Of a stretch of 64,000 bases of DNA, positions 1 to 64,000 are shown one piece after another. The position numbers were made by a program, and so were the translations under genes. This DNA comes from Mesorhizobium loti (GTDB lineage Bacteria; Pseudomonadota; Alphaproteobacteria; Rhizobiales; Rhizobiaceae): contig NZ_CP033334.1 of the NCBI RefSeq assembly GCF_013170705.1, positions 1,612,001 through 1,676,000 on the forward strand, read 5' to 3'. The notes below the pieces were generated by a model. It was not told where the DNA came from, searched no databases, and was given only the letters and a program-made list of their open reading frames with translations. Every line of letters starts with the position of its first letter. Positions within the stretch are counted from its first letter, which is position 1.

Positions 1-1071
1 CTGAAGCCGTGCGCCAAAGGCGTCGAGGAATTCGCTCGGCTGGCGGGCGTGACGCACGGTCTGCGTCGCCAGCGCCTGGACGGTCGCCAGTGTGTTCTTG
101 ACGCGGTGGTTGAGCTCACGCAGCAGGAGCCGCTGCCGCTCTTCGCCGAGCTTGCGTTCGGAAATGTCGTAGTTGACGCCAAAGATCAGCGTCGGCTTGC
201 CGTCGCCGTCGCGCTCGATGACGCTGCCGCGCGTGGCCACCCAGCGCGGCGGGTGAAAGTCCTTCACCCGGTATTCGCCGAAATAATCGTCGCTGCCGGT
301 CAAGGCGTCGCGAAAGCGGGTTTCGGTCTGATAGACGTCGCGCGGATCTATGGCGGTCAGGATGTCGCGCGCCCGCAGCCGGGTCGAACGCGGCAGGTTG
401 AACAATTCCGACAATCGCACATCGCATTCGATGATGTCGGTGCGGACATCCCATGCCCAGCTGGCCAGCGATGCCGCATCGAGCGCGATGGCACGCCGCT
501 TCTCCTCGCGCGCAAGCGCTGCCTCGGCGATGGCGCCGCTGCGGGTCGCGTCCTTCAAGGTGAACAGGCTGGCGGCAAGGCCTGCCAGCGTCTTCAACTG
601 GTCGAGCTTGGCCTGTGACGGAAAGGCATGTGGCTTGCGGTCGAGCACGCACAGCGTGCCGATCCTGGCGCCTGCCACGAGCATCGGCGCGCCGGCATAG
701 AAACGCACGTGGTGCTTGCCGGTGACCAGCGGATTGGCCTTGAAACGCGGGTCCGTCGTCGCGTCGGTCACCACCATGGGATCGTCGCCGGCGGCGATGG
801 CGTGGGCACAGAAGGAGATGTCGGTCGGGGTTTCGGTCTCGTCGAGCCCAAGGCAGGACTTGAACCATTGCCGCTCGACATCGACGAGCGTCACCAGGGC
901 GATCGGCACCTGCATCACGGACGCGGCAAGGCCGGTGATGCGGTCGAAATCCGGGTCGGCCGCTGTATCCAGCATCGCCAGCCCATGCAGCACGGCCAGC
1001 CGCTCTTCATCCTCTATCGAGCGCGCCACCTCGGCCGGCAGGCTCGCCCCTATTTCCGCCTTGCTATTCAC
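1..1071 (-). CDS. HWE-family sensor histidine kinase with GAF and PAS domains (partial)
   Basis: The first 357 codons are visible; the rest, including the ATPase domain, lies beyond the left edge. I read a GAF domain at about residues 20-165 (motif SFCAHAI, then GTLCVLD), a PAS domain at about 185-310, and then the phospho-acceptor box LLLRELNHRVKNTLATVQAL at about 325. That NHRVKNTLA box is typical of HWE/HisKA_2 kinases, whose histidine sits in the HRVKN core. No membrane segment is visible, so it should be a soluble sensor. The GTG start is my choice because the GAF domain begins shortly after it; an in-frame TTG lies 12 bases upstream. HWE kinases often feed the PhyR-NepR-EcfG general stress response, and three EcfG-type promoters follow within 1.6 kb, so a link is possible but inferred. 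Confidence 0.85.
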   Translation of the reverse strand, partial: MNSKAEIGASLPAEVARSIEDEERLAVLHGLAMLDTAADPDFDRITGLAASVMQVPIALVTLVDVERQWFKSCLGLDETETPTDISFCAHAIAAGDDPMVVTDATTDPRFKANPLVTGKHHVRFYAGAPMLVAGARIGTLCVLDRKPHAFPSQAKLDQLKTLAGLAASLFTLKDATRSGAIAEAALAREEKRRAIALDAASLASWAWDVRTDIIECDVRLSELFNLPRSTRLRARDILTAIDPRDVYQTETRFRDALTGSDDYFGEYRVKDFHPPRWVATRGSVIERDGDGKPTLIFGVNYDISERKLGEERQRLLLRELNHRVKNTLATVQALATQTVRHARQPSEFLDAFGARLQ

Positions 1072-1143
1072 CTCAATCCCCAATGCCCATGCCGGTCTTC
1101 GCCGTCTTGCCAACCCACCGGCCCGTCACGGGCTCGCTTTCCC

Positions 1144-1168
1144 GGAACCATCCTAGCAGGGAACCGTT
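1144..1168 (+). promoter_or_regulatory. EcfG-type general stress promoter
   Basis: GGAAC (1144-1148), exactly 16 bases, then CGTT (1165-1168). This is the consensus for the alphaproteobacterial general stress sigma factor EcfG. It points at the small membrane-protein gene 57 bases downstream. Confidence 0.75.
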
Positions 1169-1225
1169 ACCCGACCGTGTTTTGCCGAGTGCGCCCACAG
1201 GCGCAGAACGAAACAAGGATCGGCC

Positions 1226-1399
1226 ATGACCAAGATCATTCCCGAAGACAAGGCGCGACAGGGCCGATGGGGCTGGCACGGCCTGCGCATCCTGATCGCC
1301 GCGCTGCTGCTGGCTATCGCTGCCTGGGGCATCGCCGAAATCTATGGTGAGGTGGCCAAGACACCGGCGACGGAGCAGGGAAGTGCGCCGAGCGGCTAG
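1226..1399 (+). CDS. 57-residue single-span membrane protein
   Basis: ATG to TAG gives 57 residues: a charged head (MTKIIPEDKARQGRWGWHG), one hydrophobic segment at about residues 20-36 (LRILIAALLLAIAAWGIA), and a short polar tail ending in PSG. The ribosome site AAGGA stands 8-11 bases before the ATG. A perfect EcfG-type promoter sits just upstream, which supports both the gene call and a general-stress role. I do not recognise a named family; small single-span proteins of this type are common in rhizobial stress regulons. Function is unknown. Confidence 0.7.
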   Translation: MTKIIPEDKARQGRWGWHGLRILIAALLLAIAAWGIAEIYGEVAKTPATEQGSAPSG

Positions 1400-1400
1400 G

Positions 1401-1447
1401 GCAATTGCGGGAAAGGCGTGAGGCGGCTCTCCGCCCGGAATGGCGTC
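1401..1447 (-). repeat. Dispersed intergenic repeat, copy 1 (diverged)
   Basis: Read on the minus strand, this stretch matches the repeat at 42972-43009 over most of its length (GACGC-ATTCCGGGCGGA...GCAATTGC) and shares the end with the copies at 13687-13742 and 57963-58018. It fills the gap between two convergent genes. Confidence 0.55.
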
Positions 1448-1491
1448 AAGACAATGCTCTGTGTTCTCGGCCGTCATGGTTCGGGATAGCA

Positions 1492-2412
1492 TCAGGCGGC
1501 CTTTGCCTCGGCGAGGCTTGCGGGCACCAGGACGTTCAGCGCACAAGGCTTGATCTCGATGGTCGTTTCCCGATCGAGCCGGACCAGTTCACCGTCCATG
1601 ACGGCGCGGAACTTCCTGCTGCCGGAATGGATTTTCAGGACAGTGCGGTCGGCCTGATGGATTTCGACATGTTCATTGTCGCGCCATTTGCCGCGCGCCA
1701 CGTTGAAGAGGAATTTCACCAGTTCGGCGCGCTGCTGCGCCACCGTGACATAGATGCCGAGCACGCCGCCCGAAGGGTTGTCCGCATAGGGGAGGTGGCC
1801 CTCGCCGAACAGATTGTTGGTGACGCCGATGCCTGTTATGCGGGCCGTCATCTCCGCGTCCCCGATGCTGAGCGTCACGTTCATCGCGGGCGGGTTCTTG
1901 ATCGTCGCCCACGCCGCCTTGGCCGATGCTCCGATCTTGCCCAGGCGCGACCCAAATTCCATGCCTTGGCGCAGTTGCACCATCCTGGCATGCATGCCGA
2001 TCGAGAACTGATGGACGAAGGGTTGGCCATTGGCCGTGGCCATGTCGACCGCGATGATCTCGCCGTCGGCGAAGGATTCCAGCGCGGCATCAAGCGATTG
2101 CGGAATGCCGAGACCGCGTGCGAACAGGTTCATGGTGCCGGCCGGCAATATGGCAAGCGCCTTTCTCTTGCCCATCAGCCTGGCGGCCGCGGCCGAAATG
2201 GTTCCGTCCCCGCCTCCGGCGAGCACGACATCGACGCTACGGCGCGAGGCAGCGCTGTCGAGGGTTTCCACCACGTCCTTGCCGGCAACGACATCAATGC
2301 TGAGAGCATGGCCTGCCGTCTCCAGTGTCTGGCGCATCTTGTCGGAAAGGGCGGCGAGGTCGGTGGTGCGCAAGGTGCCGCCGTCTCGGTTCAGCACCGC
2401 CGCAAATTTCAT
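1492..2412 (-). CDS. Diacylglycerol/lipid kinase family protein (YegS/BmrU-like)
   Basis: The 306 residues carry the nucleotide-binding motif GGGDGT (66-71), followed by LAILPAGTMNLFARGLG, the hallmark of the DAGK catalytic domain, and a C-terminal YegS-like beta domain. Length fits the family (about 290-310). Such enzymes phosphorylate diacylglycerol or a related lipid or sphingoid substrate at the inner face of the membrane; the exact lipid cannot be read here. A minus-strand EcfG-type promoter (2467-2491) lies 55 bases upstream of the ATG, so stress induction is likely. It is divergent from the PRC-barrel gene, which has its own such promoter. Confidence 0.88.
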   Translation of the reverse strand: MKFAAVLNRDGGTLRTTDLAALSDKMRQTLETAGHALSIDVVAGKDVVETLDSAASRRSVDVVLAGGGDGTISAAAARLMGKRKALAILPAGTMNLFARGLGIPQSLDAALESFADGEIIAVDMATANGQPFVHQFSIGMHARMVQLRQGMEFGSRLGKIGASAKAAWATIKNPPAMNVTLSIGDAEMTARITGIGVTNNLFGEGHLPYADNPSGGVLGIYVTVAQQRAELVKFLFNVARGKWRDNEHVEIHQADRTVLKIHSGSRKFRAVMDGELVRLDRETTIEIKPCALNVLVPASLAEAKAA

Positions 2413-2466
2413 GCCCCGCTCCGTTTGCCAGCCAAAACGCGCCGGGCGAGCCCAGCCGCAGGCTGA

Positions 2467-2491
2467 AACGTGGCAATACGGGAAAGGTTCC
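2467..2491 (-). promoter_or_regulatory. EcfG-type promoter for the lipid kinase gene
   Basis: On the minus strand GGAAC (2491-2487), 16 bases, CGTT (2470-2467). The match and spacing equal those of the other two EcfG sites in this block. Confidence 0.75.
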
Positions 2492-2578
2492 GTTGGAAGG
2501 GTGCAATTCAGCGCATGTTCTCAAGCCGCCGCGCAACCGCTCCGTGTTTCTGGCCGCCGACTCCGGGCCGATTTTGTC

Positions 2579-2603
2579 GGAACAACAGCATGGTCACGAC
2601 GTT
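2579..2603 (+). promoter_or_regulatory. EcfG-type promoter for the PRC-barrel gene
   Basis: GGAAC (2579-2583), 16 bases, CGTT (2600-2603), 90 bases before the ATG of the PRC-barrel gene. The 281-base gap between the lipid kinase and PRC genes therefore holds two divergent stress promoters. Confidence 0.75.
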
Positions 2604-2693
2604 GTGAACCCGTGGAGATGCCACGCCCGATCTTCCCAGCGACGGTTCAATCGGGCGCGGCGTGCACGAAATCACGCACGAGGAGAGACTATC

Positions 2694-4007
2694 ATGATCC
2701 GCACCCTTTTAGCCACAACCGCACTCGCAACGCTGATCGCGACCGGCGCCTTCGCACAGAGCGCGACCCCGGCTCCAGCGGGCGCACCTGCCGTTCAGGA
2801 GCCAGCCGCAGCCGCTTCGGTGCCGCGCGCCGAAGGCAGCATCGTCACCAACATCATCGGCGAATCCGTCTATAACGGCACGGGCGACGATGCCGAGAAC
2901 ATCGGCAAGGTCAGCGATGTCGTCTTCGACAAGGACGGCATGGCGAAATCCGTCGTTATCGGCGTCGGCGGCTTTCTGGGCGTAGGCGCGAAAAATGTCG
3001 CCTTCGAATACGACAAGCTGCAGTGGGCCGAGAAGAATGGCGACCGCTGGCTGGTTGCCCACACAACCAAGGAAGAATTGAAGGCGCATCCGGAGTTTGA
3101 CAGCAAGCCTTATGGACCCCCGCCAGCGCCAGCCGCGTCCACGGATGCGACAGCTCCCACGGCGCCGGCGACAACGGATACCGCGCAGAAACCTGTCGAC
3201 ATGAATGCCACCCCGGCGGAGCCGGTGAAGCGCGCCGACGGCAACCTTGCCACCAATATCCTTGGTGAGACCGTCTACAACGGTACCGGTGACGACGCGC
3301 AGAAAATCGGCAGTGTCAACGACATCGTGCTCTCCAACGAGGGCAAGGCCGAATCGCTGGTGATCGGGGTGGGTGGGTTTCTTGGGCTAGGCGCCAAGAA
3401 TGTCACCTATGATTTCGGCAAGGCACAGTGGGCGGAGAAGAACGGTGACCGCTGGCTGGTGGCGCAGACGACAAAGGAAGAGTTGCAGGCGCAACCGGAT
3501 TTCAACCGCAAGGCCTATGATCCGGTACCGGCGACGACCGCATCCAACGAACCCGCGGCGACTGCACCGGCCACGACCTCGGCCCCGGCCACCGCTCCGG
3601 CGGACAAGACAGCCGAGGCTCCTGCCGCGACGGCTCCCGACCAGACGCAGACGGCAGCCATCGACAAGTCCACGCTGACCGCAATGCCGGTCGGCGAGAT
3701 CAAGGCCGGCGACCTCAAGGGCACCACGGTTTACGGCGCCAATGATGCCAAGGTCGGCGAGATCAGCGATGTCGTGCTGACGCCCGACAACAAGACCGAT
3801 GCCGTGATCGTCGACGTCGGCGGCTTCCTCGGCATTGGCGGGAAGGAGGTCGCGGTTGGCCTGGATAATCTTAAATTCATGACCGACAAGAACGGCAAGA
3901 AGTATCTCTACACGACCTTCACAAAGGAACAGCTGCAGGCGCAAACCGCCTATGACAAGGGCAGCTATGCCGAGAAGCGCGACCAGCAGCGGATGATTGT
4001 GAGGTAG
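2694..4007 (+). CDS. Secreted protein with three PRC-barrel domains
   Basis: The 437 residues begin with a clear signal peptide (MIRTLLATTALATLIATGAFAQ). Three PRC-barrel repeats follow at about residues 45-140, 175-275 and 330-430, each with a GxVGGFLGxGxK core (GVGGFLGVGAK, GVGGFLGLGAK, DVGGFLGIGGK). They are joined by proline/alanine/threonine-rich linkers (for example near 145-170 and 285-325), which suggests flexible spacing in the periplasm. The first two repeats are much closer to each other than to the third. The ATG is chosen because it starts the signal peptide and follows GAGGAGA; the open frame extends upstream but without signal-peptide character. Single and multiple PRC-barrel proteins are frequent members of general stress regulons in Rhizobiales, which agrees with the EcfG promoter. 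The ligand is unknown. Confidence 0.88.
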   Translation: MIRTLLATTALATLIATGAFAQSATPAPAGAPAVQEPAAAASVPRAEGSIVTNIIGESVYNGTGDDAENIGKVSDVVFDKDGMAKSVVIGVGGFLGVGAKNVAFEYDKLQWAEKNGDRWLVAHTTKEELKAHPEFDSKPYGPPPAPAASTDATAPTAPATTDTAQKPVDMNATPAEPVKRADGNLATNILGETVYNGTGDDAQKIGSVNDIVLSNEGKAESLVIGVGGFLGLGAKNVTYDFGKAQWAEKNGDRWLVAQTTKEELQAQPDFNRKAYDPVPATTASNEPAATAPATTSAPATAPADKTAEAPAATAPDQTQTAAIDKSTLTAMPVGEIKAGDLKGTTVYGANDAKVGEISDVVLTPDNKTDAVIVDVGGFLGIGGKEVAVGLDNLKFMTDKNGKKYLYTTFTKEQLQAQTAYDKGSYAEKRDQQRMIVR

Positions 4008-4077
4008 GGCACTAGGGCAGTGGGCAGCAGGTGCGGCACGTCGGTGCCGGTATATCCAAACAGACTGCCTTACTGCC

Positions 4078-5664
4078 CTATTCCCTTATTGCCTTGCTCA
4101 CATGGCCAACCACGCCATTTTCCGTCAACTCCGCCAGCGCCAGTGACTGGTCGAGATGTTCGGCCCGCCAGGCGAGAAGCCGCTCGGCGAATTCCAGGCG
4201 GGTGGACAGATGTGCGGGGCTGGTGGCGAGGTTGGTCAGTTCGCCAGGGTCTGTCTCGATGTTGAAAAGCAATGGCGGCAGGCCGCCGCCAAAATGCACA
4301 TATTTGAATTTCTTGGTCCGGATGACCGCCAGATTGCACTGGCGTGAGGCAATGCCGAAATGCGCCTCGGCCTCGCCGCCTGCGATCGACCGGAAATCGA
4401 ATTCCCAGTGCGCGGCATCGCGCCAGCTGGCCGGGGTTCCGCCGCTCAGGAATGGTTTCAGCGAACATCCGTCGAGATGCGGTTTGGGCGTCTCGCCAAG
4501 CAGGTCCATAAGCGTGGGCAGGATGTCTACGGCTTCGGTGAAGCGATCGATGCTGGTGCCGGCAGCCTTGCCATGCCGCGGATCGCGAATGATCAGCGGA
4601 ATGTGGTAGCTGCCATCGAAATAGCCGCCCTTGCCCAGCATGAAATGGTCGCCCATCATCTCGGCGTGATCCGAGGTGAGAATGATGATGGTGTCGTCCC
4701 AGGCACCTGAAACCTTGACTGCCTGCCAGATGCGGCCAAGCTGTGCGTCGACCTCCGAGATCATGCCGTAATAAATCGCCCGGATGCGGCGGAAATCATC
4801 CTCGCTCCAGTCGTGCACCCTGCCTGCCGCGCCGGGACGGAACTTCGCGCGTTTCTGGCGGCCAAGATCATAGGCGAGGTACGGATGGCTCTGAGCTTCA
4901 GCCCGCCAGCTCTCCGCACGGTGAAACGCCGGGCCATCGGCCGGATCATATAGCGTGTTGTAGGGCTTCGGCACGATGAAGGGGGGATGCGGGCTGATGA
5001 AGGAGAGATGCGCGAACCAGGGCGTCGCCTGCTCCTGCTCGCCGAGCCAGCGGATGAACTCATCGGCGAGGAAAGCCGTCGGCGTATGGTCCTTCGAATA
5101 GACCGGCGGCGCCTCGGTCACCGCGTCGGCGTCGCCTTCCTCGTCCACGGGACGATGGATGTCGGGAGATCCGGCGCTGGTATCGATGCCGTGCAGCTTC
5201 AGCCAGGACAGCCACTGCTTCTGGTGCTCGGGCAGCAGTTGCCGCACGGTGAATCCAGGCAGTACGCCTTCGTAGCTTTTCAGCCTTGGATCGCCTGAAC
5301 TCATGAGGCGCGGATCGAGCGACACGTCGGTGTAACCGAACAGGGTCGGATCGTAGCCAAGGCCGCGCGCGTGCAGAGCGATGTTGCCGTGGCGGGCATC
5401 AAGTGGCGAGCCGTTGCGGCAGACCCGGTTGTTCATCTGGTAGAGGCCGGTGTAGAGGCAGGCACGGGCCGGCGAGCAGGGCGCCGCGCCGCCATAGTGA
5501 CGCTTGAACAGCACGCCTTCCGCGGCCAGCGCGTCGGCATTCGGTGTCTTGACCACGGAGTGGCCGGCGGCCGACAGGCAATCGCCGCGCCACTGGTCGC
5601 AAGTGATCAGGAGAACGTTGGGGCGTCTGGCTTTTCCTGTCACTCGCGATACCTTTCGCTGCAT
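4078..5664 (-). CDS. Sulfatase / phosphonate monoester hydrolase family enzyme
   Basis: The 528 residues belong to the alkaline phosphatase-like sulfatase superfamily. CSPAR at residues 63-67 is the CxPxR site where cysteine is converted to formylglycine; metal ligands are visible in TCDQWRGD (near 23) and SDHAEMMGDH. The stretch after CSPAR (LYTGLYQMNNRV...GSPLDARHGN...GLGYDPTLFGYTD) resembles rhizobial phosphonate monoester hydrolases more than arylsulfatases, so a phosphodiester, phosphonate or sulfate ester substrate is possible. No signal peptide, so cytoplasmic. An in-frame GTG at 5643 with AAAGG before it is a possible later start. An inverted repeat (5729-5755) lies upstream, shared with the divergent dioxygenase operon. 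Maturation would need a formylglycine-generating enzyme elsewhere. Confidence 0.87.
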   Translation of the reverse strand: MQRKVSRVTGKARRPNVLLITCDQWRGDCLSAAGHSVVKTPNADALAAEGVLFKRHYGGAAPCSPARACLYTGLYQMNNRVCRNGSPLDARHGNIALHARGLGYDPTLFGYTDVSLDPRLMSSGDPRLKSYEGVLPGFTVRQLLPEHQKQWLSWLKLHGIDTSAGSPDIHRPVDEEGDADAVTEAPPVYSKDHTPTAFLADEFIRWLGEQEQATPWFAHLSFISPHPPFIVPKPYNTLYDPADGPAFHRAESWRAEAQSHPYLAYDLGRQKRAKFRPGAAGRVHDWSEDDFRRIRAIYYGMISEVDAQLGRIWQAVKVSGAWDDTIIILTSDHAEMMGDHFMLGKGGYFDGSYHIPLIIRDPRHGKAAGTSIDRFTEAVDILPTLMDLLGETPKPHLDGCSLKPFLSGGTPASWRDAAHWEFDFRSIAGGEAEAHFGIASRQCNLAVIRTKKFKYVHFGGGLPPLLFNIETDPGELTNLATSPAHLSTRLEFAERLLAWRAEHLDQSLALAELTENGVVGHVSKAIRE

Positions 5665-5728
5665 GTTCGATGCCGTTCATGGAAACGATTTCCCGCAACG
5701 GCGCAAGGCCGCCCCCATTAGCTAATTG

Positions 5729-5755
5729 GTGAACAAATCTCTTTTTATTGTTCAC
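5729..5755. promoter_or_regulatory. Inverted repeat, probable operator
   Basis: GTGAACAA (5729-5736) and TTGTTCAC (5748-5755) are perfect 8-base arms around an AT-rich 11-base spacer. It lies between the divergent sulfatase and dioxygenase genes, in the most AT-rich part of the gap. The regulator is not evident in the window. Confidence 0.5.
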
Positions 5756-5867
5756 TTTTACAGCACAGTCCATTCTGCGTTTACCGCCTTTGCCGCAAGC
5801 GGAGGTGTCCTCATATTGGCTCGGACAGCGGCGAGGGCCGCACAAACACAAGGGAAGGAGCAAGACA

Positions 5868-6800
5868 ATGCTCGACCAGATCAAGGGCCTGCACCACGTC
5901 ACCTCCATGGCTGGGGATGCGCGCCAGAACAATGACTTCTTCACCCACAAGCTCGGCCTGCGCCGGGTCAAGAAGACAGTCAACTTCGACGCGCCCGACG
6001 TCTACCACCTCTATTATGGCGACGAGGTCGGCACGCCCGGTTCGGTGATGACCTATTTTCCGTTTCCCAACATCGGCAAGGGCCGCCGCGGCGTCGGCGA
6101 AGTCGGCACCACGGTCTACTCCGTGCCGCAAGGCACGCTCGCCTATTGGGAAAAGCGCTTCGCCAACGAAGGCGTGGCGGATGTCTCCCGCGAGGAGAGC
6201 TTCGGTGAGCAACGGCTCAGATTTGCGGGTCCCGACGGCGACGGTTTCGCGCTTGTCGAAGCCAAGGTCGACAGCCGTGCGCCCTGGGTGAAGGGCGGTG
6301 TTCCGGCCGACGAAGCGATCCGTGGCTTCCACTCGGTCGCGCTTCGGCTGAAGGATGGCGGCGCCACCGAGGAGCTCTTGAAATTCATGGGCTACGAGGA
6401 GATCGAGAAATCAGGCAATGTCAGGCGGCTGGCCGTCAAGAACGGCAATGGCGCCGATGTCGTCGATATAGAATCGCTGCCGACCGCGGCCTTCGCCGAT
6501 CTCGGCGCCGGCTCCGTCCACCACGTCGCCTTCGCCGTCGAGAACCGCGCCAAGCAGCTCGAAGTGCGCAAGGCGTTGATGGATACGGGTTATGGGGTGA
6601 CGCCGGTGATCGATCGCGATTACTTCTGGGCGATCTATTTCCGCACGCCGGGCGGCGTGCTGTTCGAAGTCGCCACCAACGAGCCGGGGTTCGACAAGGA
6701 CGAGGACACCGCGCATCTGGGCGAAGCGCTGAAGCTGCCGACGCAGCATCAGCATCTGCGGCCCTATCTCGAACAGCATCTGCAGAAGCTGGAAGGCTGA
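5868..6800 (+). CDS. Ring-cleaving dioxygenase, VOC/glyoxalase fold (MhqO-like)
   Basis: The 310 residues hold two vicinal-oxygen-chelate halves: an N-terminal one with LHHVTSMAGD (8-17) and a C-terminal one with HHVAFAV near 216-222 and a late VLFEVATNEPGF. These are the His and Glu metal ligands typical of MhqO/YkcA-type extradiol dioxygenases, which act on hydroquinone-like or catechol compounds. AGGGAAGGAG precedes the ATG at a good distance. It is first in a tight operon with an esterase (4-base gap) and a small acetyltransferase, the same pairing as mhqO/mhqD in quinone-detoxification clusters. Likely role: detoxification or breakdown of quinones. Confidence 0.87.
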   Translation: MLDQIKGLHHVTSMAGDARQNNDFFTHKLGLRRVKKTVNFDAPDVYHLYYGDEVGTPGSVMTYFPFPNIGKGRRGVGEVGTTVYSVPQGTLAYWEKRFANEGVADVSREESFGEQRLRFAGPDGDGFALVEAKVDSRAPWVKGGVPADEAIRGFHSVALRLKDGGATEELLKFMGYEEIEKSGNVRRLAVKNGNGADVVDIESLPTAAFADLGAGSVHHVAFAVENRAKQLEVRKALMDTGYGVTPVIDRDYFWAIYFRTPGGVLFEVATNEPGFDKDEDTAHLGEALKLPTQHQHLRPYLEQHLQKLEG

Positions 6801-6804
6801 GACC

Positions 6805-7425
6805 ATGAGCAAGGACGCTTACATCCACAAGGTGCTGCCCGGTTCGCCGGGCGGCCCCATGCTTTTCGTCTTCCACGGCACCGGCGGCGACGAGACCCAG
6901 CTTCTGTCGCCCGGGCGCGATCTCGTGCCCCAGGCCACCATCATCTCGCCGCGCGGCGATGTGTCGGAACACGGCGCGGCGCGCTTCTTCCGCCGCACCG
7001 GTGAGGGCGTCTACGACATGGACGACCTGGCGCGGGGGACAAGCAAGATGGCTGAATTCGTCAAGGCGCATGTCGAGGCGGCGAAGCCGTCGGCGGTGCT
7101 GGGCCTCGGCTATTCCAATGGCGCCAACATATTGGCGTCCGTGGTGTTCGCCGAGCCAGGTCTGTTCGACGCCACGGTGCTGATGCATCCGCTGATCCCG
7201 TTCGAACCGAAGGTGGAGGGCAACCTCGCCGGCCGGCACATCCTGCTGACCGCCGGCAAGCGCGATCCGATCTGCCCGCCGAACCTGACGACACGGCTCG
7301 AAGCCTATTTGCGTGCCGACGGCGCCGATGTCACAGTGGAGTGGCACGAAGGCGGGCACGAGGTGCGGCCAAATGAAATCGAGGCGGCGCGGCGGCTCTT
7401 TGCCGGTGTCGCTCAAGGAGTTTAG
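6805..7425 (+). CDS. Alpha/beta hydrolase, carboxylesterase (MhqD-like)
   Basis: The 206 residues form a compact alpha/beta hydrolase. HGTGGDE (24-30) is the oxyanion-hole region, GYSNGA (102-107) the nucleophile elbow with Ser104, then an aspartate in AGKRDPICPP and a histidine in HEGGHEV complete the triad. Length and motifs match MhqD-type phospholipase/carboxylesterases. It is translationally close to the dioxygenase before it and to the acetyltransferase after it (2-base gap), so the three proteins probably act in the same response. The natural ester is unknown. Confidence 0.87.
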   Translation: MSKDAYIHKVLPGSPGGPMLFVFHGTGGDETQLLSPGRDLVPQATIISPRGDVSEHGAARFFRRTGEGVYDMDDLARGTSKMAEFVKAHVEAAKPSAVLGLGYSNGANILASVVFAEPGLFDATVLMHPLIPFEPKVEGNLAGRHILLTAGKRDPICPPNLTTRLEAYLRADGADVTVEWHEGGHEVRPNEIEAARRLFAGVAQGV

Positions 7426-7427
7426 AA

Positions 7428-7727
7428 ATGCCCGACCAACTGCCTGAGATCGAACTGGAAGACCGCGGCTCCAAGGGCCGCTATGTCCTGCGTGGCCCCG
7501 GAGGCGCCGAGGCCGAGATGACCTTCACCAAGATCGGCGAGCACCAGATCATCATCGACCATACCGAAGTGCCGGACGCGTTTCGCGGCCAGGGTGCCGG
7601 ACTTCGGCTGGTCACCCGCGCCGTCGAGGATGCGCGCGCGGCGGGCAAGACGATCATTCCGCTTTGCCCGTTCGCCAACGCCCAGTTCCGCCGCCATCCG
7701 GAATGGGCCGACGTGCTGAAGCGGTAG
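7428..7727 (+). CDS. Small GNAT-like N-acetyltransferase (YjdJ type)
   Basis: At 99 residues this is the minimal Gcn5-related fold of the YjdJ family: a beta sheet with IDHTEVPDAFRGQGAG (about 44-59), where RGQGAG is the acetyl-CoA pyrophosphate loop, then a helix and IIPLCPFANAQFRRHPE near the end. The substrate of this family is not established. It is the third gene of the dioxygenase-esterase operon and starts 2 bases after the esterase stop. Confidence 0.85.
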   Translation: MPDQLPEIELEDRGSKGRYVLRGPGGAEAEMTFTKIGEHQIIIDHTEVPDAFRGQGAGLRLVTRAVEDARAAGKTIIPLCPFANAQFRRHPEWADVLKR

Positions 7728-7825
7728 CGAGCGCGGCACTTCGTTGATAGACGGCAGCGGGGGGATAAGGGGCAGCTCCCGCTGCCAGTTGGCTTTGTCA
7801 TTTGCCGCGACCGGATATCTTGCCT

Positions 7826-7838
7826 AGATATGATATCT
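7826..7838. promoter_or_regulatory. Short perfect palindrome before the dipeptidase gene
   Basis: AGATAT-G-ATATCT, five bases before the proposed GTG start; a related GATATC lies 12 bases further left. AT-rich in a GC-rich setting. It could be an operator or part of a promoter; nothing more can be said. Confidence 0.35.
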
Positions 7839-7842
7839 CGCC

Positions 7843-8931
7843 GTGCCGACAAACGAACTGAATGATCCCCTGATGACCGAAACAGACCTCGTCCCCGTCT
7901 TCGACGGCCACAACGATACGTTGCTGCGCCTTTATCAGTCCAAGAACGTGGACGTCGAAAAGCTGTTCGTCGAGGGGAAATCGGGCGGTCACATCGACCT
8001 GCCGCGCGCGAAAGCCGGCGGCTTTGCCGGCGGTATGTTCGCGATCTTCCCGCCACCGGTCGAGAAGGCCAGGCGAAGCGCCGTGCCATTGGCGCCCAGC
8101 GACAGCGAGCCACTGCCGCCGGAGGTGCCGCGCGCCGATGCGCTCAATTCGACGATTGCGATGGCTTCGATCCTGTTCCGGCTGGAAAGGGCCGGGGCGC
8201 TTGCCGTCTGCCGCAGTGCCGGCGACGTGCGCAACGCCATGGCGCAAGGCACGGTTGCCGCCGTCTTCCACATCGAGGGCGTCGAGGCGATCGATCCCGA
8301 ACTCACCATGCTCGATGTGCTGCATGCCGCCGGCCTGCGTTCGCTCGGCATCGTCTGGAGCCGTCCAAATGCCTTTGGCCACGGCGTGCCGTTCCGCTTT
8401 CCGTCCTCGCCGGACACGGGCCCGGGTCTGACCGATGCCGGCAAGGCGCTGGTCAAGGCCTGCAACGAGCTGAAGATCATGATCGATCTTTCGCATCTCA
8501 ACGAAAAAGGCTTCCGCGATGTCGCCGGGCTCAGCGATGCGCCGTTGGTCGCCACGCATTCCAACGTGCATGCGATATGCGGCCACTCGCGCAATCTGAC
8601 CGACTGGCAGCTCGGCGCGATCCGCGAGTCCGGCGGCATGGTCGGGCTGAACTTCGCCACCGGATTCCTGCGCGAGGATGGCCGCATGAACGCCGATACC
8701 AGCCTCGACGTCATGGTGCGCCATGTCGATTCCCTGCTGCAGGCGCTGGGTGAGGATGGCGTCGGCCTCGGCTCGGATTTCGACGGTGCGATGATCCCGG
8801 CCGTCATCGGCGACGTCGCCGGCCTGCCGAAGTTGATCGATGCGCTGGCCGCGCGTGGTTTTGGCCGTGCGCTGATCGAGAAGATCGCTTACCGCAATTG
8901 GTTGAGCATGCTTGAGCGCACGATAGGTTGA
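7843..8931 (+). CDS. Membrane dipeptidase, peptidase family M19
   Basis: The 362 residues carry the M19 zinc motifs: DGHNDTLL near the N-terminus (HxD), FHIEGVEAI with the bridging glutamate, the histidines of DLSHLNEKG and THSNVHAICGHSRN, and a late GLGSDFDG. Length fits bacterial renal-dipeptidase homologues, which cleave dipeptides, including D-amino-acid or modified ones. No signal peptide or membrane span is visible. The start is uncertain: GTG at 7843 or ATG at 7873, neither with a strong ribosome site; homology begins just after the ATG. The gene stands alone on its strand. Confidence 0.9.
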   Translation: MPTNELNDPLMTETDLVPVFDGHNDTLLRLYQSKNVDVEKLFVEGKSGGHIDLPRAKAGGFAGGMFAIFPPPVEKARRSAVPLAPSDSEPLPPEVPRADALNSTIAMASILFRLERAGALAVCRSAGDVRNAMAQGTVAAVFHIEGVEAIDPELTMLDVLHAAGLRSLGIVWSRPNAFGHGVPFRFPSSPDTGPGLTDAGKALVKACNELKIMIDLSHLNEKGFRDVAGLSDAPLVATHSNVHAICGHSRNLTDWQLGAIRESGGMVGLNFATGFLREDGRMNADTSLDVMVRHVDSLLQALGEDGVGLGSDFDGAMIPAVIGDVAGLPKLIDALAARGFGRALIEKIAYRNWLSMLERTIG

Positions 8932-8934
8932 GGG

Positions 8935-9198
8935 CTATCGATCGAAGCCCATGCGCTTCAGCCAGTCCCTGCCGACGCCGCGATCGCGGATGATCGGCAG
9001 CGGATCTTCAGAATCAAGCCGCGCGCAGATGCGGTAGACTTCGAGTGTTTCCGCGCTCATCTCATCGCGCTTGTAGAAGAACATGGCGGCGGCATAGCGC
9101 GTGCGGCCTGACCATTTTTCGCCGAGCGGCGTGTTGACCAGATCCCACTGCTCGGCGGCTTCCCCATCTTCTTGCTGCTTGTCCGCTTCGTCGGCCAT
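8935..9198 (-). CDS. Conserved small hypothetical protein (87 residues)
   Basis: I do not recognise a family. It is an acidic N-terminal segment (MADEADKQQEDGEAAEQWD) followed by a compact body containing RTRYAAAMFFYKRDEM and ending in RDWLKRMGFDR. Its ATG stands 2 bases after the stop of the GcvT-like gene, so it is the last gene of the FAD oxidoreductase operon and is probably translationally coupled. The close coupling suggests an accessory role in that pathway. Confidence 0.7.
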   Translation of the reverse strand: MADEADKQQEDGEAAEQWDLVNTPLGEKWSGRTRYAAAMFFYKRDEMSAETLEVYRICARLDSEDPLPIIRDRGVGRDWLKRMGFDR

Positions 9199-9200
9199 GG

Positions 9201-10460
9201 TCAGAAATCCGCCGGCGGATTGGCGGTGCGGCGGTCGAGTTTTATGAAGGGCCGCGCCACCACCTTGGCCCGCTTCATCAGCTTCTGATATTGCAGCTCG
9301 CGCATGGCGTAGATCTCGACCCAGAGGTCGTCCACCATTGTATCACCATAGGGCCGCGCCAGCGAGGCGATGGCGATGTTGCGCTTGGCCATCGGCGACC
9401 ACATGGCGGCGCTGACCAGGCCAACCTCCTGGCTTTTCTTGTGGTAGACGATGGCGTGTTCGGCGGGGATGTTGCCTTCGATCTCGAGCCCGACCAGCAC
9501 ATGGCGCAGCCTGCGTTTGGCGCGCGCTTCAAGAATGGCGCGGCGGCCGTTGAAGTGGCCTTTCTCCGGATCGATCATGAAGCCGAGCCCGATCTCGTCT
9601 GGCATGCGCAGGCGATCGGCGCGGATGGCATGTTCGGCGGCGGTGAAGTCGGCATTGGCAACGATCAGCCCGGCCTCGAGCCGTGCGCGGTTCAGCGCCG
9701 TGTAGCCGATGGCACGGATGCCGCGCGGTTCGCCCGCTTTCATCAGCCGGTCCCACAGGCTCAGCGCCTTGTCGTCGGCTACGAACAATTCGTAGCCCAG
9801 ATCGCCGGTGAAGCCGGTGCGCGAGATGGTGACTGTGCCGCCGTCATGGGCGAACTCGGCGAGGTCGAAGATCTTCAGCCGCTCGACGCCGGTTAAGCCG
9901 GCATCGCGCAGCACGGCGAAGGAGGTTGGGCCCTGCAGGGCGAGCCCGGCGACGGCTTCGGTTTCTTCCTCGACGGTGACGTCGAATCCAATGGCGCTGT
10001 CCAGTAGCAAGGGCAGATGCCGCTCCTGCGAACACAGGCGAAAGCGCGTCGGCGACAGGCGAAACAGCGTGCCGTCGTCGAGGACAAAGCCCTGGTCGTC
10101 ACACCAGGCGGTATAGTGGACACGGCCAGGTCTCAGCCTGGTCACGTCGCGCAAGGTCACGCGGTCGAGAAAGGCCTCGGCATCCGGTCCTTCGATCCGG
10201 TATTTGGTCATCGGCGAGATGTCGAACAGCGCCGCCTGGCTGCGGATGGCGAAATATTCCAGCTCCTCGTCCCACAGCGAATGCGGCGCGCGGTAGCCCG
10301 CCCAATTGTACCAGTCCTGAGTCCTGGCCAGCGCATCGAGGCGCGGCTGGAACGGGGTGCCGAGGCGCAGCGTGCGGAAATGACCTTGCGCGGCGATGCG
10401 TGCGGAAACGGCCGCACTGGCGGTCTTTGCAACGGGCTTCTTCCTGGTTGCCTGGGCCAT
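9201..10460 (-). CDS. GcvT-like aminomethyltransferase family protein
   Basis: The 419 residues show the glycine-cleavage T-protein fold: RIEGPDAEAFLDRVTLRDV near 90, GRVHYTAWCDDQGFVLDDGT near 112, the signature SRTGFTGDLGYELFV near 212, and a C-terminal barrel domain. T-like domains bind tetrahydrofolate and take a one-carbon unit from a methylated or aminomethyl amine; relatives occur in dimethylglycine and sarcosine dehydrogenases and in demethylases. There is no glycine-cleavage P or H gene nearby. Instead it follows two FAD oxidoreductases (3-base gap), so I infer capture of a one-carbon unit released from an N-methylated amine by those enzymes. Confidence 0.85.
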   Translation of the reverse strand: MAQATRKKPVAKTASAAVSARIAAQGHFRTLRLGTPFQPRLDALARTQDWYNWAGYRAPHSLWDEELEYFAIRSQAALFDISPMTKYRIEGPDAEAFLDRVTLRDVTRLRPGRVHYTAWCDDQGFVLDDGTLFRLSPTRFRLCSQERHLPLLLDSAIGFDVTVEEETEAVAGLALQGPTSFAVLRDAGLTGVERLKIFDLAEFAHDGGTVTISRTGFTGDLGYELFVADDKALSLWDRLMKAGEPRGIRAIGYTALNRARLEAGLIVANADFTAAEHAIRADRLRMPDEIGLGFMIDPEKGHFNGRRAILEARAKRRLRHVLVGLEIEGNIPAEHAIVYHKKSQEVGLVSAAMWSPMAKRNIAIASLARPYGDTMVDDLWVEIYAMRELQYQKLMKRAKVVARPFIKLDRRTANPPADF

Positions 10461-10463
10461 GAC

Positions 10464-12044
10464 CTACCTCTTCATCGCGATGATGCGCCGCGCGGCGTTG
10501 AGCCCGGGTGCGCCGGAGATACCGCCTCCGGGATGCGAGCCGGCACCAGCCAGGAACAATCCTTCAAGCGGCGTGTCGTAGCCGGACCAGCCCGAGACGG
10601 GACGCGAGATCAGCATCTGGTCGGCCTGCAATTCGCCGTGGTGCCAGTGGCCGCCCGGCATGCGGTAACGCGTCTCGATATCGGCCGGCGTCAGCAACTC
10701 GGCATGGACAACGCTCTTGCCGATGCCCGACGCGTAAGCCTCGAGCTGCGCCAGGACAGCCTTGAGGAATTTCGGCTTGCCGGCAGCCCAACCTTCCTTC
10801 AGTGCATAGGGCGCGTATTGCACCACAGCCGACAACACACAGGCCCCAGCAGGTGCCAGCGATGGATCGGCAAGGCTGGGCAGGGTGATCTCCATCACCG
10901 GCTCAGGTGAGAACTCGCCGTATTTGGACGGATTAAAGGCGCGTTCGACATGATCGGGCGAAGGCGCGATGACCAGCCTGCCCTTGTGGCCGGCGGCATC
11001 GACGCCGGCGAATTGCGGCGGCCGATCGAGCGCCAGATTGAGTTTCGCCGCGTCGCCTTTCATCCGAATGTTCTTCACCTTGCGCACGAAGCCGGTGTCG
11101 AGCTCGCGCGGCCCGACAAGGTCGAGGAAAGTTGTCGCCGGATTGATGGCGGAGATGACCGTCCTGGCGCGCAGCTCCTCGCCAGTGTCGAGCGCGACGC
11201 CGACGGAGCGGCCTTTCTCCACGATGATCTTTCCGACCGGCGCCGATGTCCGGATGGTGACGCCGGCCATTTCCGCCGCCGCGCGGATGGCGGCGACAAC
11301 GGCGCCCATACCGCCTTGCGGCAGCATCTGTGCTCCGGATGCCCCGCCGGTCTCGCCGGCGAGGCGATAGTAGAGGCCGAGCAGCGAGGTCGGCGAGCGC
11401 GGGCCGAGATGGCTGCCGAGCGTCGCGTCGAAGGCGAGCAGGCCTTTCAGCCTGTCGTCTGCAAGCTGTTCGTCGAGCAGGTCGGCGACGTTCATGAGCA
11501 GCACGCGCAGGAAGTCGCGCATGTCTTCCTTGCCGAGCTTTTTCAGCGCCAGCGCGGTCTGGCCGAGTGAGGCGGTCTCGAGCAGCGACATGTCGGCAAG
11601 ATCGGGCGCGCGGCGGGAGAGGAACGGCTTCAGGATGCCGGCATAACGCAGCAGCTGCGCACGCAATTCCTTCCAGGCCGATTGCTCGGAGGAACTGGTG
11701 CCGGTCAGCACTTCGCCATAGGCGCCATGCAGGACCAGCGATGGGCCGTCCTTCGACAGTGCCACCGATGGCAGGAAGTCCGCGCGGGCGACTTTGAGCC
11801 CGTGTTTCTCCAGCTCCAGCGTCTTCACCACGTCGGGATGCAGACGGTTCAGCACATGGGCGATCGACGAGACACGAAAGCCCGGCGCGAACTCCTCGGT
11901 GCGAGCGGCGCCGCCGGTTTCGCTGCCCGCTTCCAGCAGGAGCACCTTGCGACCTGCTTTCGCCAGCGTGCCCGCGGCGACGAGACCATTGTGGCCGCCG
12001 CCGATGACAAGCACATCCCATCTTGGTGCATCAAATGACGTCAT
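10464..12044 (-). CDS. Phytoene-dehydrogenase-like FAD oxidoreductase, copy 2
   Basis: The 526 residues begin with the Rossmann motif VLVIGGGHNGLVAAGTLAKA (about 11-30) and LLLEAGSETGGAART, which bind FAD, and end with GLFLAGAGSHPGGGISGAPG, the C-terminal FAD-contact motif of phytoene-desaturase/NAD(P)-binding_8 proteins. It starts inside the end of the related upstream gene (14-base overlap). The family includes amine and carotenoid oxidoreductases, and there are no carotenoid genes here, so an amine or amine-derived substrate is more likely. The two neighbours share family and operon but differ greatly in sequence, so they may form a heteromer or act in succession. Confidence 0.85.
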   Translation of the reverse strand: MTSFDAPRWDVLVIGGGHNGLVAAGTLAKAGRKVLLLEAGSETGGAARTEEFAPGFRVSSIAHVLNRLHPDVVKTLELEKHGLKVARADFLPSVALSKDGPSLVLHGAYGEVLTGTSSSEQSAWKELRAQLLRYAGILKPFLSRRAPDLADMSLLETASLGQTALALKKLGKEDMRDFLRVLLMNVADLLDEQLADDRLKGLLAFDATLGSHLGPRSPTSLLGLYYRLAGETGGASGAQMLPQGGMGAVVAAIRAAAEMAGVTIRTSAPVGKIIVEKGRSVGVALDTGEELRARTVISAINPATTFLDLVGPRELDTGFVRKVKNIRMKGDAAKLNLALDRPPQFAGVDAAGHKGRLVIAPSPDHVERAFNPSKYGEFSPEPVMEITLPSLADPSLAPAGACVLSAVVQYAPYALKEGWAAGKPKFLKAVLAQLEAYASGIGKSVVHAELLTPADIETRYRMPGGHWHHGELQADQMLISRPVSGWSGYDTPLEGLFLAGAGSHPGGGISGAPGLNAARRIIAMKR

Positions 12045-13650
12045 GGGCCGGACTCATATGCGAGGTGGATTTGGCGAGATCGCGCAGGATTTCGGCGGCG
12101 GCATTGCGGCCGGGCGCGCCCATGACGCCGCCTCCCGGATGGGTGGAGGAGCCGCACATATAGAGGCCGCCGACCGGCGAGCGGTATTGCGCGTAGCCCG
12201 GCACCGGGCGATTGAACAGAAGCTGGTCGAAGGTCAGTTCGCCCTGGAAAATGTTACCTTCGGTGAGGCCGACCTCGGCTTCGATCTCGCGCGGCGTGCG
12301 CACCTCCATGTGGACGATGCGGTCGCGGAAGCCCGGCGAATACTCTGATATCTGCGCAATCACGCTCTCGGCGAAGCCGTCGCGATCGGCATCGGCCCAT
12401 TCGCGGCCGTTCACCTTGGGTGGCGCGTATTGCACGAAGCAACTCATGAAGTGCTTGCCCGGCGGCGCCATGGTGGGGTCGAGCGTGGTCGGGATCACCA
12501 TGTCGAGGAAAGGATCGGCCGACCAGCGCCCGGCCTTCCAGTCGTCATAGGCACGCTCCATGCGTTCCATCGAATCGGTGAAATGCATGTCGCCGCGATA
12601 GACCGGCGAATCCTTCGGCAGCGCCGGGAATTCCGGTAGCGAATCGAGCGCGATGTTGACCTTGCCGGAGGAGCCGCGGATCTTGAAGTTCCTGACCCGG
12701 CGCAGGAAAATGTCGGGCAATTCCTTTTCCTCGACAAGCTTCAGGAAGGTGCGCTTCACGTCGGCATTGGAGACGACGAGCTTGCCGTAAATCTCCTCGC
12801 CGCCGGCCAGCACCACGCCTTTGGCTTTGCCGCGTTGGACCAGCACATGGTCGACCTCGGCGCCGGTGCGGATGGTGCCGCCCGAGGCCTTGAACGACGC
12901 GGCCAGCGCCTTGGTGACCGCGCCCATGCCGCCGCGCGCATAGCCCCAGGCGCCGACCGAGCCGTCGACCTCGCCCATATAGTGGTGCAGCAGCACGTAA
13001 GCGGTGCCGGGCGACATCGGCCCGAGCGCGGTGCCGATGATGCCGGACAGAGCGAAGTTTGCCTTGATGACGTCGGTCTCGAAATACTCGTCGAGGAAGT
13101 CCGAGATCGACATGGTCCAGAAGCGCAGCGTCAGCGCCATTTCTTCCGCCGACAGGCCGGCAAACTTCCTGCCAAGATAAAGCAACTCGCCGAGGTCGCG
13201 CGGCTTGAGGCTGGTCGGGTCGGGCGCGGTGCGCATCAAAAGTGGCTGGATGAAACGGCACTGCCGCGTCACGTCGCGGGCGTAGCGGTCATAGGCTTCA
13301 GCGTCGCGTTTGGAGAATCGGGCGAATTCGCGCCGGTGCGCATCATGGTCGCGGTAGTTGGCGAGGTAGTCGCCGTCGCGGGTGAATACCGCGCCGCCCT
13401 CATAGGAGATGACCTGCAGGCCGAAGCGCGGCAGTTCCAGGTCGCGCATGATTTCGGGGCGGAACAGCGAGCAGACATAGGAGCAGTTGGAGTAAAGGAA
13501 GCCCGGCGTCAGTTCGCGGCTGGTGGCGGCACCGCCTAGCCAGTCGTTCTTCTCCACCACCAGCACGTCGAGCCCGGCGCGCTGCAGATAGCAGGCGTTG
13601 ACCAGGCCGTTGTGTCCGCCGCCGATGACGATCGCGTCCCAAGCTTTCAT
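12031..13650 (-). CDS. Phytoene-dehydrogenase-like FAD oxidoreductase, copy 1
   Basis: The 539 residues open with AWDAIVIGGGHNGLVNACYL (3-22) and VVEKNDWLGGAATS, the FAD-binding beta-alpha-beta unit, and end with GLYMCGSSTHPGGGVMGAPG. I start it at the ATG just before the Rossmann fold; an earlier ATG at 13725 would add 25 residues with no family character and would run into a dispersed repeat. It is the first gene of the four-gene minus-strand operon (FAD enzyme, FAD enzyme, GcvT-like, small protein). Its promoter region, shared with the divergent methyltransferase operon, holds a palindrome also found at two other promoters here. Confidence 0.86.
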   Translation of the reverse strand: MKAWDAIVIGGGHNGLVNACYLQRAGLDVLVVEKNDWLGGAATSRELTPGFLYSNCSYVCSLFRPEIMRDLELPRFGLQVISYEGGAVFTRDGDYLANYRDHDAHRREFARFSKRDAEAYDRYARDVTRQCRFIQPLLMRTAPDPTSLKPRDLGELLYLGRKFAGLSAEEMALTLRFWTMSISDFLDEYFETDVIKANFALSGIIGTALGPMSPGTAYVLLHHYMGEVDGSVGAWGYARGGMGAVTKALAASFKASGGTIRTGAEVDHVLVQRGKAKGVVLAGGEEIYGKLVVSNADVKRTFLKLVEEKELPDIFLRRVRNFKIRGSSGKVNIALDSLPEFPALPKDSPVYRGDMHFTDSMERMERAYDDWKAGRWSADPFLDMVIPTTLDPTMAPPGKHFMSCFVQYAPPKVNGREWADADRDGFAESVIAQISEYSPGFRDRIVHMEVRTPREIEAEVGLTEGNIFQGELTFDQLLFNRPVPGYAQYRSPVGGLYMCGSSTHPGGGVMGAPGRNAAAEILRDLAKSTSHMSPAHDVI

Positions 13651-13686
13651 TGTGGCCCAGTCTCTTTGTTTCCACGCAATTCCCAG

Positions 13687-13742
13687 GGGAAAGCGCTGTG
13701 CGGCTTTTCCGGGAAAACCGCTCACACTTTTCCTGGAATTGC
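13687..13742 (+). repeat. Dispersed 56-base intergenic repeat, copy 2
   Basis: This 56-base unit matches the one at 57963-58018 at 52 of 56 positions by eye, in the same orientation, and more weakly the copies at 42972-43009 and 1401-1447 (minus). It contains GGGAAAACCGCTCACACTTT. It sits between two divergent operons, between the upstream ATG and the palindrome at 13829. Confidence 0.8.
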
Positions 13743-13828
13743 GCTCCGCGACCCGCTGTTCATTTTTGCGTGATCTGTTCCCGAATATGCGGAATTTGGC
13801 ATGGCATCAGCTGTTTTGTCCAGTCATT

Positions 13829-13844
13829 CTGAATGAATGTTCAA
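13829..13844. promoter_or_regulatory. Putative BetI-type operator, site A
   Basis: CTGAAT-GAAT-GTTCAA, a YTGAAY-N4-RTTCAA palindrome, in the gap between the divergent FAD oxidoreductase and methyltransferase operons. Same pattern as sites B (22033-22048) and C (26765-26780). Confidence 0.6.
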
Positions 13845-13928
13845 CAAATTATGTTGCGTTTTCCCCGGCATGCGCTAGGCTTTGCCGGCGTTCGAACTGG
13901 GCAATCATCGATTGGGGATCGAGGGCTG

Positions 13929-14723
13929 ATGATCGAAACGGCAGATGCCGAGCCGGAGTATGACGACACCGCGATCCGCTTCCTCGAGGCGCTGTGGGGC
14001 GAGGGCTACCTGTCGCCAGGCGGTCCCGGCGAGGTCGACCGGGTGGTCGAAGGGATTTCGCTCAACGGCAAGACGGTCCTCGATATCGGCTGCGGCTCCG
14101 GCGGCATCACCTTGCATCTGGTCGAGCGCCACGGCGCCGCTCACGCCACCGGCTTCGATGTCGAGCAGCCGGTGATCGAAGCGGCCAGACGGCGAGCAGC
14201 AGTGCGTGGCTTCGCAAATCGCGTCAACTTCGTTCAATCGCTTCCCGGATCGCTGCCTTTCACCGATCGTTCCTTCGATGTCGTCTTCTCCAAGGATGCG
14301 CTGCTGCATGTGCCTGACAAGGACGCGTTGTTCGCCGAGATTTTTCGTGTGCTGAAGCCGGGCGGCGTCTTTGCCGCGTCCAACTGGATGATCGGGCATG
14401 ACGGCGAACCCTCGCCTGAGATGAAAGCCTATGTCGCCGCCGAGGGGCTGTCCTTCACCATGGCATCGCCGGCGCGCTATGCGCAGGCGATGCGAAGCGC
14501 GGGCTTTGCCGACATCACCGTGCGCGACCGCAACCCGTGGTACCGGGAGGTGGCGCGCGGGGAACTCGCACGGCTCAAGGGACCGCTCTACCGCCAGGCT
14601 GCCGCCGCGGTCGGCGCGGCCTATGTCGACAAGAACATCAAGACCTGGGAGGCAATGCAGAAGGTGCTTGACAGTGGCGAGCACCGTCCCACTCATCTGC
14701 GCGGTTGGAAGCCGGTTGGATAG
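13929..14723 (+). CDS. SAM-dependent methyltransferase
   Basis: The 264 residues hold a class I methyltransferase fold: motif [16 protein letters not shown] at about 48-62, [12 protein letters not shown] (acidic residue for SAM ribose), and [20 protein letters not shown] for motif IV. The overall look, including the late [11 protein letters not shown], resembles small-molecule N-methyltransferases of the phosphoethanolamine or glycine/sarcosine type. The ATG at 13929 follows GAGGG at the right distance; an open frame runs further upstream through the palindrome and is unlikely to be translated. It heads the operon with the BetI-like regulator and binding proteins, so it may methylate an amine handled by that pathway. 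Confidence 0.85.
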
Positions 14724-14729
14724 CCGGCA

Positions 14730-15416
14730 ATGCTGGAGACCGTCACATCCATGAAGACTTCCGAGGCCAGGGACGTTCTCGCCGAAACGACGCGAAAGAG
14801 CGACGCCGAAAAGCGCGGCCGCAAGGCTTCGAAGGAGGTCCGTCAATTGCAGCTGATCGAGGCAACGATCGATTCGCTGGCCAGGCGCGGTTACGCCGAG
14901 ACGACGATGGCCGATGTCGCCGATGGCGCCGGCCTCTCGCGTGGCATCGTCAACTTCCATTTCGAGAGCAAGGAAAAGCTGCTGATCGCGACGCTGCAGC
15001 ATATGTATGATGAGTACTCGGCGCATTGGCGCGCCGCACTGCAGAAAGCAGGCGACGATCCGGCACGGCAGCTGCAGCAGCTGGTGTGGGCCGACTTCGA
15101 CCGCTCGATCTGCAACAAGCGCAAGCTCGCTGCCTGGCTGGCCTTCTGGGGCGAGGCCAAGTCGCGGCCGACCTATCAGGCGCTGAGCAGTTCGCGCGAT
15201 AATTATTACCAGCAGGTCTTCATCGATCTCTGCACGGCGCTCAAGCAGAGCGGCGCGTATGCCTATGAGCCGCAGGTGATGGCGCTGGCGCTGTCGGCCA
15301 TGCTGGAAGGTCTGTGGCTGCGGCTGATGATGGGCACCGAGGACACAACGCGCGAAACAGCCTTGCAGGCGGCCAATGCTTTTTTGGCCGCGGCCTTCCC
15401 GAAGCATTACGGTTAG
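14730..15416 (+). CDS. BetI-like TetR family transcriptional regulator
   Basis: The 228 residues contain an N-terminal TetR helix-turn-helix (about 38-82: LIEATIDSLARRGYAETTMA, then GLSRGIVNFHFESKEKLL) and a C-terminal domain with KLAAWLAFWGEAKSRPTYQAL and MLEGLWLRLMMG. Both C-terminal stretches are characteristic of BetI, the choline-responsive repressor. There is no betaine aldehyde or choline dehydrogenase gene nearby, so the effector may be another quaternary or methylated amine. It is embedded in the operon it probably controls, 6 bases after the methyltransferase. An in-frame ATG at 14751 is an alternative start. Its likely sites are the palindromes at 13829, 22033 and 26765 (inference). 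Confidence 0.88.
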   Translation: MLETVTSMKTSEARDVLAETTRKSDAEKRGRKASKEVRQLQLIEATIDSLARRGYAETTMADVADGAGLSRGIVNFHFESKEKLLIATLQHMYDEYSAHWRAALQKAGDDPARQLQQLVWADFDRSICNKRKLAAWLAFWGEAKSRPTYQALSSSRDNYYQQVFIDLCTALKQSGAYAYEPQVMALALSAMLEGLWLRLMMGTEDTTRETALQAANAFLAAAFPKHYG

Positions 15417-15464
15417 CAACAGCCGGCCGCCAAGACCGGCAAGACCAAAAGAGGATGGAACAGC

Positions 15465-16547
15465 ATGAAGAAACTCAGCCGACGCCTGACATTGACATTG
15501 GCGCTGGGCGGCGCGCTTGCGGCTTCGGCGGCAGCGTTCGCCGTCGCCGCGGACAAGGACCTGATCGTGTTCGACTGGTCCGGCTACGAGGACCCGAGCT
15601 TCCATCCGAAATATGTCGAGAAGAACGGCGATTCGCCGACCTTCGCCTTCTTCGGCGACGAGGACGAGGCGTTCGAGAAGGTCCGTTCCGGCTTCAAGGC
15701 CGATCTCGGTCACCCCTGCTCGCAGAGCGTGACGAAGTGGCGCGAAGCCGGGCTGCTGCAGCCGCTTGATACCTCGAAGATCACGGGCTGGAAGGACCTC
15801 AATCCCGGTATCATGGCGATGAAAAACCTCGCCACGACCGACGATGGCAAGGCGTGGTTCATGCCCTGGGACTGGGGCAACACGCAGCTCACCTACAACT
15901 CCTCCAAGATCGACGCCAAGGACGTGCAGTCGCTGAAGGCATTCGCAGATCCGAAGTTCAAGGGCCGGGTGTCGATCGGCGACAATGTCGACGATGCCTA
16001 TGCGCTGGCCGCGCTTGCCATCGGCATGAAGGACTGGACCACGATGACGGACGACCAGTTCAAGCAGGCGTCCGACTTCCTGCGCCAGGTGCACAAGAAC
16101 GTCCGCTCCTACTGGACCGACACCACCGACATCGTGCAGCTGTTGAGTGGTGGCGAGGTCGACCTCGCCTGGGCCTGGAACGATGCGACGGTGCAATCCG
16201 TCAAGGCAGGCGTGCCGATCAAGTCCGTAAAGGACACCAATGAAGGCATCTCGACCTGGGTCTGCGGTTACGTGCTGTTCAAGGACGCGCCCGGCAATAT
16301 CGACAAGGCCTATGATTATCTCAACGCCGTCAACGATCCGGAGACCGCCAAGGTGCTGGTCAAGGACTGGGGCTATGGCCAGGCCAATGCCAAGGGCATG
16401 GCTGGCGTCGACCAGGCGATCCTGAAGGAAAAGGGCTATGACGACGTGCAGAAATTCGTCGACAAGACGCTGTTCCAGTCGCCGCTGCCGTCCGATCTCA
16501 AACTGAAGATGATCGCCGAATTCGAGAAGATCAAAGCCGGGTACTGA
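15465..16547 (+). CDS. PotD/PotF-like periplasmic binding protein, copy 1
   Basis: The 360 residues start with a long signal peptide (about 1-29, cleaved near AVAADKD). The mature part is a spermidine/putrescine-type solute-binding protein (DLIVFDWSGYED at 31-42; GRVSIGDNVDDAYAL; ISTWVCGYVLFKDAP). It should deliver a polyamine-like or amine substrate to the PotABC-like parts at 19-22 kb. It is followed by a close paralogue after a 111-base gap holding a strong hairpin. The two differ around residue 240, where this copy has WAWNDATVQSVKAG and the other WGWGQTLIAMSGQG, so the two may bind different ligands. Confidence 0.88.
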   Translation: MKKLSRRLTLTLALGGALAASAAAFAVAADKDLIVFDWSGYEDPSFHPKYVEKNGDSPTFAFFGDEDEAFEKVRSGFKADLGHPCSQSVTKWREAGLLQPLDTSKITGWKDLNPGIMAMKNLATTDDGKAWFMPWDWGNTQLTYNSSKIDAKDVQSLKAFADPKFKGRVSIGDNVDDAYALAALAIGMKDWTTMTDDQFKQASDFLRQVHKNVRSYWTDTTDIVQLLSGGEVDLAWAWNDATVQSVKAGVPIKSVKDTNEGISTWVCGYVLFKDAPGNIDKAYDYLNAVNDPETAKVLVKDWGYGQANAKGMAGVDQAILKEKGYDDVQKFVDKTLFQSPLPSDLKLKMIAEFEKIKAGY

Positions 16548-16563
16548 GCTGGTTCCACGGTCC

Positions 16564-16590
16564 GTCCGCTGCCGCCTCGGTGCAGCGGAC
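16564..16590 (+). terminator. Hairpin between the two binding-protein genes
   Basis: GTCCGCTGC (16564-16572) pairs perfectly with GCAGCGGAC (16582-16590) around a 9-base loop. There is no T-run after it, so it looks more like an RNA-stabilising or attenuating hairpin than a full terminator. Confidence 0.6.
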
Positions 16591-16658
16591 GACCCTCGCC
16601 AAAGCAGATGATTTCTCCTAACCTCGCGGCAGCTTTTTCGTGAAGGGGGAGTTTCGCC

Positions 16659-17735
16659 ATGACGCCAATGCTGCGCCGCCTTGCACTTGCCGCCGCCTGC
16701 ATGATCGGCGCCGGCGGGGTCTATGCCTGGGCGGAAGGCGGCGGCGATCTCGTGGTGTTCGACTGGTCCGGTTACGAGGACCCGCTGCTGCATCCGGCCT
16801 ACACCGCCAAACACGGCGCCGAGCCGACCTTCGCCTTCTTTGGCGACGAGGATGAAGCCTTCGAGAAGATGCGGGCGGGCTTCAAGGCCGATATCGCGCA
16901 TCCCTGTTCGCAAAGCGTGGCGAAGTGGCGCGACGCGGGGCTGCTGCAGCCGCTCGACACCTCCCGGATTGCCGGCTGGAAAGACCTCAATCCCGGCATC
17001 ATGGCGATGAAGAACCTCGCCACCACCGAGGACGGCAAGGCCTGGTTCATGCCGTTCGACTGGGGCAATACGGCATTGCTCTACCGCACCGACAACGTGA
17101 CGGCCGATGAGGCGCAGTCGCTGCGGATCCTTGCCGATCCGAAATTCAAGGGCCGCGTCACCATCGGCGACAATGTCGACGACGCCTATGCGCTGGCGAG
17201 CCTGGTGATCGGCCTCAAGGACTGGACCAAGATGACCGACGCGCAATTCAAGGAGGCATCCGATTTCCTGCGCCAGGTGCACAAGAACATCCGTCTCTAC
17301 TGGACCGACTCGAGCGATATCGACCAGGCTTTTTCCGGCAACGAGGTCGACCTTGCCTGGGGCTGGGGCCAGACACTGATCGCGATGAGCGGGCAAGGCG
17401 TTCCCGTCGCCATGAACCGCGATACCAAGGAAGGCATGTCGACCTGGGTGTGCGGCTACGTGCTGATGAAGGATGCGCCGGGCAAGCTCGACCAGGCCTA
17501 TGATTTCCTGAACGCGGTCAACGCGCCCGATATTTCGAAATACATGGTCACGACATTCGGTTACGGCCATGGCAACAGTGCCGGCATGGCCGCGATCGAT
17601 CACAAGGTGCTGGCCGAGCGCGGTTTCGACGACATCGACAAGTTCCTCGACAAGACGCTGTTCCAGCAGCCGGTCGCGCCTGATCTGAAGAAGCGCATGG
17701 TCGACGAATTCGAGAAGATCAAGGCCGGATATTGA
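16659..17735 (+). CDS. PotD/PotF-like periplasmic binding protein, copy 2
   Basis: The 358 residues have a signal peptide (about 1-23) and a mature domain that follows copy 1 almost without gaps (shared FAFFGDEDEAFEKMRAGFKA, GWKDLNPGIMAMKNLATT, ADPKFKGRVTIGDNVDDAYA), so the pair arose by tandem duplication. The last codons overlap the TTG start of the amine oxidase gene (TTGA), so these two are translationally coupled. Differences between the copies cluster in the region after residue 230 and in the N-terminal segment. Confidence 0.88.
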   Translation: MTPMLRRLALAAACMIGAGGVYAWAEGGGDLVVFDWSGYEDPLLHPAYTAKHGAEPTFAFFGDEDEAFEKMRAGFKADIAHPCSQSVAKWRDAGLLQPLDTSRIAGWKDLNPGIMAMKNLATTEDGKAWFMPFDWGNTALLYRTDNVTADEAQSLRILADPKFKGRVTIGDNVDDAYALASLVIGLKDWTKMTDAQFKEASDFLRQVHKNIRLYWTDSSDIDQAFSGNEVDLAWGWGQTLIAMSGQGVPVAMNRDTKEGMSTWVCGYVLMKDAPGKLDQAYDFLNAVNAPDISKYMVTTFGYGHGNSAGMAAIDHKVLAERGFDDIDKFLDKTLFQQPVAPDLKKRMVDEFEKIKAGY

Positions 17736-19042
17736 CGAGCGAACTGGAAAGAGCCGACGTCGTCATCGTCGGTGCCGGCTTCACCGGCCTGTCGGCTGCA
17801 CTTGAGTTGAAGCAGGCCGGCATAGGCTTCCTGCTGCTTGAAGCGCGCGACCGTGCCGGTGGACGGGTCGAGGCGGTCCGCAATGGATTTGGCGAACGCA
17901 TCGACAGCGGCGGCCAGTTCCTGTGCGAGGACATGCCGGAAGTGATGGCGCTGGCGAAGGCACGCGGCAAGACATTCGTCGCCACCTATGTCGAGGGCGA
18001 TTTCATCACCCATCCGCCAATGCCGGCCAGGGACGCCAAGCAGACCTATCACGGCGCGATGGCGATCCGCGAACGCATGAACCGCATCGAGCCGGACGAC
18101 ACCTCCATAGAGGGCATGAGTGTCGCGGCCTGGCTGGAACAGCAGCGTGATCCCATCGATGCCAAGACGGCCTTCCGCTCGATGATCGAAGGCCTGTGGT
18201 GCCTGCCGATGGACAAGGTGCCGCTCTGGTATCTGATCGACAATGACCGCCGCATCACCAACGAAGTGCCGGAACTGCAATATTCCCTGCGCGAGACCAT
18301 GCAGTCGCTGGCCGAGGATCTTGCTGGCGATCTCGGCGACCGGATGCGGTTGAACGAACCGGTCACGCGCATCGAGCATGGGCCGCAAGGCGTTCGTGTC
18401 GTCACGGGCAATGGCGTGATCGAAGCGCGCCACGTGCTGATCGCGCTGCCGCCGGCAACAGCCGCGAAGCTCGATTTCGCACCGGCCTTGCCGACAAGAC
18501 TCGCGACGGCGCTTGGCGTCTGGGAAAGCGGCGCGGTGATCAAGATCCTGGTGCGCTATCCCAGGCCATTCTGGCGCGAGCAGGGTTTGAGCGGCATGGT
18601 GATGTGGCGCGACCTGCCGGGACTGTTCGCCTGCGATGCCAGCAAGGATGCGGAGCATGCCGCGCTCGTCGTCTTCATCGGCGGACCGCTCGCGCTGCGC
18701 TGGCGGGGGCTGAGTAAAACGGCACTTCGTGCGGAAGTGACGGCACGATTGCAGGACGCGCTCGGTCCGGATGCCGGCGATATGCTTGATTTCAGTTCAC
18801 GCGATTGGATTGAGGATCGCTGGAGCGGCGGCGCCTATAGCGACCTCATCGTCGACGTGACGGCCAGGGATGCCGAGCGGACGATGCTCGCGGGTGCGCC
18901 GCCGGTTCATTTCGCCGCTTCGGAACTGTCGCCGTCATTCCCCGGCTATGTCGAAGGGGCGATCGTCGCCGGGCGCATCGCGTCGCGCAAGATCCTGGCG
19001 CTGCTTCAGTCGCCCATCGCCACCAGCGCCTCGGGATCGTAG
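17732..19042 (+). CDS. FAD-dependent amine oxidase (flavin monoamine oxidase family)
   Basis: The 436 residues open with VVIVGAGFTGLSAALELKQA (about 10-29) and LLLEARDRAGGRVE, the FAD-binding signature of the amine oxidase/monoamine oxidase family. Later ERIDSGGQFL, RHVLIALPP and the closing region VEGAIVAGRIASRKI fit too. It would oxidise an amine and release aldehyde and ammonia or a smaller amine. The TTG start overlaps the stop of the binding-protein gene by 4 bases. Its end overlaps the convergent ATPase gene by 37 bases. Confidence 0.86.
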   Translation: MTSELERADVVIVGAGFTGLSAALELKQAGIGFLLLEARDRAGGRVEAVRNGFGERIDSGGQFLCEDMPEVMALAKARGKTFVATYVEGDFITHPPMPARDAKQTYHGAMAIRERMNRIEPDDTSIEGMSVAAWLEQQRDPIDAKTAFRSMIEGLWCLPMDKVPLWYLIDNDRRITNEVPELQYSLRETMQSLAEDLAGDLGDRMRLNEPVTRIEHGPQGVRVVTGNGVIEARHVLIALPPATAAKLDFAPALPTRLATALGVWESGAVIKILVRYPRPFWREQGLSGMVMWRDLPGLFACDASKDAEHAALVVFIGGPLALRWRGLSKTALRAEVTARLQDALGPDAGDMLDFSSRDWIEDRWSGGAYSDLIVDVTARDAERTMLAGAPPVHFAASELSPSFPGYVEGAIVAGRIASRKILALLQSPIATSASGS

Positions 19043-20139
19043 GCAAGGCGGATCGGGGTGCCGACGGGAATGTCGTCGGCGCCGAAATCGTTGGTCTCGG
19101 TCACCGATAGCGGCTTTTCCAGTCCGGGTATCTCGACGATCAGATGGGTGATCTCGCCGAAATAGTGGCGTTCGACCACCTTGCCGGCGACCTCGAATTT
19201 TGCCGTGGCATTGTCCCATAAAACGCGCAGGCGCTCGGGCCTTATGCCGAGCGTGGCGGCGCCACCATTGCGCACGAAAGCCTTCGGCTTGTCGGTCTTG
19301 ACGCGGCCGAAGCCCAACGTGTCGACGATCAATGAGGCGCCGCTCTCCTCGACGATCTCGGCCTTGACGAAGTTCATGCCGCCGAGGAAGTCGGCGACCT
19401 GGCGGTTGACCGGCCGCTGGTAGATCTCCTTGGGCGAGGCGACCTGCGCGATCCTGCCGCCGAACATGACGGCGATGCGGTCGGACATGGCGAGCGCCTC
19501 ATACTGGTCGTGGGTGACCAGCACGAAGGTGATGCCGACGGCCTGCTGCAGGCGGCGCAGTTCGACCTGCATCTGCTCGCGCAGCTTCTTGTCGAGCGCC
19601 GACAGCGGCTCGTCGAGCAGCAGCACCTTGGGCCGCATCACCAGTGCGCGGGCAAGCGCCACGCGCTGGCGCTGGCCGCCTGACAGTTCGGTGGCCAGCC
19701 GCTTGCCAAGGCCGGTCAGCGAAACCTGCGCCAATGCCTCCTCGACGCGGCGCTTCTCTTCGCCACCCTGCAATTTCAGCCGCTTCAGACCGTAGGCGAC
19801 ATTCTGCTCGACATTGAGGTGCGGGAAGATCGCATAGCTCTGGAACACCATGTTGGTCGGCCGTCGATTGGCCGGGATGCCTTCCATCGGCTGGCCGCCG
19901 ACCGCGATCGAACCGCTGGTCGGGTTGTCGAAGCCGGCGATCATGCGCAAAAGCGTGGTCTTGCCACAGCCGGACGGCCCGAGCAGCGAGAAGAATTCGC
20001 CCTCCCGGATGGTCAGGGACGCATCGTCCAGCGCCTTGAACGATCCATAGCTGCGGGTGACGTTGCGGATCTCGATCATGGCCCGATCCGACTGGGCCCG
20101 ATCGGATTGGGGGCGCTCGATCTGCGGCTGTTCAGGCAT
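19006..20139 (-). CDS. ABC transporter ATP-binding protein, PotA-like
   Basis: The 377 residues have Walker A LLGPSGCGKTTLL, Q-loop FQSYAIFPHL, signature LSGGQRQRVALARAL and Walker B VLLLDEPLSALD, followed by a C-terminal TOBE domain (about 290-370), as in PotA/polyamine-type ATPases. I start it at the ATG at 20139, which overlaps the permease stop by 8 bases; the N-terminus has a small repeated SDRAQSDRA segment before the family homology begins at MIEIRNVTRSYG. It energises the two permeases upstream in the operon. Confidence 0.9.
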   Translation of the reverse strand: MPEQPQIERPQSDRAQSDRAMIEIRNVTRSYGSFKALDDASLTIREGEFFSLLGPSGCGKTTLLRMIAGFDNPTSGSIAVGGQPMEGIPANRRPTNMVFQSYAIFPHLNVEQNVAYGLKRLKLQGGEEKRRVEEALAQVSLTGLGKRLATELSGGQRQRVALARALVMRPKVLLLDEPLSALDKKLREQMQVELRRLQQAVGITFVLVTHDQYEALAMSDRIAVMFGGRIAQVASPKEIYQRPVNRQVADFLGGMNFVKAEIVEESGASLIVDTLGFGRVKTDKPKAFVRNGGAATLGIRPERLRVLWDNATAKFEVAGKVVERHYFGEITHLIVEIPGLEKPLSVTETNDFGADDIPVGTPIRLAYDPEALVAMGD

Positions 20140-20953
20140 AGAGGCCTCCCTCGTTCTGGGTGCGTCTGGCCGCGCGGCGACGCAGGATTTCGGCAACTGT
20201 CATCAGCAGGAAAGAGGCAACGAGCAGCAGCGTGCCCAGCGCCAGAACGCCTGGCAATTTCGAGGCGAAGCGCAACTGGCCCCAGATGTAGATCGGCAGC
20301 GTCGCTTCGGTGCCGGTCAGGAAGAAGGCGATGATGAATTCGTCGAGCGAGATGGTGAAGCAGACGAGCAGGCTGGAGATGATGGCCGGCGCCACCATCG
20401 GCAGCGTCACCCGCCGGAAGGTGCCGAAGGCGCTTTCACCAAGGTCGGCGGAGGCTTCCTCCAGGCTGCGGTCGAAGCCTTCGAAACCGGAGGTCAGCAC
20501 CGTCATCGAATAGGGGATGCAGACCAGCACATGGCCGAGCACGACGGTGAACAGCGACAGGCTCAAGCCCAGCTGAAGCATCACCAGCAGCATGGAGATG
20601 GCGACGATCACCTCGGGCAGCACCAGCGGTGCCATGATCAAGCCGTTGATGGTGCGGCGGCCGGGATAGCGGTAGCGGGTGATCGAGCGGGCGGCGAGGA
20701 TGCCGAGCACGGTGGCGAGAACCGATGCGCAGACACCGACTTTGAGGCTGTTCCAGGCGGCGTCGAGCAGGGCCGGCGTGTGCGGCAGATCGGCATACCA
20801 TTGCAAGGTGAAGCCGGTGAGCGGGAATTTCGGCGTAGGTGCGGTGTTGATCGAGAAGATCGGCAGGAAGATGACGGGCAGATAGAGGAAGACGATATAG
20901 AGGAACGCATAGACGGACAGCCAGCCGCCCGACAGGAAACGCCGCGTCCTCAT
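20132..20953 (-). CDS. ABC transporter permease, PotC-like
   Basis: The 273 residues form six hydrophobic segments with the EAA loop EEASADLGESAFGTFRRVTL near residue 165, the coupling motif for the ATPase. The short N-terminus and the sequence LDEFIIAFFLTGTEATLPIY match PotC/PotI permeases of polyamine transporters. It overlaps the upstream permease by 4 bases. Confidence 0.9.
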   Translation of the reverse strand: MRTRRFLSGGWLSVYAFLYIVFLYLPVIFLPIFSINTAPTPKFPLTGFTLQWYADLPHTPALLDAAWNSLKVGVCASVLATVLGILAARSITRYRYPGRRTINGLIMAPLVLPEVIVAISMLLVMLQLGLSLSLFTVVLGHVLVCIPYSMTVLTSGFEGFDRSLEEASADLGESAFGTFRRVTLPMVAPAIISSLLVCFTISLDEFIIAFFLTGTEATLPIYIWGQLRFASKLPGVLALGTLLLVASFLLMTVAEILRRRAARRTQNEGGLYA

Positions 20954-21867
20954 CGTGCCAGCCTCTGCAAGGCGCGGATGATCAGCACCGTGGCCCCTGC
21001 CATCAAGGTGACGATCAGCATGGTGGTGACGGAAAGGGCGGCACCCAGCGGCCAGTTGGCGGCCTTGCCGAATTGCGCCTGGATGGCATTGGCGATCATG
21101 ACGCCGTCCTTGCCGCCGACCAGCTTCGGCGTGACGTAATCGCCGACGGTCGGGATCATGACGATCAGGGCCGCCGAGATGACGCCCGGCGCGGACAGCG
21201 GCAAGGTCACGCGCAGGAACGAACGCAAGGGGCCATCGCCAAGGTCGGTGGCCGCTTCGACCAGCGTGCGGTCGACCTTCTCCAGCGAGACGAAGATCGG
21301 CAGGATGGCGAAGGCCGCCCAGGCGTGGGTGAGCGTGATGATGACGGCGCTCGAATTGTAGAGCAGGGCCGTCGACGGCTCATCGATGATGCCGAGGCCC
21401 ATCAGGCCGGAATTCAGGACGCCATTGTAGCCAAGGATGACCTTCCAGGACATGACGCGCAGGAGATAGCTGGTCCAGAACGGGATGGTGATGAGAAACA
21501 GCCATAGGCTCTTGTGACGGCCGCCATGGAAGGAAATGAAGTAGGCGATCGGGTAGGCGAGGATGACGGTGAGCAAGCTCACCGTTAGCGAGATGTAGAG
21601 CGAGCGCCACAACAGATCCCGATAGATCGGTTCGGTCAGCGCGACGCGGTAATTCTCCAGCGTGAAGGTGCGGTCGATGGTCAGGTAGTGCTGCGTCCAG
21701 AACGAATGGGCGATGACCACCAGGATCGGCAGCACCAGCAGGATCAGCGCATAGAGAAAGGTCGGGCTGATCAGGGCGAAGCCCTGTACGGGCTCGGACT
21801 GCAGAAGGGCATTTCGTCTGGCCCGCGTCATGCGCAGCGGGGGCGACCCTTCCGCCGCCGCCGTCAT
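20950..21867 (-). CDS. ABC transporter permease, PotB-like
   Basis: The 305 residues start at an ATG with GGAGCC 6-11 bases before it; the open frame upstream of this ATG would pass through the palindrome-bearing control region and lacks permease character. Six membrane segments and the EAA-type loop VEAATDLGDGPLRSFLRVTL (near residue 205) place it with PotB/PotH. First gene of the potBCA-like operon; its control region, shared with the divergent aminotransferase gene, contains operator site B. Confidence 0.88.
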   Translation of the reverse strand: MTAAAEGSPPLRMTRARRNALLQSEPVQGFALISPTFLYALILLVLPILVVIAHSFWTQHYLTIDRTFTLENYRVALTEPIYRDLLWRSLYISLTVSLLTVILAYPIAYFISFHGGRHKSLWLFLITIPFWTSYLLRVMSWKVILGYNGVLNSGLMGLGIIDEPSTALLYNSSAVIITLTHAWAAFAILPIFVSLEKVDRTLVEAATDLGDGPLRSFLRVTLPLSAPGVISAALIVMIPTVGDYVTPKLVGGKDGVMIANAIQAQFGKAANWPLGAALSVTTMLIVTLMAGATVLIIRALQRLAR

Positions 21868-22032
21868 TGCCAGGCTCCGGGGGCTCCGGGCGTGATTTCG
21901 GTTGCTGGCCTGGACTGTTCCGCCATGCGGCATCCCATTGTGCTGGCGCCGACTTGTTGTTCCCCTTGCCGGCTTTCTTTCATCATGCCCGTATCCGCGG
22001 ATTGAAATCAAGCGCTATTTCTGCAATATTGA

Positions 22033-22048
22033 TTGAACGGACATTCAA
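22033..22048. promoter_or_regulatory. Putative BetI-type operator, site B
   Basis: TTGAAC-GGAC-ATTCAA, with perfect TGAA/TTCA arms, between the divergent transporter and aminotransferase genes. Flanking bases are AT-rich. Confidence 0.6.
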
Positions 22049-22135
22049 AATGAAGTGAAGAAAGCCCGGATTTTCGGCATTTGACGCTGGATTGCATGGC
22101 CGAGAAGAAATCGACGAGATGATGTGGAGGCGATC

Positions 22136-23554
22136 ATGGCGGCTGCGAGAGATCTAAGGGCGACCGAGACGGCCGAGGCCGGCGGCGGCGATGCCATCGA
22201 ACTGGCCAGGCGCCATCTCATCCAGCCCTGGCCTTATGCCGGTTCCGTCGGCGCGGAAGCACGTGCGCTGATCGGCGAGGGCGACGGCATCTACATCACC
22301 GACAGCACCGGCAAGCGGCTGATCGACGGGCCGGCCGGCATGTGGTGCGTCAATGTCGGCCACCGCCGCGAGGAGCTGGCCAAGGTGATGTATGACCAGG
22401 CGATGGCGCTTTCCTACAACACGCCCTGGTACACGATGAACGCGCCGTCGGCGGAGCTTGCCATGCGCATCGCCGGCCATGCGCCGGGCGATCTCAGCCA
22501 TGTCTTCTACACGACCGGCGGCTCTTCGGCCGTGGAGACGGCACTGCGCTTCATGCAGTTCTACAACAATGTGCGCGGCCGCCCGGAAAAGAAGCTGATC
22601 CTGTCGCGCGGCGGCGCCTATCATGGCTCGACCTACCTGTCGGCCTCGCTCAACGGCCGCCCGCGCGACCGCGACTGGATGGATGGGGCCGACGAGCTTG
22701 TGATCAAGCTGTCCTCGCCCGACCCGTTCCGCCGTCCGCAAGGCATGAGCCTTGCCGCCTTCACCGATTTCCTCGTCGACCAGTTCCGCGACACGGTCGC
22801 CCGTCTCGGCGCCGACAGAATAGGCGCTTTCGTCGGCGAGCCGGTGCAGGCCTCCGGCGGCGTCGTCGTGCCGCCCGATGGCTATCTCGGGCGCATCCGC
22901 GAGATCTGCCGCGACAACGACATCCTCTATGTCTCCGACGAGGTGGTGACGGGCTTTGGCCGGCTTGGCCATGTCTTCGCCTCGGGCGACGTGTTCGGCA
23001 TCGACCCCGACATGATCACCTTCGCCAAGGGCGTCACCTCGGGTTATTTTCCGCTCGGTGGCGTCATCATCTCGGAACGGCTGCTTGAAGAACTGCGCCG
23101 CTCGAACCATCCCGATGCGATGTTCGGCCATGGCCTGACCTACACCAGCCACCCGGTCGGTTGCGCCGTGGCGCTGAAGAACCTCGACCTGCTGGAAGAA
23201 AGCGTGCTTGCGCACACGCAGGCGGTCGCCCCCTATTTCCAGGCGCAGCTGAAGACGCTGGAAGACCTGCCGTTGGTTGGCGAGGTGCGCGGCGTGGGAC
23301 TGATGGGCTGCGTGGAATGCGTCGCCGACCGCGAAAGCAAGGACCCGCTGCAACTCGACAAGGATGTCGGCAAACGCATCGACGGCCATTGCCATGAGCT
23401 TGGCCTGCTGGTGCGTCCGCTGATCAACATGTGCGTGATGTCGCCGCCGCTGATCATCACGCGCGAGCAGATCGACGACATGGTCGGAATCCTGCGCGAA
23501 GGCATTTCACGCACGATGGATGACCTGCGTCGGGAAGGCGTGTGGCAGGGGTAA
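22136..23554 (+). CDS. Class III (omega) aminotransferase, PLP-dependent
   Basis: The 472 residues show YTTGGSSAVETALRFMQFY (PLP phosphate binding), SRGGAYHGSTYLSAS, DEVVTGFGRLG and the Schiff-base lysine in ITFAKGVTSGYFPLGG. This is the class III fold used by putrescine/polyamine, taurine and beta-alanine aminotransferases. In this setting a polyamine or diamine substrate transferring to pyruvate is likely (SpuC-like), but not provable. GGAGG precedes the ATG at 22136 by 6 bases; the GTG 12 bases upstream is an unlikely start because it overlaps that site. Confidence 0.88.
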   Translation: MAAARDLRATETAEAGGGDAIELARRHLIQPWPYAGSVGAEARALIGEGDGIYITDSTGKRLIDGPAGMWCVNVGHRREELAKVMYDQAMALSYNTPWYTMNAPSAELAMRIAGHAPGDLSHVFYTTGGSSAVETALRFMQFYNNVRGRPEKKLILSRGGAYHGSTYLSASLNGRPRDRDWMDGADELVIKLSSPDPFRRPQGMSLAAFTDFLVDQFRDTVARLGADRIGAFVGEPVQASGGVVVPPDGYLGRIREICRDNDILYVSDEVVTGFGRLGHVFASGDVFGIDPDMITFAKGVTSGYFPLGGVIISERLLEELRRSNHPDAMFGHGLTYTSHPVGCAVALKNLDLLEESVLAHTQAVAPYFQAQLKTLEDLPLVGEVRGVGLMGCVECVADRESKDPLQLDKDVGKRIDGHCHELGLLVRPLINMCVMSPPLIITREQIDDMVGILREGISRTMDDLRREGVWQG

Positions 23555-23564
23555 AGCTGTCCTT

Positions 23565-23589
23565 CTTCTCCCCGTCTCACGGGGAGAAG
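23565..23589. terminator. Perfect 11-base-stem palindrome between convergent genes
   Basis: CTTCTCCCCGT (23565-23575), loop CTC, ACGGGGAGAAG (23579-23589). Palindromes of this CCTTCTCCCCGT type are common rhizobial intergenic repeats. Its position between two convergent genes fits a bidirectional transcription barrier, although no T-run follows. Confidence 0.6.
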
Positions 23590-23628
23590 GTGCCTGTTGG
23601 GCAGGTGATCTCCTCCGACCTTGCGGAT

Positions 23629-24658
23629 CTATGCAGCGGCGCGTTCGCCGGCAGGCCGGCGACGCAGATCGGCTTGCAGGATCGCCGGCGGGTTGTAGTT
23701 GGCCTCATTCAGTCCGACATCGGTTCCCGGCGGGACGATCTGATCGATGCGATCCAGGATGTCGTCGCCGAGGCGAACCTCGGCGCCGGCGAGCAGATCG
23801 TCGAGATGCTGCATCGTGCGCGGTCCAAGAATGGCCGATGTCACGCCGCGATGAGCCATGACGAAAGCCATCGCCATGTGGGTGAGTGACAGTCCTGCTT
23901 CGTTCGCCAACGGGATGAGTTGCTCGACCGCATCCAGGCTGCGCTCATCCGACATTTGCCTGGGCATGTATTTCACCCGCAGGCTGTCGGGCATCTTCTG
24001 CCCCTTGCGGTAACGCCCGGTGAGCATGCCTTTCGACAATGGGCTCCAGACCATCGCTCCCATTCCATGTCGCTCGCAGGTGGGAAGCACGTCGCGCTCG
24101 ATGCCGCGATCGAGGATCGAATATGGCGGCTGTTCCGTGCGGAAACGGGCTAGCCCGTGCCGCTCGGCGACCCATTGGGCCTCGACGATCTCGGAGGCCG
24201 GGAAGGTCGAGGATCCGATCGCCCGCACCTTGCCTGCGCATCAGATCGGTGAGCGCGGAAAGCGTTTCCTCGATATCTGTGTCCGGCGCCGGCCGATGGA
24301 TAAGGTAGAGATCGATATGGTCGGTCTGCAGGCGGCGCAGCGACGCCTCCACAGCCTGCATGATCCAGCGTCGTGAATTGCCCTGGCTGTTCGCGTCTTC
24401 CCCCATGAGCCCATTCACCTTGGTGGTCAGCACGATGTTGTCGCGCCGGCCCTTCAGCGCCTTGCCGACGATCTCCTCCGACTCGCCACGGCTATACCGG
24501 TCGGCGGTGTCGATGAAGTTGATGCCGTGATCCAGGGCTTTGTGGATTATGCGGATGCAATCGTCGTGGTCGGGATTGCCCAGTCCGCCGAACATCATCG
24601 CGCCCAGGCAGTAAGGGCTGACCTTGATGCCGGTTCGTCCCAGTGTGCGGTAGTGCAT
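23629..24658 (-). pseudogene. Aldo/keto reductase, frameshifted
   Basis: The first part (MHYRTLGRTGIKVSPYCLGA, FIDTADRYSRGESEE, and DHIDLYLIHRPAPDTDIEET) and the second part (VRAIGSSTFPASEIVEAQWV..., MVWSPLSKGMLTGRYRKGQ) together make one complete aldo/keto reductase of the YajO/Tas type, but they lie in different frames. The break falls at about 24236-24239, in a GCGC run: adding GC would restore LTDLMRAGKVRAIGSS. Catalytic Asp and Tyr (DTADRY), Lys and His are all encoded, so only the frame is lost. The start follows AAGGAG. It is divergent from a TetR gene. Either a recent mutation or a sequence error; without the break the enzyme would be NADPH-dependent. Confidence 0.85.
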
Positions 24659-24718
24659 GACGTTCTCCTTGGTGCAGGGTTGTGGCCAGCACTGCCTTGC
24701 TGTGCTATTCAGCCTAAG

Positions 24719-24755
24719 CGGAACAGTATTCCGCTTTATACGGAACAATGTTCCG
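24719..24755. promoter_or_regulatory. Double palindromic operator
   Basis: CGGAACAGTATTCCG (24719-24733) and CGGAACAATGTTCCG (24741-24755) are two near-identical 15-base palindromes 22 bases apart centre to centre, two helical turns. They lie between the divergent aldo/keto reductase and TetR genes, the usual arrangement for a TetR repressor bound as two dimers. Confidence 0.75.
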
Positions 24756-24774
24756 TTTTGCAAGCGGGTGTGTC

Positions 24775-25392
24775 GTGAACGACCGGACAGACGATTCAGA
24801 TGGTGGCCTGGAGCCTCCAGCCCGCGCCGACCGGCGCGTGCGCGCCGATGCTCGGCGCAATCTCGACACGCTGCTCCAGACGGCCCTGTCGGTGTTTGCG
24901 AGCTCCGGCGTGGATGCGCCGGTGCGCGAGATCGCGGAAAGAGCGGGTGTCGGCATCGGCACCGTCTATCGGCACTTTCCGCAGCGTTCCGACCTGATCG
25001 CCGCCGTCTTCCGCCGCGAGATCGATGCCTGCGCGGACGCAGCTTCCGTCCTGTCGGCCGGGCATAAACCCTTCGACGCGCTGGCGAACTGGATGCAGCG
25101 ATACGCGGCCTTCGTCGCGGCCAAGCGTGGGCTCGCCAAGGCCTTGCACTCGGGAGATCCGGCGTTCGACAGTCTGCCGGGTTACTTCGACCAGAGGCTG
25201 CGGCCTGCCCTGCGCACGCTTCTGAAGACCGCGACCGACGCTGGTGAGATTCGCGCCGATGTCGATGCCGACGAGCTTCTGGGCGCGGTGGCGAGCCTGT
25301 GCATGTCGGCCCACAATGCCGGAAGCGGCCGCGCGGAGCGCATGGTCGCTCTCCTCATCGACGGGCTGCGCCACGGCGCGAAGTCGTCGTAG
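24775..25392 (+). CDS. TetR family transcriptional regulator
   Basis: The frame encodes a TetR helix-turn-helix (TLLQTALSVFASSGVDAPVREIAERAGVGIGTVYRHFPQRSDLIAAV), followed by a helical ligand domain (about residues 75-205) ending in LLIDGLRHGAKSS. I prefer the GTG at 24775 (205 residues) because the earlier ATG at 24748 lies inside the second operator palindrome; the start remains uncertain. It probably represses the divergent aldo/keto reductase gene and itself through the double palindrome. The inducer is unknown. Confidence 0.85.
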   Translation: MNDRTDDSDGGLEPPARADRRVRADARRNLDTLLQTALSVFASSGVDAPVREIAERAGVGIGTVYRHFPQRSDLIAAVFRREIDACADAASVLSAGHKPFDALANWMQRYAAFVAAKRGLAKALHSGDPAFDSLPGYFDQRLRPALRTLLKTATDAGEIRADVDADELLGAVASLCMSAHNAGSGRAERMVALLIDGLRHGAKSS

Positions 25393-25504
25393 CGGGCCAA
25401 ACGGTCTGAAGCGCGCCAGGCCCGCGCGGGCTCCGGTTACGCCCCACCTGGCGCAGTTCCGGGAAAGTATGAAACGGGTCCGCAATTGCTTGACAACAAA
25501 TAGC

Positions 25505-25531
25505 CAGAGCGGTTCGCCGTTTCCGTGAAAT
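25505..25531 (-). repeat. Degenerate copy of a palindromic intergenic repeat
   Basis: AGAGCGGTTCGCCGTTTCCG-TGAAA matches, in reverse complement, most of the hairpin at 57903-57935 (GAGCGTTTCACGGAAACGGC). Here the second arm is lost. It lies between convergent TetR and Rieske genes. Confidence 0.6.
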
Positions 25532-25542
25532 AGTGAACTGAT

Positions 25543-26745
25543 CTAGGATCGCGACCTGAGCGCGTCGTTCAGATTCCACATGTCCTTCTCCTCGGGCGCG
25601 GTCTCGAGGCCCAGCACCGGCAGCATCTTGCGCAGATGGTCGTGGTGGGTGCGCACACCGTATTCCAAGTCTGAGAGATAGAAGCCTTCGAAGGCCTCGG
25701 ACAGCATGGATTCGTTCGACCACACGGACAGCTGCACATCTTCCGACATGGTGTCGCGGTCGATGCGGAAGGACAGGTATCTTGCGGCGGCCTGCTCGCG
25801 GCTTTCGTCGCGGTAACGGTAGATCGCGCCGCGCAGCAGGGTCTGCCCCGTCGACAACGGAAACTCCTGGTAGAACTGCACGGATTCCGGCATCACCGAA
25901 ATGACCGCATTGGGGAAAATGCCGTAATAGACCCAGGCCTTCTTCAGATAGTCCGGCAGATGCGTCGGCTCGGGCGCGATCTTGACGTAGTTCCTGACGC
26001 TCCAGCGGCGGCCGGCATGCGGGTTGTAGGTGGCGAAGGACCGCGACACGCCATTGATGAAGGGCTCGTCGAAATAGGTCGCACCATAGAGATCCTGCAA
26101 GGCGGGATGCGCCATGGCGACGTGATAGCCCTCATTGTCGACATCGCGCACGGACTTCCAGTTGACCGGCGTCTTTTGGGTCCAGATGCCCCAGGACGGC
26201 ACCATGTCGGCGGCATTGTAATGCGCGAATTCGGGCTCGATCGGCTTCATCAGCTCAGCGACCGAAGGCTGTGGGCCGCCATTGCGGAAGCGGATGAAAA
26301 TGAAGCCCATCCAGATTTCGAGATCGAGCTGCATCAGGCCGAACTCGGTCTTGTCGAGATCGGGGAACGAGCGCGGGCGCGCGGCGCCGCGCAGCGTTCC
26401 GTCGAGATTGTAAACCCAGCCATGGAACGGGCACACCAGCGCGTTCTTGCAATTGCCCTGGCTGTCGGCGACGACGCGGCTGCCGCGATGGCGGCACATG
26501 TTGTTGAAGCCGCGCACGACGCCATCCTTGCCGCGCACGATGAGGGCGCGTTCGCCGACCACGTCCATGGTCAGGTAATCGCCGGCGTTCGGGATGTCGG
26601 AAACATGGCCGACGATCTGCCAGTGGTTGCGGAAAACATGCTCCTTCTCGAGCTCGAGAAGGGCATCGGAATGGTAACTCCAGCCCGGTAGTCCCCGCCG
26701 GTCCCAATCGTTGGGGATCGCCACGTCACGGAGGTGCGGGTTCAT
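25543..26745 (-). CDS. Rieske-type aromatic/amine oxygenase, alpha subunit
   Basis: The 400 residues have the Rieske [2Fe-2S] ligands in CRHRGS (C-x-H) and CPFHGW (C-x2-H) near residues 84-110, and the mononuclear-iron site in DVDNEGYHVAMAHPAL near 200, with histidines and a distal aspartate. This pattern is shared by oxygenases that demethylate quaternary amines (glycine betaine, stachydrine, carnitine) and by aromatic ring hydroxylases. No reductase or ferredoxin partner lies next to it. An operator palindrome of the same type as at 13.8 and 22.0 kb stands about 20 bases before the ATG, which ties it to the amine region and favours demethylation of an N-methylated compound. Confidence 0.87.
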   Translation of the reverse strand: MNPHLRDVAIPNDWDRRGLPGWSYHSDALLELEKEHVFRNHWQIVGHVSDIPNAGDYLTMDVVGERALIVRGKDGVVRGFNNMCRHRGSRVVADSQGNCKNALVCPFHGWVYNLDGTLRGAARPRSFPDLDKTEFGLMQLDLEIWMGFIFIRFRNGGPQPSVAELMKPIEPEFAHYNAADMVPSWGIWTQKTPVNWKSVRDVDNEGYHVAMAHPALQDLYGATYFDEPFINGVSRSFATYNPHAGRRWSVRNYVKIAPEPTHLPDYLKKAWVYYGIFPNAVISVMPESVQFYQEFPLSTGQTLLRGAIYRYRDESREQAAARYLSFRIDRDTMSEDVQLSVWSNESMLSEAFEGFYLSDLEYGVRTHHDHLRKMLPVLGLETAPEEKDMWNLNDALRSRS

Positions 26746-26764
26746 AAAACGTCTCTTCTTTTTG

Positions 26765-26780
26765 TTGAATAATCATTCAA
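26765..26780. promoter_or_regulatory. Putative BetI-type operator, site C
   Basis: TTGAAT-AATC-ATTCAA, perfect six-base arms, in an AT-rich stretch just upstream of the Rieske oxygenase gene. Confidence 0.62.
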
Positions 26781-27242
26781 TAAAAGCATATTTCCCATTG
26801 AAATGCAATGGCTTGTGAAAATACGGCTGGTTCTGAGGCGGGATAGGAGCATCGCCTTCGGCCGAATTCGATACGGCTGCTGCCCAGGAAAATCGCGGAG
26901 AATCCGGGTGTTAGCCTCGGTTCCGAGACGCCGTCCCGGCACGATTTCCCGAGGCGCGGAAACCGAAAGGCAAGACGCATGGCCGGAAGCAGAAAGCGCT
27001 CTCCGCACCCCGGCCGATCTGCTGTTCGGCAGGCGCTTGGGGCCGGGATCGCGTGTGGGACTTGGGCTGAGGTTCGCTTGCCTCGGCCAAATGTGAGCCG
27101 AGCTGACCGATTTTGCCCGATTTTGCCCGAAACTTCTGTTTCAACCTGGTTACATTGCTAGATCGACACCACGTTCGTGCTGTTACAAAGCGCGAGTAAG
27201 TTCGTTTCATCGCCAAAAAGAAACGCAGCGAAGGGGAAGGCA
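26781..27242. other. Intergenic region without a recognised gene
   Basis: Between the divergent oxygenase and a small secreted-protein gene. I find no credible open frame. It holds a tandem GATTTTGCCC repeat at about 27111-27130 and an AT-richer stretch before the next gene that probably carries its promoter. Confidence 0.5.
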
Positions 27243-27653
27243 ATGCATGCGAAAGTCAAGATCATCAGCGGCGAGCACCGCTTCCAGGCTCCAGAGCGCG
27301 CTGACCGACGCCCGAAACTGGCGCTGCGCCAACGCGCCAGCGACCACCCGATGGCTATGTTCATGGGACTGGCTGCTTGCGCCTTCGTCGGCATGGCGCT
27401 TGCGCCGACAGTCGGGCCGGCCTTCGCTTCGTTGAACCCGCCAGCCAACATCGTCGACGGCGCGCCGACGACAATCAAGACCGCGCGCCTGCCAATGCCG
27501 ACGCTCGATTTCGCCTGCAAGGGGCAGGCTTGGGGCGCCGAGAGCGTGGATTGCCTGCGCGCTATCGCCGAGCAGTCCGGCACGCACAAGGCCCGCGCGA
27601 TCCGCATGATCGCCAATGCCGCACCGCTGACCAACACGCCAAACATTTTCTGA
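27243..27653 (+). CDS. Conserved hypothetical protein with N-terminal membrane segment
   Basis: The 136 residues have a basic N-terminal 45 residues (APERADRRPKLALRQRASDH), one hydrophobic stretch (MAMFMGLAACAFVGMALAPT, about 37-56), and a conserved-looking tail with two cysteines (DFACKGQAWG and VDCLRAIAEQSG). The tail resembles small periplasmic proteins of Mesorhizobium for which I know no function. Start at 27243 is supported by GGGGAAGG just before the ATG; earlier frame lacks a ribosome site. A terminator follows 85 bases downstream of its stop. Confidence 0.72.
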   Translation: MHAKVKIISGEHRFQAPERADRRPKLALRQRASDHPMAMFMGLAACAFVGMALAPTVGPAFASLNPPANIVDGAPTTIKTARLPMPTLDFACKGQAWGAESVDCLRAIAEQSGTHKARAIRMIANAAPLTNTPNIF

Positions 27654-27664
27654 TTTCCGTCGAA

Positions 27665-27701
27665 GCGTGACCCCGAAACCCGTTCCCATTCGGGATCATG
27701 C
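27665..27701 (+). repeat. Imperfect palindrome of the GCATGATCCCGAA type
   Basis: GCGTGACCCCGAA (27665-27677) is nearly complementary to TTCGGGATCATGC (27689-27701). This is the hairpin family often seen between rhizobial genes; a longer relative is at 47912-47961. Confidence 0.6.
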
Positions 27702-27738
27702 TCTGACCTCCCCGAGCGCTCCTCCAGCGCTCTCTTCG

Positions 27739-27775
27739 GCTCCCGCCGCTCAGTCGGCCGGGAGCCTCTTTTTTA
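27739..27775. terminator. Intrinsic terminator
   Basis: GGCTCCCG (27739-27746) pairs with CGGGAGCC (27760-27767), followed by TCTTTTTT (27768-27775). It stops transcription from the small gene and lies at the very end of the convergent kinase gene. Confidence 0.8.
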
Positions 27776-29857
27776 CCCTTTCAACGCCGCCTGCTCGGCA
27801 ATCATTGAAAGCACGCTGCGCACGTCCAGCGTGCTGAACGGCTTTTCCAGGATCTGCGGCCGCTGCTGCGCCGGCAAGGCCTCGATTTCCGCCTTGGCGC
27901 CGATCAGATCGCCGGTGACCAGCACGAAACGTCGTGCGAGGTCAGGCCTCTCGGCGAGCAGTTCGCGGTAGATCGCAATGCCCGATGTGCCGGGCATGCG
28001 CAGGTCCGAAAAGACGATGTCCGGTGGCATGTGGCCGCTCAAGGTGGCGGTGCCCGATACCCAGACAGGCGCGATCCGCGACTTGATGCCCATCAGTTCG
28101 AGAATGTCCGACAGCGAGCCGGCGACATCAGGTTCGTCGTCGATGATCAAGGCATGGCGCAGTCCGCTCGAGCGTGGCTGCGTTTCGCCGGCGGCGGCGA
28201 TGCCCGCCGAGATGGCCGGCAGATGGACGACGAAACGCGCGCCTCTGGGGAGAACCTCCTCGAACCAGACATTGCCATTGTGCCGTTCGATGATCGATTT
28301 CGAGATCGACAGGCCAATGCCGGTGCCCACACCAACGGGCTTGGTGGTGAAATAGGACTCGAAGATGCGGTTGCGGATCGCTTCGGGAATGCCGGGCCCG
28401 TTGTCCTCGACCGAAAAGCCGGGATTGCCGCGATCGGTGCGGAATGTCCGCACCTTGATCAGTCGGTCCCCGGCAATGCCGGCAAGCGCATGCTGGCTGT
28501 TGATCAAAAAGTTGGCGGCCACCTGCGTCACATGGTCGGCGTCCGCCATGGCCAGCAGCGGGCCGGGCGCGAAATCGGTGTCGATGATGATGCCGCTCGA
28601 GCGGGCGCCATAGGCTGTCACCTCGAGCGCGGCGCGGATCACCTCGTTGAGATCGGTCTCGGCCTGCGCCGCGGGATGCAGGCGCACCATGGAGAGGAAG
28701 CTCTTGACGATGCGGCCGCAGCGCTCGGCGGCGGCGCGGACCTTCTCGGCACGAACCTTGGTCTGCGGGTCGGTGGCGAATTCATGCAGCAGTGTCGATT
28801 GCGCGACCACCACCGCCAGCGGGTTGTTGAGCTCGTGCGAAACGCCCGCGAGCAGCGAGCCCATCGCTGCCATCTTCTCGTTCTGGTGCAGTTTCTCGCG
28901 CTGCCGGTTGATCTCTTCCTCGGCCCGTAGCCTGTCGCGCAAATCGCGGATCGAGCCGAAGATCAGGCGGCGGTCGGCGACGCGCATCTCGGTCGCCGTC
29001 AGTTCGATTGGAAACACCTCGCCCGCGGCATTCTGCGTCACGGTCTCGAGCCGCTGGCCAACCATGGGCGCGCCGCGGCCCGACATGTAGTCGGCGCCCG
29101 AGGAATAGCCCTTGCGGTAGTATACGGGCACGACGGTGTCGAGCAGGTCCTTGCCGAGGATGTCGCTGCGCCGGAAGCCGAACATCTTTTCGGCGGCAGG
29201 ATTGAATTCGATGATCGATCCGGCCTCGTCGATGACGATGATGGCGTCGAGCGAGGCCTGCAGCATGGTTCGCCGGATGACTTCGCTGGCATGGGCGTCG
29301 GAAGGCGAATGTTCGATGGCATCGCCGATGGCGAGCGCGATGATATGCAGCGTCGCCTCTTCCTCGTCGGTCCACTCGCGCTCGCCGACGCAGTCATTGA
29401 CGGCCAGCGTGCCCCACAGATGGCCATGCGCGAAGACCGACACCGACAGGAACGACTTGATGCTCTGCTTTTCGAAATCGGTTCTCAGGAAGCCTTCGAG
29501 GTTGCGCGTGTGCCCGGCGAAGATCTTGCCTTGCCGTTCGTCCTCGGCCACGCGCTCCAACAGCGGATCGGAGTTGACGATCGACTGCATGATGACGGTC
29601 GGCGAGGCCAGTTCTCCACCGAAGTCGGGGTCGATCCAGTAGGCGGACACCGACTGGGCAAAACCCTGGCCAGGCAGCTCACGCAAGCGGAACAGGATGC
29701 CGCGCTGGCATTCGATGGCCCGGCACAGCGTTTCCAATATCCCGTCCATTTCGCGCTGCCAGTCGCCGGCCTCGCGCAGCCGACGAACCACGCGCACGGC
29801 CGCCATCGCCGCGCCCTGCCTGAAACCCGTATCCGTGCTTGTTGCTTCGCCCGTCAT
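27773..29857 (-). CDS. Hybrid sensor histidine kinase (GAF-PAS-HisKA-HATPase-receiver)
   Basis: The 694 residues read, in order: GAF (about 20-190), PAS (about 190-315, DAIIVIDEAGSIIEFNPAAEKMFG), HisKA with VSHELNNPLAVVVA near 338, an ATPase domain with VEDNGPGIPEAI and GVGTGIGLSISKSI, and a C-terminal receiver (about 575-690) with IIDDEPD and VFSDLRMPGTSG and a late EKPFS. No membrane segments, so a cytoplasmic sensor. The preceding gene on the same strand encodes an OmpR-type regulator; 93 bases separate them. The C-terminal receiver may serve as an internal phosphate sink or branch. The stimulus cannot be read from sequence. Confidence 0.9.
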   Translation of the reverse strand: MTGEATSTDTGFRQGAAMAAVRVVRRLREAGDWQREMDGILETLCRAIECQRGILFRLRELPGQGFAQSVSAYWIDPDFGGELASPTVIMQSIVNSDPLLERVAEDERQGKIFAGHTRNLEGFLRTDFEKQSIKSFLSVSVFAHGHLWGTLAVNDCVGEREWTDEEEATLHIIALAIGDAIEHSPSDAHASEVIRRTMLQASLDAIIVIDEAGSIIEFNPAAEKMFGFRRSDILGKDLLDTVVPVYYRKGYSSGADYMSGRGAPMVGQRLETVTQNAAGEVFPIELTATEMRVADRRLIFGSIRDLRDRLRAEEEINRQREKLHQNEKMAAMGSLLAGVSHELNNPLAVVVAQSTLLHEFATDPQTKVRAEKVRAAAERCGRIVKSFLSMVRLHPAAQAETDLNEVIRAALEVTAYGARSSGIIIDTDFAPGPLLAMADADHVTQVAANFLINSQHALAGIAGDRLIKVRTFRTDRGNPGFSVEDNGPGIPEAIRNRIFESYFTTKPVGVGTGIGLSISKSIIERHNGNVWFEEVLPRGARFVVHLPAISAGIAAAGETQPRSSGLRHALIIDDEPDVAGSLSDILELMGIKSRIAPVWVSGTATLSGHMPPDIVFSDLRMPGTSGIAIYRELLAERPDLARRFVLVTGDLIGAKAEIEALPAQQRPQILEKPFSTLDVRSVLSMIAEQAALKG

Positions 29858-29950
29858 TGTCAGCCGTTATTCCAAGGTCATTGCCAATTCGATCGACCCA
29901 AATTCGATCGGCGAGCAACGGCTGCGAGCCTGAACCCTGTGGGCCGGCGC

Positions 29951-30676
29951 TCAGTTGCCGTCGCCGGTCGGCAGCGAGAAGATATAGCCTTCGCCGCGCA
30001 CCGTGCGCAGGAATTTCGGGTTGGCTGGGTCCATCTCGATCTTCTTCCTCAGGCGCATGATGCGGATGTCGACGGCGCGCGACGATTCCGGATCCTCGGT
30101 GAAGCCGATGGCCTCCGAGATCGCGGCGCGCGTCAGCAGCCGGTTGGCGCGGGTCAGGAAGACCTCCAGCACGTCGAATTCGCTCTTGGCCATGTCGATC
30201 ACGGCACCATTGGCGCCGGTGACCAGCCTGCCGTCGAGATCGGCCTGGAACGGGCCGAAGGCTACCGAGCGGCGGTCCGTCTTCGCTTTCCTGTCGAGCA
30301 GCTCCGTCGGCTGCGGAACGCGGCGCAGCACACTGCGGACCCTGGCCAGCACTTCGCGCAATTCGTATGGCTTGACGATGTAGTCGTCGGCCCCGAGTTC
30401 CAGCCCCACGATGCGGTCGAGCGCGGTGCCGGCGGCGGTCGCGTAGATGATGCCGATCGGCATTTTCGAGCGCAGCCAACGGCCAAGCGACAGCCCGTCC
30501 TCGCCCGGCATGGCGATGTCGAGGATGGCCAGATGGAAGGGTTGCGTCTCGATCAGGCTGCGCGCGGCGGCCGCGGTTTCCGCGGTCGCCACGTCATAGC
30601 CGGCGGCGCCGAGATATTCGGCAACCGCATCCCTCAGGTCGGGCTCGTCCTCGACGATAACAATTCTTGCCCGCAC
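29951..30676 (-). CDS. OmpR-family response regulator
   Basis: The 241 residues have a complete receiver (IVIVEDEPDLRD; phospho-acceptor in LAILDIAMPGEDG near 50; IVKPYELREVLARV near 100) and a C-terminal winged helix (about 145-235, VDIRIMRLRKKIEMDP and RTVRGEGYIFSLP). I chose the GTG start because it immediately precedes the first beta strand and has GGGAG at the right distance; a TTG/ATG extension upstream is unlikely. It is cotranscribed with the hybrid kinase downstream and divergent from an OmpR-like protein with a degenerate receiver. Confidence 0.88.
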   Translation of the reverse strand: MRARIVIVEDEPDLRDAVAEYLGAAGYDVATAETAAAARSLIETQPFHLAILDIAMPGEDGLSLGRWLRSKMPIGIIYATAAGTALDRIVGLELGADDYIVKPYELREVLARVRSVLRRVPQPTELLDRKAKTDRRSVAFGPFQADLDGRLVTGANGAVIDMAKSEFDVLEVFLTRANRLLTRAAISEAIGFTEDPESSRAVDIRIMRLRKKIEMDPANPKFLRTVRGEGYIFSLPTGDGN

Positions 30677-30769
30677 GATGCACTCGCTCCCACTTTCAGT
30701 GGAAAGTAGATTGGGTATAAACATCATGTCCAGCACTCATATCCGGTTGCAAGGGGATGGTTGGAAAAC

Positions 30770-31471
30770 ATGGCCGCACGAGCCGTCATCGCGCTTGTTT
30801 CCGTCGCCGAGGTGGTCGCGACCGAACTTGCAGACCATCTCGAGCGGCGTGGCCATGACGTGCGCCAGGCGCGACAGCCCTGGGAGGCGGAGTCGCTGCT
30901 GGCAGGCAGGGGCATCGATGTCGTTGTCGTCGGTGACAGTCTCAGTCAGGCGGAAGGCCGGGATCTGCTCAGGCGTCATGGCGGCCAAGGCGAGGGCGGC
31001 GAGGATGGACCCGATTTCATCCTGATCTGCCGGCCTACCGATCTGGTCGACAAGGTGCTGGCGCTCGAACTCGGTGCGGCCGACGTTGTCGAAAGCCCGC
31101 TCAATGTCAGGGAACTCGCCGCCCGTGTCGGCGGCCTGCTTTCGCGGCGCGGCAGGGGCACCCAGGAACTGATCGTGCTGGAGAATGCGACAGTCGATTT
31201 GAGGTCGGCCATCGTCATGCACCGCTCCGGCACGGAGGAACAGCTTTCGCCCGGTCAGGTGGCGCTGCTCAGGCTGTTCCTGGCGAGCCCCCGCAAGGTG
31301 CTGACGCGTGACGACATCATCGCCGCGGCACCGGCCGAGAACGCCGACGCCTTCGATCGCTCCATCGATTCGCGCATCGTGCGGCTGCGTCGCAAGCTCG
31401 ACACCGAGACCATCACCACCATACGCGGCGCCGGCTACCGGTTCGATCCGCCGCAGCAATTCGCGGACTGA
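30770..31471 (+). CDS. OmpR-like DNA-binding protein with degenerate receiver
   Basis: The 233 residues keep the OmpR architecture but lack the phosphorylation site. The acidic pair at the start is replaced by VSVAEVVATEL, the acceptor region reads IDVVVVGDSLSQAEGRDLL with the acidic residue shifted, and the conserved lysine-proline is ESPLNVREL. The winged helix is intact (RSIDSRIVRLRRKLDTETITTIRGAGYRF at about 200-230). So it likely binds DNA without phosphorylation, perhaps as partner or antagonist of the neighbouring regulator. The first in-frame start is TTG 30761 with AAGGGG before it; ATG 30770 is chosen here, and either is possible. Confidence 0.85.
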   Translation: MAARAVIALVSVAEVVATELADHLERRGHDVRQARQPWEAESLLAGRGIDVVVVGDSLSQAEGRDLLRRHGGQGEGGEDGPDFILICRPTDLVDKVLALELGAADVVESPLNVRELAARVGGLLSRRGRGTQELIVLENATVDLRSAIVMHRSGTEEQLSPGQVALLRLFLASPRKVLTRDDIIAAAPAENADAFDRSIDSRIVRLRRKLDTETITTIRGAGYRFDPPQQFAD

Positions 31472-31502
31472 TGGCAGGGTGCCCGGAAGATATTTCTGGC
31501 TG

Positions 31503-31533
31503 AGCATCGGATTTTCCCCCTCGCACCGATGCT
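31503..31533. terminator. Hairpin between convergent genes
   Basis: AGCATCGG (31503-31510) and CCGATGCT (31526-31533) are perfect 8-base arms around a loop with a T-rich start. It separates the degenerate OmpR gene from the small minus-strand gene. Confidence 0.5.
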
Positions 31534-31541
31534 TCCGAAGC

Positions 31542-31709
31542 TCAGCGTACCACCAGCAGCGACGGCCCCGATGGCATGTCGTTGGTCATGACGAGTTCAT
31601 TGGCCTGGGCGCGATCCCTCAGGAGCACGGAGGCGAGGGCGGCAAAGCCGAGCAGGCCCTGCGCGTAAAGCAATGCCGAAAGCACCGAGGCCGCGAATTT
31701 CGTTTTCAT
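31542..31709 (-). CDS. Small secreted or membrane-anchored protein (55 residues)
   Basis: The peptide has a basic start, a hydrophobic segment of about 25 residues (SVLSALLYAQGLLGFAALAS) and a short polar tail ending LLVVR. This looks like a signal anchor. GGGGAG stands 8-13 bases before the ATG, supporting translation. Not recognised as a family. It is followed by no other gene on its strand, while a membrane protein gene lies 56 bases upstream. Confidence 0.55.
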   Translation of the reverse strand: MKTKFAASVLSALLYAQGLLGFAALASVLLRDRAQANELVMTNDMPSGPSLLVVR

Positions 31710-31765
31710 CGTTCCAACTCCCCAGAAATGCCAATTCGTCAAAAATCAATGTGTCGCGGGTCGCT

Positions 31766-32098
31766 TCAGGAAACTCCCGAAGTGCCCGCGCCGCCCACGG
31801 AGCCCCCCGTCGCGGCGCGGGCCTTCGGTCCTCTCGGCAGCAAGTTGCCGGAGGGGCCGCGCAATGCCAGCAACCGAAGGCCAACCCGCCAGAGGGCCTT
31901 GAGCCGGGCGATGCGCAGGCTGGAAACAATCCAGACCGTGGCTGAAAACAGGGCGGCGTGCAGGGTAGAGATCTCGTTCGAACTCATCGCCGCCAATCTC
32001 GCCACGGAACCGCCGGCAACTGTGCCGACACCGCCGATGACCGCCGCCGCGATGCCGATCCTGAAAAGCCAGGACCGTATGTTCGTTTTCGTTCCCAT
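31766..32098 (-). CDS. Hypothetical membrane protein (110 residues)
   Basis: Two hydrophobic segments are visible (about 10-35, with WLFRIGIAAAVIGGVGTVAG, and 45-60, with LHAALFSATVWIVSS), followed by a basic amphipathic stretch and a glycine/alanine-rich tail. No ribosome site is obvious before the ATG, and the family is unknown, so I am only moderately sure it is a gene. It is on the same strand as the small gene downstream. Confidence 0.45.
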   Translation of the reverse strand: MGTKTNIRSWLFRIGIAAAVIGGVGTVAGGSVARLAAMSSNEISTLHAALFSATVWIVSSLRIARLKALWRVGLRLLALRGPSGNLLPRGPKARAATGGSVGGAGTSGVS

Positions 32099-32441
32099 GG
32101 TCGTTGCCGTCTGCTTTCGTTACGTCAACTTTGCTTCCGGCCCGTATCCGGATCATGCCGCCAGACCCGACGTTTTGTTGCAGATTGGTTTCGAGATTGA
32201 CTTCGTGCCTTTCATATAAGTCAATACGAACTTTCGTTTCGTGGGGAATACCCATGTGCCGCATCCCGCTCCGATCTGTGCGAGCAAATGCAGTCGCCCC
32301 CCGACCTCTTGATTTGTTAACCGGAAGAAACAGATTCGAAACACAAACGAGCATTTCACGAAATCTGTCCGAAACATGGCGCAGCGATAAGCCGCTCATC
32401 GAATTGGAGCCGGCCGGACCGGCAGACAGAGAGGGGATATC

Positions 32442-32897
32442 ATGCACACCACCATTTCCGCCAAGCTCATCAACATCACCGTCGCCGCGTTCACGGGGGC
32501 CGTGCTTCTGTTTGGCGCCGACGCAGCGCACGCCGCCAACAAGATTGTCGCGCGGGTCTCGCTTTCACAGCAGATCATGGAAGTCTCGGTCGATGGCCGG
32601 CCGACCTTCGCCTGGAAGGTTTCCACCGGCGACCGGGCGCATGTGACGCCGACGGGATCGTTCAAGCCGACGCGCATGCATGAGATGTGGTATTCGAAGA
32701 AGTACGACAACGCGCCGATGCCGCACTCGGTGTTCTTCAGCGGCGGTTACGCGGTGCATGCCACCTATGCGATCAAGCGCCTCGGCCAGCCGGCCTCGCA
32801 TGGCTGCGTGCGGCTGCATCCCGACAATGCCGCCGATTTCTACCAGCTTGTCGAGACCTTCGGGCCGGCCAACACCAGCATCGTCATCGTCAAGTAG
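32442..32897 (+). CDS. L,D-transpeptidase (YkuD family)
   Basis: The 151 residues have a signal peptide (about 1-32) and a minimal YkuD domain. The active site HATYAIKRLGQPASHGCVRLH has His106, His120 and the catalytic Cys122. L,D-transpeptidases make 3-3 cross-links or attach proteins to peptidoglycan in the periplasm. Size is near the lower limit for the family, with no LysM or extra domain. It stands alone between two non-coding stretches; a strong terminator follows 79 bases after the stop. Confidence 0.92.
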   Translation: MHTTISAKLINITVAAFTGAVLLFGADAAHAANKIVARVSLSQQIMEVSVDGRPTFAWKVSTGDRAHVTPTGSFKPTRMHEMWYSKKYDNAPMPHSVFFSGGYAVHATYAIKRLGQPASHGCVRLHPDNAADFYQLVETFGPANTSIVIVK

Positions 32898-32975
32898 CAG
32901 GCTGTGAGCGGGCCGGCGGACCGCCGTGCCCGTTCAGGACTCCCGTAGGACCATTTCCCGCGGTTGAGCGCAGCT

Positions 32976-33009
32976 AAAAAAAGAGGCCGGGAAGTTCCCG
33001 GCCTCTTTT
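32976..33009. terminator. Bidirectional intrinsic terminator
   Basis: AAAAAAAGAGGCCGGG and CCCGGCCTCTTTTTTT are perfectly complementary around a five-base loop (AAGTT), with A- and T-runs on both sides. It serves the L,D-transpeptidase and the convergent efflux operon. Confidence 0.9.
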
Positions 33010-33028
33010 TTTGTTCTTCGGCTTTCCA

Positions 33029-36000
33029 TCAATCCGGCAGCGCCGGCATCAATTTCGGATCCGGCTTTTCCGCGTGATGCGGCAAGTCCTTGCTGGCGAT
33101 GAAGGTGTAGAACATGGGCACGACGAAGAGCGTGAACATGGTGCCGACCAGGATGCCGGTGAAGATGACCAGGCCCATCGAGTAGCGGGCCGCGGCACCA
33201 GCGCCGCTCGACGTGATCAGCGGCACAACGCCAAGCGCCATTGCCGCTGTCGTCATCAGGATCGGCCGCAGGCGCACCTTGGCCGAGGCGATGATGGCGT
33301 CGCGCCGCCGCATGCCATGGGCCTCGCGCTGCTGGTTGGCAAACTCGACCAGCAGGATGCCGTGCTTGGTGATCAGGCCGATCAGAGTGATCAGGCCGAC
33401 CTGCGTGTAGATGTTGAGCGTGCCAAGGCCCAGATTGAGCGGCACGATCGCGCCGAAAATCGACAACGGCACCGCCATCATGATGATCAGCGGGTCGCGG
33501 AAGCTCTCAAACTGCGCCGCCAGCACCAGGTAGATGACGATGACTGCCGCTCCGAAGGCGATCAGGATCGTGTTGCCCTGTTCCTTCTCCTGCCGGGATT
33601 GGCCGGAATAGTCGATGAAGAAGGTATCGGGCAGGCTCTCCTTGGCAATGTCCTCGAGGACCTTCAAACCGTCGCCGGTGGTGACGCCGGGCAGCGGCAG
33701 CGCGGAGATCGTCGACGAATTCAGCTGGTTGAACTGCTCGATTGCCGCCGGTGAGGCATTGTTCGAAATCTTTACCACGGCCGACAGCGGCACCATCTCG
33801 CCCGTCACGCTGCGCACGAAATACTCGCCGAGCCTTTCGGGGTTGTCGCGGAATTCCTGCGGCACCTGAGGGATGATGTCGTAACTGTTGGAGTCGCGGT
33901 CGAACTGCGCCACCTCGGCGCCGCCGACCAGCAAGGTGAGCGTGCGACCGATGTCGGCGATCGGCAGGTTGAGAGCCGCCGCGCGGTCGCGGTCGATGGT
34001 CACCGTCACCTGCGGCGCGTCATAGGCCATCGAATTCTGCACGACGATGAAGCGGCCGGAGGCCTGCGCCTTGTTCTTGATCTGCTCGGCCGCCTCGTAC
34101 ACTTCGGCTGAATCGCCGGTCGAGCGTACCACCAGGGAGATGGGCAGGCCGCCGCCGGACCCCGGCAGCGTCGGCGGGGCGAAGACGAAGGCCTGGACGC
34201 CCGCCACCTTGGCGATACGAGCGGTAATGTCGGCCTGCAGCTCCTTCGAATTGCGCTTGCGCTCGGCCCAATCCTTGAAAGCAAAACCGACGAAGGCGCT
34301 GTTCGTCGTACCGCCGAAGGCGACGGCCGAGAACTGCGCGCGTGTTTCCGGAATATCCTTCACCAGGCCGAGAATCTGGTTGACGTAGGTCTCGGTGTAA
34401 TCGGATGTCGCATAACGCGGCGCGGTCACCAGGGAGAGCAGGAAGCCCTGATCCTCTTCCGGCGCCAGCTCGCTCGAAGTCTTGGTGAACATGAAGCCGG
34501 TCACACCGACAAGCGCCAGCACGATAAGCAGCGTCAGCGGGCGGTAGTTCAACGAACCAGTGACGGCTCGCTCATAGACGTGCTCCACCCGCGCGAACGT
34601 GCCGTCGACAATGCGCTGGAAACGGCCTGCGTTGCCGGGCTTCAGAAGGCGTGCCGACATCATCGGGGTGATGGTGATGGCGATGATGCCCGACAGCACC
34701 ACCGAGCCCGCGAGCGTCACCGCGAACTCACGGAACAGCGCGCCGGTCAGGCCGCCCGTGAAGGCCAGCGGTGCGAACACGGCCGCGAGCGTCATGGTCA
34801 TGGCGACGATGGCACTGGCGATTTCGCGCATGCCGTTGAAGGCGGCCTGCATCGGCGACATGTGGTCCTCTTCCATGTGGCGGTGGATGTTCTCCACCAC
34901 CACGATGGCGTCGTCGACGACAAGGCCGATCGCCAGCACCATGGCCAGCAGCGACAGAAGATTGATCGAGTAGCCGACCGCGAACAAAAGGAAACAGACG
35001 CCGATCAGCGACAGCGGGATGGTGATGATCGGCATCATCACCGAACGGAAGGAGCCAAGGAACAAGAGGATGACGACGACGACGATGGCGACCGCCTCGG
35101 CGATGGTCTTGAACACTTCATCGATCGAGGCGCTGATCTGTCCGGTCGCGTCGTAGACGACTTCGATCGTCATGCCTTTCGGCAACGTCTCCTGGATCTG
35201 CGGTACGAGCTTGGTCAACGCGGCCGCGGTGGTCAGCGGATTGGCCGCCGGGGTCGGGAAGATGGCGAGGAAGGTGCCGGGCTTGCCGTTGAAGCTTACC
35301 CTTGTATCGGTGTTCGCGGCAGCGAGTTCGACGCGCGCCACGTCGCGCAGCCGCACCACATTGCCGTCGGTCGAGCGCAACGGCAGCGCGGCGAAGGCCT
35401 CCGGCGTCTGCAGCGTCGAGCGCACGGTGATCGACGAAACGACGTACTCGTTCTGGGTGTTGCCGGGCGCCGACAGGAAGTTCGAGTTGTTGATCGCCGC
35501 CAGCACTTCCGCCGCAGTCACGCCACGCGCCGCGAGCCTGACCGGATCGATCCAGACGCGCATCGAGTATTCCTGGGCGCCGAAGATCTGCACGTCGGCG
35601 ACGCCTTCGACCGTCGACATGCGGGGCCTGATGACGCGCTCGATATATTCCGTCAGCTGCTCCTTCGTCATGTTCGGATTCTGCATCGAGATGTACATCA
35701 TCGCGAACTGCTGGCCGGTGCCCTTGACGATGACCGGATCCTTGGAGGCGTCCGGCAAGGTGCCGCGCACGCCCTGGACCTTGGACAGCACTTCGGTGAG
35801 CGCGACGTCCGGGTTGGAGCCGAGCTTCATCTGCACCGTCACGGTGCTGGAGGACGGACGGCTGGACGAGGTGACGTAGTCGATGTTCTCGGTCGAGGCG
35901 ACGGCGCGCGCGATCGGGGCTGAAATGAAGCCCTGGATCAGGTCGGCGCTGGCGCCCGGATAGGCCGTCGTGATCGTGATCGCGGTTTCGTCAACCTTCG

Positions 36001-36112
36001 GATACTGCCGGATCGACAGGTTGAAGATGCCCTGGAAACCGAGCAGCAGGATCATGCAGGCTAGAACCGTCGACAGGACGGGCCGGCGAATGAAGAGATC
36101 GGAAAAGCTCAT
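33029..36112 (-). CDS. RND efflux transporter, inner-membrane pump
   Basis: The 1027 residues have the RND size and layout: one N-terminal membrane segment (SVLACMILLLGFQGI), two large periplasmic loops and the central DDAIVVVEN motif, with the proton-relay aspartates within LAMVLAIGLVVDDAIVVVEN near 405. The C-terminal half repeats the fold. Typical of AcrB/MexB/MdtC family permeases (about 1030-1050). It begins inside the last codons of the adaptor gene (4-base overlap), so the two are coupled. No outer-membrane channel gene is present; a TolC elsewhere would complete the pump. Confidence 0.93.
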   Translation of the reverse strand: MSFSDLFIRRPVLSTVLACMILLLGFQGIFNLSIRQYPKVDETAITITTAYPGASADLIQGFISAPIARAVASTENIDYVTSSSRPSSSTVTVQMKLGSNPDVALTEVLSKVQGVRGTLPDASKDPVIVKGTGQQFAMMYISMQNPNMTKEQLTEYIERVIRPRMSTVEGVADVQIFGAQEYSMRVWIDPVRLAARGVTAAEVLAAINNSNFLSAPGNTQNEYVVSSITVRSTLQTPEAFAALPLRSTDGNVVRLRDVARVELAAANTDTRVSFNGKPGTFLAIFPTPAANPLTTAAALTKLVPQIQETLPKGMTIEVVYDATGQISASIDEVFKTIAEAVAIVVVVILLFLGSFRSVMMPIITIPLSLIGVCFLLFAVGYSINLLSLLAMVLAIGLVVDDAIVVVENIHRHMEEDHMSPMQAAFNGMREIASAIVAMTMTLAAVFAPLAFTGGLTGALFREFAVTLAGSVVLSGIIAITITPMMSARLLKPGNAGRFQRIVDGTFARVEHVYERAVTGSLNYRPLTLLIVLALVGVTGFMFTKTSSELAPEEDQGFLLSLVTAPRYATSDYTETYVNQILGLVKDIPETRAQFSAVAFGGTTNSAFVGFAFKDWAERKRNSKELQADITARIAKVAGVQAFVFAPPTLPGSGGGLPISLVVRSTGDSAEVYEAAEQIKNKAQASGRFIVVQNSMAYDAPQVTVTIDRDRAAALNLPIADIGRTLTLLVGGAEVAQFDRDSNSYDIIPQVPQEFRDNPERLGEYFVRSVTGEMVPLSAVVKISNNASPAAIEQFNQLNSSTISALPLPGVTTGDGLKVLEDIAKESLPDTFFIDYSGQSRQEKEQGNTILIAFGAAVIVIYLVLAAQFESFRDPLIIMMAVPLSIFGAIVPLNLGLGTLNIYTQVGLITLIGLITKHGILLVEFANQQREAHGMRRRDAIIASAKVRLRPILMTTAAMALGVVPLITSSGAGAAARYSMGLVIFTGILVGTMFTLFVVPMFYTFIASKDLPHHAEKPDPKLMPALPD

Positions 36113-37458
36113 TGGTCGTCGGCCTGCTTGTTCGCCGATTTGGTCGGGTCAATCGTGTTGTCGACGTTGACGGACATGCCGTTGAAGAGGCGGTTCTGAC
36201 CCGCGGTGACGACCTCGTCGCCAGCCTTCAGCCCTTCGACGATCTCGACCATGCCTTGATTGCGGCGGCCGGGCTTGACGAAGACCTGCGACAGGACAAG
36301 CGCGGGCTTATCGCCTTCCGCCGCCGGTTTGGCGGGATCTGCGGCTGCCGGTTTGGTGGCATCGGAAGCGGCCTTGTCCGCTGGCTTGGCGGCATCGGCG
36401 GCAGGCTTCATGGCATCGGCCGCCGGTTTCATCGCGTTGGCCGGCTTGGCGTCCGCAGGCTTGTCGGTGGCGGCCGCCACGGGCTTTTCCTCCGGCTTGG
36501 CGGTCTGGGCCGGGGCCGCGCCGGCGGGCTTCGCCTGCTGCACCACGAAGACGTAGTCGCCATAAAGGCTGGTGGTCAGCGCCGTTTGCGGCAGCGCCAG
36601 CACGTTCTGCTCCTCGGGCAATTCGACACGCACCTGCACGAACTGGCCGGGCGTAAGCTTGCCTTCCGGATTGGCGACCTCCGCCCTGATGTTCACCAGC
36701 CGGCTGGACGAGTCGATCTTGGGGTCGATGCCGCGAATGGCGCCTGCGAACGGCATGTCCGCGCCACTCAGGCCCAGCCGAACCGTCTGACCGATCTTGA
36801 GCAGCGGCAATTGCTGTTCAGGAACCGAGAAGTCGACCCGCATCGTGTCGAGATCCTGCAGCGTCACCACCGAGGTGCCGGGTGCGATGTACTGGCCCAG
36901 GTCGATCCTCGGAATGCCGACCGTGCCGCCGAAGGGCGCCGTCAGTTGCTTCTGATCGAGCACGGCCTGCAACCTGGTGACCTGGGATGCCGAAGCGGAC
37001 GCCGCCGCTCGCGCGCTGTCCAGCGTCGAGTCGGAGCCGACGCCACGCCTGGTCAGTTCGATGGCACGGGTCAGCGATACCTGATCGAGCGCGGCCTGCG
37101 CCTTCTGTGCGTCGAGATCGGCGCGTTCGACGGCGTCGTCGAGTTGCAGCAGCACCGCGTTGGCCGCCACCTTCTCGTTGGCATGGAAGGGAATCTCCTT
37201 GACGATGCCGGCGGTCTCGACGGTCAGGTCGACACCGCGCACGGCGCGCACCGTACCGATCGCCTCGACGCCCGGCGTCCAGTTCGACGGTTTGGCGATG
37301 GTCGTGGAAACGGTCGCCGCCGGTGGCTTCATCGTGGCGAAATACTGCTTGATGCCGTTGTCGCGCAGGAAGTTGAAGCCGACGATACCGCCGACCACAA
37401 TGACGAGCACGGCCAGGACGAGAATGATGAGAAAGATACGTAGTATGCGCTTGAACAA
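36109..37458 (-). CDS. RND efflux periplasmic adaptor with Ala/Pro/Lys-rich insert
   Basis: The 449 residues start with an N-terminal membrane anchor (FKRILRIFLIILVLAVLVIVV), a lipoyl/barrel-sandwich domain (ATVSTTIAKP..., GVEAIGTVRAVRGVDLTVET), a helical hairpin and a beta-barrel domain. Between the barrel and the membrane-proximal domain (about residues 315-400) lies a low-complexity insert in which KPAADAMKPAADAAKPADKA-type units repeat; ordinary adaptors lack it. The TTG start is chosen because GAGGGG precedes it and family homology begins there; the ATG at 37533 would place the N-terminus over the operator. Cotranslated with the pump. Confidence 0.9.
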   Translation of the reverse strand: MFKRILRIFLIILVLAVLVIVVGGIVGFNFLRDNGIKQYFATMKPPAATVSTTIAKPSNWTPGVEAIGTVRAVRGVDLTVETAGIVKEIPFHANEKVAANAVLLQLDDAVERADLDAQKAQAALDQVSLTRAIELTRRGVGSDSTLDSARAAASASASQVTRLQAVLDQKQLTAPFGGTVGIPRIDLGQYIAPGTSVVTLQDLDTMRVDFSVPEQQLPLLKIGQTVRLGLSGADMPFAGAIRGIDPKIDSSSRLVNIRAEVANPEGKLTPGQFVQVRVELPEEQNVLALPQTALTTSLYGDYVFVVQQAKPAGAAPAQTAKPEEKPVAAATDKPADAKPANAMKPAADAMKPAADAAKPADKAASDATKPAAADPAKPAAEGDKPALVLSQVFVKPGRRNQGMVEIVEGLKAGDEVVTAGQNRLFNGMSVNVDNTIDPTKSANKQADDQ

Positions 37459-37552
37459 GGAAGTCCCCTCAGTCGAAATCCGGCGCGAAGCTCGGACATC
37501 GGGACACATATCGACTGCGGGTCCCGATTTCAAATAGTGGCGGCCTTACTGT

Positions 37553-37566
37553 ACCGTCTGGACGGT
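37553..37566. promoter_or_regulatory. Operator of the RND efflux locus
   Basis: ACCGTC-TG-GACGGT, a perfect palindrome with a two-base centre, lies between the divergent adaptor and TetR genes. It overlaps the likely promoters of both. Confidence 0.7.
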
Positions 37567-37603
37567 CTTGTCAATTGGGCCTAAGCTTGCGATGGGAGGC
37601 GCC

Positions 37604-38137
37604 ATGAGAGACCGACGACCGAACTCGCGCGAGAAGATTCTCGCAGCGGCGGCTGATGTTGCCCGGGAATCCGGGCCCGGCAGCCTATCGCTGGATGCCG
37701 TCGCCAGCCGTGCCGGCGTATCGAAAGGCGGGCTGCTCTACAATTTCCCGACCAAGGCCAAATTGATGCAGGGGCTGGTCGAGGGTTATCTGCGCGATTT
37801 CGAGCAAGCGCTGGAAGCCGCCAGCACCGGCGACGATGGCGAAAACCCGCTCGCCGCCTATATCAGGCTGTCGGCCAGTGACTGCGAGGAAAAGCAGCCC
37901 TCGGCCTCCTGGATCTTTTCGGCGATCGCCGAGGATCCCGATTTCATGACGCCGATAAAGACATTCAAGCGGCAGCTTTTCGAGCGGCTGAAGGGCGAGA
38001 CATCAGACCTCAAATCGCTGCTGATCTGTTATCTCGCCATCGAGGGGCTGCGCAGCATGGACCTCTTCGAGTTCGACGTGCTGTCGAAGGATGAGCGCGA
38101 GCTCCTGGTGGCGTCGTTGCTGGAGATCGCCAAATAG
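37604..38137 (+). CDS. TetR family repressor of the efflux operon
   Basis: The 177 residues start with a TetR DNA-binding domain (REKILAAAADVARESGPGSL, then GVSKGGLLYNFPTKAKLMQG) and a ligand domain with a C-terminal TetR_C motif (CYLAIEGLRSMDLFEFDVLS). The ATG at 37604 has GGGAGG upstream; the frame extends to a TTG that would lie beside the operator. Divergence from the adaptor gene and the palindrome between them make this the local repressor. Confidence 0.88.
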   Translation: MRDRRPNSREKILAAAADVARESGPGSLSLDAVASRAGVSKGGLLYNFPTKAKLMQGLVEGYLRDFEQALEAASTGDDGENPLAAYIRLSASDCEEKQPSASWIFSAIAEDPDFMTPIKTFKRQLFERLKGETSDLKSLLICYLAIEGLRSMDLFEFDVLSKDERELLVASLLEIAK

Positions 38138-38190
38138 GTATGGCTGTGCGGCCGCGGCCGTGCGCGAAGGACGCCGTTGCCGCGGAGCGT

Positions 38191-38631
38191 TCAATCGACG
38201 GCCCGTTCAATGTCCCGGCGCAAGACGATCGCGGTCGTCAGGTCCTCGACGCCGCCGAGAGTGGCAACGAGGTCGCGCACTGTGTTCAGCCTGTCGATCG
38301 ACGGCACTTCGACCTCGACCACGAGATCCAGCTGGCCACTTACCGACGACACGCGCCGGACCTCCGGATAGCGCGCCAGCTGGTCGAGAATGCCGATTGA
38401 CGGCGTGCGGACCAGCGTGACCAGCAGGAACGCGCAGACCAGTCCTTTGTCCATCTGGCCGATATCGGCCCGGTAGCCTCTGATGACACCACTCTTTTCC
38501 AGCGAGGCCACCCGCTCGCTCGTAGCGCTGCGCGACAGGCCGATGCGCCCCGCGAGCGTCTTCAGGGGGATGCGGGCTTCCTTGGACAGAATGGCAAGAA
38601 TGTCCCGGTCCTTGGCGTCCAGTTCCTTCAT
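38191..38631 (-). CDS. Lrp/AsnC family transcriptional regulator
   Basis: The 146 residues have an N-terminal helix-turn-helix (LDAKDRDILAILSKEARIPL, then GLSRSATSERVASLEKSGVI) and the RAM ligand domain (about 65-140, with VSGQLDLVVEVEVPSIDRLN). Lrp-type proteins bind amino acids and act as octamers on arrays of sites. It is divergent from the kinase/M23/PLP fusion gene. The ATG at 38631 has GGGGAG before it. The gap holds two TGTGCCGGC repeats 21 bases apart that may be its sites. Confidence 0.9.
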   Translation of the reverse strand: MKELDAKDRDILAILSKEARIPLKTLAGRIGLSRSATSERVASLEKSGVIRGYRADIGQMDKGLVCAFLLVTLVRTPSIGILDQLARYPEVRRVSSVSGQLDLVVEVEVPSIDRLNTVRDLVATLGGVEDLTTAIVLRRDIERAVD

Positions 38632-38660
38632 GACGTCACGCTCCCCTGCGGTTCCGTTAA

Positions 38661-38690
38661 TGTGCCGGCCGATGCAGTCATTGTGCCGGC
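38661..38690. promoter_or_regulatory. Paired repeats, possible Lrp sites
   Basis: TGTGCCGGC occurs at 38661-38669 and again at 38682-38690, 21 bases (two turns) apart. The second lies in TTGTGCCGGCGCAA, nearly a perfect palindrome. Confidence 0.5.
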
Positions 38691-38763
38691 GCAACCGACG
38701 CTTTGCCGGATGCCCGATTTCCAGGCCCATGCCAAGCTTTGACAAGGCAGATCCGGAATACCG

Positions 38764-41700
38764 ATGACCAACGTTTCACACCCAGCCCCTCAAGTCTCGC
38801 AGAACGAGGCCGTCGATATCGCGGCGCGGCACTTCGGTATTTCCGGCAGCATCGCGCCCCTCGACAGCGAGCGCGACCGAAATTTCAAGCTGACGGCTTC
38901 AGACCATTCGCTGTGGATACTGAAGATCGTCAACGCCAGCGAGCCGCTCGTCGAGAGTGAATTCCAGACGGCATTGTTGGATCACCTTGAGCGCAACAGC
39001 CCGTATCTGGCCGTGCCACGTATAAAGAAGACGCTACAGGGTGCTTCGCTCGCCCATGCAAAGGGGCCGGGCGGCGAGGATCATGCCGTGCGCCTGGTGT
39101 CGTGGCGTCCCGGCCGGCCACTGGCCGAGAGCCAGGCCACGCCGGCGCTGCTGGAAAGCCTCGGAGGTGCGCTCGGCAGGCTGGACCACGCCCTGCAAGG
39201 CTTCATTCACCCCGGCGCGCTGCGCTCATTCGATTGGGACATTCGCCGGGCAGGTGCGGCACGGCAACGCCTGCATCACATCGACGACAATCAGGACCGC
39301 GCCTTGCTGGAACGGTTCCTCGATCATTTCGATGCCGAGGTGGCACCCAACCTGCCGGCATTGCGGGCACAGGTCATCCACAACGACGCCAATGACTGGA
39401 ATGTGCTCGTCGATCCCGAAAGGCCCGAGCTTGTAGCCGGGTTGATCGATTTCGGCGATGCCTTGCACAGCGTGCTGATCGCCGAGGTCGCGGTCGCTTG
39501 CGCCTATGCGATCCTTGATGCCGAGGATCCGATCGGCGCCGCTGCCCGCCTCGCCGCCGGCTTCCATGCCGAGTATCCGCTGCGCGAAGAGGAACTCGAC
39601 CTGCTGTTCGACCTCATCGCCATGCGTCTCGTCACCTCGGTGACACTGTCGGCCGCGCGCAGGGACCGCACCGGCGGCAATCCCTATCTGTCGATCTCGG
39701 AAGCGCCGGCCTGGCGATTGCTGCATCGCCTGGACAGGATGAACCGGCACTTCGCGACGGCGATCCTGCGCAAAGCCTGCGGCTTCGAAGCCGCCGCCGG
39801 AGCCCGCGCCGTGACAGGCTGGATCACGGCAAACCGAGCGCGGCTCGCGCCAATCCTCGACCGCCATCCGGCGACCCTTGCAAAGGCGCTGGTGCCTTAT
39901 GGAGATCCGCAAAATCCGATGACGGTGACATCGGCCGCGCAGCAGCCCGACAAGGCCACGGCGTGGTGGAATGCCTATTGCGCCGAGCACGGCGTTGCGC
40001 TCGGCATCGGCCCATGGGGCGAAGCACGCACCGTCTACACCAGCGACATCTTCCAGTCGCGTTTCGTGGAAGGCGCTCGCCGTGCCAACCATCTCGGCCT
40101 CGACCTTTTCATGGCGGCGGGGACGCGGCTTTACACGCCGCTCGCCGCCATCGTCAGAAGCGTCGAGGTCGAGGAGGATCCGCTTGGCTATGGCTGCCTG
40201 GTGGCGCTGGAGCACACACCGCCGGGCTGCCCGTCCTTCGTCACCCTGTGGGGGCATATGGCGCATGAGGCGGGACGGCGGCTGAAGGCGGGTGACCGTC
40301 TGGAAGCGGGTGCGCTTGTCGGCGAGATGGGCACGCCAACCGAAAACGGCGGCTGGGCGCCGCATCTGCATTTCCAGATATCGACGGATACAAGCCTCGC
40401 CGCGAGCGACATCCTCGGTGTCGGCGAGGAGCGTTATCTCGACGTCTGGAAGGAACTTTTCCCCGATGCCGCCGAACTTGCCGGCATTCCGCCCGAGACC
40501 TTCCGGCAGAGCGGCCGGTCACGCCCACAGATCGTTGCCGCGCGCAAGGCGTCGCTGCTGCCCAACCTCTCCATTTCCTACTCCGAGCCGATCAAATTCG
40601 TGCGCGGCGAGGGCGCATGGCTGATCGACGATCGCGGCCGCGCCTATCTCGACTGTTTCAACAATGTCTGCCATCTCGGCCATGCCCATCCCGACGTGGT
40701 CGAGGCGATCGCCAGACAGGCCGCGAAGCTCAACACCAACACGCGCTACCTGCACGATGCCATCGTCACCTATGCGGAACGGCTGACGGCGACGCTGCCC
40801 GCCGGCCTGTCGGTGGCGTCCTTCGCCTGCTCGGGCAGCGAGGCCAACAGCCTGATGCTGCGCATGGCGCGCACCCATACCGGCCGAGGCGAGGCGATCG
40901 TGCTCGACTGGGCCTATCACGGCACGACGCAGGAGCTGATCGAGCTCAGCCCTTACAAATACAAGCGCAAGGGCGGCAAGGGGCGCCCGGCGCATGTGTT
41001 CGAGGCAACCATACCCGACAGCTATCGTGCCCCGGCCGAATGGCCGGTGGACGAACATGCGAAGCGTTTCGCCGAGAGCGTCGCTGAGCAGATCGCCGAT
41101 ATGGCGAGACAAGGCCGTGCACCTGGCCTGTTCCTGGCGGAATCGATCCCCAGCGTCGCCGGCCAGGTGTTCTTGCCGGACGGCTATCTCGGGGAGGTCT
41201 ATGCGATGGTGCGCGCCGCCGGCGGTATTTGCGCGGCCGACGAGGTGCAGGTCGGCTTCGGCCGCGTCGGCAGCCATTGGTGGGCTTTCGAGACGCAAGG
41301 CGTGACGCCCGACATCGTCACGATGGGTAAGCCGATCGGCAACGGCCATCCGATGGCGGCGCTGGTGACGACGTCAGAGATCGCCGCCTCGTTCGACAAC
41401 GGCATGGAGTATTTCAACACCTTTGGCGGCAACCCGGTGTCCTGCGCTGCCGGGCTCGCGGTGCTCGACGTCATCGAGCGCGATGGCCTCAGGCGCAACG
41501 CCCTGGAGATCGGTGATTATCTCATGGCCCGCTTCAAGGCCTTGCAGGATCGCTACGACATCATCGGCGATGTGCGCGGCCAGGGCCTGTTCCTCGGCAT
41601 TGAACTGGTCGAGGATCGCAAGAGCAAGGCGCCGGCCACACGCCTTGCCCGCCGCATCAATGATGGGGTGAGGGCACGTGGCGTGCTGATCGGCACCGAG

Positions 41701-41820
41701 GGGCCATATGACAATGTCCTGAAGATGCGCCCGCCGATGATCTTCAGCCGGGCCAATGCCGATCATCTGGCCGGTGTTCTGGACGAGGCGATGGCGGCGG
41801 TTCTGGCGGAAGGGGCTTAG
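38764..41820 (+). CDS. Fusion: APH-type kinase, M23-like domain and class III PLP enzyme
   Basis: One 1018-residue frame contains three domains. Residues about 10-370 are an APH/choline-kinase-like phosphotransferase with [13 protein letters not shown] (His206, Asp208) and LIDFGD near 228. About 400-580 are an M23-peptidase-like domain with HLGLD (His443, Asp447), GHMA and HLHF (His534, His536). About 600-1015 form a class III PLP enzyme with Lys856 in [13 protein letters not shown] and the AGXT2L-type [15 protein letters not shown]. In mammals, kinase HYKK and phospho-lyase PHYKPL together degrade hydroxylysine, and related AGXT2L1 acts on phosphoethanolamine; here the two partners would be fused. 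No signal peptide. Function inferred: phosphorylate then phospho-lyse an amino-alcohol. The role of M23 is unknown. Confidence 0.88.
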
Positions 41821-41886
41821 GACAGATCAACGCACCGCCCAGGCGGCGCGTAACCAGACATGACAACAGCAATTTTTCACGAACGT

Positions 41887-41905
41887 CCGGCGCTTCAAAC
41901 GCCGG
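41887..41905 (+). other. Hairpin before the amino-acid binding protein gene
   Basis: CCGGCG (41887-41892) and CGCCGG (41900-41905) form a six-base stem with a seven-base loop, 37 bases upstream of the binding-protein gene. It could be an attenuator or a weak transcript-stability hairpin. Confidence 0.35.
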
Positions 41906-41942
41906 CGATAGGCGGGGCTTTGCCTCATAAAGGGAGGAAACC

Positions 41943-42947
41943 ATGAGACATGCATTGATCACAGCGCTTTTGCTGGCATCGGCTACGCTGGCCAACGCGG
42001 ACACATTCGACATCGTCAAGCAGAGAGGCTCGATCATCTGCGGCGTCAGCCAGGGCGTGGCGGGTTTTTCGGCGCCCGACGACCAGGGCAAATGGAGCGG
42101 CTTCGACATCGATTTCTGCCGCGCGGTTTCTGCCGCCGTTTTCGGCGACCCCGACAAGGTGAGTTATGTGCCGCTGTCGACGAAGGAACGCTTCACGGCA
42201 CTGCAGGCCGGCACCGTCGATATGCTGTCACGCCAGTCGACCTGGACCTTGTCTCGCGACACCGGCATGGGCATCCACTTCGTCGGCGCCGCCTATTATG
42301 ACGGCCAGGGCTTCATGGTGCGCAAGGACCTCGGCGTCGACAGCGCGCTCAAGCTCTCTGGCGCCACTATCTGTGCGGAGCAGGGCACGACCACCGAGCA
42401 AAACGTCGCCGACTATTTCACCGCCCATCAGATGAAATACGAGGCGGTCGTCATCGATTCCGCCGACAGCATCATCAAGGCGTTCGACAGCGGCCGCTGC
42501 GATGTCTACACCACGGATGCCTCGGCGCTCTATGCGCAACGCCTGAAGCTGACCGATCCCGCCGCCTTCACCGTACTGCCCGAGATCATCTCGAAGGAAC
42601 CGCTCGGCCCGGCCGTTCGCAAGGGTGACGACAAATGGTTCGATGTCGTGCGCTGGACGCTATTCTCGCTGATCGAGGCGGAGGAAGACGGCATCACACA
42701 GGCCAATGCGGACGCTTCGCTGAAGTCGCAGAACCCGACGATCCGGCGGTTCCTCGGTGTCGAGGGTGACAATGGCAAGCAGATCGGGCTCGATCCGGCA
42801 TTCGCCTACAACATCGTCGCCAAGGTCGGCAATTATGGCGAGATGTTCGAACGCAATCTCGGCCAGTCCAGTCAGCTGAAGATCGCGCGCGGCATCAATG
42901 CGCTCTGGAATGCCGGCGGGCTGATGTACGCGCCGCCGGCGCGCTGA
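41943..42947 (+). CDS. Amino-acid ABC transporter binding protein (AapJ-like)
   Basis: The 334 residues carry a signal peptide (about 1-19) and a type II periplasmic fold with RGSIICGVSQGVAGFSAPDD, WSGFDIDFCRAVSAAVFGD and STKERFTALQAGTVDMLSRQ, as in general L-amino acid binding protein AapJ. No permease or ATPase gene is adjacent, so it is an orphan or uses a transporter elsewhere. A 122-base gap separates it from the fusion gene upstream, on the same strand, which suggests uptake of an amino compound for that enzyme. Confidence 0.88.
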   Translation: MRHALITALLLASATLANADTFDIVKQRGSIICGVSQGVAGFSAPDDQGKWSGFDIDFCRAVSAAVFGDPDKVSYVPLSTKERFTALQAGTVDMLSRQSTWTLSRDTGMGIHFVGAAYYDGQGFMVRKDLGVDSALKLSGATICAEQGTTTEQNVADYFTAHQMKYEAVVIDSADSIIKAFDSGRCDVYTTDASALYAQRLKLTDPAAFTVLPEIISKEPLGPAVRKGDDKWFDVVRWTLFSLIEAEEDGITQANADASLKSQNPTIRRFLGVEGDNGKQIGLDPAFAYNIVAKVGNYGEMFERNLGQSSQLKIARGINALWNAGGLMYAPPAR

Positions 42948-42971
42948 CGTCCAGATTTGTTTGACGCGATT

Positions 42972-43009
42972 CCGGGCGGAAAACCGGTTACCGCTTGTCC
43001 TGGAATTGC
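42972..43009 (+). repeat. Dispersed intergenic repeat, copy 3 (partial)
   Basis: CCGGGCGGAAAACCGGTTAC... ending TCCTGGAATTGC corresponds to the 3' half of the 56-base repeat at 13687 and 57963, diverged in the middle. It lies between two convergent genes. Confidence 0.6.
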
Positions 43010-43048
43010 CCGGTGCCGCGCAAGTCGTTCAGGCCTGCGCGGCTTCTC

Positions 43049-44131
43049 TCAAACCGTTGCGAGCGCCTTGCCCGTCGAGGGATCGAACAAGCGAAGCGCT
43101 GTCTCATCGAAGGTGAGGCTGCACTTCTCGCCCTTGGCGACCCTGGTCCTTGGCGGTAGACAGGCCGTCAGCCGCTGCGTGCCGATCCGGGCCGTGGTGA
43201 CCAGTTCGGGGCCGGTCAGCTCGACGACTTCGATCTCCACGGGCAATGAAAAATCCGTCGGAACGGTCGCCAGGCGAAGCGCTTCGGGCCTGATACCGAC
43301 GACCACCTGCACGCCTTCCCCAGCCGCGCTGGCATAGCGTGCCGGCAAGGGGATCCGCACATCGGATCCGGCAACGGCCAGCTTGCCGGCGGTGACGGTC
43401 GCCTGCAGCATGTTCATCGACGGCGCGCCGACGAAGCCGGCGACGTAAAGCGTGGCCGGCTCGTTGTAGATCTCCTCGGGTGTGCCGAGCTGCTCGATCC
43501 TGCCGTCGCGCATGACAGCGATGAGGCTCGCCAGCGTCATCGCCTCGATCTGGTCGTGAGTGACGTAGACGACGGTGGTCTGCAGCATCTGATGCAGGCG
43601 CTTCAACTCGGTGCGCATTTCCAGCCGCAGCTTGGCGTCGAGGTTGGACAATGGTTCGTCGAAGAGGAAGACCTGGGGTTTGCGCACCAGCGCCCTGCCG
43701 ATGGCGACGCGCTGGCGCTGGCCCCCGGAAAGCTGGCTCGGCTTGCGGTCGAGCAGGGCCTCGATCTGCAGCAGCCTTGCCGCCTCGTTCACCGCCTTTT
43801 CGCGCTCATCGGCGGCGACCCCGCGCATCTCCAGGCCAAAGCCGATGTTGCGGCGGACAGTCAGGTTCGGATAGAGCGCGTAGGACTGGAAGACCATGGC
43901 GATGTCGCGGTTCTTGGGGTGAACGCCAAGGATCGAGCGGCCGCCGATCAACACATCGCCGCTTGTCGCTTCGGCGAGGCCAGCGATGATGTTGAGGAGC
44001 GTCGATTTTCCGCAGCCCGAGGAGCCGAGCAGCACCAGGAATTCCCCGCTCTGCAGCGCAATGTCGATGCCCTTGAGCGTTTCGACATTGCCGTAGTTCT
44101 TGCGAACGTTACGGATTTCAAGCGCGCTCAT
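43049..44131 (-). CDS. Sugar ABC transporter ATP-binding protein (MalK/UgpC type)
   Basis: The 360 residues contain Walker A LLGSSGCGKSTLL, Q-loop FQSYALYPNL, signature LSGGQRQRVAIGRALVRKPQ, Walker B FLFDEPLSNLDAKL and the TOBE regulatory domain (about 235-355). The ATG at 44131 overlaps the end of the kinase gene by 14 bases. An extension upstream lacks homology. It is the last gene of the operon and probably powers the two permeases encoded first. Confidence 0.92.
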   Translation of the reverse strand: MSALEIRNVRKNYGNVETLKGIDIALQSGEFLVLLGSSGCGKSTLLNIIAGLAEATSGDVLIGGRSILGVHPKNRDIAMVFQSYALYPNLTVRRNIGFGLEMRGVAADEREKAVNEAARLLQIEALLDRKPSQLSGGQRQRVAIGRALVRKPQVFLFDEPLSNLDAKLRLEMRTELKRLHQMLQTTVVYVTHDQIEAMTLASLIAVMRDGRIEQLGTPEEIYNEPATLYVAGFVGAPSMNMLQATVTAGKLAVAGSDVRIPLPARYASAAGEGVQVVVGIRPEALRLATVPTDFSLPVEIEVVELTGPELVTTARIGTQRLTACLPPRTRVAKGEKCSLTFDETALRLFDPSTGKALATV

Positions 44132-45059
44132 GCGTGGCGTCCTCGAGATGCATCGGCCCGCCATAGTTGCGGGGCAAGGTGGAAATGGCGCGCGAGGCGA
44201 CATGCGTCGCGGCGGAAAGGCATGCGGACAGTGGCTGCTCCTGGGCGAGGGCGGCGAGGAAAGCGGCGTTGAAGACATCGCCGGCGCCGATCGTGTCGAC
44301 GACGCGGACATCGGGCGCCGTTGCTTCGACAAGCGTGCCGTCGGGACCGATGGCGACGGCGCCTCGCGGTCCGCGCTTGACGACGAAGGTTGCGCCGTGC
44401 CGCATGCTGGAGCGGATTTGGCGCGCGGCGTCCGTTGGGCTCGACATTCCCGCCAGGGTCACCGTCTCGACCTCGTTGAACAGCGCCAGCGCGCAGCGCG
44501 AGAGCCATGCGCGCGTGGCAGCGCAATTGGCCTCGGTCCAGCCATCCATCGGCCAGCCGGTGTCGAGGGCGACGGCAATGCCGTGGCTGTCCGCCCAGTC
44601 GAAGAACGCAGCGTATTCGCGGGTGAGGTCGTCGGTCAGGAAAGAGCCGCACAACAGCGCGTAACCGCCGGAGAGCGCATTGCCGTCGAGGACAGACAAG
44701 ACGTCGGCAAGGCTGAAACGCGGCAGGTGTCCGCGCGTGGTGAAGAAGGTCCGTTCGCCATCCGGGTGGGTCATGCCCACCGACAGCGTCGTGCCCTCGG
44801 GACGGACCGGCCAGGTGTCGGCGCGATGGCCAAAAGCCTCGCGAAGCCAGCGGCCGAACTGGTCGTCGCCGACATTGGCGGCAATGGTGAAGTCGACGCC
44901 CAGCGCTTGCCAGGCGAGCGCGCTGTTGCCGGCCTGGCCGCCGACACGCAATTCGTCATGGTCGACGACGGTTTCCGTTCCCGCCTTCGGCCACGGCGCG
45001 ACCGGGCCGACGATCAGGTCGACATTGACATTGCCGATCACCGCGAGCGGACGCATCAT
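44118..45059 (-). CDS. PfkB-family sugar kinase (FrlD-like)
   Basis: The 313 residues have the ribokinase N-terminal motif VGGQAGNSALAWQALG (near 39-54) and the C-terminal ATP/catalytic motif VVDTIGAGDVFNAAFLAAL near 260. Many members phosphorylate sugars; adjacency to a SIS deglycase-like gene and sugar transporter genes matches FrlD, which phosphorylates fructoselysine before deglycation. It overlaps the SIS gene by 4 bases. The precise sugar is not readable. Confidence 0.85.
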   Translation of the reverse strand: MMRPLAVIGNVNVDLIVGPVAPWPKAGTETVVDHDELRVGGQAGNSALAWQALGVDFTIAANVGDDQFGRWLREAFGHRADTWPVRPEGTTLSVGMTHPDGERTFFTTRGHLPRFSLADVLSVLDGNALSGGYALLCGSFLTDDLTREYAAFFDWADSHGIAVALDTGWPMDGWTEANCAATRAWLSRCALALFNEVETVTLAGMSSPTDAARQIRSSMRHGATFVVKRGPRGAVAIGPDGTLVEATAPDVRVVDTIGAGDVFNAAFLAALAQEQPLSACLSAATHVASRAISTLPRNYGGPMHLEDATHERA

Positions 45060-46078
45060 TCGCTCCTGGTGATCTTGGTGGAGCGCACGGGCGTGCCGGC
45101 ATTGTCGACACGGCTATCGGCGAAGGCGATCATCAGGCGCTGTGCCACCGGCAGCATGGCGAAGACCGCGGCGAGACCCGAAGCCGGCTTGAACGAAAAC
45201 GTGACGGCACCCGCCACCGGCGATTGTCCTGATGCGTCGAAGATGATCAGCGGTGCGCCGGCTTCGACCACGGAGGTGGCCATGGCAGTCACCAGTTCCG
45301 CTGTTGGGTCGTTGCCGCGAAACAGGACGACGCCGACTTGCGGGCCAAGCATCTCCATCGGTCCATGCCGCAATTGGCCGCCTTCGAGCGAAAAGCAGGG
45401 CAGGCGCGACAGCTCGGTGAGGCCGAGCGCCAGCGCCTCGGCAACGCCTTGCAGCCGGCGCCCCGAGGTGACGATGGTGGTCACCTTGCCAAGGACTGCC
45501 AGCGCCCGTGCAATGTCCGTGTCCCGCGGCTGATCCAGTGCGCCAAGCGCGGCGGTCGGATCCTCCCCAAGTGCGGCAAGAATGGCCAGATGCAAGGCGA
45601 AAGTCACGGTCAGGCTGCGCGTCGCGGCGAAGGCGAGTTCCGTCCCGCCGGCGCCGACCAGGCAAGGCGCGGTGCGGGCGAGGAAAGAGCCGCCTTCGAG
45701 CGTCAGGCCGAAAACATCGGCAGGGCTGCCGGCCTCGGCGAACCACCTGACGACCTCGGCGCTCTCGCCGGATTGCGAGGTGACGAGCACCGTCCGGCCC
45801 GCCAGCGGCAGCGGCTGGCCGAGCTGTTCGGACAGCGGCAGGGCCAGCGCATCGATGCCGAGCGCGCGATAGAGCGGTTCAACGGCACGTCCGACGGAAT
45901 GCGAACCGCCCATGCCAAGCAGGAGGAGACGACCGGTCTTCCTGATCGAGGCCGCGACTTCCAGCGCCATCGCTGTGTTGTGCTCGAATGAAGCGCGCGC
46001 GTCCGCGTTCTGGCGTGCCATTTCGCGGTCGATGGCGGCCAGTCCGGCCGGCCGAATTCTGGTTGCGTTCATCATCAT
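45056..46078 (-). CDS. SIS-domain sugar isomerase/deglycase (FrlB-like)
   Basis: The 340 residues form two SIS domains: the first with LLLLGMGGSHSVGRAVEPLYRAL and TVLVTSQSGESAEVVRWF (near 95-115), the second with LEGGQLRHGPMEML near 235. SIS proteins bind phosphosugars; this layout fits AgaS/FrlB-type deglycases. In the Frl pathway the phosphorylated Amadori product is split into amine and glucose-6-phosphate. It overlaps the permease gene end by 4 bases; the tandem ATGATG start at 46078 is uncertain by one or two codons. Confidence 0.85.
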   Translation of the reverse strand: MMMNATRIRPAGLAAIDREMARQNADARASFEHNTAMALEVAASIRKTGRLLLLGMGGSHSVGRAVEPLYRALGIDALALPLSEQLGQPLPLAGRTVLVTSQSGESAEVVRWFAEAGSPADVFGLTLEGGSFLARTAPCLVGAGGTELAFAATRSLTVTFALHLAILAALGEDPTAALGALDQPRDTDIARALAVLGKVTTIVTSGRRLQGVAEALALGLTELSRLPCFSLEGGQLRHGPMEMLGPQVGVVLFRGNDPTAELVTAMATSVVEAGAPLIIFDASGQSPVAGAVTFSFKPASGLAAVFAMLPVAQRLMIAFADSRVDNAGTPVRSTKITRSE

Positions 46079-46920
46079 CCTTTCACACCACCACTTGTCA
46101 GGCCGGAGATCAGCGCGCGCTGCATGATCAGGCCGATCAGCACCGGCGGCAGCGCGGCCAGCACGCCGGCCGTCGCGATCAATCCGTAGTCGGAGACACG
46201 GCCGCCGGCCAGATCGGCGATGGCGACGGTCAAGGTCTTGGCCCGCTGGTCGGAGGTGAACAGCAGCGCATAGAAGAATTCATCCCACGCCAGCAGCAGG
46301 GCGAACAATGCCGAGGTCGCCATCACCGGCGCCGCGAGCGGCAGCGTGATGATGCGCAAGGTCTGGAACAGGCCGGCGCCGTCGATCATCGCCGCCGCCT
46401 CGATTTCGCGCGGGATGGAATCGAAGCCCGACTTCATCAGCCAGGTGGTGAAAGGCGCCAGGATGGTCAGATAGACAAGCGCCAGGCCGAACACATTGTT
46501 GAGCAGGCCGAGATGCGACAGGCCCATATAGAGCGGCACGGCCAGCGCGACGGGCGGCAGCATGTAGGTGGCGATGACCATCGACAGCGACCAGCCGATC
46601 GTTGGCGTGCGCGAGACCGCCCAGCCGGCGGGAATGGCCAAGGCGAGTGCCGCCAGGGTTGCCATGCCTGATATCTCCAGGCTGTTGCGCAAGGACGAGG
46701 TGAAGGCCGCGCCAGCACTGTTCTCGGCTGTCGACAGCAATTGCTGGTAGCGCGAGAAATCAGCGGCCTGCGGCCACCAGCGCAACGGCTTGGCGGCGAG
46801 ATCGGCGGCCGGCGAAATGCTCATGATGAACAGCCAGGCGATGGGCGCCAAGATGATGGCGGCAAGCAGCAGCGCGCAGGCGTGGATGAAGACGGTGAAG
46901 GCGGGGCTCCTGCGTTCCAT
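46075..46920 (-). CDS. Sugar ABC transporter permease (MalG type)
   Basis: The 281 residues hold six membrane segments and an EAA loop near 180 (EIEAAAMIDGAGLFQTLRII). N-terminal FTVFIHACALLLAAIILAPI is the first segment. This and the preceding permease form a heterodimer with the MalK-like ATPase. Overlaps its neighbour by one base. Confidence 0.92.
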   Translation of the reverse strand: MERRSPAFTVFIHACALLLAAIILAPIAWLFIMSISPAADLAAKPLRWWPQAADFSRYQQLLSTAENSAGAAFTSSLRNSLEISGMATLAALALAIPAGWAVSRTPTIGWSLSMVIATYMLPPVALAVPLYMGLSHLGLLNNVFGLALVYLTILAPFTTWLMKSGFDSIPREIEAAAMIDGAGLFQTLRIITLPLAAPVMATSALFALLLAWDEFFYALLFTSDQRAKTLTVAIADLAGGRVSDYGLIATAGVLAALPPVLIGLIMQRALISGLTSGGVKG

Positions 46921-47804
46921 CAGGCGGCACTCCCGGCGGTTTTCCTGACCAATGCCGCATAGGCGACGGCAAGCACGGTAACGAGCAAGGTGACGATCAG
47001 CGCCAGCGACGCACCGGAGCCGGCGCGCTGGAAGGAGAAGGCTTCCTGGTAGACAAGGATCGACAGTGTGCGCGTGCTGTTGGCTGGGCCGCCGCGGGTC
47101 ATCACCCAGATGATGTCGAAGACCTTGAAGGCCTCGATGGTGCGCAGCACCAGCGCCACCATCAGCGGGCCGGCGAGATAGGGCAGGATGACGAAGCGGA
47201 AGCGGTTGAAAGGTCCCGCGCCATCGACGAGCGAGGCTGCGGTGATGTCGCGCGGCACCGCCTGCAGGGCGGCGAGCGCGATCAGTGCCACCAGCGGAAA
47301 GTTCTTCCAGCAGTCGGCGACGATCAGGGCCGCCAGCGCGGTGCCGGGTTCACCGAGCCAGGAGCGGTAGGCGTCGATGAGATGCAGCTGCGTCAAGGCG
47401 GCGTTCAGCGCGCCATATTCAGGATTGTAGATCAGCCGCCACAGGGTGGCGTTGACCACTGTCGGCAGCGCCCAGGGCAGGATCATCAGGGCGCGCAGGA
47501 CGGCGCGGCCGTGGAACTGCTGATTGAGCAGGAGCGCGGCAAGAACGCCGATCACCATTTCGGCGGCAACGGAGATGACCGCGAACAACGTCGTGGTGGC
47601 CAGCGTGCGCGAAAAATTCGAGCTCGACAGCATGTTGGTGTAATTCTCGAAGCCGACGTAACTACCGCCCGTGCCGACCAGCTTGGCGTCGGTAAGGGAG
47701 AGGCTGACCGTATCGACCAGCGGCCAGCCGATGACCGCGACCATGACCACGAGCAGCGGCAGCATCAAGAGCCATGCACGGGTCGTCATCCAGGTGCCCG
47801 ACAT
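46920..47804 (-). CDS. Sugar ABC transporter permease (MalF type)
   Basis: The 294 residues contain six membrane spans and the EAA loop ITAASLVDGAGPFNRFRFVI near 205. The upstream 182-base gap to the binding-protein gene contains a two-part rhizobial palindrome, which could separate expression levels of the binding protein and the permeases. Confidence 0.92.
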   Translation of the reverse strand: MSGTWMTTRAWLLMLPLLVVMVAVIGWPLVDTVSLSLTDAKLVGTGGSYVGFENYTNMLSSSNFSRTLATTTLFAVISVAAEMVIGVLAALLLNQQFHGRAVLRALMILPWALPTVVNATLWRLIYNPEYGALNAALTQLHLIDAYRSWLGEPGTALAALIVADCWKNFPLVALIALAALQAVPRDITAASLVDGAGPFNRFRFVILPYLAGPLMVALVLRTIEAFKVFDIIWVMTRGGPANSTRTLSILVYQEAFSFQRAGSGASLALIVTLLVTVLAVAYAALVRKTAGSAA

Positions 47805-47855
47805 CAGAGCAGCCTCTCTTCATTCAACAGGATTTCAGACATAGCATGGGCGGCA

Positions 47856-47961
47856 CTACAGCGCCGCGCGTCCTATTGGACGCGCCAAGGACGCTGTAGC
47901 GTTTTGGCTTTGGGGCATGATCCCTTCCGAAAAATCGATTCCGATTTTTGGGTCATGCCCC
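47856..47961 (-). repeat. Composite rhizobial palindromic repeat in an ABC operon
   Basis: Two nested hairpins: CTACAGCG (47856-47863) with CGCTGTAG (47892-47899) enclosing GCGTCC-TATT-GGACGC, then GGGGCATGA (47912-47920) with TCATGCCCC (47953-47961) enclosing an AAAATCGATT-CCGATTTT stem. These are familiar building blocks of rhizobial intergenic mosaic repeats. It lies between the binding-protein and permease genes, where it could reduce downstream expression or stabilise the upstream message. Confidence 0.75.
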
Positions 47962-47986
47962 GGCCGCCCATGAAGGACAATGATGC

Positions 47987-49225
47987 TCAGAGGCCGCTGT
48001 TCTGCGCGGCGGTCTTAAGCGCATCCTCGGGCGGGGACTGGCCGAGCAGCGATTCCTGGATAGCCTGCTGCAGAGCGGTCGACAGCTCCTGATACTTAGG
48101 CGTGGTCGGGCGCGGATACATGGCGGCCAGGCCGAGCTTGGCGGCGGCGATCAGTTCTTCCTGGCCCTTGGTGACGGCCGGATCGTCATAGGACGAGGCC
48201 CAGATCGGCAGCGAGAGCTTGGCATACTGGTTCTGCGTCGCCTGCGAGGTCATGAAGGTGATGTACTTCCAAGCCTCGTCCGGATGCTTGGAGACCGCGG
48301 TGACGCCAAGGCCCATCGAGCCGTTGACGGCCGACACCTCGCTGATGCCGGTGACGCCGGGCGCCGGCACGACGCCGACCTTGCCCGCCACCTTCGAGTC
48401 CTTCGGGTCGTTGGCCATGTTGTACATGTAGGTCCAGTTCAGCGCGAAGGCCGCATCGCCGTTTTCGAAGACCTTGCGCACGTCCTCTTCCAGGAATTCC
48501 TTGGAATTCGGGTTGGTGAGGCCGGATTTGTAGCTGTCGACCATGTATTTCAGCGCCGAGAGGCCGCCGCCGTTCTGGAAGTCGGGCTTGCCGTCCTTCA
48601 GGAAGTCGCCACCATAGGCACTGACCAGCGTGGTGTAGTCGCAGATCGCGGCTTCAGCCTGCGACCAGCTCCAGGCGATCGGCGTCTTCAGCAGGCCCTT
48701 GTCCTGGATGATCTTGGCCTGTGCGCCGAGCTCTTCCCAGGTCTTCGGGGGTGTCTTGATGCCGGCCTTTTCCAGGATGTCCTTGTTGTAGAACAGGTAT
48801 TTGGTGTCGAGGATCCACGGCATGCCGTAATATTTGCCGTCATACTGGACAGTGGTCCAGGCGCCGGGCAGCACACCCTTCTTCATGTCGTCGGTGATCT
48901 TCGGCGTCACATCGACCAGCACCTTGTTGGTGGCGTATTCGGCGGGCCAGATGACGTCGAACAGAACGACGTCGTAGCCGCCACCCGAGCCCTGCGCGAG
49001 CACGGTCTTGTCGTGCAGGCCTTCATAGGGGACGAATTCGAGATTGACCTTGACGTCCGGGTTGGCCTTGGTGAAGGCGTCCGTCATGGCGCGCACGTCG
49101 GCCTCGCTGTAGGCTGCCTGAGCCATGAAAAGCGCATTGAGCGTCGTTTCGGCGAAAGCGTGGGGGACAAGCAGTCCTCCGGCGAAGACCGCGCCGACCA
49201 GTGTCTTGGTGATTGTCCTAAGCAT
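47987..49225 (-). CDS. Sugar ABC transporter binding protein (MalE/UgpB type)
   Basis: The 412 residues have a signal peptide (about 1-25, MLRTITKTLVGAVFAGGLLV) and a long extracellular solute-binding fold (DVRAMTDAFTKANPDVKVNL; KYYGMPWILDTKYLFYNKDI; GDAAFALNWTYMYN). Start at 49225 is favoured because GGGAG and the signal peptide agree; upstream frame lacks a leader. It heads the operon and should capture a sugar or fructosamine. The ROK regulator is divergent. Confidence 0.92.
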   Translation of the reverse strand: MLRTITKTLVGAVFAGGLLVPHAFAETTLNALFMAQAAYSEADVRAMTDAFTKANPDVKVNLEFVPYEGLHDKTVLAQGSGGGYDVVLFDVIWPAEYATNKVLVDVTPKITDDMKKGVLPGAWTTVQYDGKYYGMPWILDTKYLFYNKDILEKAGIKTPPKTWEELGAQAKIIQDKGLLKTPIAWSWSQAEAAICDYTTLVSAYGGDFLKDGKPDFQNGGGLSALKYMVDSYKSGLTNPNSKEFLEEDVRKVFENGDAAFALNWTYMYNMANDPKDSKVAGKVGVVPAPGVTGISEVSAVNGSMGLGVTAVSKHPDEAWKYITFMTSQATQNQYAKLSLPIWASSYDDPAVTKGQEELIAAAKLGLAAMYPRPTTPKYQELSTALQQAIQESLLGQSPPEDALKTAAQNSGL

Positions 49226-49377
49226 TTTCTTCTCCCATTTCCGGCGTTGACGGGCCGGCAATGCGGGCATTTCGCATCGTCTTCCCGGATCCATGTCGCG
49301 TGACCTGATGGTTACCCGGCTGACCAGTGGCGACAGGCGGAGGCCCTGGCCATCTTGTTTTGGGGCGTTCGGTTCGC

Positions 49378-49402
49378 ATTAAGTCAACTCGCTTGACTTA
49401 AT
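49378..49402. promoter_or_regulatory. ROK operator
   Basis: ATTAAGTCAA (49378-49387) and TTGACTTAAT (49393-49402) are perfect 10-base arms around CTCGC, between the divergent ROK and ABC operons. It is by far the strongest palindrome in that gap. Confidence 0.8.
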
Positions 49403-49444
49403 TAGTCGATCAATATTCTAATGGAGTCAAGAGGGGAAACGCCG

Positions 49445-50659
49445 ATGGACGACATCAGCCCGATCCGCGCCAAAAGCGGCACCAACCAGGAAGGCACCAG
49501 CGCACACAACCGCCGCGTCATGATCGAGGCGCTGCGCCTCAATGGCGCCTTGTCGCGGGCCGACCTGGCGCGGGCGACGCAGCTCACCAAACAGGCGGTG
49601 TCCAACATCATCGAGGATCTCGAAAGCGACGGTCTGGTCGCCGCGCTCGACGCGGTGCGCAAGGGCAGGGGGCAACCCTCGACTCCTTACAGGCTGGTGC
49701 CCGAAGGCGCCTTCGCCATCGGCCTGCAGATCGACCGCCACCTGACGCGGGCGGTCGCGGTCGACCTGATGGGCAGCGTGCTGGCGCGGGCGGAGGCCAA
49801 CCTGCCCTTCGATGAACCGTCGAAGGGGGTCGAGGTCATTCTCGGCCTGATCGACGGCGTGCGCCGCGACCTTGCCGGCATCTCCTCGCAATCGGAGAAG
49901 CGGCTTGTCGGTCTCGGCGTTGCCATGCCTGGCCCTTTCGGCCTGAAGAACTCGGACGACAAATGGATGATGCCGGCCTGGCAGAAGTTTCCGCTGCTGG
50001 AGACGCTGGCTGCCAGGACGGGACTGAATGTCGGCCTGCAGAACGATTCCGCCGCCTGCGCCACGGCGGAGCGCATCGTCGGCGCGGCGCATGGGGTCGA
50101 TCACGCGGTCTGCCTCTATATCGGCTATGGCATCGGCACCGGACTGATCCTCAATGGCGAACTCTACAGCGGCGGCCATGGCAACGCCGGTGAAATCGGC
50201 ATGGCGCTGCTGGCGCCCGCCGGCCCGAGCTCGACGCCGCTGGAGCACCGCGCCTCGCTGGCCTCGCTCTATCAGCACCTCGACCTCAATCCGGCCGACA
50301 GTGATATCTACGAACAGATGAACGCCCTGGTGCTGGCCGAGGATGCGAAGATGATGGCCTGGATCGATGGCGCGGCGCACGATCTGCGCTGGAGTGTGCA
50401 TCTCATCGAAACGATCTTCGATCCGCAGACCGTCATCCTGACCAGCGGCGCGCCGGAAGCGCTGGCGCGCCGCCTCGTCGAGGCGATGCATCCTCTGCTG
50501 CCGTCGATCGCCGACCGGCCAGGCAGGACCTTGCCGCGCCTGCAGCTCGGCACCACGGACCCCTGGTCGATCGCGCTCGGCGCGGCCGCGGCGCCCATCA
50601 GCCGCGCCTTCGATCCCTTGTTCTCGGCGATCCTGAAGACAAGCCCCGGACTTGCGTGA
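49445..50659 (+). CDS. ROK-family transcriptional regulator
   Basis: The 404 residues have an N-terminal winged helix (RRVMIEALRLNGALSRADLA, then QLTKQAVSNIIEDLESDGLV), then a ROK sugar-binding domain with LGVAMPGPFG, LYIGYGIGTGLILNGELYSG and GHGNAGEIGMALL. Zinc-binding cysteines of some ROK members are not evident. The start at 49445 has GAGGGGAA at the right distance. As in NagC/XylR systems it probably represses the transporter operon until an intracellular sugar or phosphosugar binds. Confidence 0.9.
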   Translation: MDDISPIRAKSGTNQEGTSAHNRRVMIEALRLNGALSRADLARATQLTKQAVSNIIEDLESDGLVAALDAVRKGRGQPSTPYRLVPEGAFAIGLQIDRHLTRAVAVDLMGSVLARAEANLPFDEPSKGVEVILGLIDGVRRDLAGISSQSEKRLVGLGVAMPGPFGLKNSDDKWMMPAWQKFPLLETLAARTGLNVGLQNDSAACATAERIVGAAHGVDHAVCLYIGYGIGTGLILNGELYSGGHGNAGEIGMALLAPAGPSSTPLEHRASLASLYQHLDLNPADSDIYEQMNALVLAEDAKMMAWIDGAAHDLRWSVHLIETIFDPQTVILTSGAPEALARRLVEAMHPLLPSIADRPGRTLPRLQLGTTDPWSIALGAAAAPISRAFDPLFSAILKTSPGLA

Positions 50660-50764
50660 AGGAGCGGACACCGGGGGCAAACGCCTCTCTGGCGTCACAC
50701 AGGGTTCATCGTCCGGACATAGCGTTCATCCCGGTTCTTTGCTGCGATGCAATAGGAGTGGGAC

Positions 50765-52366
50765 ATGGTGGACATCGTTTCCAGCGAGGCGGGCATTCCG
50801 AGACCGGATCATCCGCTGGATAGTTCGGGCAGCGCGAAGTGGTTCCTGCCGGCTTTCGGCGTGCTGGTGCTGGTCGGCATCGTCTATGTCGGCTACGCGC
50901 TGAGCCAGGACCTGGCCGAAGCCAAGACCGTGCCGTGGATCCTGCTGGGCATCGCCTTGCTGATCGCGTTGGGCTTCGAGTTCGTCAATGGCTTCCACGA
51001 CACCGCCAATGCGGTGGCGACGGTCATCTACACACGCTCCCTGCCGGCCGAGTTCGCCGTCATGTGGTCGGGCGTCTTCAATTTCCTCGGCGTTCTCACC
51101 TCCAGCGGCGCGGTCGCTTTCGGCATCCTGTCGCTGCTGCCGGTCGAGCTCATCCTGCAGGTTGGCTCTTCCTCCGGCTTTGCCATGGTGTTCGCCCTGC
51201 TGGTCGCGGCGATCATGTGGAATCTCGGCACCTGGTTCCTCGGCCTGCCTGCCTCGAGTTCGCACACGATGGTCGGCTCGATCATCGGCGTCGGCCTTGC
51301 CAACCAGTTCATGGCACCGGCAGGCAGCGCCACAAGCGGCGTCGACTGGTCGCAGGCGACCAATGTTGGCCTGACCTTGCTGGTGTCGCCGATCATCGGC
51401 TTCTTCGCTGCCGCGATCCTGCTCTATGCAATGAAGCTGCTGGTGCGCAATCCGGCACTCTACGAGGCGCCGAAAGGCAACACGCCGCCGCCATGGTGGA
51501 TCCGCGGCCTGCTGATCTTCACCTGCACCGGCGTCAGCTTCGCGCATGGCTCCAATGATGGGCAGAAGGGCATGGGCCTGATCATGCTCATCCTGATCGG
51601 CGTCGTGCCGACGGCCTTTGCGCTGAACCGCACGCCCGACATCAACTATCTCGAGGCCTACAAGTCGGCTTCGGCCGGCGTCGAGCAGGCGCTGGGCAAA
51701 TATGTGAAGCCCGGCATCACAGTCGCCGACGCCAAGGCCGCCGTGCAGGATGCCGTGCGCACTCGGACATGGAGCGACCAGACCACGGTCGCGCTGCAGA
51801 CATATATCCATAACACGACTGCTTCGCTGCAGCCCTATGCCTCGGTCGACAATGTGCCGACCGATCTGGTCAGCAACGCCCGCAACGACATCTACCTGAT
51901 CGGCGAGGCGCTCAAGCTGATCGACAAGAAGCAATTGCTGCCGATGCAGACCGCCGATCTCAAGGCGGTCACCGACTACCACAAGGCCGTCGACAACGCG
52001 ACGAAGTTCATCCCGCTCTGGGTGAAGGTCGCGGTGGCGCTGGCGCTGGGCCTCGGCACCATGGTCGGCTGGAAGCGCATTGTCGTCACGGTCGGCGAGA
52101 AGATCGGCAAGAGCCATCTGACCTATGGCCAAGGTGCGGCGGCCGAACTCGTGGCCATGGTGACCATCGGCATGGCCGATCGGCTCGGCTTGCCGGTGTC
52201 GACAACCCATGTCCTGTCGTCGGGTGTCGCCGGAACGATGGCCGCCAACGGTTCGGGCCTGCAATGGTCGACGGTGCGCAACCTGCTGCTGGCCTGGGTG
52301 CTGACCTTGCCGTGCTCGATCGCGCTGGCCTTCGTGCTGTTCATCATCTTCCGCCAGGTGTTCTGA
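50765..52366 (+). CDS. pit: Low-affinity inorganic phosphate transporter (Pit family)
   Basis: The 533 residues have ten or so membrane segments and the two Pit motifs GFEFVNGFHDTANAVATVIY (near 70-90) and FAHGSNDGQKGMGLI (near 260-275). C-terminal half repeats the core (GMADRLGLPVSTTHVLSSGV). Between them a soluble loop of about 120 residues (near 295-420) is longer than usual. Uptake of phosphate coupled to protons. A terminator follows. The upstream ROK gene is on the same strand but 105 bases away and probably unrelated. Confidence 0.92.
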   Translation: MVDIVSSEAGIPRPDHPLDSSGSAKWFLPAFGVLVLVGIVYVGYALSQDLAEAKTVPWILLGIALLIALGFEFVNGFHDTANAVATVIYTRSLPAEFAVMWSGVFNFLGVLTSSGAVAFGILSLLPVELILQVGSSSGFAMVFALLVAAIMWNLGTWFLGLPASSSHTMVGSIIGVGLANQFMAPAGSATSGVDWSQATNVGLTLLVSPIIGFFAAAILLYAMKLLVRNPALYEAPKGNTPPPWWIRGLLIFTCTGVSFAHGSNDGQKGMGLIMLILIGVVPTAFALNRTPDINYLEAYKSASAGVEQALGKYVKPGITVADAKAAVQDAVRTRTWSDQTTVALQTYIHNTTASLQPYASVDNVPTDLVSNARNDIYLIGEALKLIDKKQLLPMQTADLKAVTDYHKAVDNATKFIPLWVKVAVALALGLGTMVGWKRIVVTVGEKIGKSHLTYGQGAAAELVAMVTIGMADRLGLPVSTTHVLSSGVAGTMAANGSGLQWSTVRNLLLAWVLTLPCSIALAFVLFIIFRQVF

Positions 52367-52385
52367 GCGGAGCGCAAGAGACTTC

Positions 52386-52422
52386 AAAAAGAGGCAGTGC
52401 CGGTCGCCTGCGCTGCCTTTTT
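52386..52422 (+). terminator. Intrinsic terminator of the phosphate transporter gene
   Basis: GGCAGTGC and GCGCTGCC form an eight-pair stem (one G-T pair) followed by a TTTTT run. It lies 19 bases after the stop. Confidence 0.75.
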
Positions 52423-52502
52423 CGTTGAGCGGATTTCGAAGAGGCATTCGCGTTTGTATTGACGTGGAATATGTCTGCGAGACTGGTGCGAAACGCCCAA
52501 CG

Positions 52503-52688
52503 CTTCGTCATCACGGGCGGAGCAAGGAGCGCAGCGACGCGGCGCAGACCCGAGGATCATGCCGGGACTACTGAGCGCCACTGCGGTGCTGAATTTTGCA
52601 CCGGTGCACTCCACGGCGAAGGTCACGGAATGGATCCCAGGGGCTCCGCAACGGAGCCTCGCTCCTGCTTCACCCAGGGATGACGAAG
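52503..52688. repeat. MITE-like inverted repeat element
   Basis: The ends CTTCGTCATC (52503-52512) and GATGACGAAG (52679-52688) are perfect inverted repeats; inner pieces GGAGCAAGGAGCG and CGCTCCTGCTTCACCC, and GAGGATCATGCCG and CGGAATGGATCCC, also mirror each other. Such elements, with a 'cgcagacccgaggat' core, are dispersed in Rhizobiales. No transposase is encoded. It fills most of the 422-base gap between the phosphate transporter and patatin genes; nothing else is visible there. Confidence 0.7.
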
Positions 52689-52787
52689 TTTGGAGGCCTC
52701 GGCCAATCTCAAACGTTGGGGATGACCGCTCAAACGAATCCTGGCTAACACCGCTGAACCGTCAAGAAGCAACTGTCTCGCCAGACC

Positions 52788-53948
52788 TCAGGTCGGGTCT
52801 TCGCGATGCAGGTCGTGGATGGTGACGCCGTCGGCGTTGGTCGGCAGCATCAGCCACTTCTTGTGGCGCAGCGTGCGCTCGGTGTCCTCGAGTCCCATCT
52901 CCCAGTGCTCGCGCATCGAGGTGCCAGAAAACTCATAATCCTTGGCGTGGCCTTCGTAACCTTTGTGCTGGTAGATGAGGTGGACGATGTTGACGACGCC
53001 GGCATCGGAATAGTCTGCCATCAATGCCTTCTCGCCTTCCTTGAGCTGGTCCGGCGGAACGCGCTTCAGCGCGTCGAGCAGTTTCATCTTCAAGGCATGG
53101 ATGCGCTGGAAATTGTCGGTGTTCTGGCGCGTGCGGCTGGAATACATGATGTCCTTGTGGCGCGACAACACATCGGCCATGCCGCGCGGCAGCACGCCGC
53201 GGGCGCTGAACAGGTCGACCTGGAACACCAGGGAAGACCGGTCCTCTTCCTGATCGAGCAGATATTGCAGCGGCGTGTTGGAGACGATGCCGCCGTCCCA
53301 ATAGTACTCGCCCTCGATGCGGACCGAGGGAAAGGCGGGCGGCAGCGCGCCGCTGGCCATGATGTGCTCGGGACCGATGCGCACCTTCTCGGTATCGAAA
53401 TACACGAAATTGCCGGTGCGGACATTGACCGCGCCGACGCTCAGCCGCTTCTTGCCGTCATTGAGGATATCGAAGTCGATCAGGCTCTCCAGCGTGTCCT
53501 TCAATTCGGCGGTGTCGTAGAAGCTGGTGGCGCCCTCGGCGCCCGGGTGCTCGAACCAGGGATTGGGATTACGCGGCTTGAAGAAGCCGGGCTGGCCCAT
53601 GGTCATGGTCATCCATGACGAAGTGCGGTTGCGGATGTCGCGGTAGATGTCGCCTTCCGGCGTATAGGCCCAGATCTTGCGGCCGGAGATCGTCTGCCAG
53701 AACTGTTCGAGCCGCTGCAGGCGTCGGCTCTGTTCGTTGCCGGCAATGATCGAGGCATTGATGGCGCCGATCGAGACGCCGGACAGCCAGCTCGGCTCGC
53801 AGCCGGCATCGGCCAGCGCCTGGTAGACGCCGGCCTGATAGGCGCCAAGCGCGCCGCCACCCTGGAACACCAGGGCGATGCGGTCATACTGCGCCGAGAT
53901 CTCCTCGATGGTGGCGGCGGCTTCCTTGTTTCGATTGCGTTCAAGCAC
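52788..53948 (-). CDS. Patatin-like phospholipase (PatD-like)
   Basis: The 386 residues contain the oxyanion motif [16 protein letters not shown] near 30-45, the serine in [10 protein letters not shown] near 60, and the catalytic aspartate in [13 protein letters not shown] near 210; together a Ser-Asp dyad. The C-terminal DUF3734-like region follows. GTG start overlaps the decarboxylase stop (GTGCTTGA), with GGAGAAA before it. In Legionella the bdhA-patD operon links a patatin to hydroxybutyrate metabolism, which agrees with this neighbourhood. Confidence 0.9.
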
Positions 53949-54741
53949 GAATTTTCTCCGGCTGGGCTTTGCTGGTTGCGACCCGGTCGTGATCGGCAAG
54001 ATAGTCGTGGACGACCTCGCCCAGCCCAAGTGTCAGATCGGCCTTGAAGTGGACGGCGGAGACGATGTCGAGCACCGGCAGCTTCGCCACGTCGGCCATG
54101 ACATGGGGCCGCAGATCGAGTGCCGCGGGCGCCGTCCAGGCCTCCTTCAGGGTGATGTCCGTGAGGTAGTAGCGCACCAGCTCGCAAATGCGGGGCGTGC
54201 CGTCGACATGCGGGATGATCTTTATAAGGAAGTTTGGCGCGGCGAGTGCCGCGAGCACGGAATCGTGATCGGCTTCGCGGTGCTTGTAGCCCATCGTGCC
54301 CGTGGCGCACAGAACGCTGCCATAGTGCAGCGTGCCGACGATCACCTCGCCCTCATGGGCGATCTTCGGGTTGGCCAGTTTCTTCGGAAAACCCCAGAGC
54401 TCACGGCCGCCGGCGATCGGCGCGTCGTCGTCGAGATACATCGAATGGACATAGCCGCCATGCTGGCCCTTGTATTTCACCGGAATGACCTGGCCGGTCT
54501 CGGTGTAGTCGCCGAAGCCCGTGGAGTCAGGCATGCGGATGAATTCGTACTTGACCAGCGGCTCGTCGATTTCCAGCGGCGCCGGCACGACGGCCTCAAG
54601 CGCCTCGCGCGTCGTGCGATAGGTTATGATGATGTATTCGCGGTCGAAGAAACGGTAGGGCCCGGGCGGAAAAGACGGATTGGTCAGCGGCATCGCATAG
54701 GCGCGCTTCACGACATCGGCGATTTCCAAGCTGCCCCCCAA
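53941..54741 (-). CDS. adc: Acetoacetate decarboxylase
   Basis: The 266 residues match the ADC family: [16 protein letters not shown] contains the paired lysines (120/121), the first being the Schiff-base residue in characterised enzymes, with acidic residues nearby. Acetoacetate would yield acetone and CO2. It precedes the patatin gene (8-base overlap) and is divergent from 3-hydroxybutyrate dehydrogenase, which makes acetoacetate. The family also includes proteins with other activities, so function is likely but not certain. Confidence 0.87.
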
Positions 54742-54799
54742 GGTCCTGTCGGCGAATTTCGTTCAGGATGACCGCGCGAATGCGCTGCCGATTATGTTG

Positions 54800-54822
54800 C
54801 ACGGCACCATGACAGTGCCGTG
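54800..54822. promoter_or_regulatory. Inverted repeat in the bdhA/adc control region
   Basis: CACGGCAC (54800-54807) and GTGCCGTG (54815-54822) are perfect arms with a 7-base spacer, in the divergent control region. Good operator candidate. Confidence 0.55.
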
Positions 54823-54845
54823 TCAGCCGGACGAGCATGTCTCGA

Positions 54846-54880
54846 GCCGGTCGAGAGCCGCGCCGAGGCTGTCGACCGGC
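54846..54880 (+). other. Strong hairpin upstream of the dehydrogenase gene
   Basis: GCCGGTCGA (54846-54854) pairs perfectly with TCGACCGGC (54872-54880) across a 17-base loop. Could be a second operator or a leader hairpin of the dehydrogenase transcript. Confidence 0.5.
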
Positions 54881-54971
54881 TGTAATCGCATCGACACATG
54901 GCTCTGTCATTGTCATGCTGCGGCGCACAATTATATCCTCCTGTTCCCCTCCCACTTCTCGCGAGATCACC

Positions 54972-55760
54972 ATGGGTTCCCTGTCTTCGAAGAATGCCCT
55001 CGTCACCGGCTCGACCAGCGGCATAGGCCTGGCCATCGCCCGCGCCTTTGCCGCCGAGGGCGCCAACGTCACCATCAACGGCCTCGGCGATGCCGCGGCA
55101 ATAGAGCAGGAGCGCGCCGGCATCGAGAAGGATTTCGGCGTCAAGTGCCGCTATTCCGATGCCAACATGATGGACGGCGCCGCCGTCACGGCGATGGTTC
55201 GCGACGCCGAGGCGGCGTTCGGCGGCCTCGACATCCTGGTCAACAATGCCGGCATCCAGCATGTCGCGCCGATCGAGGAATTCCCCGACGACAAGTGGGA
55301 AGCGATCATTCGCATCAATCTCCTGGCGGCCTTCTACGCCATCAAGGCGGTGGTGCCGGGCATGAAGGCACGCAAATGGGGCCGCATCATCAACACGGCT
55401 TCCGCGCATGCACTCGTCGCCTCGCCGTTCAAGTCGGCCTATGTCTCGGCCAAGCACGGCATTGCAGGCCTGACCAAGACGGTTGCCCTGGAAGTCGCGC
55501 AGGACGGTATCACCGTCAACGCCATCGCGCCGGGCTATGTCTGGACGCCGCTGGTCGAGAAACAGATTCCCGACACGATGAAGGCGCGCGGCATGACCGA
55601 GGAACAGGTCAAGCATGATGTGCTGCTCGCCGCGCAGCCGACGAAGGAATTCGTCACCGTCGAGGAGCTTGCCGCGTTGGCACTGTTCCTGTGCTCGGAT
55701 TCCGCCAGGCAGATCACCGGCACGACCTTGCCGATGGATGGCGGCTGGACGGCGCAGTAA
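54972..55760 (+). CDS. bdhA: 3-Hydroxybutyrate dehydrogenase (SDR family)
   Basis: The 262 residues are a classical short-chain dehydrogenase: NAD site GSTSGIGLAIARAF (about 13-26), NNAGIQHVAPIEEF near 92, serine in NTASAHALVAS and catalytic YVSAKHG near 157-163, and a C-terminal tail GTTLPMDGGWTAQ. The NNAGIQ and SAHALVAS pattern with QIPDT later is typical of BdhA. It oxidises (R)-3-hydroxybutyrate to acetoacetate, the entry of polyhydroxybutyrate carbon into central metabolism. ATG at 54972 begins the homology; upstream frame is a run-on. Confidence 0.9.
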   Translation: MGSLSSKNALVTGSTSGIGLAIARAFAAEGANVTINGLGDAAAIEQERAGIEKDFGVKCRYSDANMMDGAAVTAMVRDAEAAFGGLDILVNNAGIQHVAPIEEFPDDKWEAIIRINLLAAFYAIKAVVPGMKARKWGRIINTASAHALVASPFKSAYVSAKHGIAGLTKTVALEVAQDGITVNAIAPGYVWTPLVEKQIPDTMKARGMTEEQVKHDVLLAAQPTKEFVTVEELAALALFLCSDSARQITGTTLPMDGGWTAQ

Positions 55761-55911
55761 CGCATCGGTCGCAACATTTCCGTTTTTATCGACCGGTACC
55801 CAAAAGGCGGCTTCCTACCGCCGCGGGATATCCTGATCGCGGCCGCGGAGGATTGGGAGGTTTTGCGCAGCCATGGGCCGTGGGCGCGCCGCCACTGGCG
55901 TATCGCGAGGG

Positions 55912-56907
55912 TCAGGAGGCCTGTTCGAGCGGAGGAAGCTCAAGCAGCGCCTGGGCGGCCGCGACGTCGGTGATGAGAAGCTTGGCGTTGGTCGCCGCGA
56001 TCCCGGCGCGGATGGCGTGGATCTTGCGCAGGCCGCCCGACGAGATGATCACCTTCGGCACCCTGCTGATGTCGGCGGGATTGATGGCCATGGCGCGATG
56101 GTTGACGGGATGGTCAAGCACATTGCCGTCGGCATCGACGAAATGGCAGAGCACATCGCCGACGGCGCCGGCATCCTTGAGGCTCTTGGCGTCCGACCAG
56201 TTGAGGATGCCGCGGCGGAAGATCGAAGCCTGGGTGCCTACATCGCCGACGCTGAGCAGCGCGATGTCGACGGCACGGGCCCGCTCATAGAGCTGTTTGA
56301 GATCGTCCTGTTTCCACAGTGCGTCGGCCAGTTCGCGGTCGGGCACAAAGACAGGCGCGGTGATCTGGTAGAGTTCCGTGCGGTAGAATTCGGCGAAGCG
56401 CCAGGCGACGGCCGAAGGATTATGCGCGGTCGCATGGGTCAGGCCGCCGAGCAGTGAAATGACGGTCATGTCGTCGACCTCGCGCCAGATCAGCGACCGC
56501 ATGCAGACCTGCAGCGTGGCGCCCCAGCCAACCCCGATCGACAGTCCGTTGGTGACCTGTTCGGAAATGTAGCGTCCGGTCGCGTGGCCGACGACGGCCG
56601 CGACGCTCTCCTCGTCCTGGCTCGACGCGGGCACGACGATCGCCTCGGTCAGGCCGAGGTGCTTTTCCAGGTTCCGCTGCAGGCGGATCAGCGATTCGGC
56701 CTGCGAATTGATGGTGATCTGGACCGTACCGTCTTCACGCGTGGCCGCAAGCAGGCGCAGGGCCTTGATGCGGCTGATGTCGAGATGCTGGGCAACCTGT
56801 TCCTGGGTCAGGCCCTCGACATAATAGAGATAGGCGGCTCTCAGCTTGAGTTCGTCCTGGTCGGACTGGAATTTCGTCCGCCTCGGTCGCTTTTCCGAAC
56901 CTGCCAT
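55912..56907 (-). CDS. SorC-family sugar-binding transcriptional regulator
   Basis: The 331 residues have an N-terminal HTH (AAYLYYVEGLTQEQVAQHLD, then ISRIKALRLLAATREDGTVQ) and the SorC phosphosugar-binding domain (about 70-325), with SIGVGWGATLQVCMR and ISSGGLRKIHAIRAG. Such regulators respond to phosphorylated sugars. ATG at 56907 has GAGGGAAG before it; the TTG at 56922 is less likely. It is divergent from a surE-like gene, and the shared palindrome recurs before the transporter genes. Confidence 0.88.
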   Translation of the reverse strand: MAGSEKRPRRTKFQSDQDELKLRAAYLYYVEGLTQEQVAQHLDISRIKALRLLAATREDGTVQITINSQAESLIRLQRNLEKHLGLTEAIVVPASSQDEESVAAVVGHATGRYISEQVTNGLSIGVGWGATLQVCMRSLIWREVDDMTVISLLGGLTHATAHNPSAVAWRFAEFYRTELYQITAPVFVPDRELADALWKQDDLKQLYERARAVDIALLSVGDVGTQASIFRRGILNWSDAKSLKDAGAVGDVLCHFVDADGNVLDHPVNHRAMAINPADISRVPKVIISSGGLRKIHAIRAGIAATNAKLLITDVAAAQALLELPPLEQAS

Positions 56908-57034
56908 GCCCACTTCCCTCAAGACGTAACCCCATTAGACGATTTGCCGGCGGAGGGAAATCACGCGGCCGCTCGCGCGCCGGCCGCCCGTCGAAATCCA
57001 GCAAGCGAAAAGCCTGCCCAAGTTCATCTTACGG

Positions 57035-57045
57035 AATTGTACAAT
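57035..57045. promoter_or_regulatory. SorC-type operator, site 1
   Basis: AATTGTACAAT overlaps the likely -35 (TTGTAC) of the surE-like gene; the -10 (ATAAAT) follows after 17 bases. The same sequence, perfected to AATTGTACAATT, lies at 58982-58993. Confidence 0.6.
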
Positions 57046-57062
57046 AATTCTCAATATGGCAT

Positions 57063-57075
57063 AAATGTACGAATT
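57063..57075. promoter_or_regulatory. SorC-type operator, site 2 (weaker)
   Basis: AAATGTACGAATT shares the TGTAC core and flanking AA/TT of site 1, 28 bases downstream, overlapping the -10 region. Confidence 0.4.
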
Positions 57076-57110
57076 ATGACGTCGCTCGGGCGCAGCCAGA
57101 AGGATATGAT

Positions 57111-57878
57111 ATGCGAATACTGCTCTCCAATGATGACGGAATCGACGCGCCCGGTCTGGCGATCCTGGAAAGGACGGCTGCGCTGCTGAGTGACGACATC
57201 TGGACCGTGGCGCCGAGCGGCAACCGTAGCGGCTTTGGCCATTCGATCACGCTGCGGCAGGCCTTTGCCGTTGAGCAGGTCGCGCCCCGACGCTATTCGT
57301 GCACCGGCACCCCGGCCGACTGCGTCATCGGGGCGATGCACTGGGTGTTCCGCGACGGCGCGAAACCCGATCTGGTGCTGTCGGGCATCAATGAGGGGCG
57401 CAACGTCGCCGAGGATGTCTCCTATTCCGGCACCATGGCGGTGGCGCGCGAGGCGGCGCTGTGCGGCATTGCCGGCGTGGCCTTCTCCATGCCACGCGAC
57501 AGCCAGGCCTATGGCGATGACGAGGTCGCATGGCTGGCGGCGCGCATCGAAGGTTTTTGGAACACCCGCCAGGAATGGGCCCAGGAGGGACATTGGCTGA
57601 GTGTCAACCTGCCGCGCAATGTGCCGGCGCCGATGCGTTCGGCGCGCATCGGCCGCGACAAATGCGCGACGCGGGTGATCATCCATGCCGAGGATGGGCG
57701 CAGCGCCCGCATCGAGCCGCTGGCCGACCGCAACTACGCCACGACGCCGGGTGACGAAAACAGCCTGATCGATTCCGGCATTGCCTCGGTCACCTGCCTG
57801 AACTGGATGGGCCATGCCGTCGTGCCGGCGGGCGCCTTGTCGGAACTCGACGGGACCCTTGAACAGGCGGTCGCCTAG
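57111..57878 (+). CDS. surE: SurE-like 5'/3'-nucleotidase or phosphatase
   Basis: The 255 residues begin with MRILLSNDDGIDAPG, with the metal-binding Asp8 and Asp9, and continue with VAPSGNRSGFGHSITL, GTPADCV, SGINEGRN and YSGTMAVAREA, the full set of SurE motifs. SurE enzymes hydrolyse nucleotide monophosphates and other phosphate esters. Usual surE sits with pcm or serS; this copy is instead next to a SorC regulator and likely co-regulated with the transporter at 59-63 kb, which suggests a specialised phosphatase. AAGGAT precedes the ATG. Confidence 0.9.
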   Translation: MRILLSNDDGIDAPGLAILERTAALLSDDIWTVAPSGNRSGFGHSITLRQAFAVEQVAPRRYSCTGTPADCVIGAMHWVFRDGAKPDLVLSGINEGRNVAEDVSYSGTMAVAREAALCGIAGVAFSMPRDSQAYGDDEVAWLAARIEGFWNTRQEWAQEGHWLSVNLPRNVPAPMRSARIGRDKCATRVIIHAEDGRSARIEPLADRNYATTPGDENSLIDSGIASVTCLNWMGHAVVPAGALSELDGTLEQAVA

Positions 57879-57902
57879 GACTTGATCCCGAAAAGATCGG
57901 AC

Positions 57903-57935
57903 TAGAGCGTTTCACGGAAACGGCGAAACGCTCTA
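57903..57935. repeat. Palindromic repeat, perfect hairpin
   Basis: TAGAGCGTTTC (57903-57913) and GAAACGCTCTA (57925-57935) are perfect 11-base arms around ACGGAAACGGC. A degenerate copy lies at 25505-25531. This type is common after rhizobial genes; here it follows the surE-like gene by 25 bases. Confidence 0.75.
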
Positions 57936-57962
57936 TCTCTTTGTTTTTGAGGCAATTTCGAA

Positions 57963-58018
57963 GGGAAAGCGCTATGCGCCTTGCCCGGGAAAACCGCTCA
58001 CACTTTTCCTGGAATTGC
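57963..58018 (+). repeat. Dispersed 56-base intergenic repeat, copy 4
   Basis: Nearly identical to 13687-13742 (52 of 56 bases by eye), same orientation. It lies between the surE-like gene and the terminator at 58042. Confidence 0.8.
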
Positions 58019-58041
58019 TCTAACCGGATTCGAACTGAAAA

Positions 58042-58070
58042 GGGCGCCCGGATCGCCGGCGCCCTTTTTT
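58042..58070. terminator. Intrinsic terminator
   Basis: GGGCGCC (58042-58048) and GGCGCCC (58058-58064) followed by six T. It closes the surE-like unit and sits at the end of the convergent phosphoesterase gene. Confidence 0.85.
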
Positions 58071-58089
58071 GTTCTCGATCGTGGCGCGA

Positions 58090-58935
58090 TCAGTATTTCG
58101 GGTAGACCTCGAGCAGGCAGTCGTCGAGATAGCTGTTGACGAAGCCGGGGATGGTCACCGCGCGGGTTTCGATGCCGCCGTCGTCATGCAGCACGTGCTC
58201 GAGATAGCCGACCTCGCGGTTGCCACCCATTTCGGGCACCAGCTCCTCGCGGGTGGTGAAGGCGATGGACGAGCACCATTCGAGCCTCACACCATCGTGG
58301 CCGCGCGAGCGCTGCTGGTGCAGGTGCCCGCTGGCGATCATCTTGAGCTGCTTGTGCTCCATCAATTCGTGCAGGTTCTGTCGGCCGATCGGGTCGACTG
58401 TCCAGTAGGTCAGCTCGGTGCTTTCCGGGGTGTCGACATAGAGCGGCTGATGCGAGAACAGCGCCAGGTGCCGCTCACCAAGCGTCGCCAGCTGTTCGCC
58501 GATCCAGTCATATTGCTGCTGCTCGCCCTCCAGTCCCGAACCGACACGCAGCGAGTTGATGCCGAGCAGCCGCCAGTTGTCGCGGTCGATCGACCATCTG
58601 TCGGCGCCATAATAGCGCTCGTAACGGTGAAGCCTGGTTGGGCTGATGGCACTGCCCATGGCGGTTTCGGGTTGCGACAGGCGCGGATTGTCGCCGACAT
58701 CGTGATTGCCGGGGATATAGCGGATGTCCTTGCCGGCGCGCTCCAGGAAGGAGCGGCAGAAGGGATAGTCTTCCTCGAAGCGTATGCCGTCGAGCGTGAT
58801 GTCGCCGGTATGGATGATCAGGTCGTGATCGGCGGCCTTCAGCACATCGATCATGAGCTCGTTGTTCTCGTGAAACCGATGGGTTCGCGGCGAGAGGTGG
58901 GTGTCGGATATCTGCATAATTCGAATCGAGGCCAT
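58090..58935 (-). CDS. Calcineurin-like metallophosphoesterase
   Basis: The 281 residues contain all metal motifs: ISDTHLS (9-15), HTGDITLDG, GNHDVGDNP, a histidine in FSHQPLYVD, and GHLHQQRS. The spacing resembles CpdA/GpdQ-type phosphodiesterases, which cleave cyclic nucleotides or glycerophosphodiesters. No signal peptide. Its promoter shares AATTGTACAATT with the transporter operon, so a role in cutting an imported phosphodiester is likely; cAMP hydrolysis is the alternative. Confidence 0.88.
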   Translation of the reverse strand: MASIRIMQISDTHLSPRTHRFHENNELMIDVLKAADHDLIIHTGDITLDGIRFEEDYPFCRSFLERAGKDIRYIPGNHDVGDNPRLSQPETAMGSAISPTRLHRYERYYGADRWSIDRDNWRLLGINSLRVGSGLEGEQQQYDWIGEQLATLGERHLALFSHQPLYVDTPESTELTYWTVDPIGRQNLHELMEHKQLKMIASGHLHQQRSRGHDGVRLEWCSSIAFTTREELVPEMGGNREVGYLEHVLHDDGGIETRAVTIPGFVNSYLDDCLLEVYPKY

Positions 58936-58981
58936 GGATCTCTCTTGCCGGTGGGCGTGGTCTGATGCGTCGTCGCCTCAG

Positions 58982-58993
58982 AATTGTACAATT
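58982..58993. promoter_or_regulatory. SorC-type operator, site 3
   Basis: AATTGTACAATT, a perfect 12-base palindrome, lies between the divergent phosphoesterase and transporter genes. Four bases later, TTGACT with a 17-base spacer and TATTCG form the probable transporter promoter. Confidence 0.65.
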
Positions 58994-59119
58994 GTATTGA
59001 CTTGAGAAAGATAGTTCAATATTCGATTTTAGCGATCAACGGATCGCCAGCCCGAGCGCGTCTTCGCCGCGCGGATTCCGGAGGGATCGGGCGGGAGGTT
59101 ACCGGAACGGGGAGGCACC

Positions 59120-60220
59120 ATGTCCGGCATCGAGATCAGGAACCTCAACAAGAGGTGGGCGACCTTTGACGCCGTGAAGGATGTCAGCTTCGAGGTGAAG
59201 CCCGGCACGCTGACGGTGCTGCTTGGGCCGTCCGGCTGCGGCAAGTCGACGACGCTGCGGCTGATTGCCGGCCTCGATGCGGTCACTTCGGGCCACATCT
59301 TCATCGGCGGCAAGGACGTCACCGTGCAGCCGCCGGCCAAACGCGGCTTGGCCATGGTGTTCCAGTCCTATGCGCTCTTCCCCCACCTCAGCGTTGCGGA
59401 AAACATCATATTCGGTCTCAAGGTGCGGCGGGTGCCGGCCGGGGAGCGGACGCGTCGCCTCAAGAAGGCAGCCGACATTCTCGGGCTGGGGGCGCTTCTT
59501 GACCGCAAGCCTTCCCAGCTTTCGGGCGGTCAGCAGCAGCGCGTCGCCCTCGGCCGGGCGATCGTGGCTGAGGCGTCGGTGTGCCTGATGGACGAGCCGC
59601 TGTCCAACCTTGACGCGCAGCTTCGCCACGAGATGCGCAAGGAAATACGCACCATCCAGCAGGCGTTGGGCATGACCATGGTCTATGTCACGCATGACCA
59701 GATCGAGGCGATGAGCCTTGCCGATCAGGTCATCCTCATGCGCGGCGGCCGTATCGAGCAGAAGGCGGAGCCGGCAGGGCTTTATGTGCGGCCCGCGACA
59801 TCGTTCGCGGCAAGGTTCATCGGCACGCCGCCGATGAACCTCGTCTCGCTGGCCGATGGGCCGGCTGGCGCCATCATCAAGGGATCGGCGGGGCCGGCAC
59901 TGGTCGAAGGCAAGGGCGATGGGCTGTCGCTCGGGCTGCGGCCGGAGGAGATCCGGATCGAGCCGGATGGCGTCGTTCCCGCCATCATCCGCGGCATCGA
60001 ATATCACGGCGCCGACAGCATTCTGGAGTGCGCCGTCGGCGACCAGATTCTGCAGGTGCGCGTGGACGGCATCCGCCGGCAGTCCGTTGGCGACCAGGTG
60101 CGGCTGGGCTGGCTGCCCGACGCCATGCACGTCTTCGACGAGGCGGACGGCTACAGGGCCGAGCGCAAGGTGTTGGTCGGTCAGGCGGCCGGCGAGCGCG
60201 TGCTGCGCGCGGTGCCCTGA
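59120..60220 (+). CDS. ABC transporter ATP-binding protein (UgpC/MalK type)
   Basis: The 366 residues have LLGPSGCGKSTTLRLI, FQSYALFPHLS, LSGGQQQRVALGRAIV, VCLMDEPLSNLDAQL and a C-terminal TOBE domain (about 240-360). GGGGAGG precedes the ATG. The order ATPase, binding protein, permease, permease is typical of glycerol-3-phosphate/glycerophosphodiester (Ugp) or related sugar transporters. Confidence 0.92.
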   Translation: MSGIEIRNLNKRWATFDAVKDVSFEVKPGTLTVLLGPSGCGKSTTLRLIAGLDAVTSGHIFIGGKDVTVQPPAKRGLAMVFQSYALFPHLSVAENIIFGLKVRRVPAGERTRRLKKAADILGLGALLDRKPSQLSGGQQQRVALGRAIVAEASVCLMDEPLSNLDAQLRHEMRKEIRTIQQALGMTMVYVTHDQIEAMSLADQVILMRGGRIEQKAEPAGLYVRPATSFAARFIGTPPMNLVSLADGPAGAIIKGSAGPALVEGKGDGLSLGLRPEEIRIEPDGVVPAIIRGIEYHGADSILECAVGDQILQVRVDGIRRQSVGDQVRLGWLPDAMHVFDEADGYRAERKVLVGQAAGERVLRAVP

Positions 60221-60299
60221 CCTGCGGGGAACGGCCCACGGCCTCGAAGCAGGCCGATTGGCGACGACAACGAGAAAACATCACAAACCGGAGGAAACG

Positions 60300-61589
60300 A
60301 TGTTTGCAAGAAGTGGCAAGTGGCTTGGCGCCGCGCTGTTGGGAGCAGGCCTGAGCCTCGGCGTGGCGCAGGCCGAGCCGGTGGAAATCAGTTTCTATTA
60401 TCCCGTGGCCATCGGCGGTCCGGTGACCAAGATCGTCGACGACCTGATCACTCGGTTCGAGGCGGCCAATCCCGACATCAAGGTCAAGGCGATCTACTCC
60501 GGCACCTATTCCGAGACGATCAGCAAGTCGCTGACCGCGTTCAAGGCCGGCCAGCCGCCGGAACTGGCGGTCATGCTGTCGGCCGATCTCTTCACGCTGA
60601 TCGACGAGGGCGCGATCGCGCCGATCGACGACCTGGTCAAGACCGACGACGACAAGGCCTGGCTCGCCGGATTTTCGCCGGTGTTCATGACCAACAGCAA
60701 GAGCGGGGACAAGACTTGGGGCATCCCGTTCCAGCGCGGTACGACCGTGTTCTTCTGGAACAAGGATGCCTTCAAGGCGGCCGGTCTCAACCCGGATGTC
60801 GGCCCGCAAAACTGGGAAGAAGTCGTCGATTTCGCCACCAAGCTGACCAAGCGCGACGCCAGCGGCAACGTCACGCAATGGGGCATGCAGGTGCCGTCGT
60901 CGCTGACCTCCTACTGGTTGCTGCAGGGCTATGTGGCCCAGAATGGCGGCACGATCGCCGATGTTTCGGGCGACAAGACCTATTTCGATTCTCCCGAGGT
61001 CGTCGAAGGACTGCAATACTGGACGGACCTGGCGCTCAAGCACAAGGTAATGAAGCCCGGCGTGATCGAGTGGGCGACCAATCCGAAGGACTTCTTCGAG
61101 GGCCGTGCCGCCATGATCACCACGACCAGCGGCAACCTGACCAATGTCAAGACCAACGCGCCGTTCCCGTTCGGCGTGCAGATGCTGCCGGAGCACAAGA
61201 AGCGCGGCGCGCCGACCAGCGGCGGCAACATATTCATCTTCAACGGCACGGCGCCCGAGAAGCAGCAGGCGGCCTTCCAGTTCGCGAAATGGCTGACCTC
61301 GGCCGACCAGGCCGCCGAATGGAGCATCAAGACCGGCTACATCGCGCCGCGCGACGATGCCTGGAACACGCCGGCGATGCAGGCCTATGTCAAGGAATTC
61401 CCGGGTGCCGCCGTCCCGCACGACCAGATCCCCTACATGGTGCCGGAGCTTTCGACGCACGAGAACCAGCGTGTCGCCCGCGTCATCGATGACGGCATCG
61501 AGGCCGCGCTGACCGGTACCAAGACGCCGGCACAGGCGATGAGCGATGCGCAGCAGGAAGCCGACCGCATCCTGAAGCAGTATCGCTGA
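60300..61589 (+). CDS. ABC transporter binding protein (UgpB-like)
   Basis: The 429 residues have a signal peptide (about 1-25, ending LGVAQAEP) and a mature domain with VEISFYYPVAIGGPVTKIVD, YSGTYSETISKSLTAFKAGQ and GRAAMITTTSGNLTNV, as in UgpB-type glycerol-phosphate binding proteins. The substrate would be a phosphate ester or polyol; no further detail. ATG at 60300 begins the signal peptide. Confidence 0.9.
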   Translation: MFARSGKWLGAALLGAGLSLGVAQAEPVEISFYYPVAIGGPVTKIVDDLITRFEAANPDIKVKAIYSGTYSETISKSLTAFKAGQPPELAVMLSADLFTLIDEGAIAPIDDLVKTDDDKAWLAGFSPVFMTNSKSGDKTWGIPFQRGTTVFFWNKDAFKAAGLNPDVGPQNWEEVVDFATKLTKRDASGNVTQWGMQVPSSLTSYWLLQGYVAQNGGTIADVSGDKTYFDSPEVVEGLQYWTDLALKHKVMKPGVIEWATNPKDFFEGRAAMITTTSGNLTNVKTNAPFPFGVQMLPEHKKRGAPTSGGNIFIFNGTAPEKQQAAFQFAKWLTSADQAAEWSIKTGYIAPRDDAWNTPAMQAYVKEFPGAAVPHDQIPYMVPELSTHENQRVARVIDDGIEAALTGTKTPAQAMSDAQQEADRILKQYR

Positions 61590-61640
61590 CCGATACGAAG
61601 GGCGGTGGGTCGAAGCCACAGTGACAGGAAAGGGTGTCTC

Positions 61641-62516
61641 GTGACACAGGGGCGAAATCAGATCACCGCGTGGCTGCTGCTGTTGCCGGCCGTCGTGCTG
61701 CTGGCGGCGTTCACCCATGTCCCGGCGGTGATGACGCTGGTCAACAGCTTCTACAACACGCCGCGCGGCGTACGCCCGGCAAAGTTCGTCGGGCTCGGCC
61801 ACTACAGCGACATGCTGAGCGACCCGGTGTTCCTGGCCGCGCTGAAGAACAACGCCATCTATGCCATCGGCACGGTGCCGGTGGCGATCGGCCTCGCCAT
61901 GCTGATGGCGCTGATCGTCAACTCGTCCATCCGCGGCAAGGCCCTGCTGCGCATGTCGTTCTTCCTGCCCACCATCCTGCCGATGATCGCGGTGGCCAAC
62001 ATCTGGCTGTTCTTCTACACGCCTGGCTACGGCCTCATCGACCGCTTCCTCGGCCTGTTCGGCTTTGCCGAGCGAAACTGGCTGGGTGATGGCTCGACGG
62101 CGCTGGGCAGCCTCATGGTGCTGGCGGTCTGGAAGGAGGCTGGCTTCTTCATGATTTTCTACCTGGCGGCGCTGCAGCAGATCAGCCCGTCGCTGTCGGA
62201 GGCCGCGGCTCTCGAGGGCGCCGGGCGCTGGTACTTCTTTCGCCGCGTCACTTTCCCGCTGCTGATGCCGACGACTTTGTTCGTGCTGATCAACGCCATC
62301 ATCAATTCGTTCCGGCTGATCGACCACGTCATCGTCATGACCCGTGGCGGCCCCGACAATGCCAGCACGCTGCTCCTCTACTACATCTACCAGACGGCGT
62401 TCCGCTTCTGGGATACCGGCTATGCCGCCGCGCTGACCATGGTGCTTTTGGCACTGCTCGCAGCGCTCGCCTTCGTGCAGTTCGGCATTCTCGACCGGAG
62501 GGTCCACTACAAATGA
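61641..62516 (+). CDS. ABC transporter permease (UgpA-like)
   Basis: The 291 residues form six membrane spans with an EAA loop near residue 195 (LSEAAALEGAGRWYFFRRVT). A GTG start with AAAGGG before it is chosen over an upstream non-ATG start; it places the first membrane span at the usual distance. It overlaps the next permease by 4 bases (ATGA). Confidence 0.9.
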   Translation: MTQGRNQITAWLLLLPAVVLLAAFTHVPAVMTLVNSFYNTPRGVRPAKFVGLGHYSDMLSDPVFLAALKNNAIYAIGTVPVAIGLAMLMALIVNSSIRGKALLRMSFFLPTILPMIAVANIWLFFYTPGYGLIDRFLGLFGFAERNWLGDGSTALGSLMVLAVWKEAGFFMIFYLAALQQISPSLSEAAALEGAGRWYFFRRVTFPLLMPTTLFVLINAIINSFRLIDHVIVMTRGGPDNASTLLLYYIYQTAFRFWDTGYAAALTMVLLALLAALAFVQFGILDRRVHYK

Positions 62517-63541
62517 CCGTCACCGCTCTCCCCCAGCCGGTCCAGTCGCGCGAGCAGGGTTTCTGGCACGCCATCGAGGTGATCGGCTGCTATCTGCTCG
62601 GCGCGCTGTGGATCCTGCCGCTGCTCTATGCGGTGTGGATGGCGTTCCATCCCGCCGGATACGAAGTGCGCTTCGACGTCACGGCGCCCCTGACATTAGG
62701 CAATTTCATCCAGGCCTGGAACGCCGCTCCGTTCGCGCGCTATTTCCTCAACACCTTCGTGCTGATCACGGTCATCCTGGCCTCGCAATTCGTCATCTGC
62801 ACGCTCGCCGCCTATGCCTTCGCCCGCTACGATTTCCGCGGCAAGACGCTGGTGTTCATGCTGGTGCTGATCCAGCTGATGATCATGCCCGAGGTGCTGC
62901 TGGTCGAGAATTACCGCACCATGGTCAAGCTAGGCCTCGTCGATACGGTGCTGGCGATGGGCCTGCCCTACATGGCCTCGGCCTTCGGCATCTTTCTTCT
63001 GCGTCAAGCCTTCCTGACCGTGCCCAAGGAACTCGACGACGCCGCACGCGTCGAAGGGGCCGGGCCGCTTGGCATACTGCTCAAGGTCTACGTTCCGCTG
63101 TCGCGCCCGATCTATGTCGCCTATGGGCTGGTCTCGGTCAGCTACCACTGGAACAATCTCCTGTGGCCGCTGGTGATCACCAATTCGGTCTCGACCCGGC
63201 CGCTGACGGTCGGCCTGCAGGTCTTCGCCTCGCCTGACCAGGGCGTACAGTGGAGCATCATCTCGTCAGCCGCCTTGATGACCTCGGCGCCGCTGCTGAT
63301 CGGCTTCCTGCTGTTCCAGCGCCAGTTCGTGCGAGTTTCATGCGGGCCGGCATCAAGTAGCCGCCTCTTGCCGGAACATCGCGGCGTCCGCCGCGCAGCT
63401 TTGCAGGTTTGCGGTTCGATGGCTGTTCGGCATCCCGGACAGCCTGCCGTAACGCGCGGCATCCGGCTTTTGCCACCGGCCATTCCGTGCCTGCCGGACG
63501 CCTCCGGAAGGGCACGAAAGTGCGGTAATTTTGGACATTAG
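62513..63541 (+). CDS. ABC transporter permease (UgpE-like) with frameshifted end
   Basis: Residues 1 to about 275 are an ordinary MalG/UgpE permease with an EAA loop (DDAARVEGAGPLGILLKVYV) and six spans. Family members end in about ten more residues of the type QFVRSFMRAGIK. Here QFVR is followed by VSCGPASS... and a 60-residue tail without homology, because one base is missing at about 63332-63336 (GTGCGAGTTTC instead of GTGCGAAGTTTC or similar). Restoring it would end the gene at the TAG 63358-63360. The tail is junk or the gene is a recent mutant; function may survive since only the last residues change. Confidence 0.85.
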   Translation: MTVTALPQPVQSREQGFWHAIEVIGCYLLGALWILPLLYAVWMAFHPAGYEVRFDVTAPLTLGNFIQAWNAAPFARYFLNTFVLITVILASQFVICTLAAYAFARYDFRGKTLVFMLVLIQLMIMPEVLLVENYRTMVKLGLVDTVLAMGLPYMASAFGIFLLRQAFLTVPKELDDAARVEGAGPLGILLKVYVPLSRPIYVAYGLVSVSYHWNNLLWPLVITNSVSTRPLTVGLQVFASPDQGVQWSIISSAALMTSAPLLIGFLLFQRQFVRVSCGPASSSRLLPEHRGVRRAALQVCGSMAVRHPGQPAVTRGIRLLPPAIPCLPDASGRARKCGNFGH

Positions 63542-63615
63542 TCTTGACAGAAATACAGATGTTCAATACCCGTCAAGCACTTGAACAAGCCTGCAATGTG
63601 GGAGGAATAAGCGGT

Positions 63616-64000
63616 ATGGCTTCCAATATTTCGTTGACGGGCCTTGCCCGCGATCTCGATGAGCGTGGCAAGTCGGGCAAGCCCATCCGCATCGGCCTGA
63701 TCGGCTCCGGCGAGATGGGAACCGACATCGTCACCCGCGTCGCCCATATGTCCGGCATCGAGATCGGCGCGATCTCGGAGCTGAACCTGCCGGCCGCCAG
63801 CAGGGCGGTGGATATCGCCTTCCAGGAAACCGGCCATGCGCGCGAAGTGTCGAACGCTTCGGCGATGACGGCTGCCATGGAAGCCGGCAAGGTGGCGGTC
63901 ACCAACGACGCCAACCTGGTCATCAACAACGATCTCATCGACGTGGTCATCGACGCGACCGGCGTTCCCGCCGTCGGTGCCGAGATCGGCTTGCGCGCCA
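63616..64000 (+). CDS. COG4091-like NAD(P)-dependent dehydrogenase (partial)
   Basis: The first 128 residues are visible. They start with MASNISLTGLARDLDERGKS and a Rossmann fold IRIGLIGSGEMGTDIVTRVA (GSGEMG at 30-35), then NDANLVINNDLIDVVIDATG. This resembles homoserine-dehydrogenase-like proteins of COG4091, which normally carry a C-terminal SAF domain (outside the window) and occur in sugar-acid or polyol pathways. A -35-like TTGACA lies at 63544; GGAGGA precedes the ATG. It probably oxidises the sugar delivered by the transporter. Confidence 0.8.
   Translation, partial: MASNISLTGLARDLDERGKSGKPIRIGLIGSGEMGTDIVTRVAHMSGIEIGAISELNLPAASRAVDIAFQETGHAREVSNASAMTAAMEAGKVAVTNDANLVINNDLIDVVIDATGVPAVGAEIGLRA

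Follow-up and report, generated by a model that had tools for sequence, protein, structure and literature searches.

Glycine betaine is broken down by GbcAB, DgcAB and sarcosine oxidase. On the pAO1 nicotine plasmid, gamma-N-methylaminobutyrate oxidase, one fused protein, combines FAD-dependent N-methyl oxidation with capture of the carbon by folate, leading to GABA, while the Puu pathway works through a gamma-glutamyl tag. Here we describe, in a 64,000-nucleotide stretch of Mesorhizobium loti DNA (the window), 14 closely spaced genes that look like an undescribed route for the uptake and breakdown of a small cationic methylated amine.

The set has in common with glycine betaine catabolism the Rieske, flavin and folate logic, a BetI-type regulator and an operator similar to the palindrome described below. 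However, the cluster Rieske protein scores 128.8 bits against GbcA (cut-off 670), neither DgcA nor Sox is among the described genes, and an aminotransferase and a Pot transporter are present. Glycine betaine itself is the less likely substrate because a better GbcA candidate (525 bits, also under the cut-off) lies elsewhere in the genome. Carnitine monooxygenase CntA is the nearest solved relative of the Rieske protein (3e-33), but the alignment is limited to residues 20-220, and no reductase adjoins the cluster Rieske gene in the window. The C-terminal folate domain of TMAO demethylase is nearest to the cluster GcvT-like protein, which, unlike that enzyme, has no N-terminal half and is accompanied by two FAD proteins; unlike the fused pAO1 oxidase, the cluster has CrtI-like FAD1 and FAD2 and GcvT as separate proteins. 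The Pot/Puu/Spu putrescine and spermidine systems also have a Pot-type transporter, a class III aminotransferase and a PuuC-like dehydrogenase (the last found in one relative of our locus), whereas the Rieske protein, GcvT and the FAD pair are not known from them. None of the curated families that we tested names the pathway, and, as the sequence-only reading had supposed, no identical characterised cluster with a known substrate turned up in a literature search that covered few subscription journals.

Family profile searches found all the gene types named by that reading in place (Table 1): a GcvT-like protein, two CrtI/CrtO-like FAD proteins, a methyltransferase (MT), a BetI-like TetR regulator, two PotD-like binding proteins (SBP1 and SBP2), a flavin amine oxidase, PotA, PotC and PotB, a class III aminotransferase and a Rieske oxygenase. 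Its gene list nevertheless needed correction, as the left end is an extra gene, OrfX, and the amine oxidase (Table 1) and the second binding protein (SBP1-like and SBP2-like genes are both present in 17 of 80 related loci) are not core. Present database labels for members of the set include 'phytoene desaturase family', 'aromatic ring-hydroxylating dioxygenase' and 'polyamine transporter'.

Table 1. Features of the Mesorhizobium loti locus (window coordinates)
Feature	Position	Strand	Evidence or remark
OrfX, conserved 87-aa protein, no Pfam; fourth gene of the FAD2-FAD1-GcvT run	8935..9198	-	
GcvT-like folate protein	9201..10460	-	Pfam GCV_T 2.2e-56; nearest PDB TMAO demethylase 3e-52
FAD1, CrtI/CrtO-like FAD protein	10464..12044	-	family profiles; GxGxxG
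FAD2, CrtI/CrtO-like FAD protein	12031..13650	-	ORF open to 13725; start inferred
Operator 1, CTGAATGAATGTTCAA, FAD2/MT intergenic	13829..13844	.	one-mismatch palindrome copy
MT, phosphoethanolamine-N-methyltransferase-like	13929..14723	+	ORF open from 13833; start inferred
BetI-like TetR regulator	14730..15416	+	NF001978 128.4 bits, cut-off 118
SBP1, PotD-like binding protein	15465..16547	+	
SBP2, second PotD-like binding protein	16659..17735	+	65% identical to SBP1
Flavin monoamine oxidase-like protein, accessory	17732..19042	+	present in 33/80 loci
PotA-like ATPase	19006..20196	-	TIGR01187; true start probably downstream of ORF start
PotC-like permease	20132..20953	-	
PotB-like permease	20950..22011	-	true start probably downstream of ORF start
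Operator 2, TTGAACGGACATTCAA, PotB/aminotransferase intergenic	22033..22048	.	exact palindrome copy
Class III aminotransferase	22124..23554	+	NF005447; PDB 3i5t 3e-140
Rieske oxygenase alpha subunit	25543..26745	-	ExxHxxxxH motif; CntA-like
Operator 3, TTGAATAATCATTCAA, upstream of Rieske gene	26765..26780	.	exact palindrome copy

Between the aminotransferase and Rieske genes (23629-25392) lie an aldo-keto reductase split over two reading frames and a second TetR gene, TetR2, and tblastn (cut-off 1e-15) matched neither in any of the 80 related loci, though many of these stop before this region and only 36 contain a Rieske-like match. The neighbouring peptidase M19 gene (7843-8931) was left out of the set because it occurs in 20 of the 80 loci and is preceded by the operator in none of those 20.

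The 14 genes are apparently under common control. Across the 6.87 Mb of the genome, the 16-bp palindrome TTGAAYNNNNRTTCAA has only two perfect copies, each of them in this cluster, where a third site has one mismatch; the palindrome is common to the blocks FAD2-FAD1-GcvT-OrfX, MT-TetR-SBP1-SBP2-amine oxidase, PotBCA, aminotransferase and Rieske, which supports the earlier description of the locus as a regulon. We infer that the palindromes are binding sites of the TetR regulator, whose score exceeds the cut-off of one BetI profile (Table 1) and is below that of another (TIGR03384, 126.4 bits, cut-off 201.3). The related loci together hold 71 exact and 56 one-mismatch copies, compared with no exact and 0-18 one-mismatch copies of four control palindromes. 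In L021-L084, a 'Rhizobiales' group set by locus number that includes metagenome-assembled genomes such as L079 (Rhodobacteraceae) and L074 (Gammaproteobacteria), the palindrome with at most one mismatch precedes 49 of 50 aminotransferase genes, all 17 Rieske genes and 52 of 63 FAD2 genes (counting genes of at least 50% identity whose match starts within residues 1-60 and which have 150 or more bases of upstream sequence). The same search did not find it before FAD2 or Rieske in L085-L100, a group that is mostly, not exclusively, Rhodobacterales. Seven loci with a relocated Pot/aminotransferase block retain the aminotransferase/PotB site in all seven and the FAD2 site in six; the sites of L103-L106 were scored far from genes, with gene positions there uncomputed.

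Among 101 genomes of the family, 25 carry the Rieske gene, and at the cut-offs used the aminotransferase (24), OrfX (24), FAD2 (21), GcvT (21) and MT (20) are confined to these 25. The Rieske/aminotransferase table (24, 1, 0, 76) gives p=2.4e-22, and FAD2 and GcvT always accompany both of these genes (21/21). OrfX is a core member: it accompanies Rieske and MT in three genomes (G512, G553 and G583) that gave no FAD2 or GcvT match. Conversely, L140 and L141, from other families, have FAD2-FAD1-GcvT and no Rieske gene labelled in the 20 kb read. The set is also patchy, GcvT being absent from three of nine same-genus genomes in one draw. The sequence-only reading had staked itself on co-inheritance and, since the core genes are inherited together and have a common operator, it stands on this point. 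The binding protein is the exception: among 121 genomes of the order, 11 have GcvT, of which five have an SBP1 match of at least 49% identity, and another genome (G018) has such a match without GcvT.

FAD1 and FAD2 are 36% identical, and the GxGxxG motif is present in 54 of 54 FAD1 and 59 of 59 FAD2 orthologues picked. Both score below the cut-offs for CrtO (FAD2 302.3 and FAD1 226.9 bits, cut-off 1000) and crtI_fam (139.3 and 105.5 bits, cut-off 238.1), and in the PDB the better matches of FAD2 are phytoene and carotene desaturases, amine-oxidase matches being at 2e-4 or weaker. FAD2 probably starts at 13650 rather than 13725, because most of the homologues listed have 539 residues. The GcvT-like protein scores above the cut-off for Pfam GCV_T (191.4 bits, cut-off 25.6) and below those for the glycine cleavage T-protein (NF001567, 199.9 bits, cut-off 300) and TMAO demethylase (NF053776, 250.8 bits, cut-off 1100). 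Its Asp105, which aligns to the catalytic Asp of T-protein, is Asp in 33, Asn in 13 and His in one of 47 sequences. Open frames of 914-934 residues had suggested a FAD1-GcvT fusion; we rejected it because L099 has a frame change inside FAD1 and the two genes are in different frames in L012 and L014. Of the 59 loci from L021 to L083 with a gcvT match, 56 have OrfX directly 3' of that gene. OrfX matches the N-terminal part of a DddL-like cupin from the Rhodobacterales relative Fuscovulum (45% identity over 56 residues); among at least 120 homologues many are without a name and one is labelled an oxidase.

The ExxHxxxxH motif is present in 33 of 34 Rieske orthologues picked. The bridging position is Glu, as in carnitine monooxygenase and PDB 3vca; a Glu three positions ahead of the first iron-binding His, a mark of CntA-type oxygenases of quaternary amines, lies within DVDNEGYH in 33 of 34 orthologues. 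The aminotransferase exceeds the NF005447 cut-off (725.7 bits, cut-off 618), and its PDB matches include GABA or beta-alanine enzymes. On the uptake side, PotA scores just below its cut-off (354.3 bits, cut-off 355.6), SBP1 is below those for PotD (94.9 bits, cut-off 582) and PotF (78.5 bits, cut-off 636), and the Fuscovulum binding protein is closer to PotF (316.2 bits, the same cut-off). SBP1 carries Cys where PotD and PotF-like proteins have an acidic residue, which leaves some doubt about a plain diamine as substrate. Genes beside the set in Kiloniella encode an aldehyde dehydrogenase that resembles PuuC (549 bits against a cut-off of 850) and an acyl-CoA dehydrogenase, as well as an NDP-forming CoA ligase and a Fer2/NAD reductase that both match several families, all far under cut-off.

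MT resembles phosphoethanolamine N-methyltransferases, which would make it an odd partner for demethylation. Its best 11 PDB matches, with E-values between 4e-36 and 7e-21, all bear the name PMT or phosphoethanolamine N-methyltransferase, and it shares 56% identity with its counterpart in the Fuscovulum run. Five Rieske genomes lack it at the cut-off; for one of these, G585, the reading was limited to a 5.2-kb contig, and another, G517, has a 43% relative near the aminotransferase.

We give roughly even odds (about 0.5) to a regulon that breaks down a cationic, non-aromatic, N-methylated amine, most likely a C3-C4 diamine or an omega-amino compound with one N-methylated end. Candidates include the N-methyl, N,N-dimethyl and N,N,N-trimethyl derivatives of putrescine or diaminopropane. 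Under a BetI-like repressor, the Pot-type ABC transporter would import the compound, the Rieske oxygenase, served by a reductase encoded elsewhere, would take one methyl group off its quaternary or tertiary nitrogen, FAD2 and FAD1 would oxidise the N-methyl groups that are left, and tetrahydrofolate would receive the carbon through the GcvT-like protein. A primary amine end would be turned into an aldehyde by the aminotransferase (in some strains by the amine oxidase), and this aldehyde would then be oxidised to an acid. The scheme gives no step to OrfX or MT, though both are members of the set. All hints of substrate, reaction and step order come from resemblance: the bridging Glu common to CntA and 3vca, a GcvT protein near TMAO demethylase and a BetI-like regulator. 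The logic of uptake, demethylation, one-carbon capture and deamination put forward earlier gains in part, from core co-inheritance and these family hints together with PotD/PotF-type transport and the PuuC-like neighbour, and loses in part, through an MT whose likely relatives perform the reverse of demethylation and a variable Asp105. The affinity of FAD2 to desaturases, the modules found apart, the patchiness and the missing cluster reductase also count against it, as do the palindrome not found in L085-L100 and the Cys of SBP1.

Some of these observations would fit other schemes. An omega-amino-acid betaine (gamma-butyrobetaine, beta-alanine betaine or 5-trimethylaminovalerate) could lose its methyl groups through Rieske and FAD/GcvT, with the aminotransferase last, an order that mirrors glycine betaine catabolism. 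The proximity of the Rieske protein to CntA, a class III aminotransferase suited to GABA or beta-alanine and the acidic position lost in SBP1 are in keeping with this; however, the PotF-like binding protein of Fuscovulum suggests a dication, and the Kiloniella dehydrogenase suits an aminoaldehyde better, yet could follow the aminotransferase, and we consider the scheme unlikely though worth keeping in sight. The separate occurrence of Rieske, MT and OrfX in the three family genomes and of FAD2-FAD1-GcvT in L140 and L141 raises the rather slimmer prospect of two modules (Rieske-aminotransferase-Pot-MT-OrfX and FAD2-FAD1-GcvT) that serve separate, co-occurring compounds under one repressor, against which FAD2 and GcvT never stray from Rieske and aminotransferase in the family sample.

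A homarine operon exists, and some N-methylated heterocycles and amino-acid betaines are substrates of Rieske oxygenases. Such a substrate (homarine, trigonelline or stachydrine, for example) is doubtful here: the distribution, judged by record titles, does cover marine and soil Alphaproteobacteria, but none of these compounds is known to need a class III aminotransferase and Pot-type uptake, and no ring-cleavage gene was noticed among annotated neighbours in the loci. MT, confined to Rieske genomes in the family sample (20 of 20), could instead methylate an imported polyamine before deamination and oxidation, which would block cyclisation of the aminoaldehyde in place of the Puu tag, with the methyl groups retrieved afterwards by Rieske and FAD/GcvT. 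The polyamine-type binding protein and aldehyde dehydrogenase of the relatives agree with such transient methylation, which is very improbable given its cost in S-adenosylmethionine and the Rieske genomes in which MT is absent at the cut-off; we know of no precedent for it. That an alphaproteobacterial polyamine pathway uses a removable N-methyl protecting group, with OrfX as a dedicated small Rieske partner, is a longer shot still.

If the preferred reading, breakdown of an N-methylated non-aromatic amine, is true, a set that occurs across Mesorhizobium, other Rhizobiales and genomes of Rhodobacterales type would gain a function, and a source of carbon, nitrogen and one-carbon units for these bacteria would come to light. 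The small OrfX family and CrtI-like FAD proteins would thereby enter amine chemistry. Through the common operator, candidate compounds can be screened directly for induction.

The genome holding the window is a single contig of 6.87 Mb (window at 1612001-1676000), and the nearest named related loci are those of Mesorhizobium, with FAD2 identities of 95-98%. Family scans confirmed the gene types that the sequence-only reading had observed. The leftmost block, on the minus strand, comprises in order OrfX (an 87-aa protein), a GcvT-like folate protein (GcvT) and two CrtI/CrtO-like FAD proteins, FAD1 and FAD2, which at 36% identity are paralogues. On the plus strand after FAD2 follow a phosphoethanolamine-N-methyltransferase-like gene (MT), a BetI-like regulator (TetR), two PotD-like binding proteins (SBP1 and SBP2) and an amine oxidase; then PotA, PotC and PotB (minus); and, at the right end, a class III aminotransferase (AT; plus) and a Rieske oxygenase (minus). 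The window cluster has no gene for a Rieske reductase. One aldo-keto reductase is spread over two overlapping frames (see the table), which probably reflects a disrupted gene or a sequence error; neither this reductase nor the adjacent TetR gene had a match in 80 related loci. Genes for a peptidase M19 and a PehA-like sulfatase/phosphodiesterase each lie near the cluster in 20 of these 80.

Coordinates of the palindrome sites and of features in or related to the cluster
Feature	Coordinates	Remark
Palindrome site	13829 (window)	between FAD2 and MT; one mismatch
Palindrome site	22033 (window)	between PotB and aminotransferase; exact
Palindrome site	26765 (window)	before Rieske gene; exact
Sulfatase/phosphodiesterase, PehA-like	4078-5664 (window)	
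Peptidase M19	7843-8931 (window)	
Aldo-keto reductase	23629-24763 (window)	two overlapping frames
Fuscovulum cupin	L101:25680-26531	OrfX-like N-terminal part
Serine hydrolase, beta-lactamase family	L135:12756-14063	genome without FAD2/GcvT
Serine hydrolase, beta-lactamase family	L136:8598-9821	genome without FAD2/GcvT
Second palindrome-bearing region (L145/L146)	G000:C1:3105000-3132000	

The 80 related loci were picked by FAD2. FAD1 is present in 79 and GcvT in 74, and the loci without one or the other are short or end close by. TetR is present in at least 71, PotA-like in at least 65, AT-like in at least 58, MT in at least 43, Rieske-like in at least 36 and amine oxidase in at least 33; these are lower bounds, because many loci stop before the Rieske position, and the looser of these counts take in distant relatives. 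When a further sample of 101 family genomes was scored with strict cut-offs, we found Rieske in 25, AT in 24, OrfX in 24, FAD2 and GcvT in the same 21, and MT in 20, and none of the last five outside the 25 Rieske genomes. Two genomes (G512 and G553) carry Rieske, AT, MT and OrfX without FAD2 or GcvT; in G583 the class III aminotransferase adjoining Rieske, MT and OrfX is a different one; in G585 Rieske and a partial AT lie on a 5.2-kb contig. The binding protein is less closely tied to the set than the core genes: among 121 genomes of the order, GcvT occurs in 11, 5 of which have an SBP1 match of at least 49%, and one genome (G018) has such a match without GcvT. A scan of 398 genomes spanning the phylum gave GcvT hits at 1e-70 in 11, every one of the window's own class; of the 9 genomes belonging to the window's genus, 3 lacked GcvT.

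A 16-bp palindrome, TTGAAYNNNNRTTCAA, a putative operator similar to the BetI box, is present at three window sites. Its only two exact copies in the whole genome are both inside the cluster; with at most one mismatch there are 19 places genome-wide versus 14 for the backward control. Since the 4 window matches with up to two mismatches are about what shuffling yields (mean 3.36), the case for the palindrome rests on the exact sites and on conservation. The 80 related loci contain 71 exact and 56 one-mismatch copies, whereas four control palindromes gave no exact copies and 3, 18, 2 and 0 with one mismatch. Sites with at most one mismatch were then scored per gene (at least 50% identity, match starting in the first 60 residues, at least 150 bases upstream). 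In L021-L084, grouped by locus number as Rhizobiales and including MAGs, the palindrome lies upstream of AT in 49/50, PotB in 43/44, Rieske in 17/17, MT in 38/42, FAD2 in 52/63, TetR in 15/58 and the sulfatase in 2/20, and never upstream of FAD1 (0/63), GcvT (0/60), PotA and PotC (0/48 each), SBP1 (0/54), amine oxidase (0/33) or M19 (0/20). In L085-L100, mostly but not exclusively Rhodobacterales, it was not found before any of these genes (FAD2 0/16, Rieske 0/9). Seven loci have the Pot-AT block on the opposite side of GcvT; all seven keep the AT/PotB site, and all except L063 the FAD2 site. Another region (L145/L146) has two one-mismatch palindromes near a TetR gene, a 964-aa GcvT-containing open frame and an OYE-like protein, and is possibly another methylated-amine cluster.

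OrfX has no Pfam match. Among the 120 listed of its 501 homologues at 1e-3, most are nameless or 'hypothetical' and one is labelled a deaminating oxidase. It lies directly 3' of GcvT in 56 of 59 GcvT-bearing loci from L021 to L083, yet its occurrence matches that of the Rieske gene (24 of 25 Rieske genomes, all but G585) better than that of GcvT. At 1e-3 no match was found in L077, L080, L083, L085, L086, L088, L090, L093-L095, L099, L102, L140 and L141, although several of these loci stop close to GcvT. The OrfX core aligned with residues 7-62 of a Fuscovulum cupin of the DMSP_lyase family (45% identity, E 2e-14), encoded inside an amine gene run, and also with two further cupins.

The Rieske protein has CxH-x-CxxH in 34/34 and ExxHxxxxH in 33/34 orthologues picked, and its Glu aligned with those of carnitine monooxygenase and of 3vca, a stachydrine demethylase. 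GxGxxG is kept in all FAD1 (54/54) and FAD2 (59/59) orthologues picked; FAD2 matched amine-acting enzymes of known structure only weakly. Asp105 of GcvT aligned with an Asp present in both T-protein and TMAO demethylase, but among 47 sequences 13 have Asn and one has His at this position. In SBP1, Trp38, Tyr41, Asp173, Asp177, Trp238 and Trp265 are unchanged across 14 aligned sequences, and a Cys stands where PotD and two PotF-like proteins carry Asp. Such a binding site would be consistent with a ligand that has an ordinary amine at one end and something different at the other.

The Fuscovulum counterparts are arranged collinearly in a single run: a HemL/GntE-like class III aminotransferase, FAD2, FAD1, GcvT, two Rieske proteins, a PotF-like protein, ABC genes, the DddL-like cupin, an amidohydrolase and an MT sharing 56% identity with that of the window. 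That a different class III aminotransferase fills the same place suggests that the transamination step is what counts, not which protein performs it. The Kiloniella locus (L095), which begins at a contig end and has no gene labelled Rieske, adds an aldehyde dehydrogenase whose best score is to PuuC (549 bits against a cut-off of 850), an NDP-forming CoA ligase with similar scores as acetate, 4-hydroxybutyrate and 3-hydroxypropionate ligase (297-314 bits, where 1200-1300 are required), an acyl-CoA dehydrogenase and a Fer2/NAD reductase (flavohemoprotein 107, NADH oxidoreductase 98, GbcB 91 bits, all far below cut-off). A beta-lactamase-family serine hydrolase adjoins the Rieske gene in G512 and lies two genes off in G553. 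One alphaproteobacterial-type cluster (L097) stands in a record titled Exiguobacterium profundum, probably a mislabelled MAG.

The sequence-only reading had proposed an undescribed pathway for an N-methylated polyamine or quaternary amine. MT, whose nearest relatives are phosphoethanolamine N-methyltransferases and whose 20 family genomes all carry the Rieske gene (20/20), is predicted to add methyl groups and as such does not fit a methyl-removing pathway. Curated cut-offs were not reached for the catabolic families tested (GbcA, TMAO demethylase, T-protein, CrtO/CrtI). The parts of the cluster resemble those of known N-demethylation routes, and judged from sequence its role in methylated-amine breakdown is plausible; the neighbour genes in relatives hint, through sequence resemblance, at a short-chain amine that would be converted to an aldehyde and an acid.
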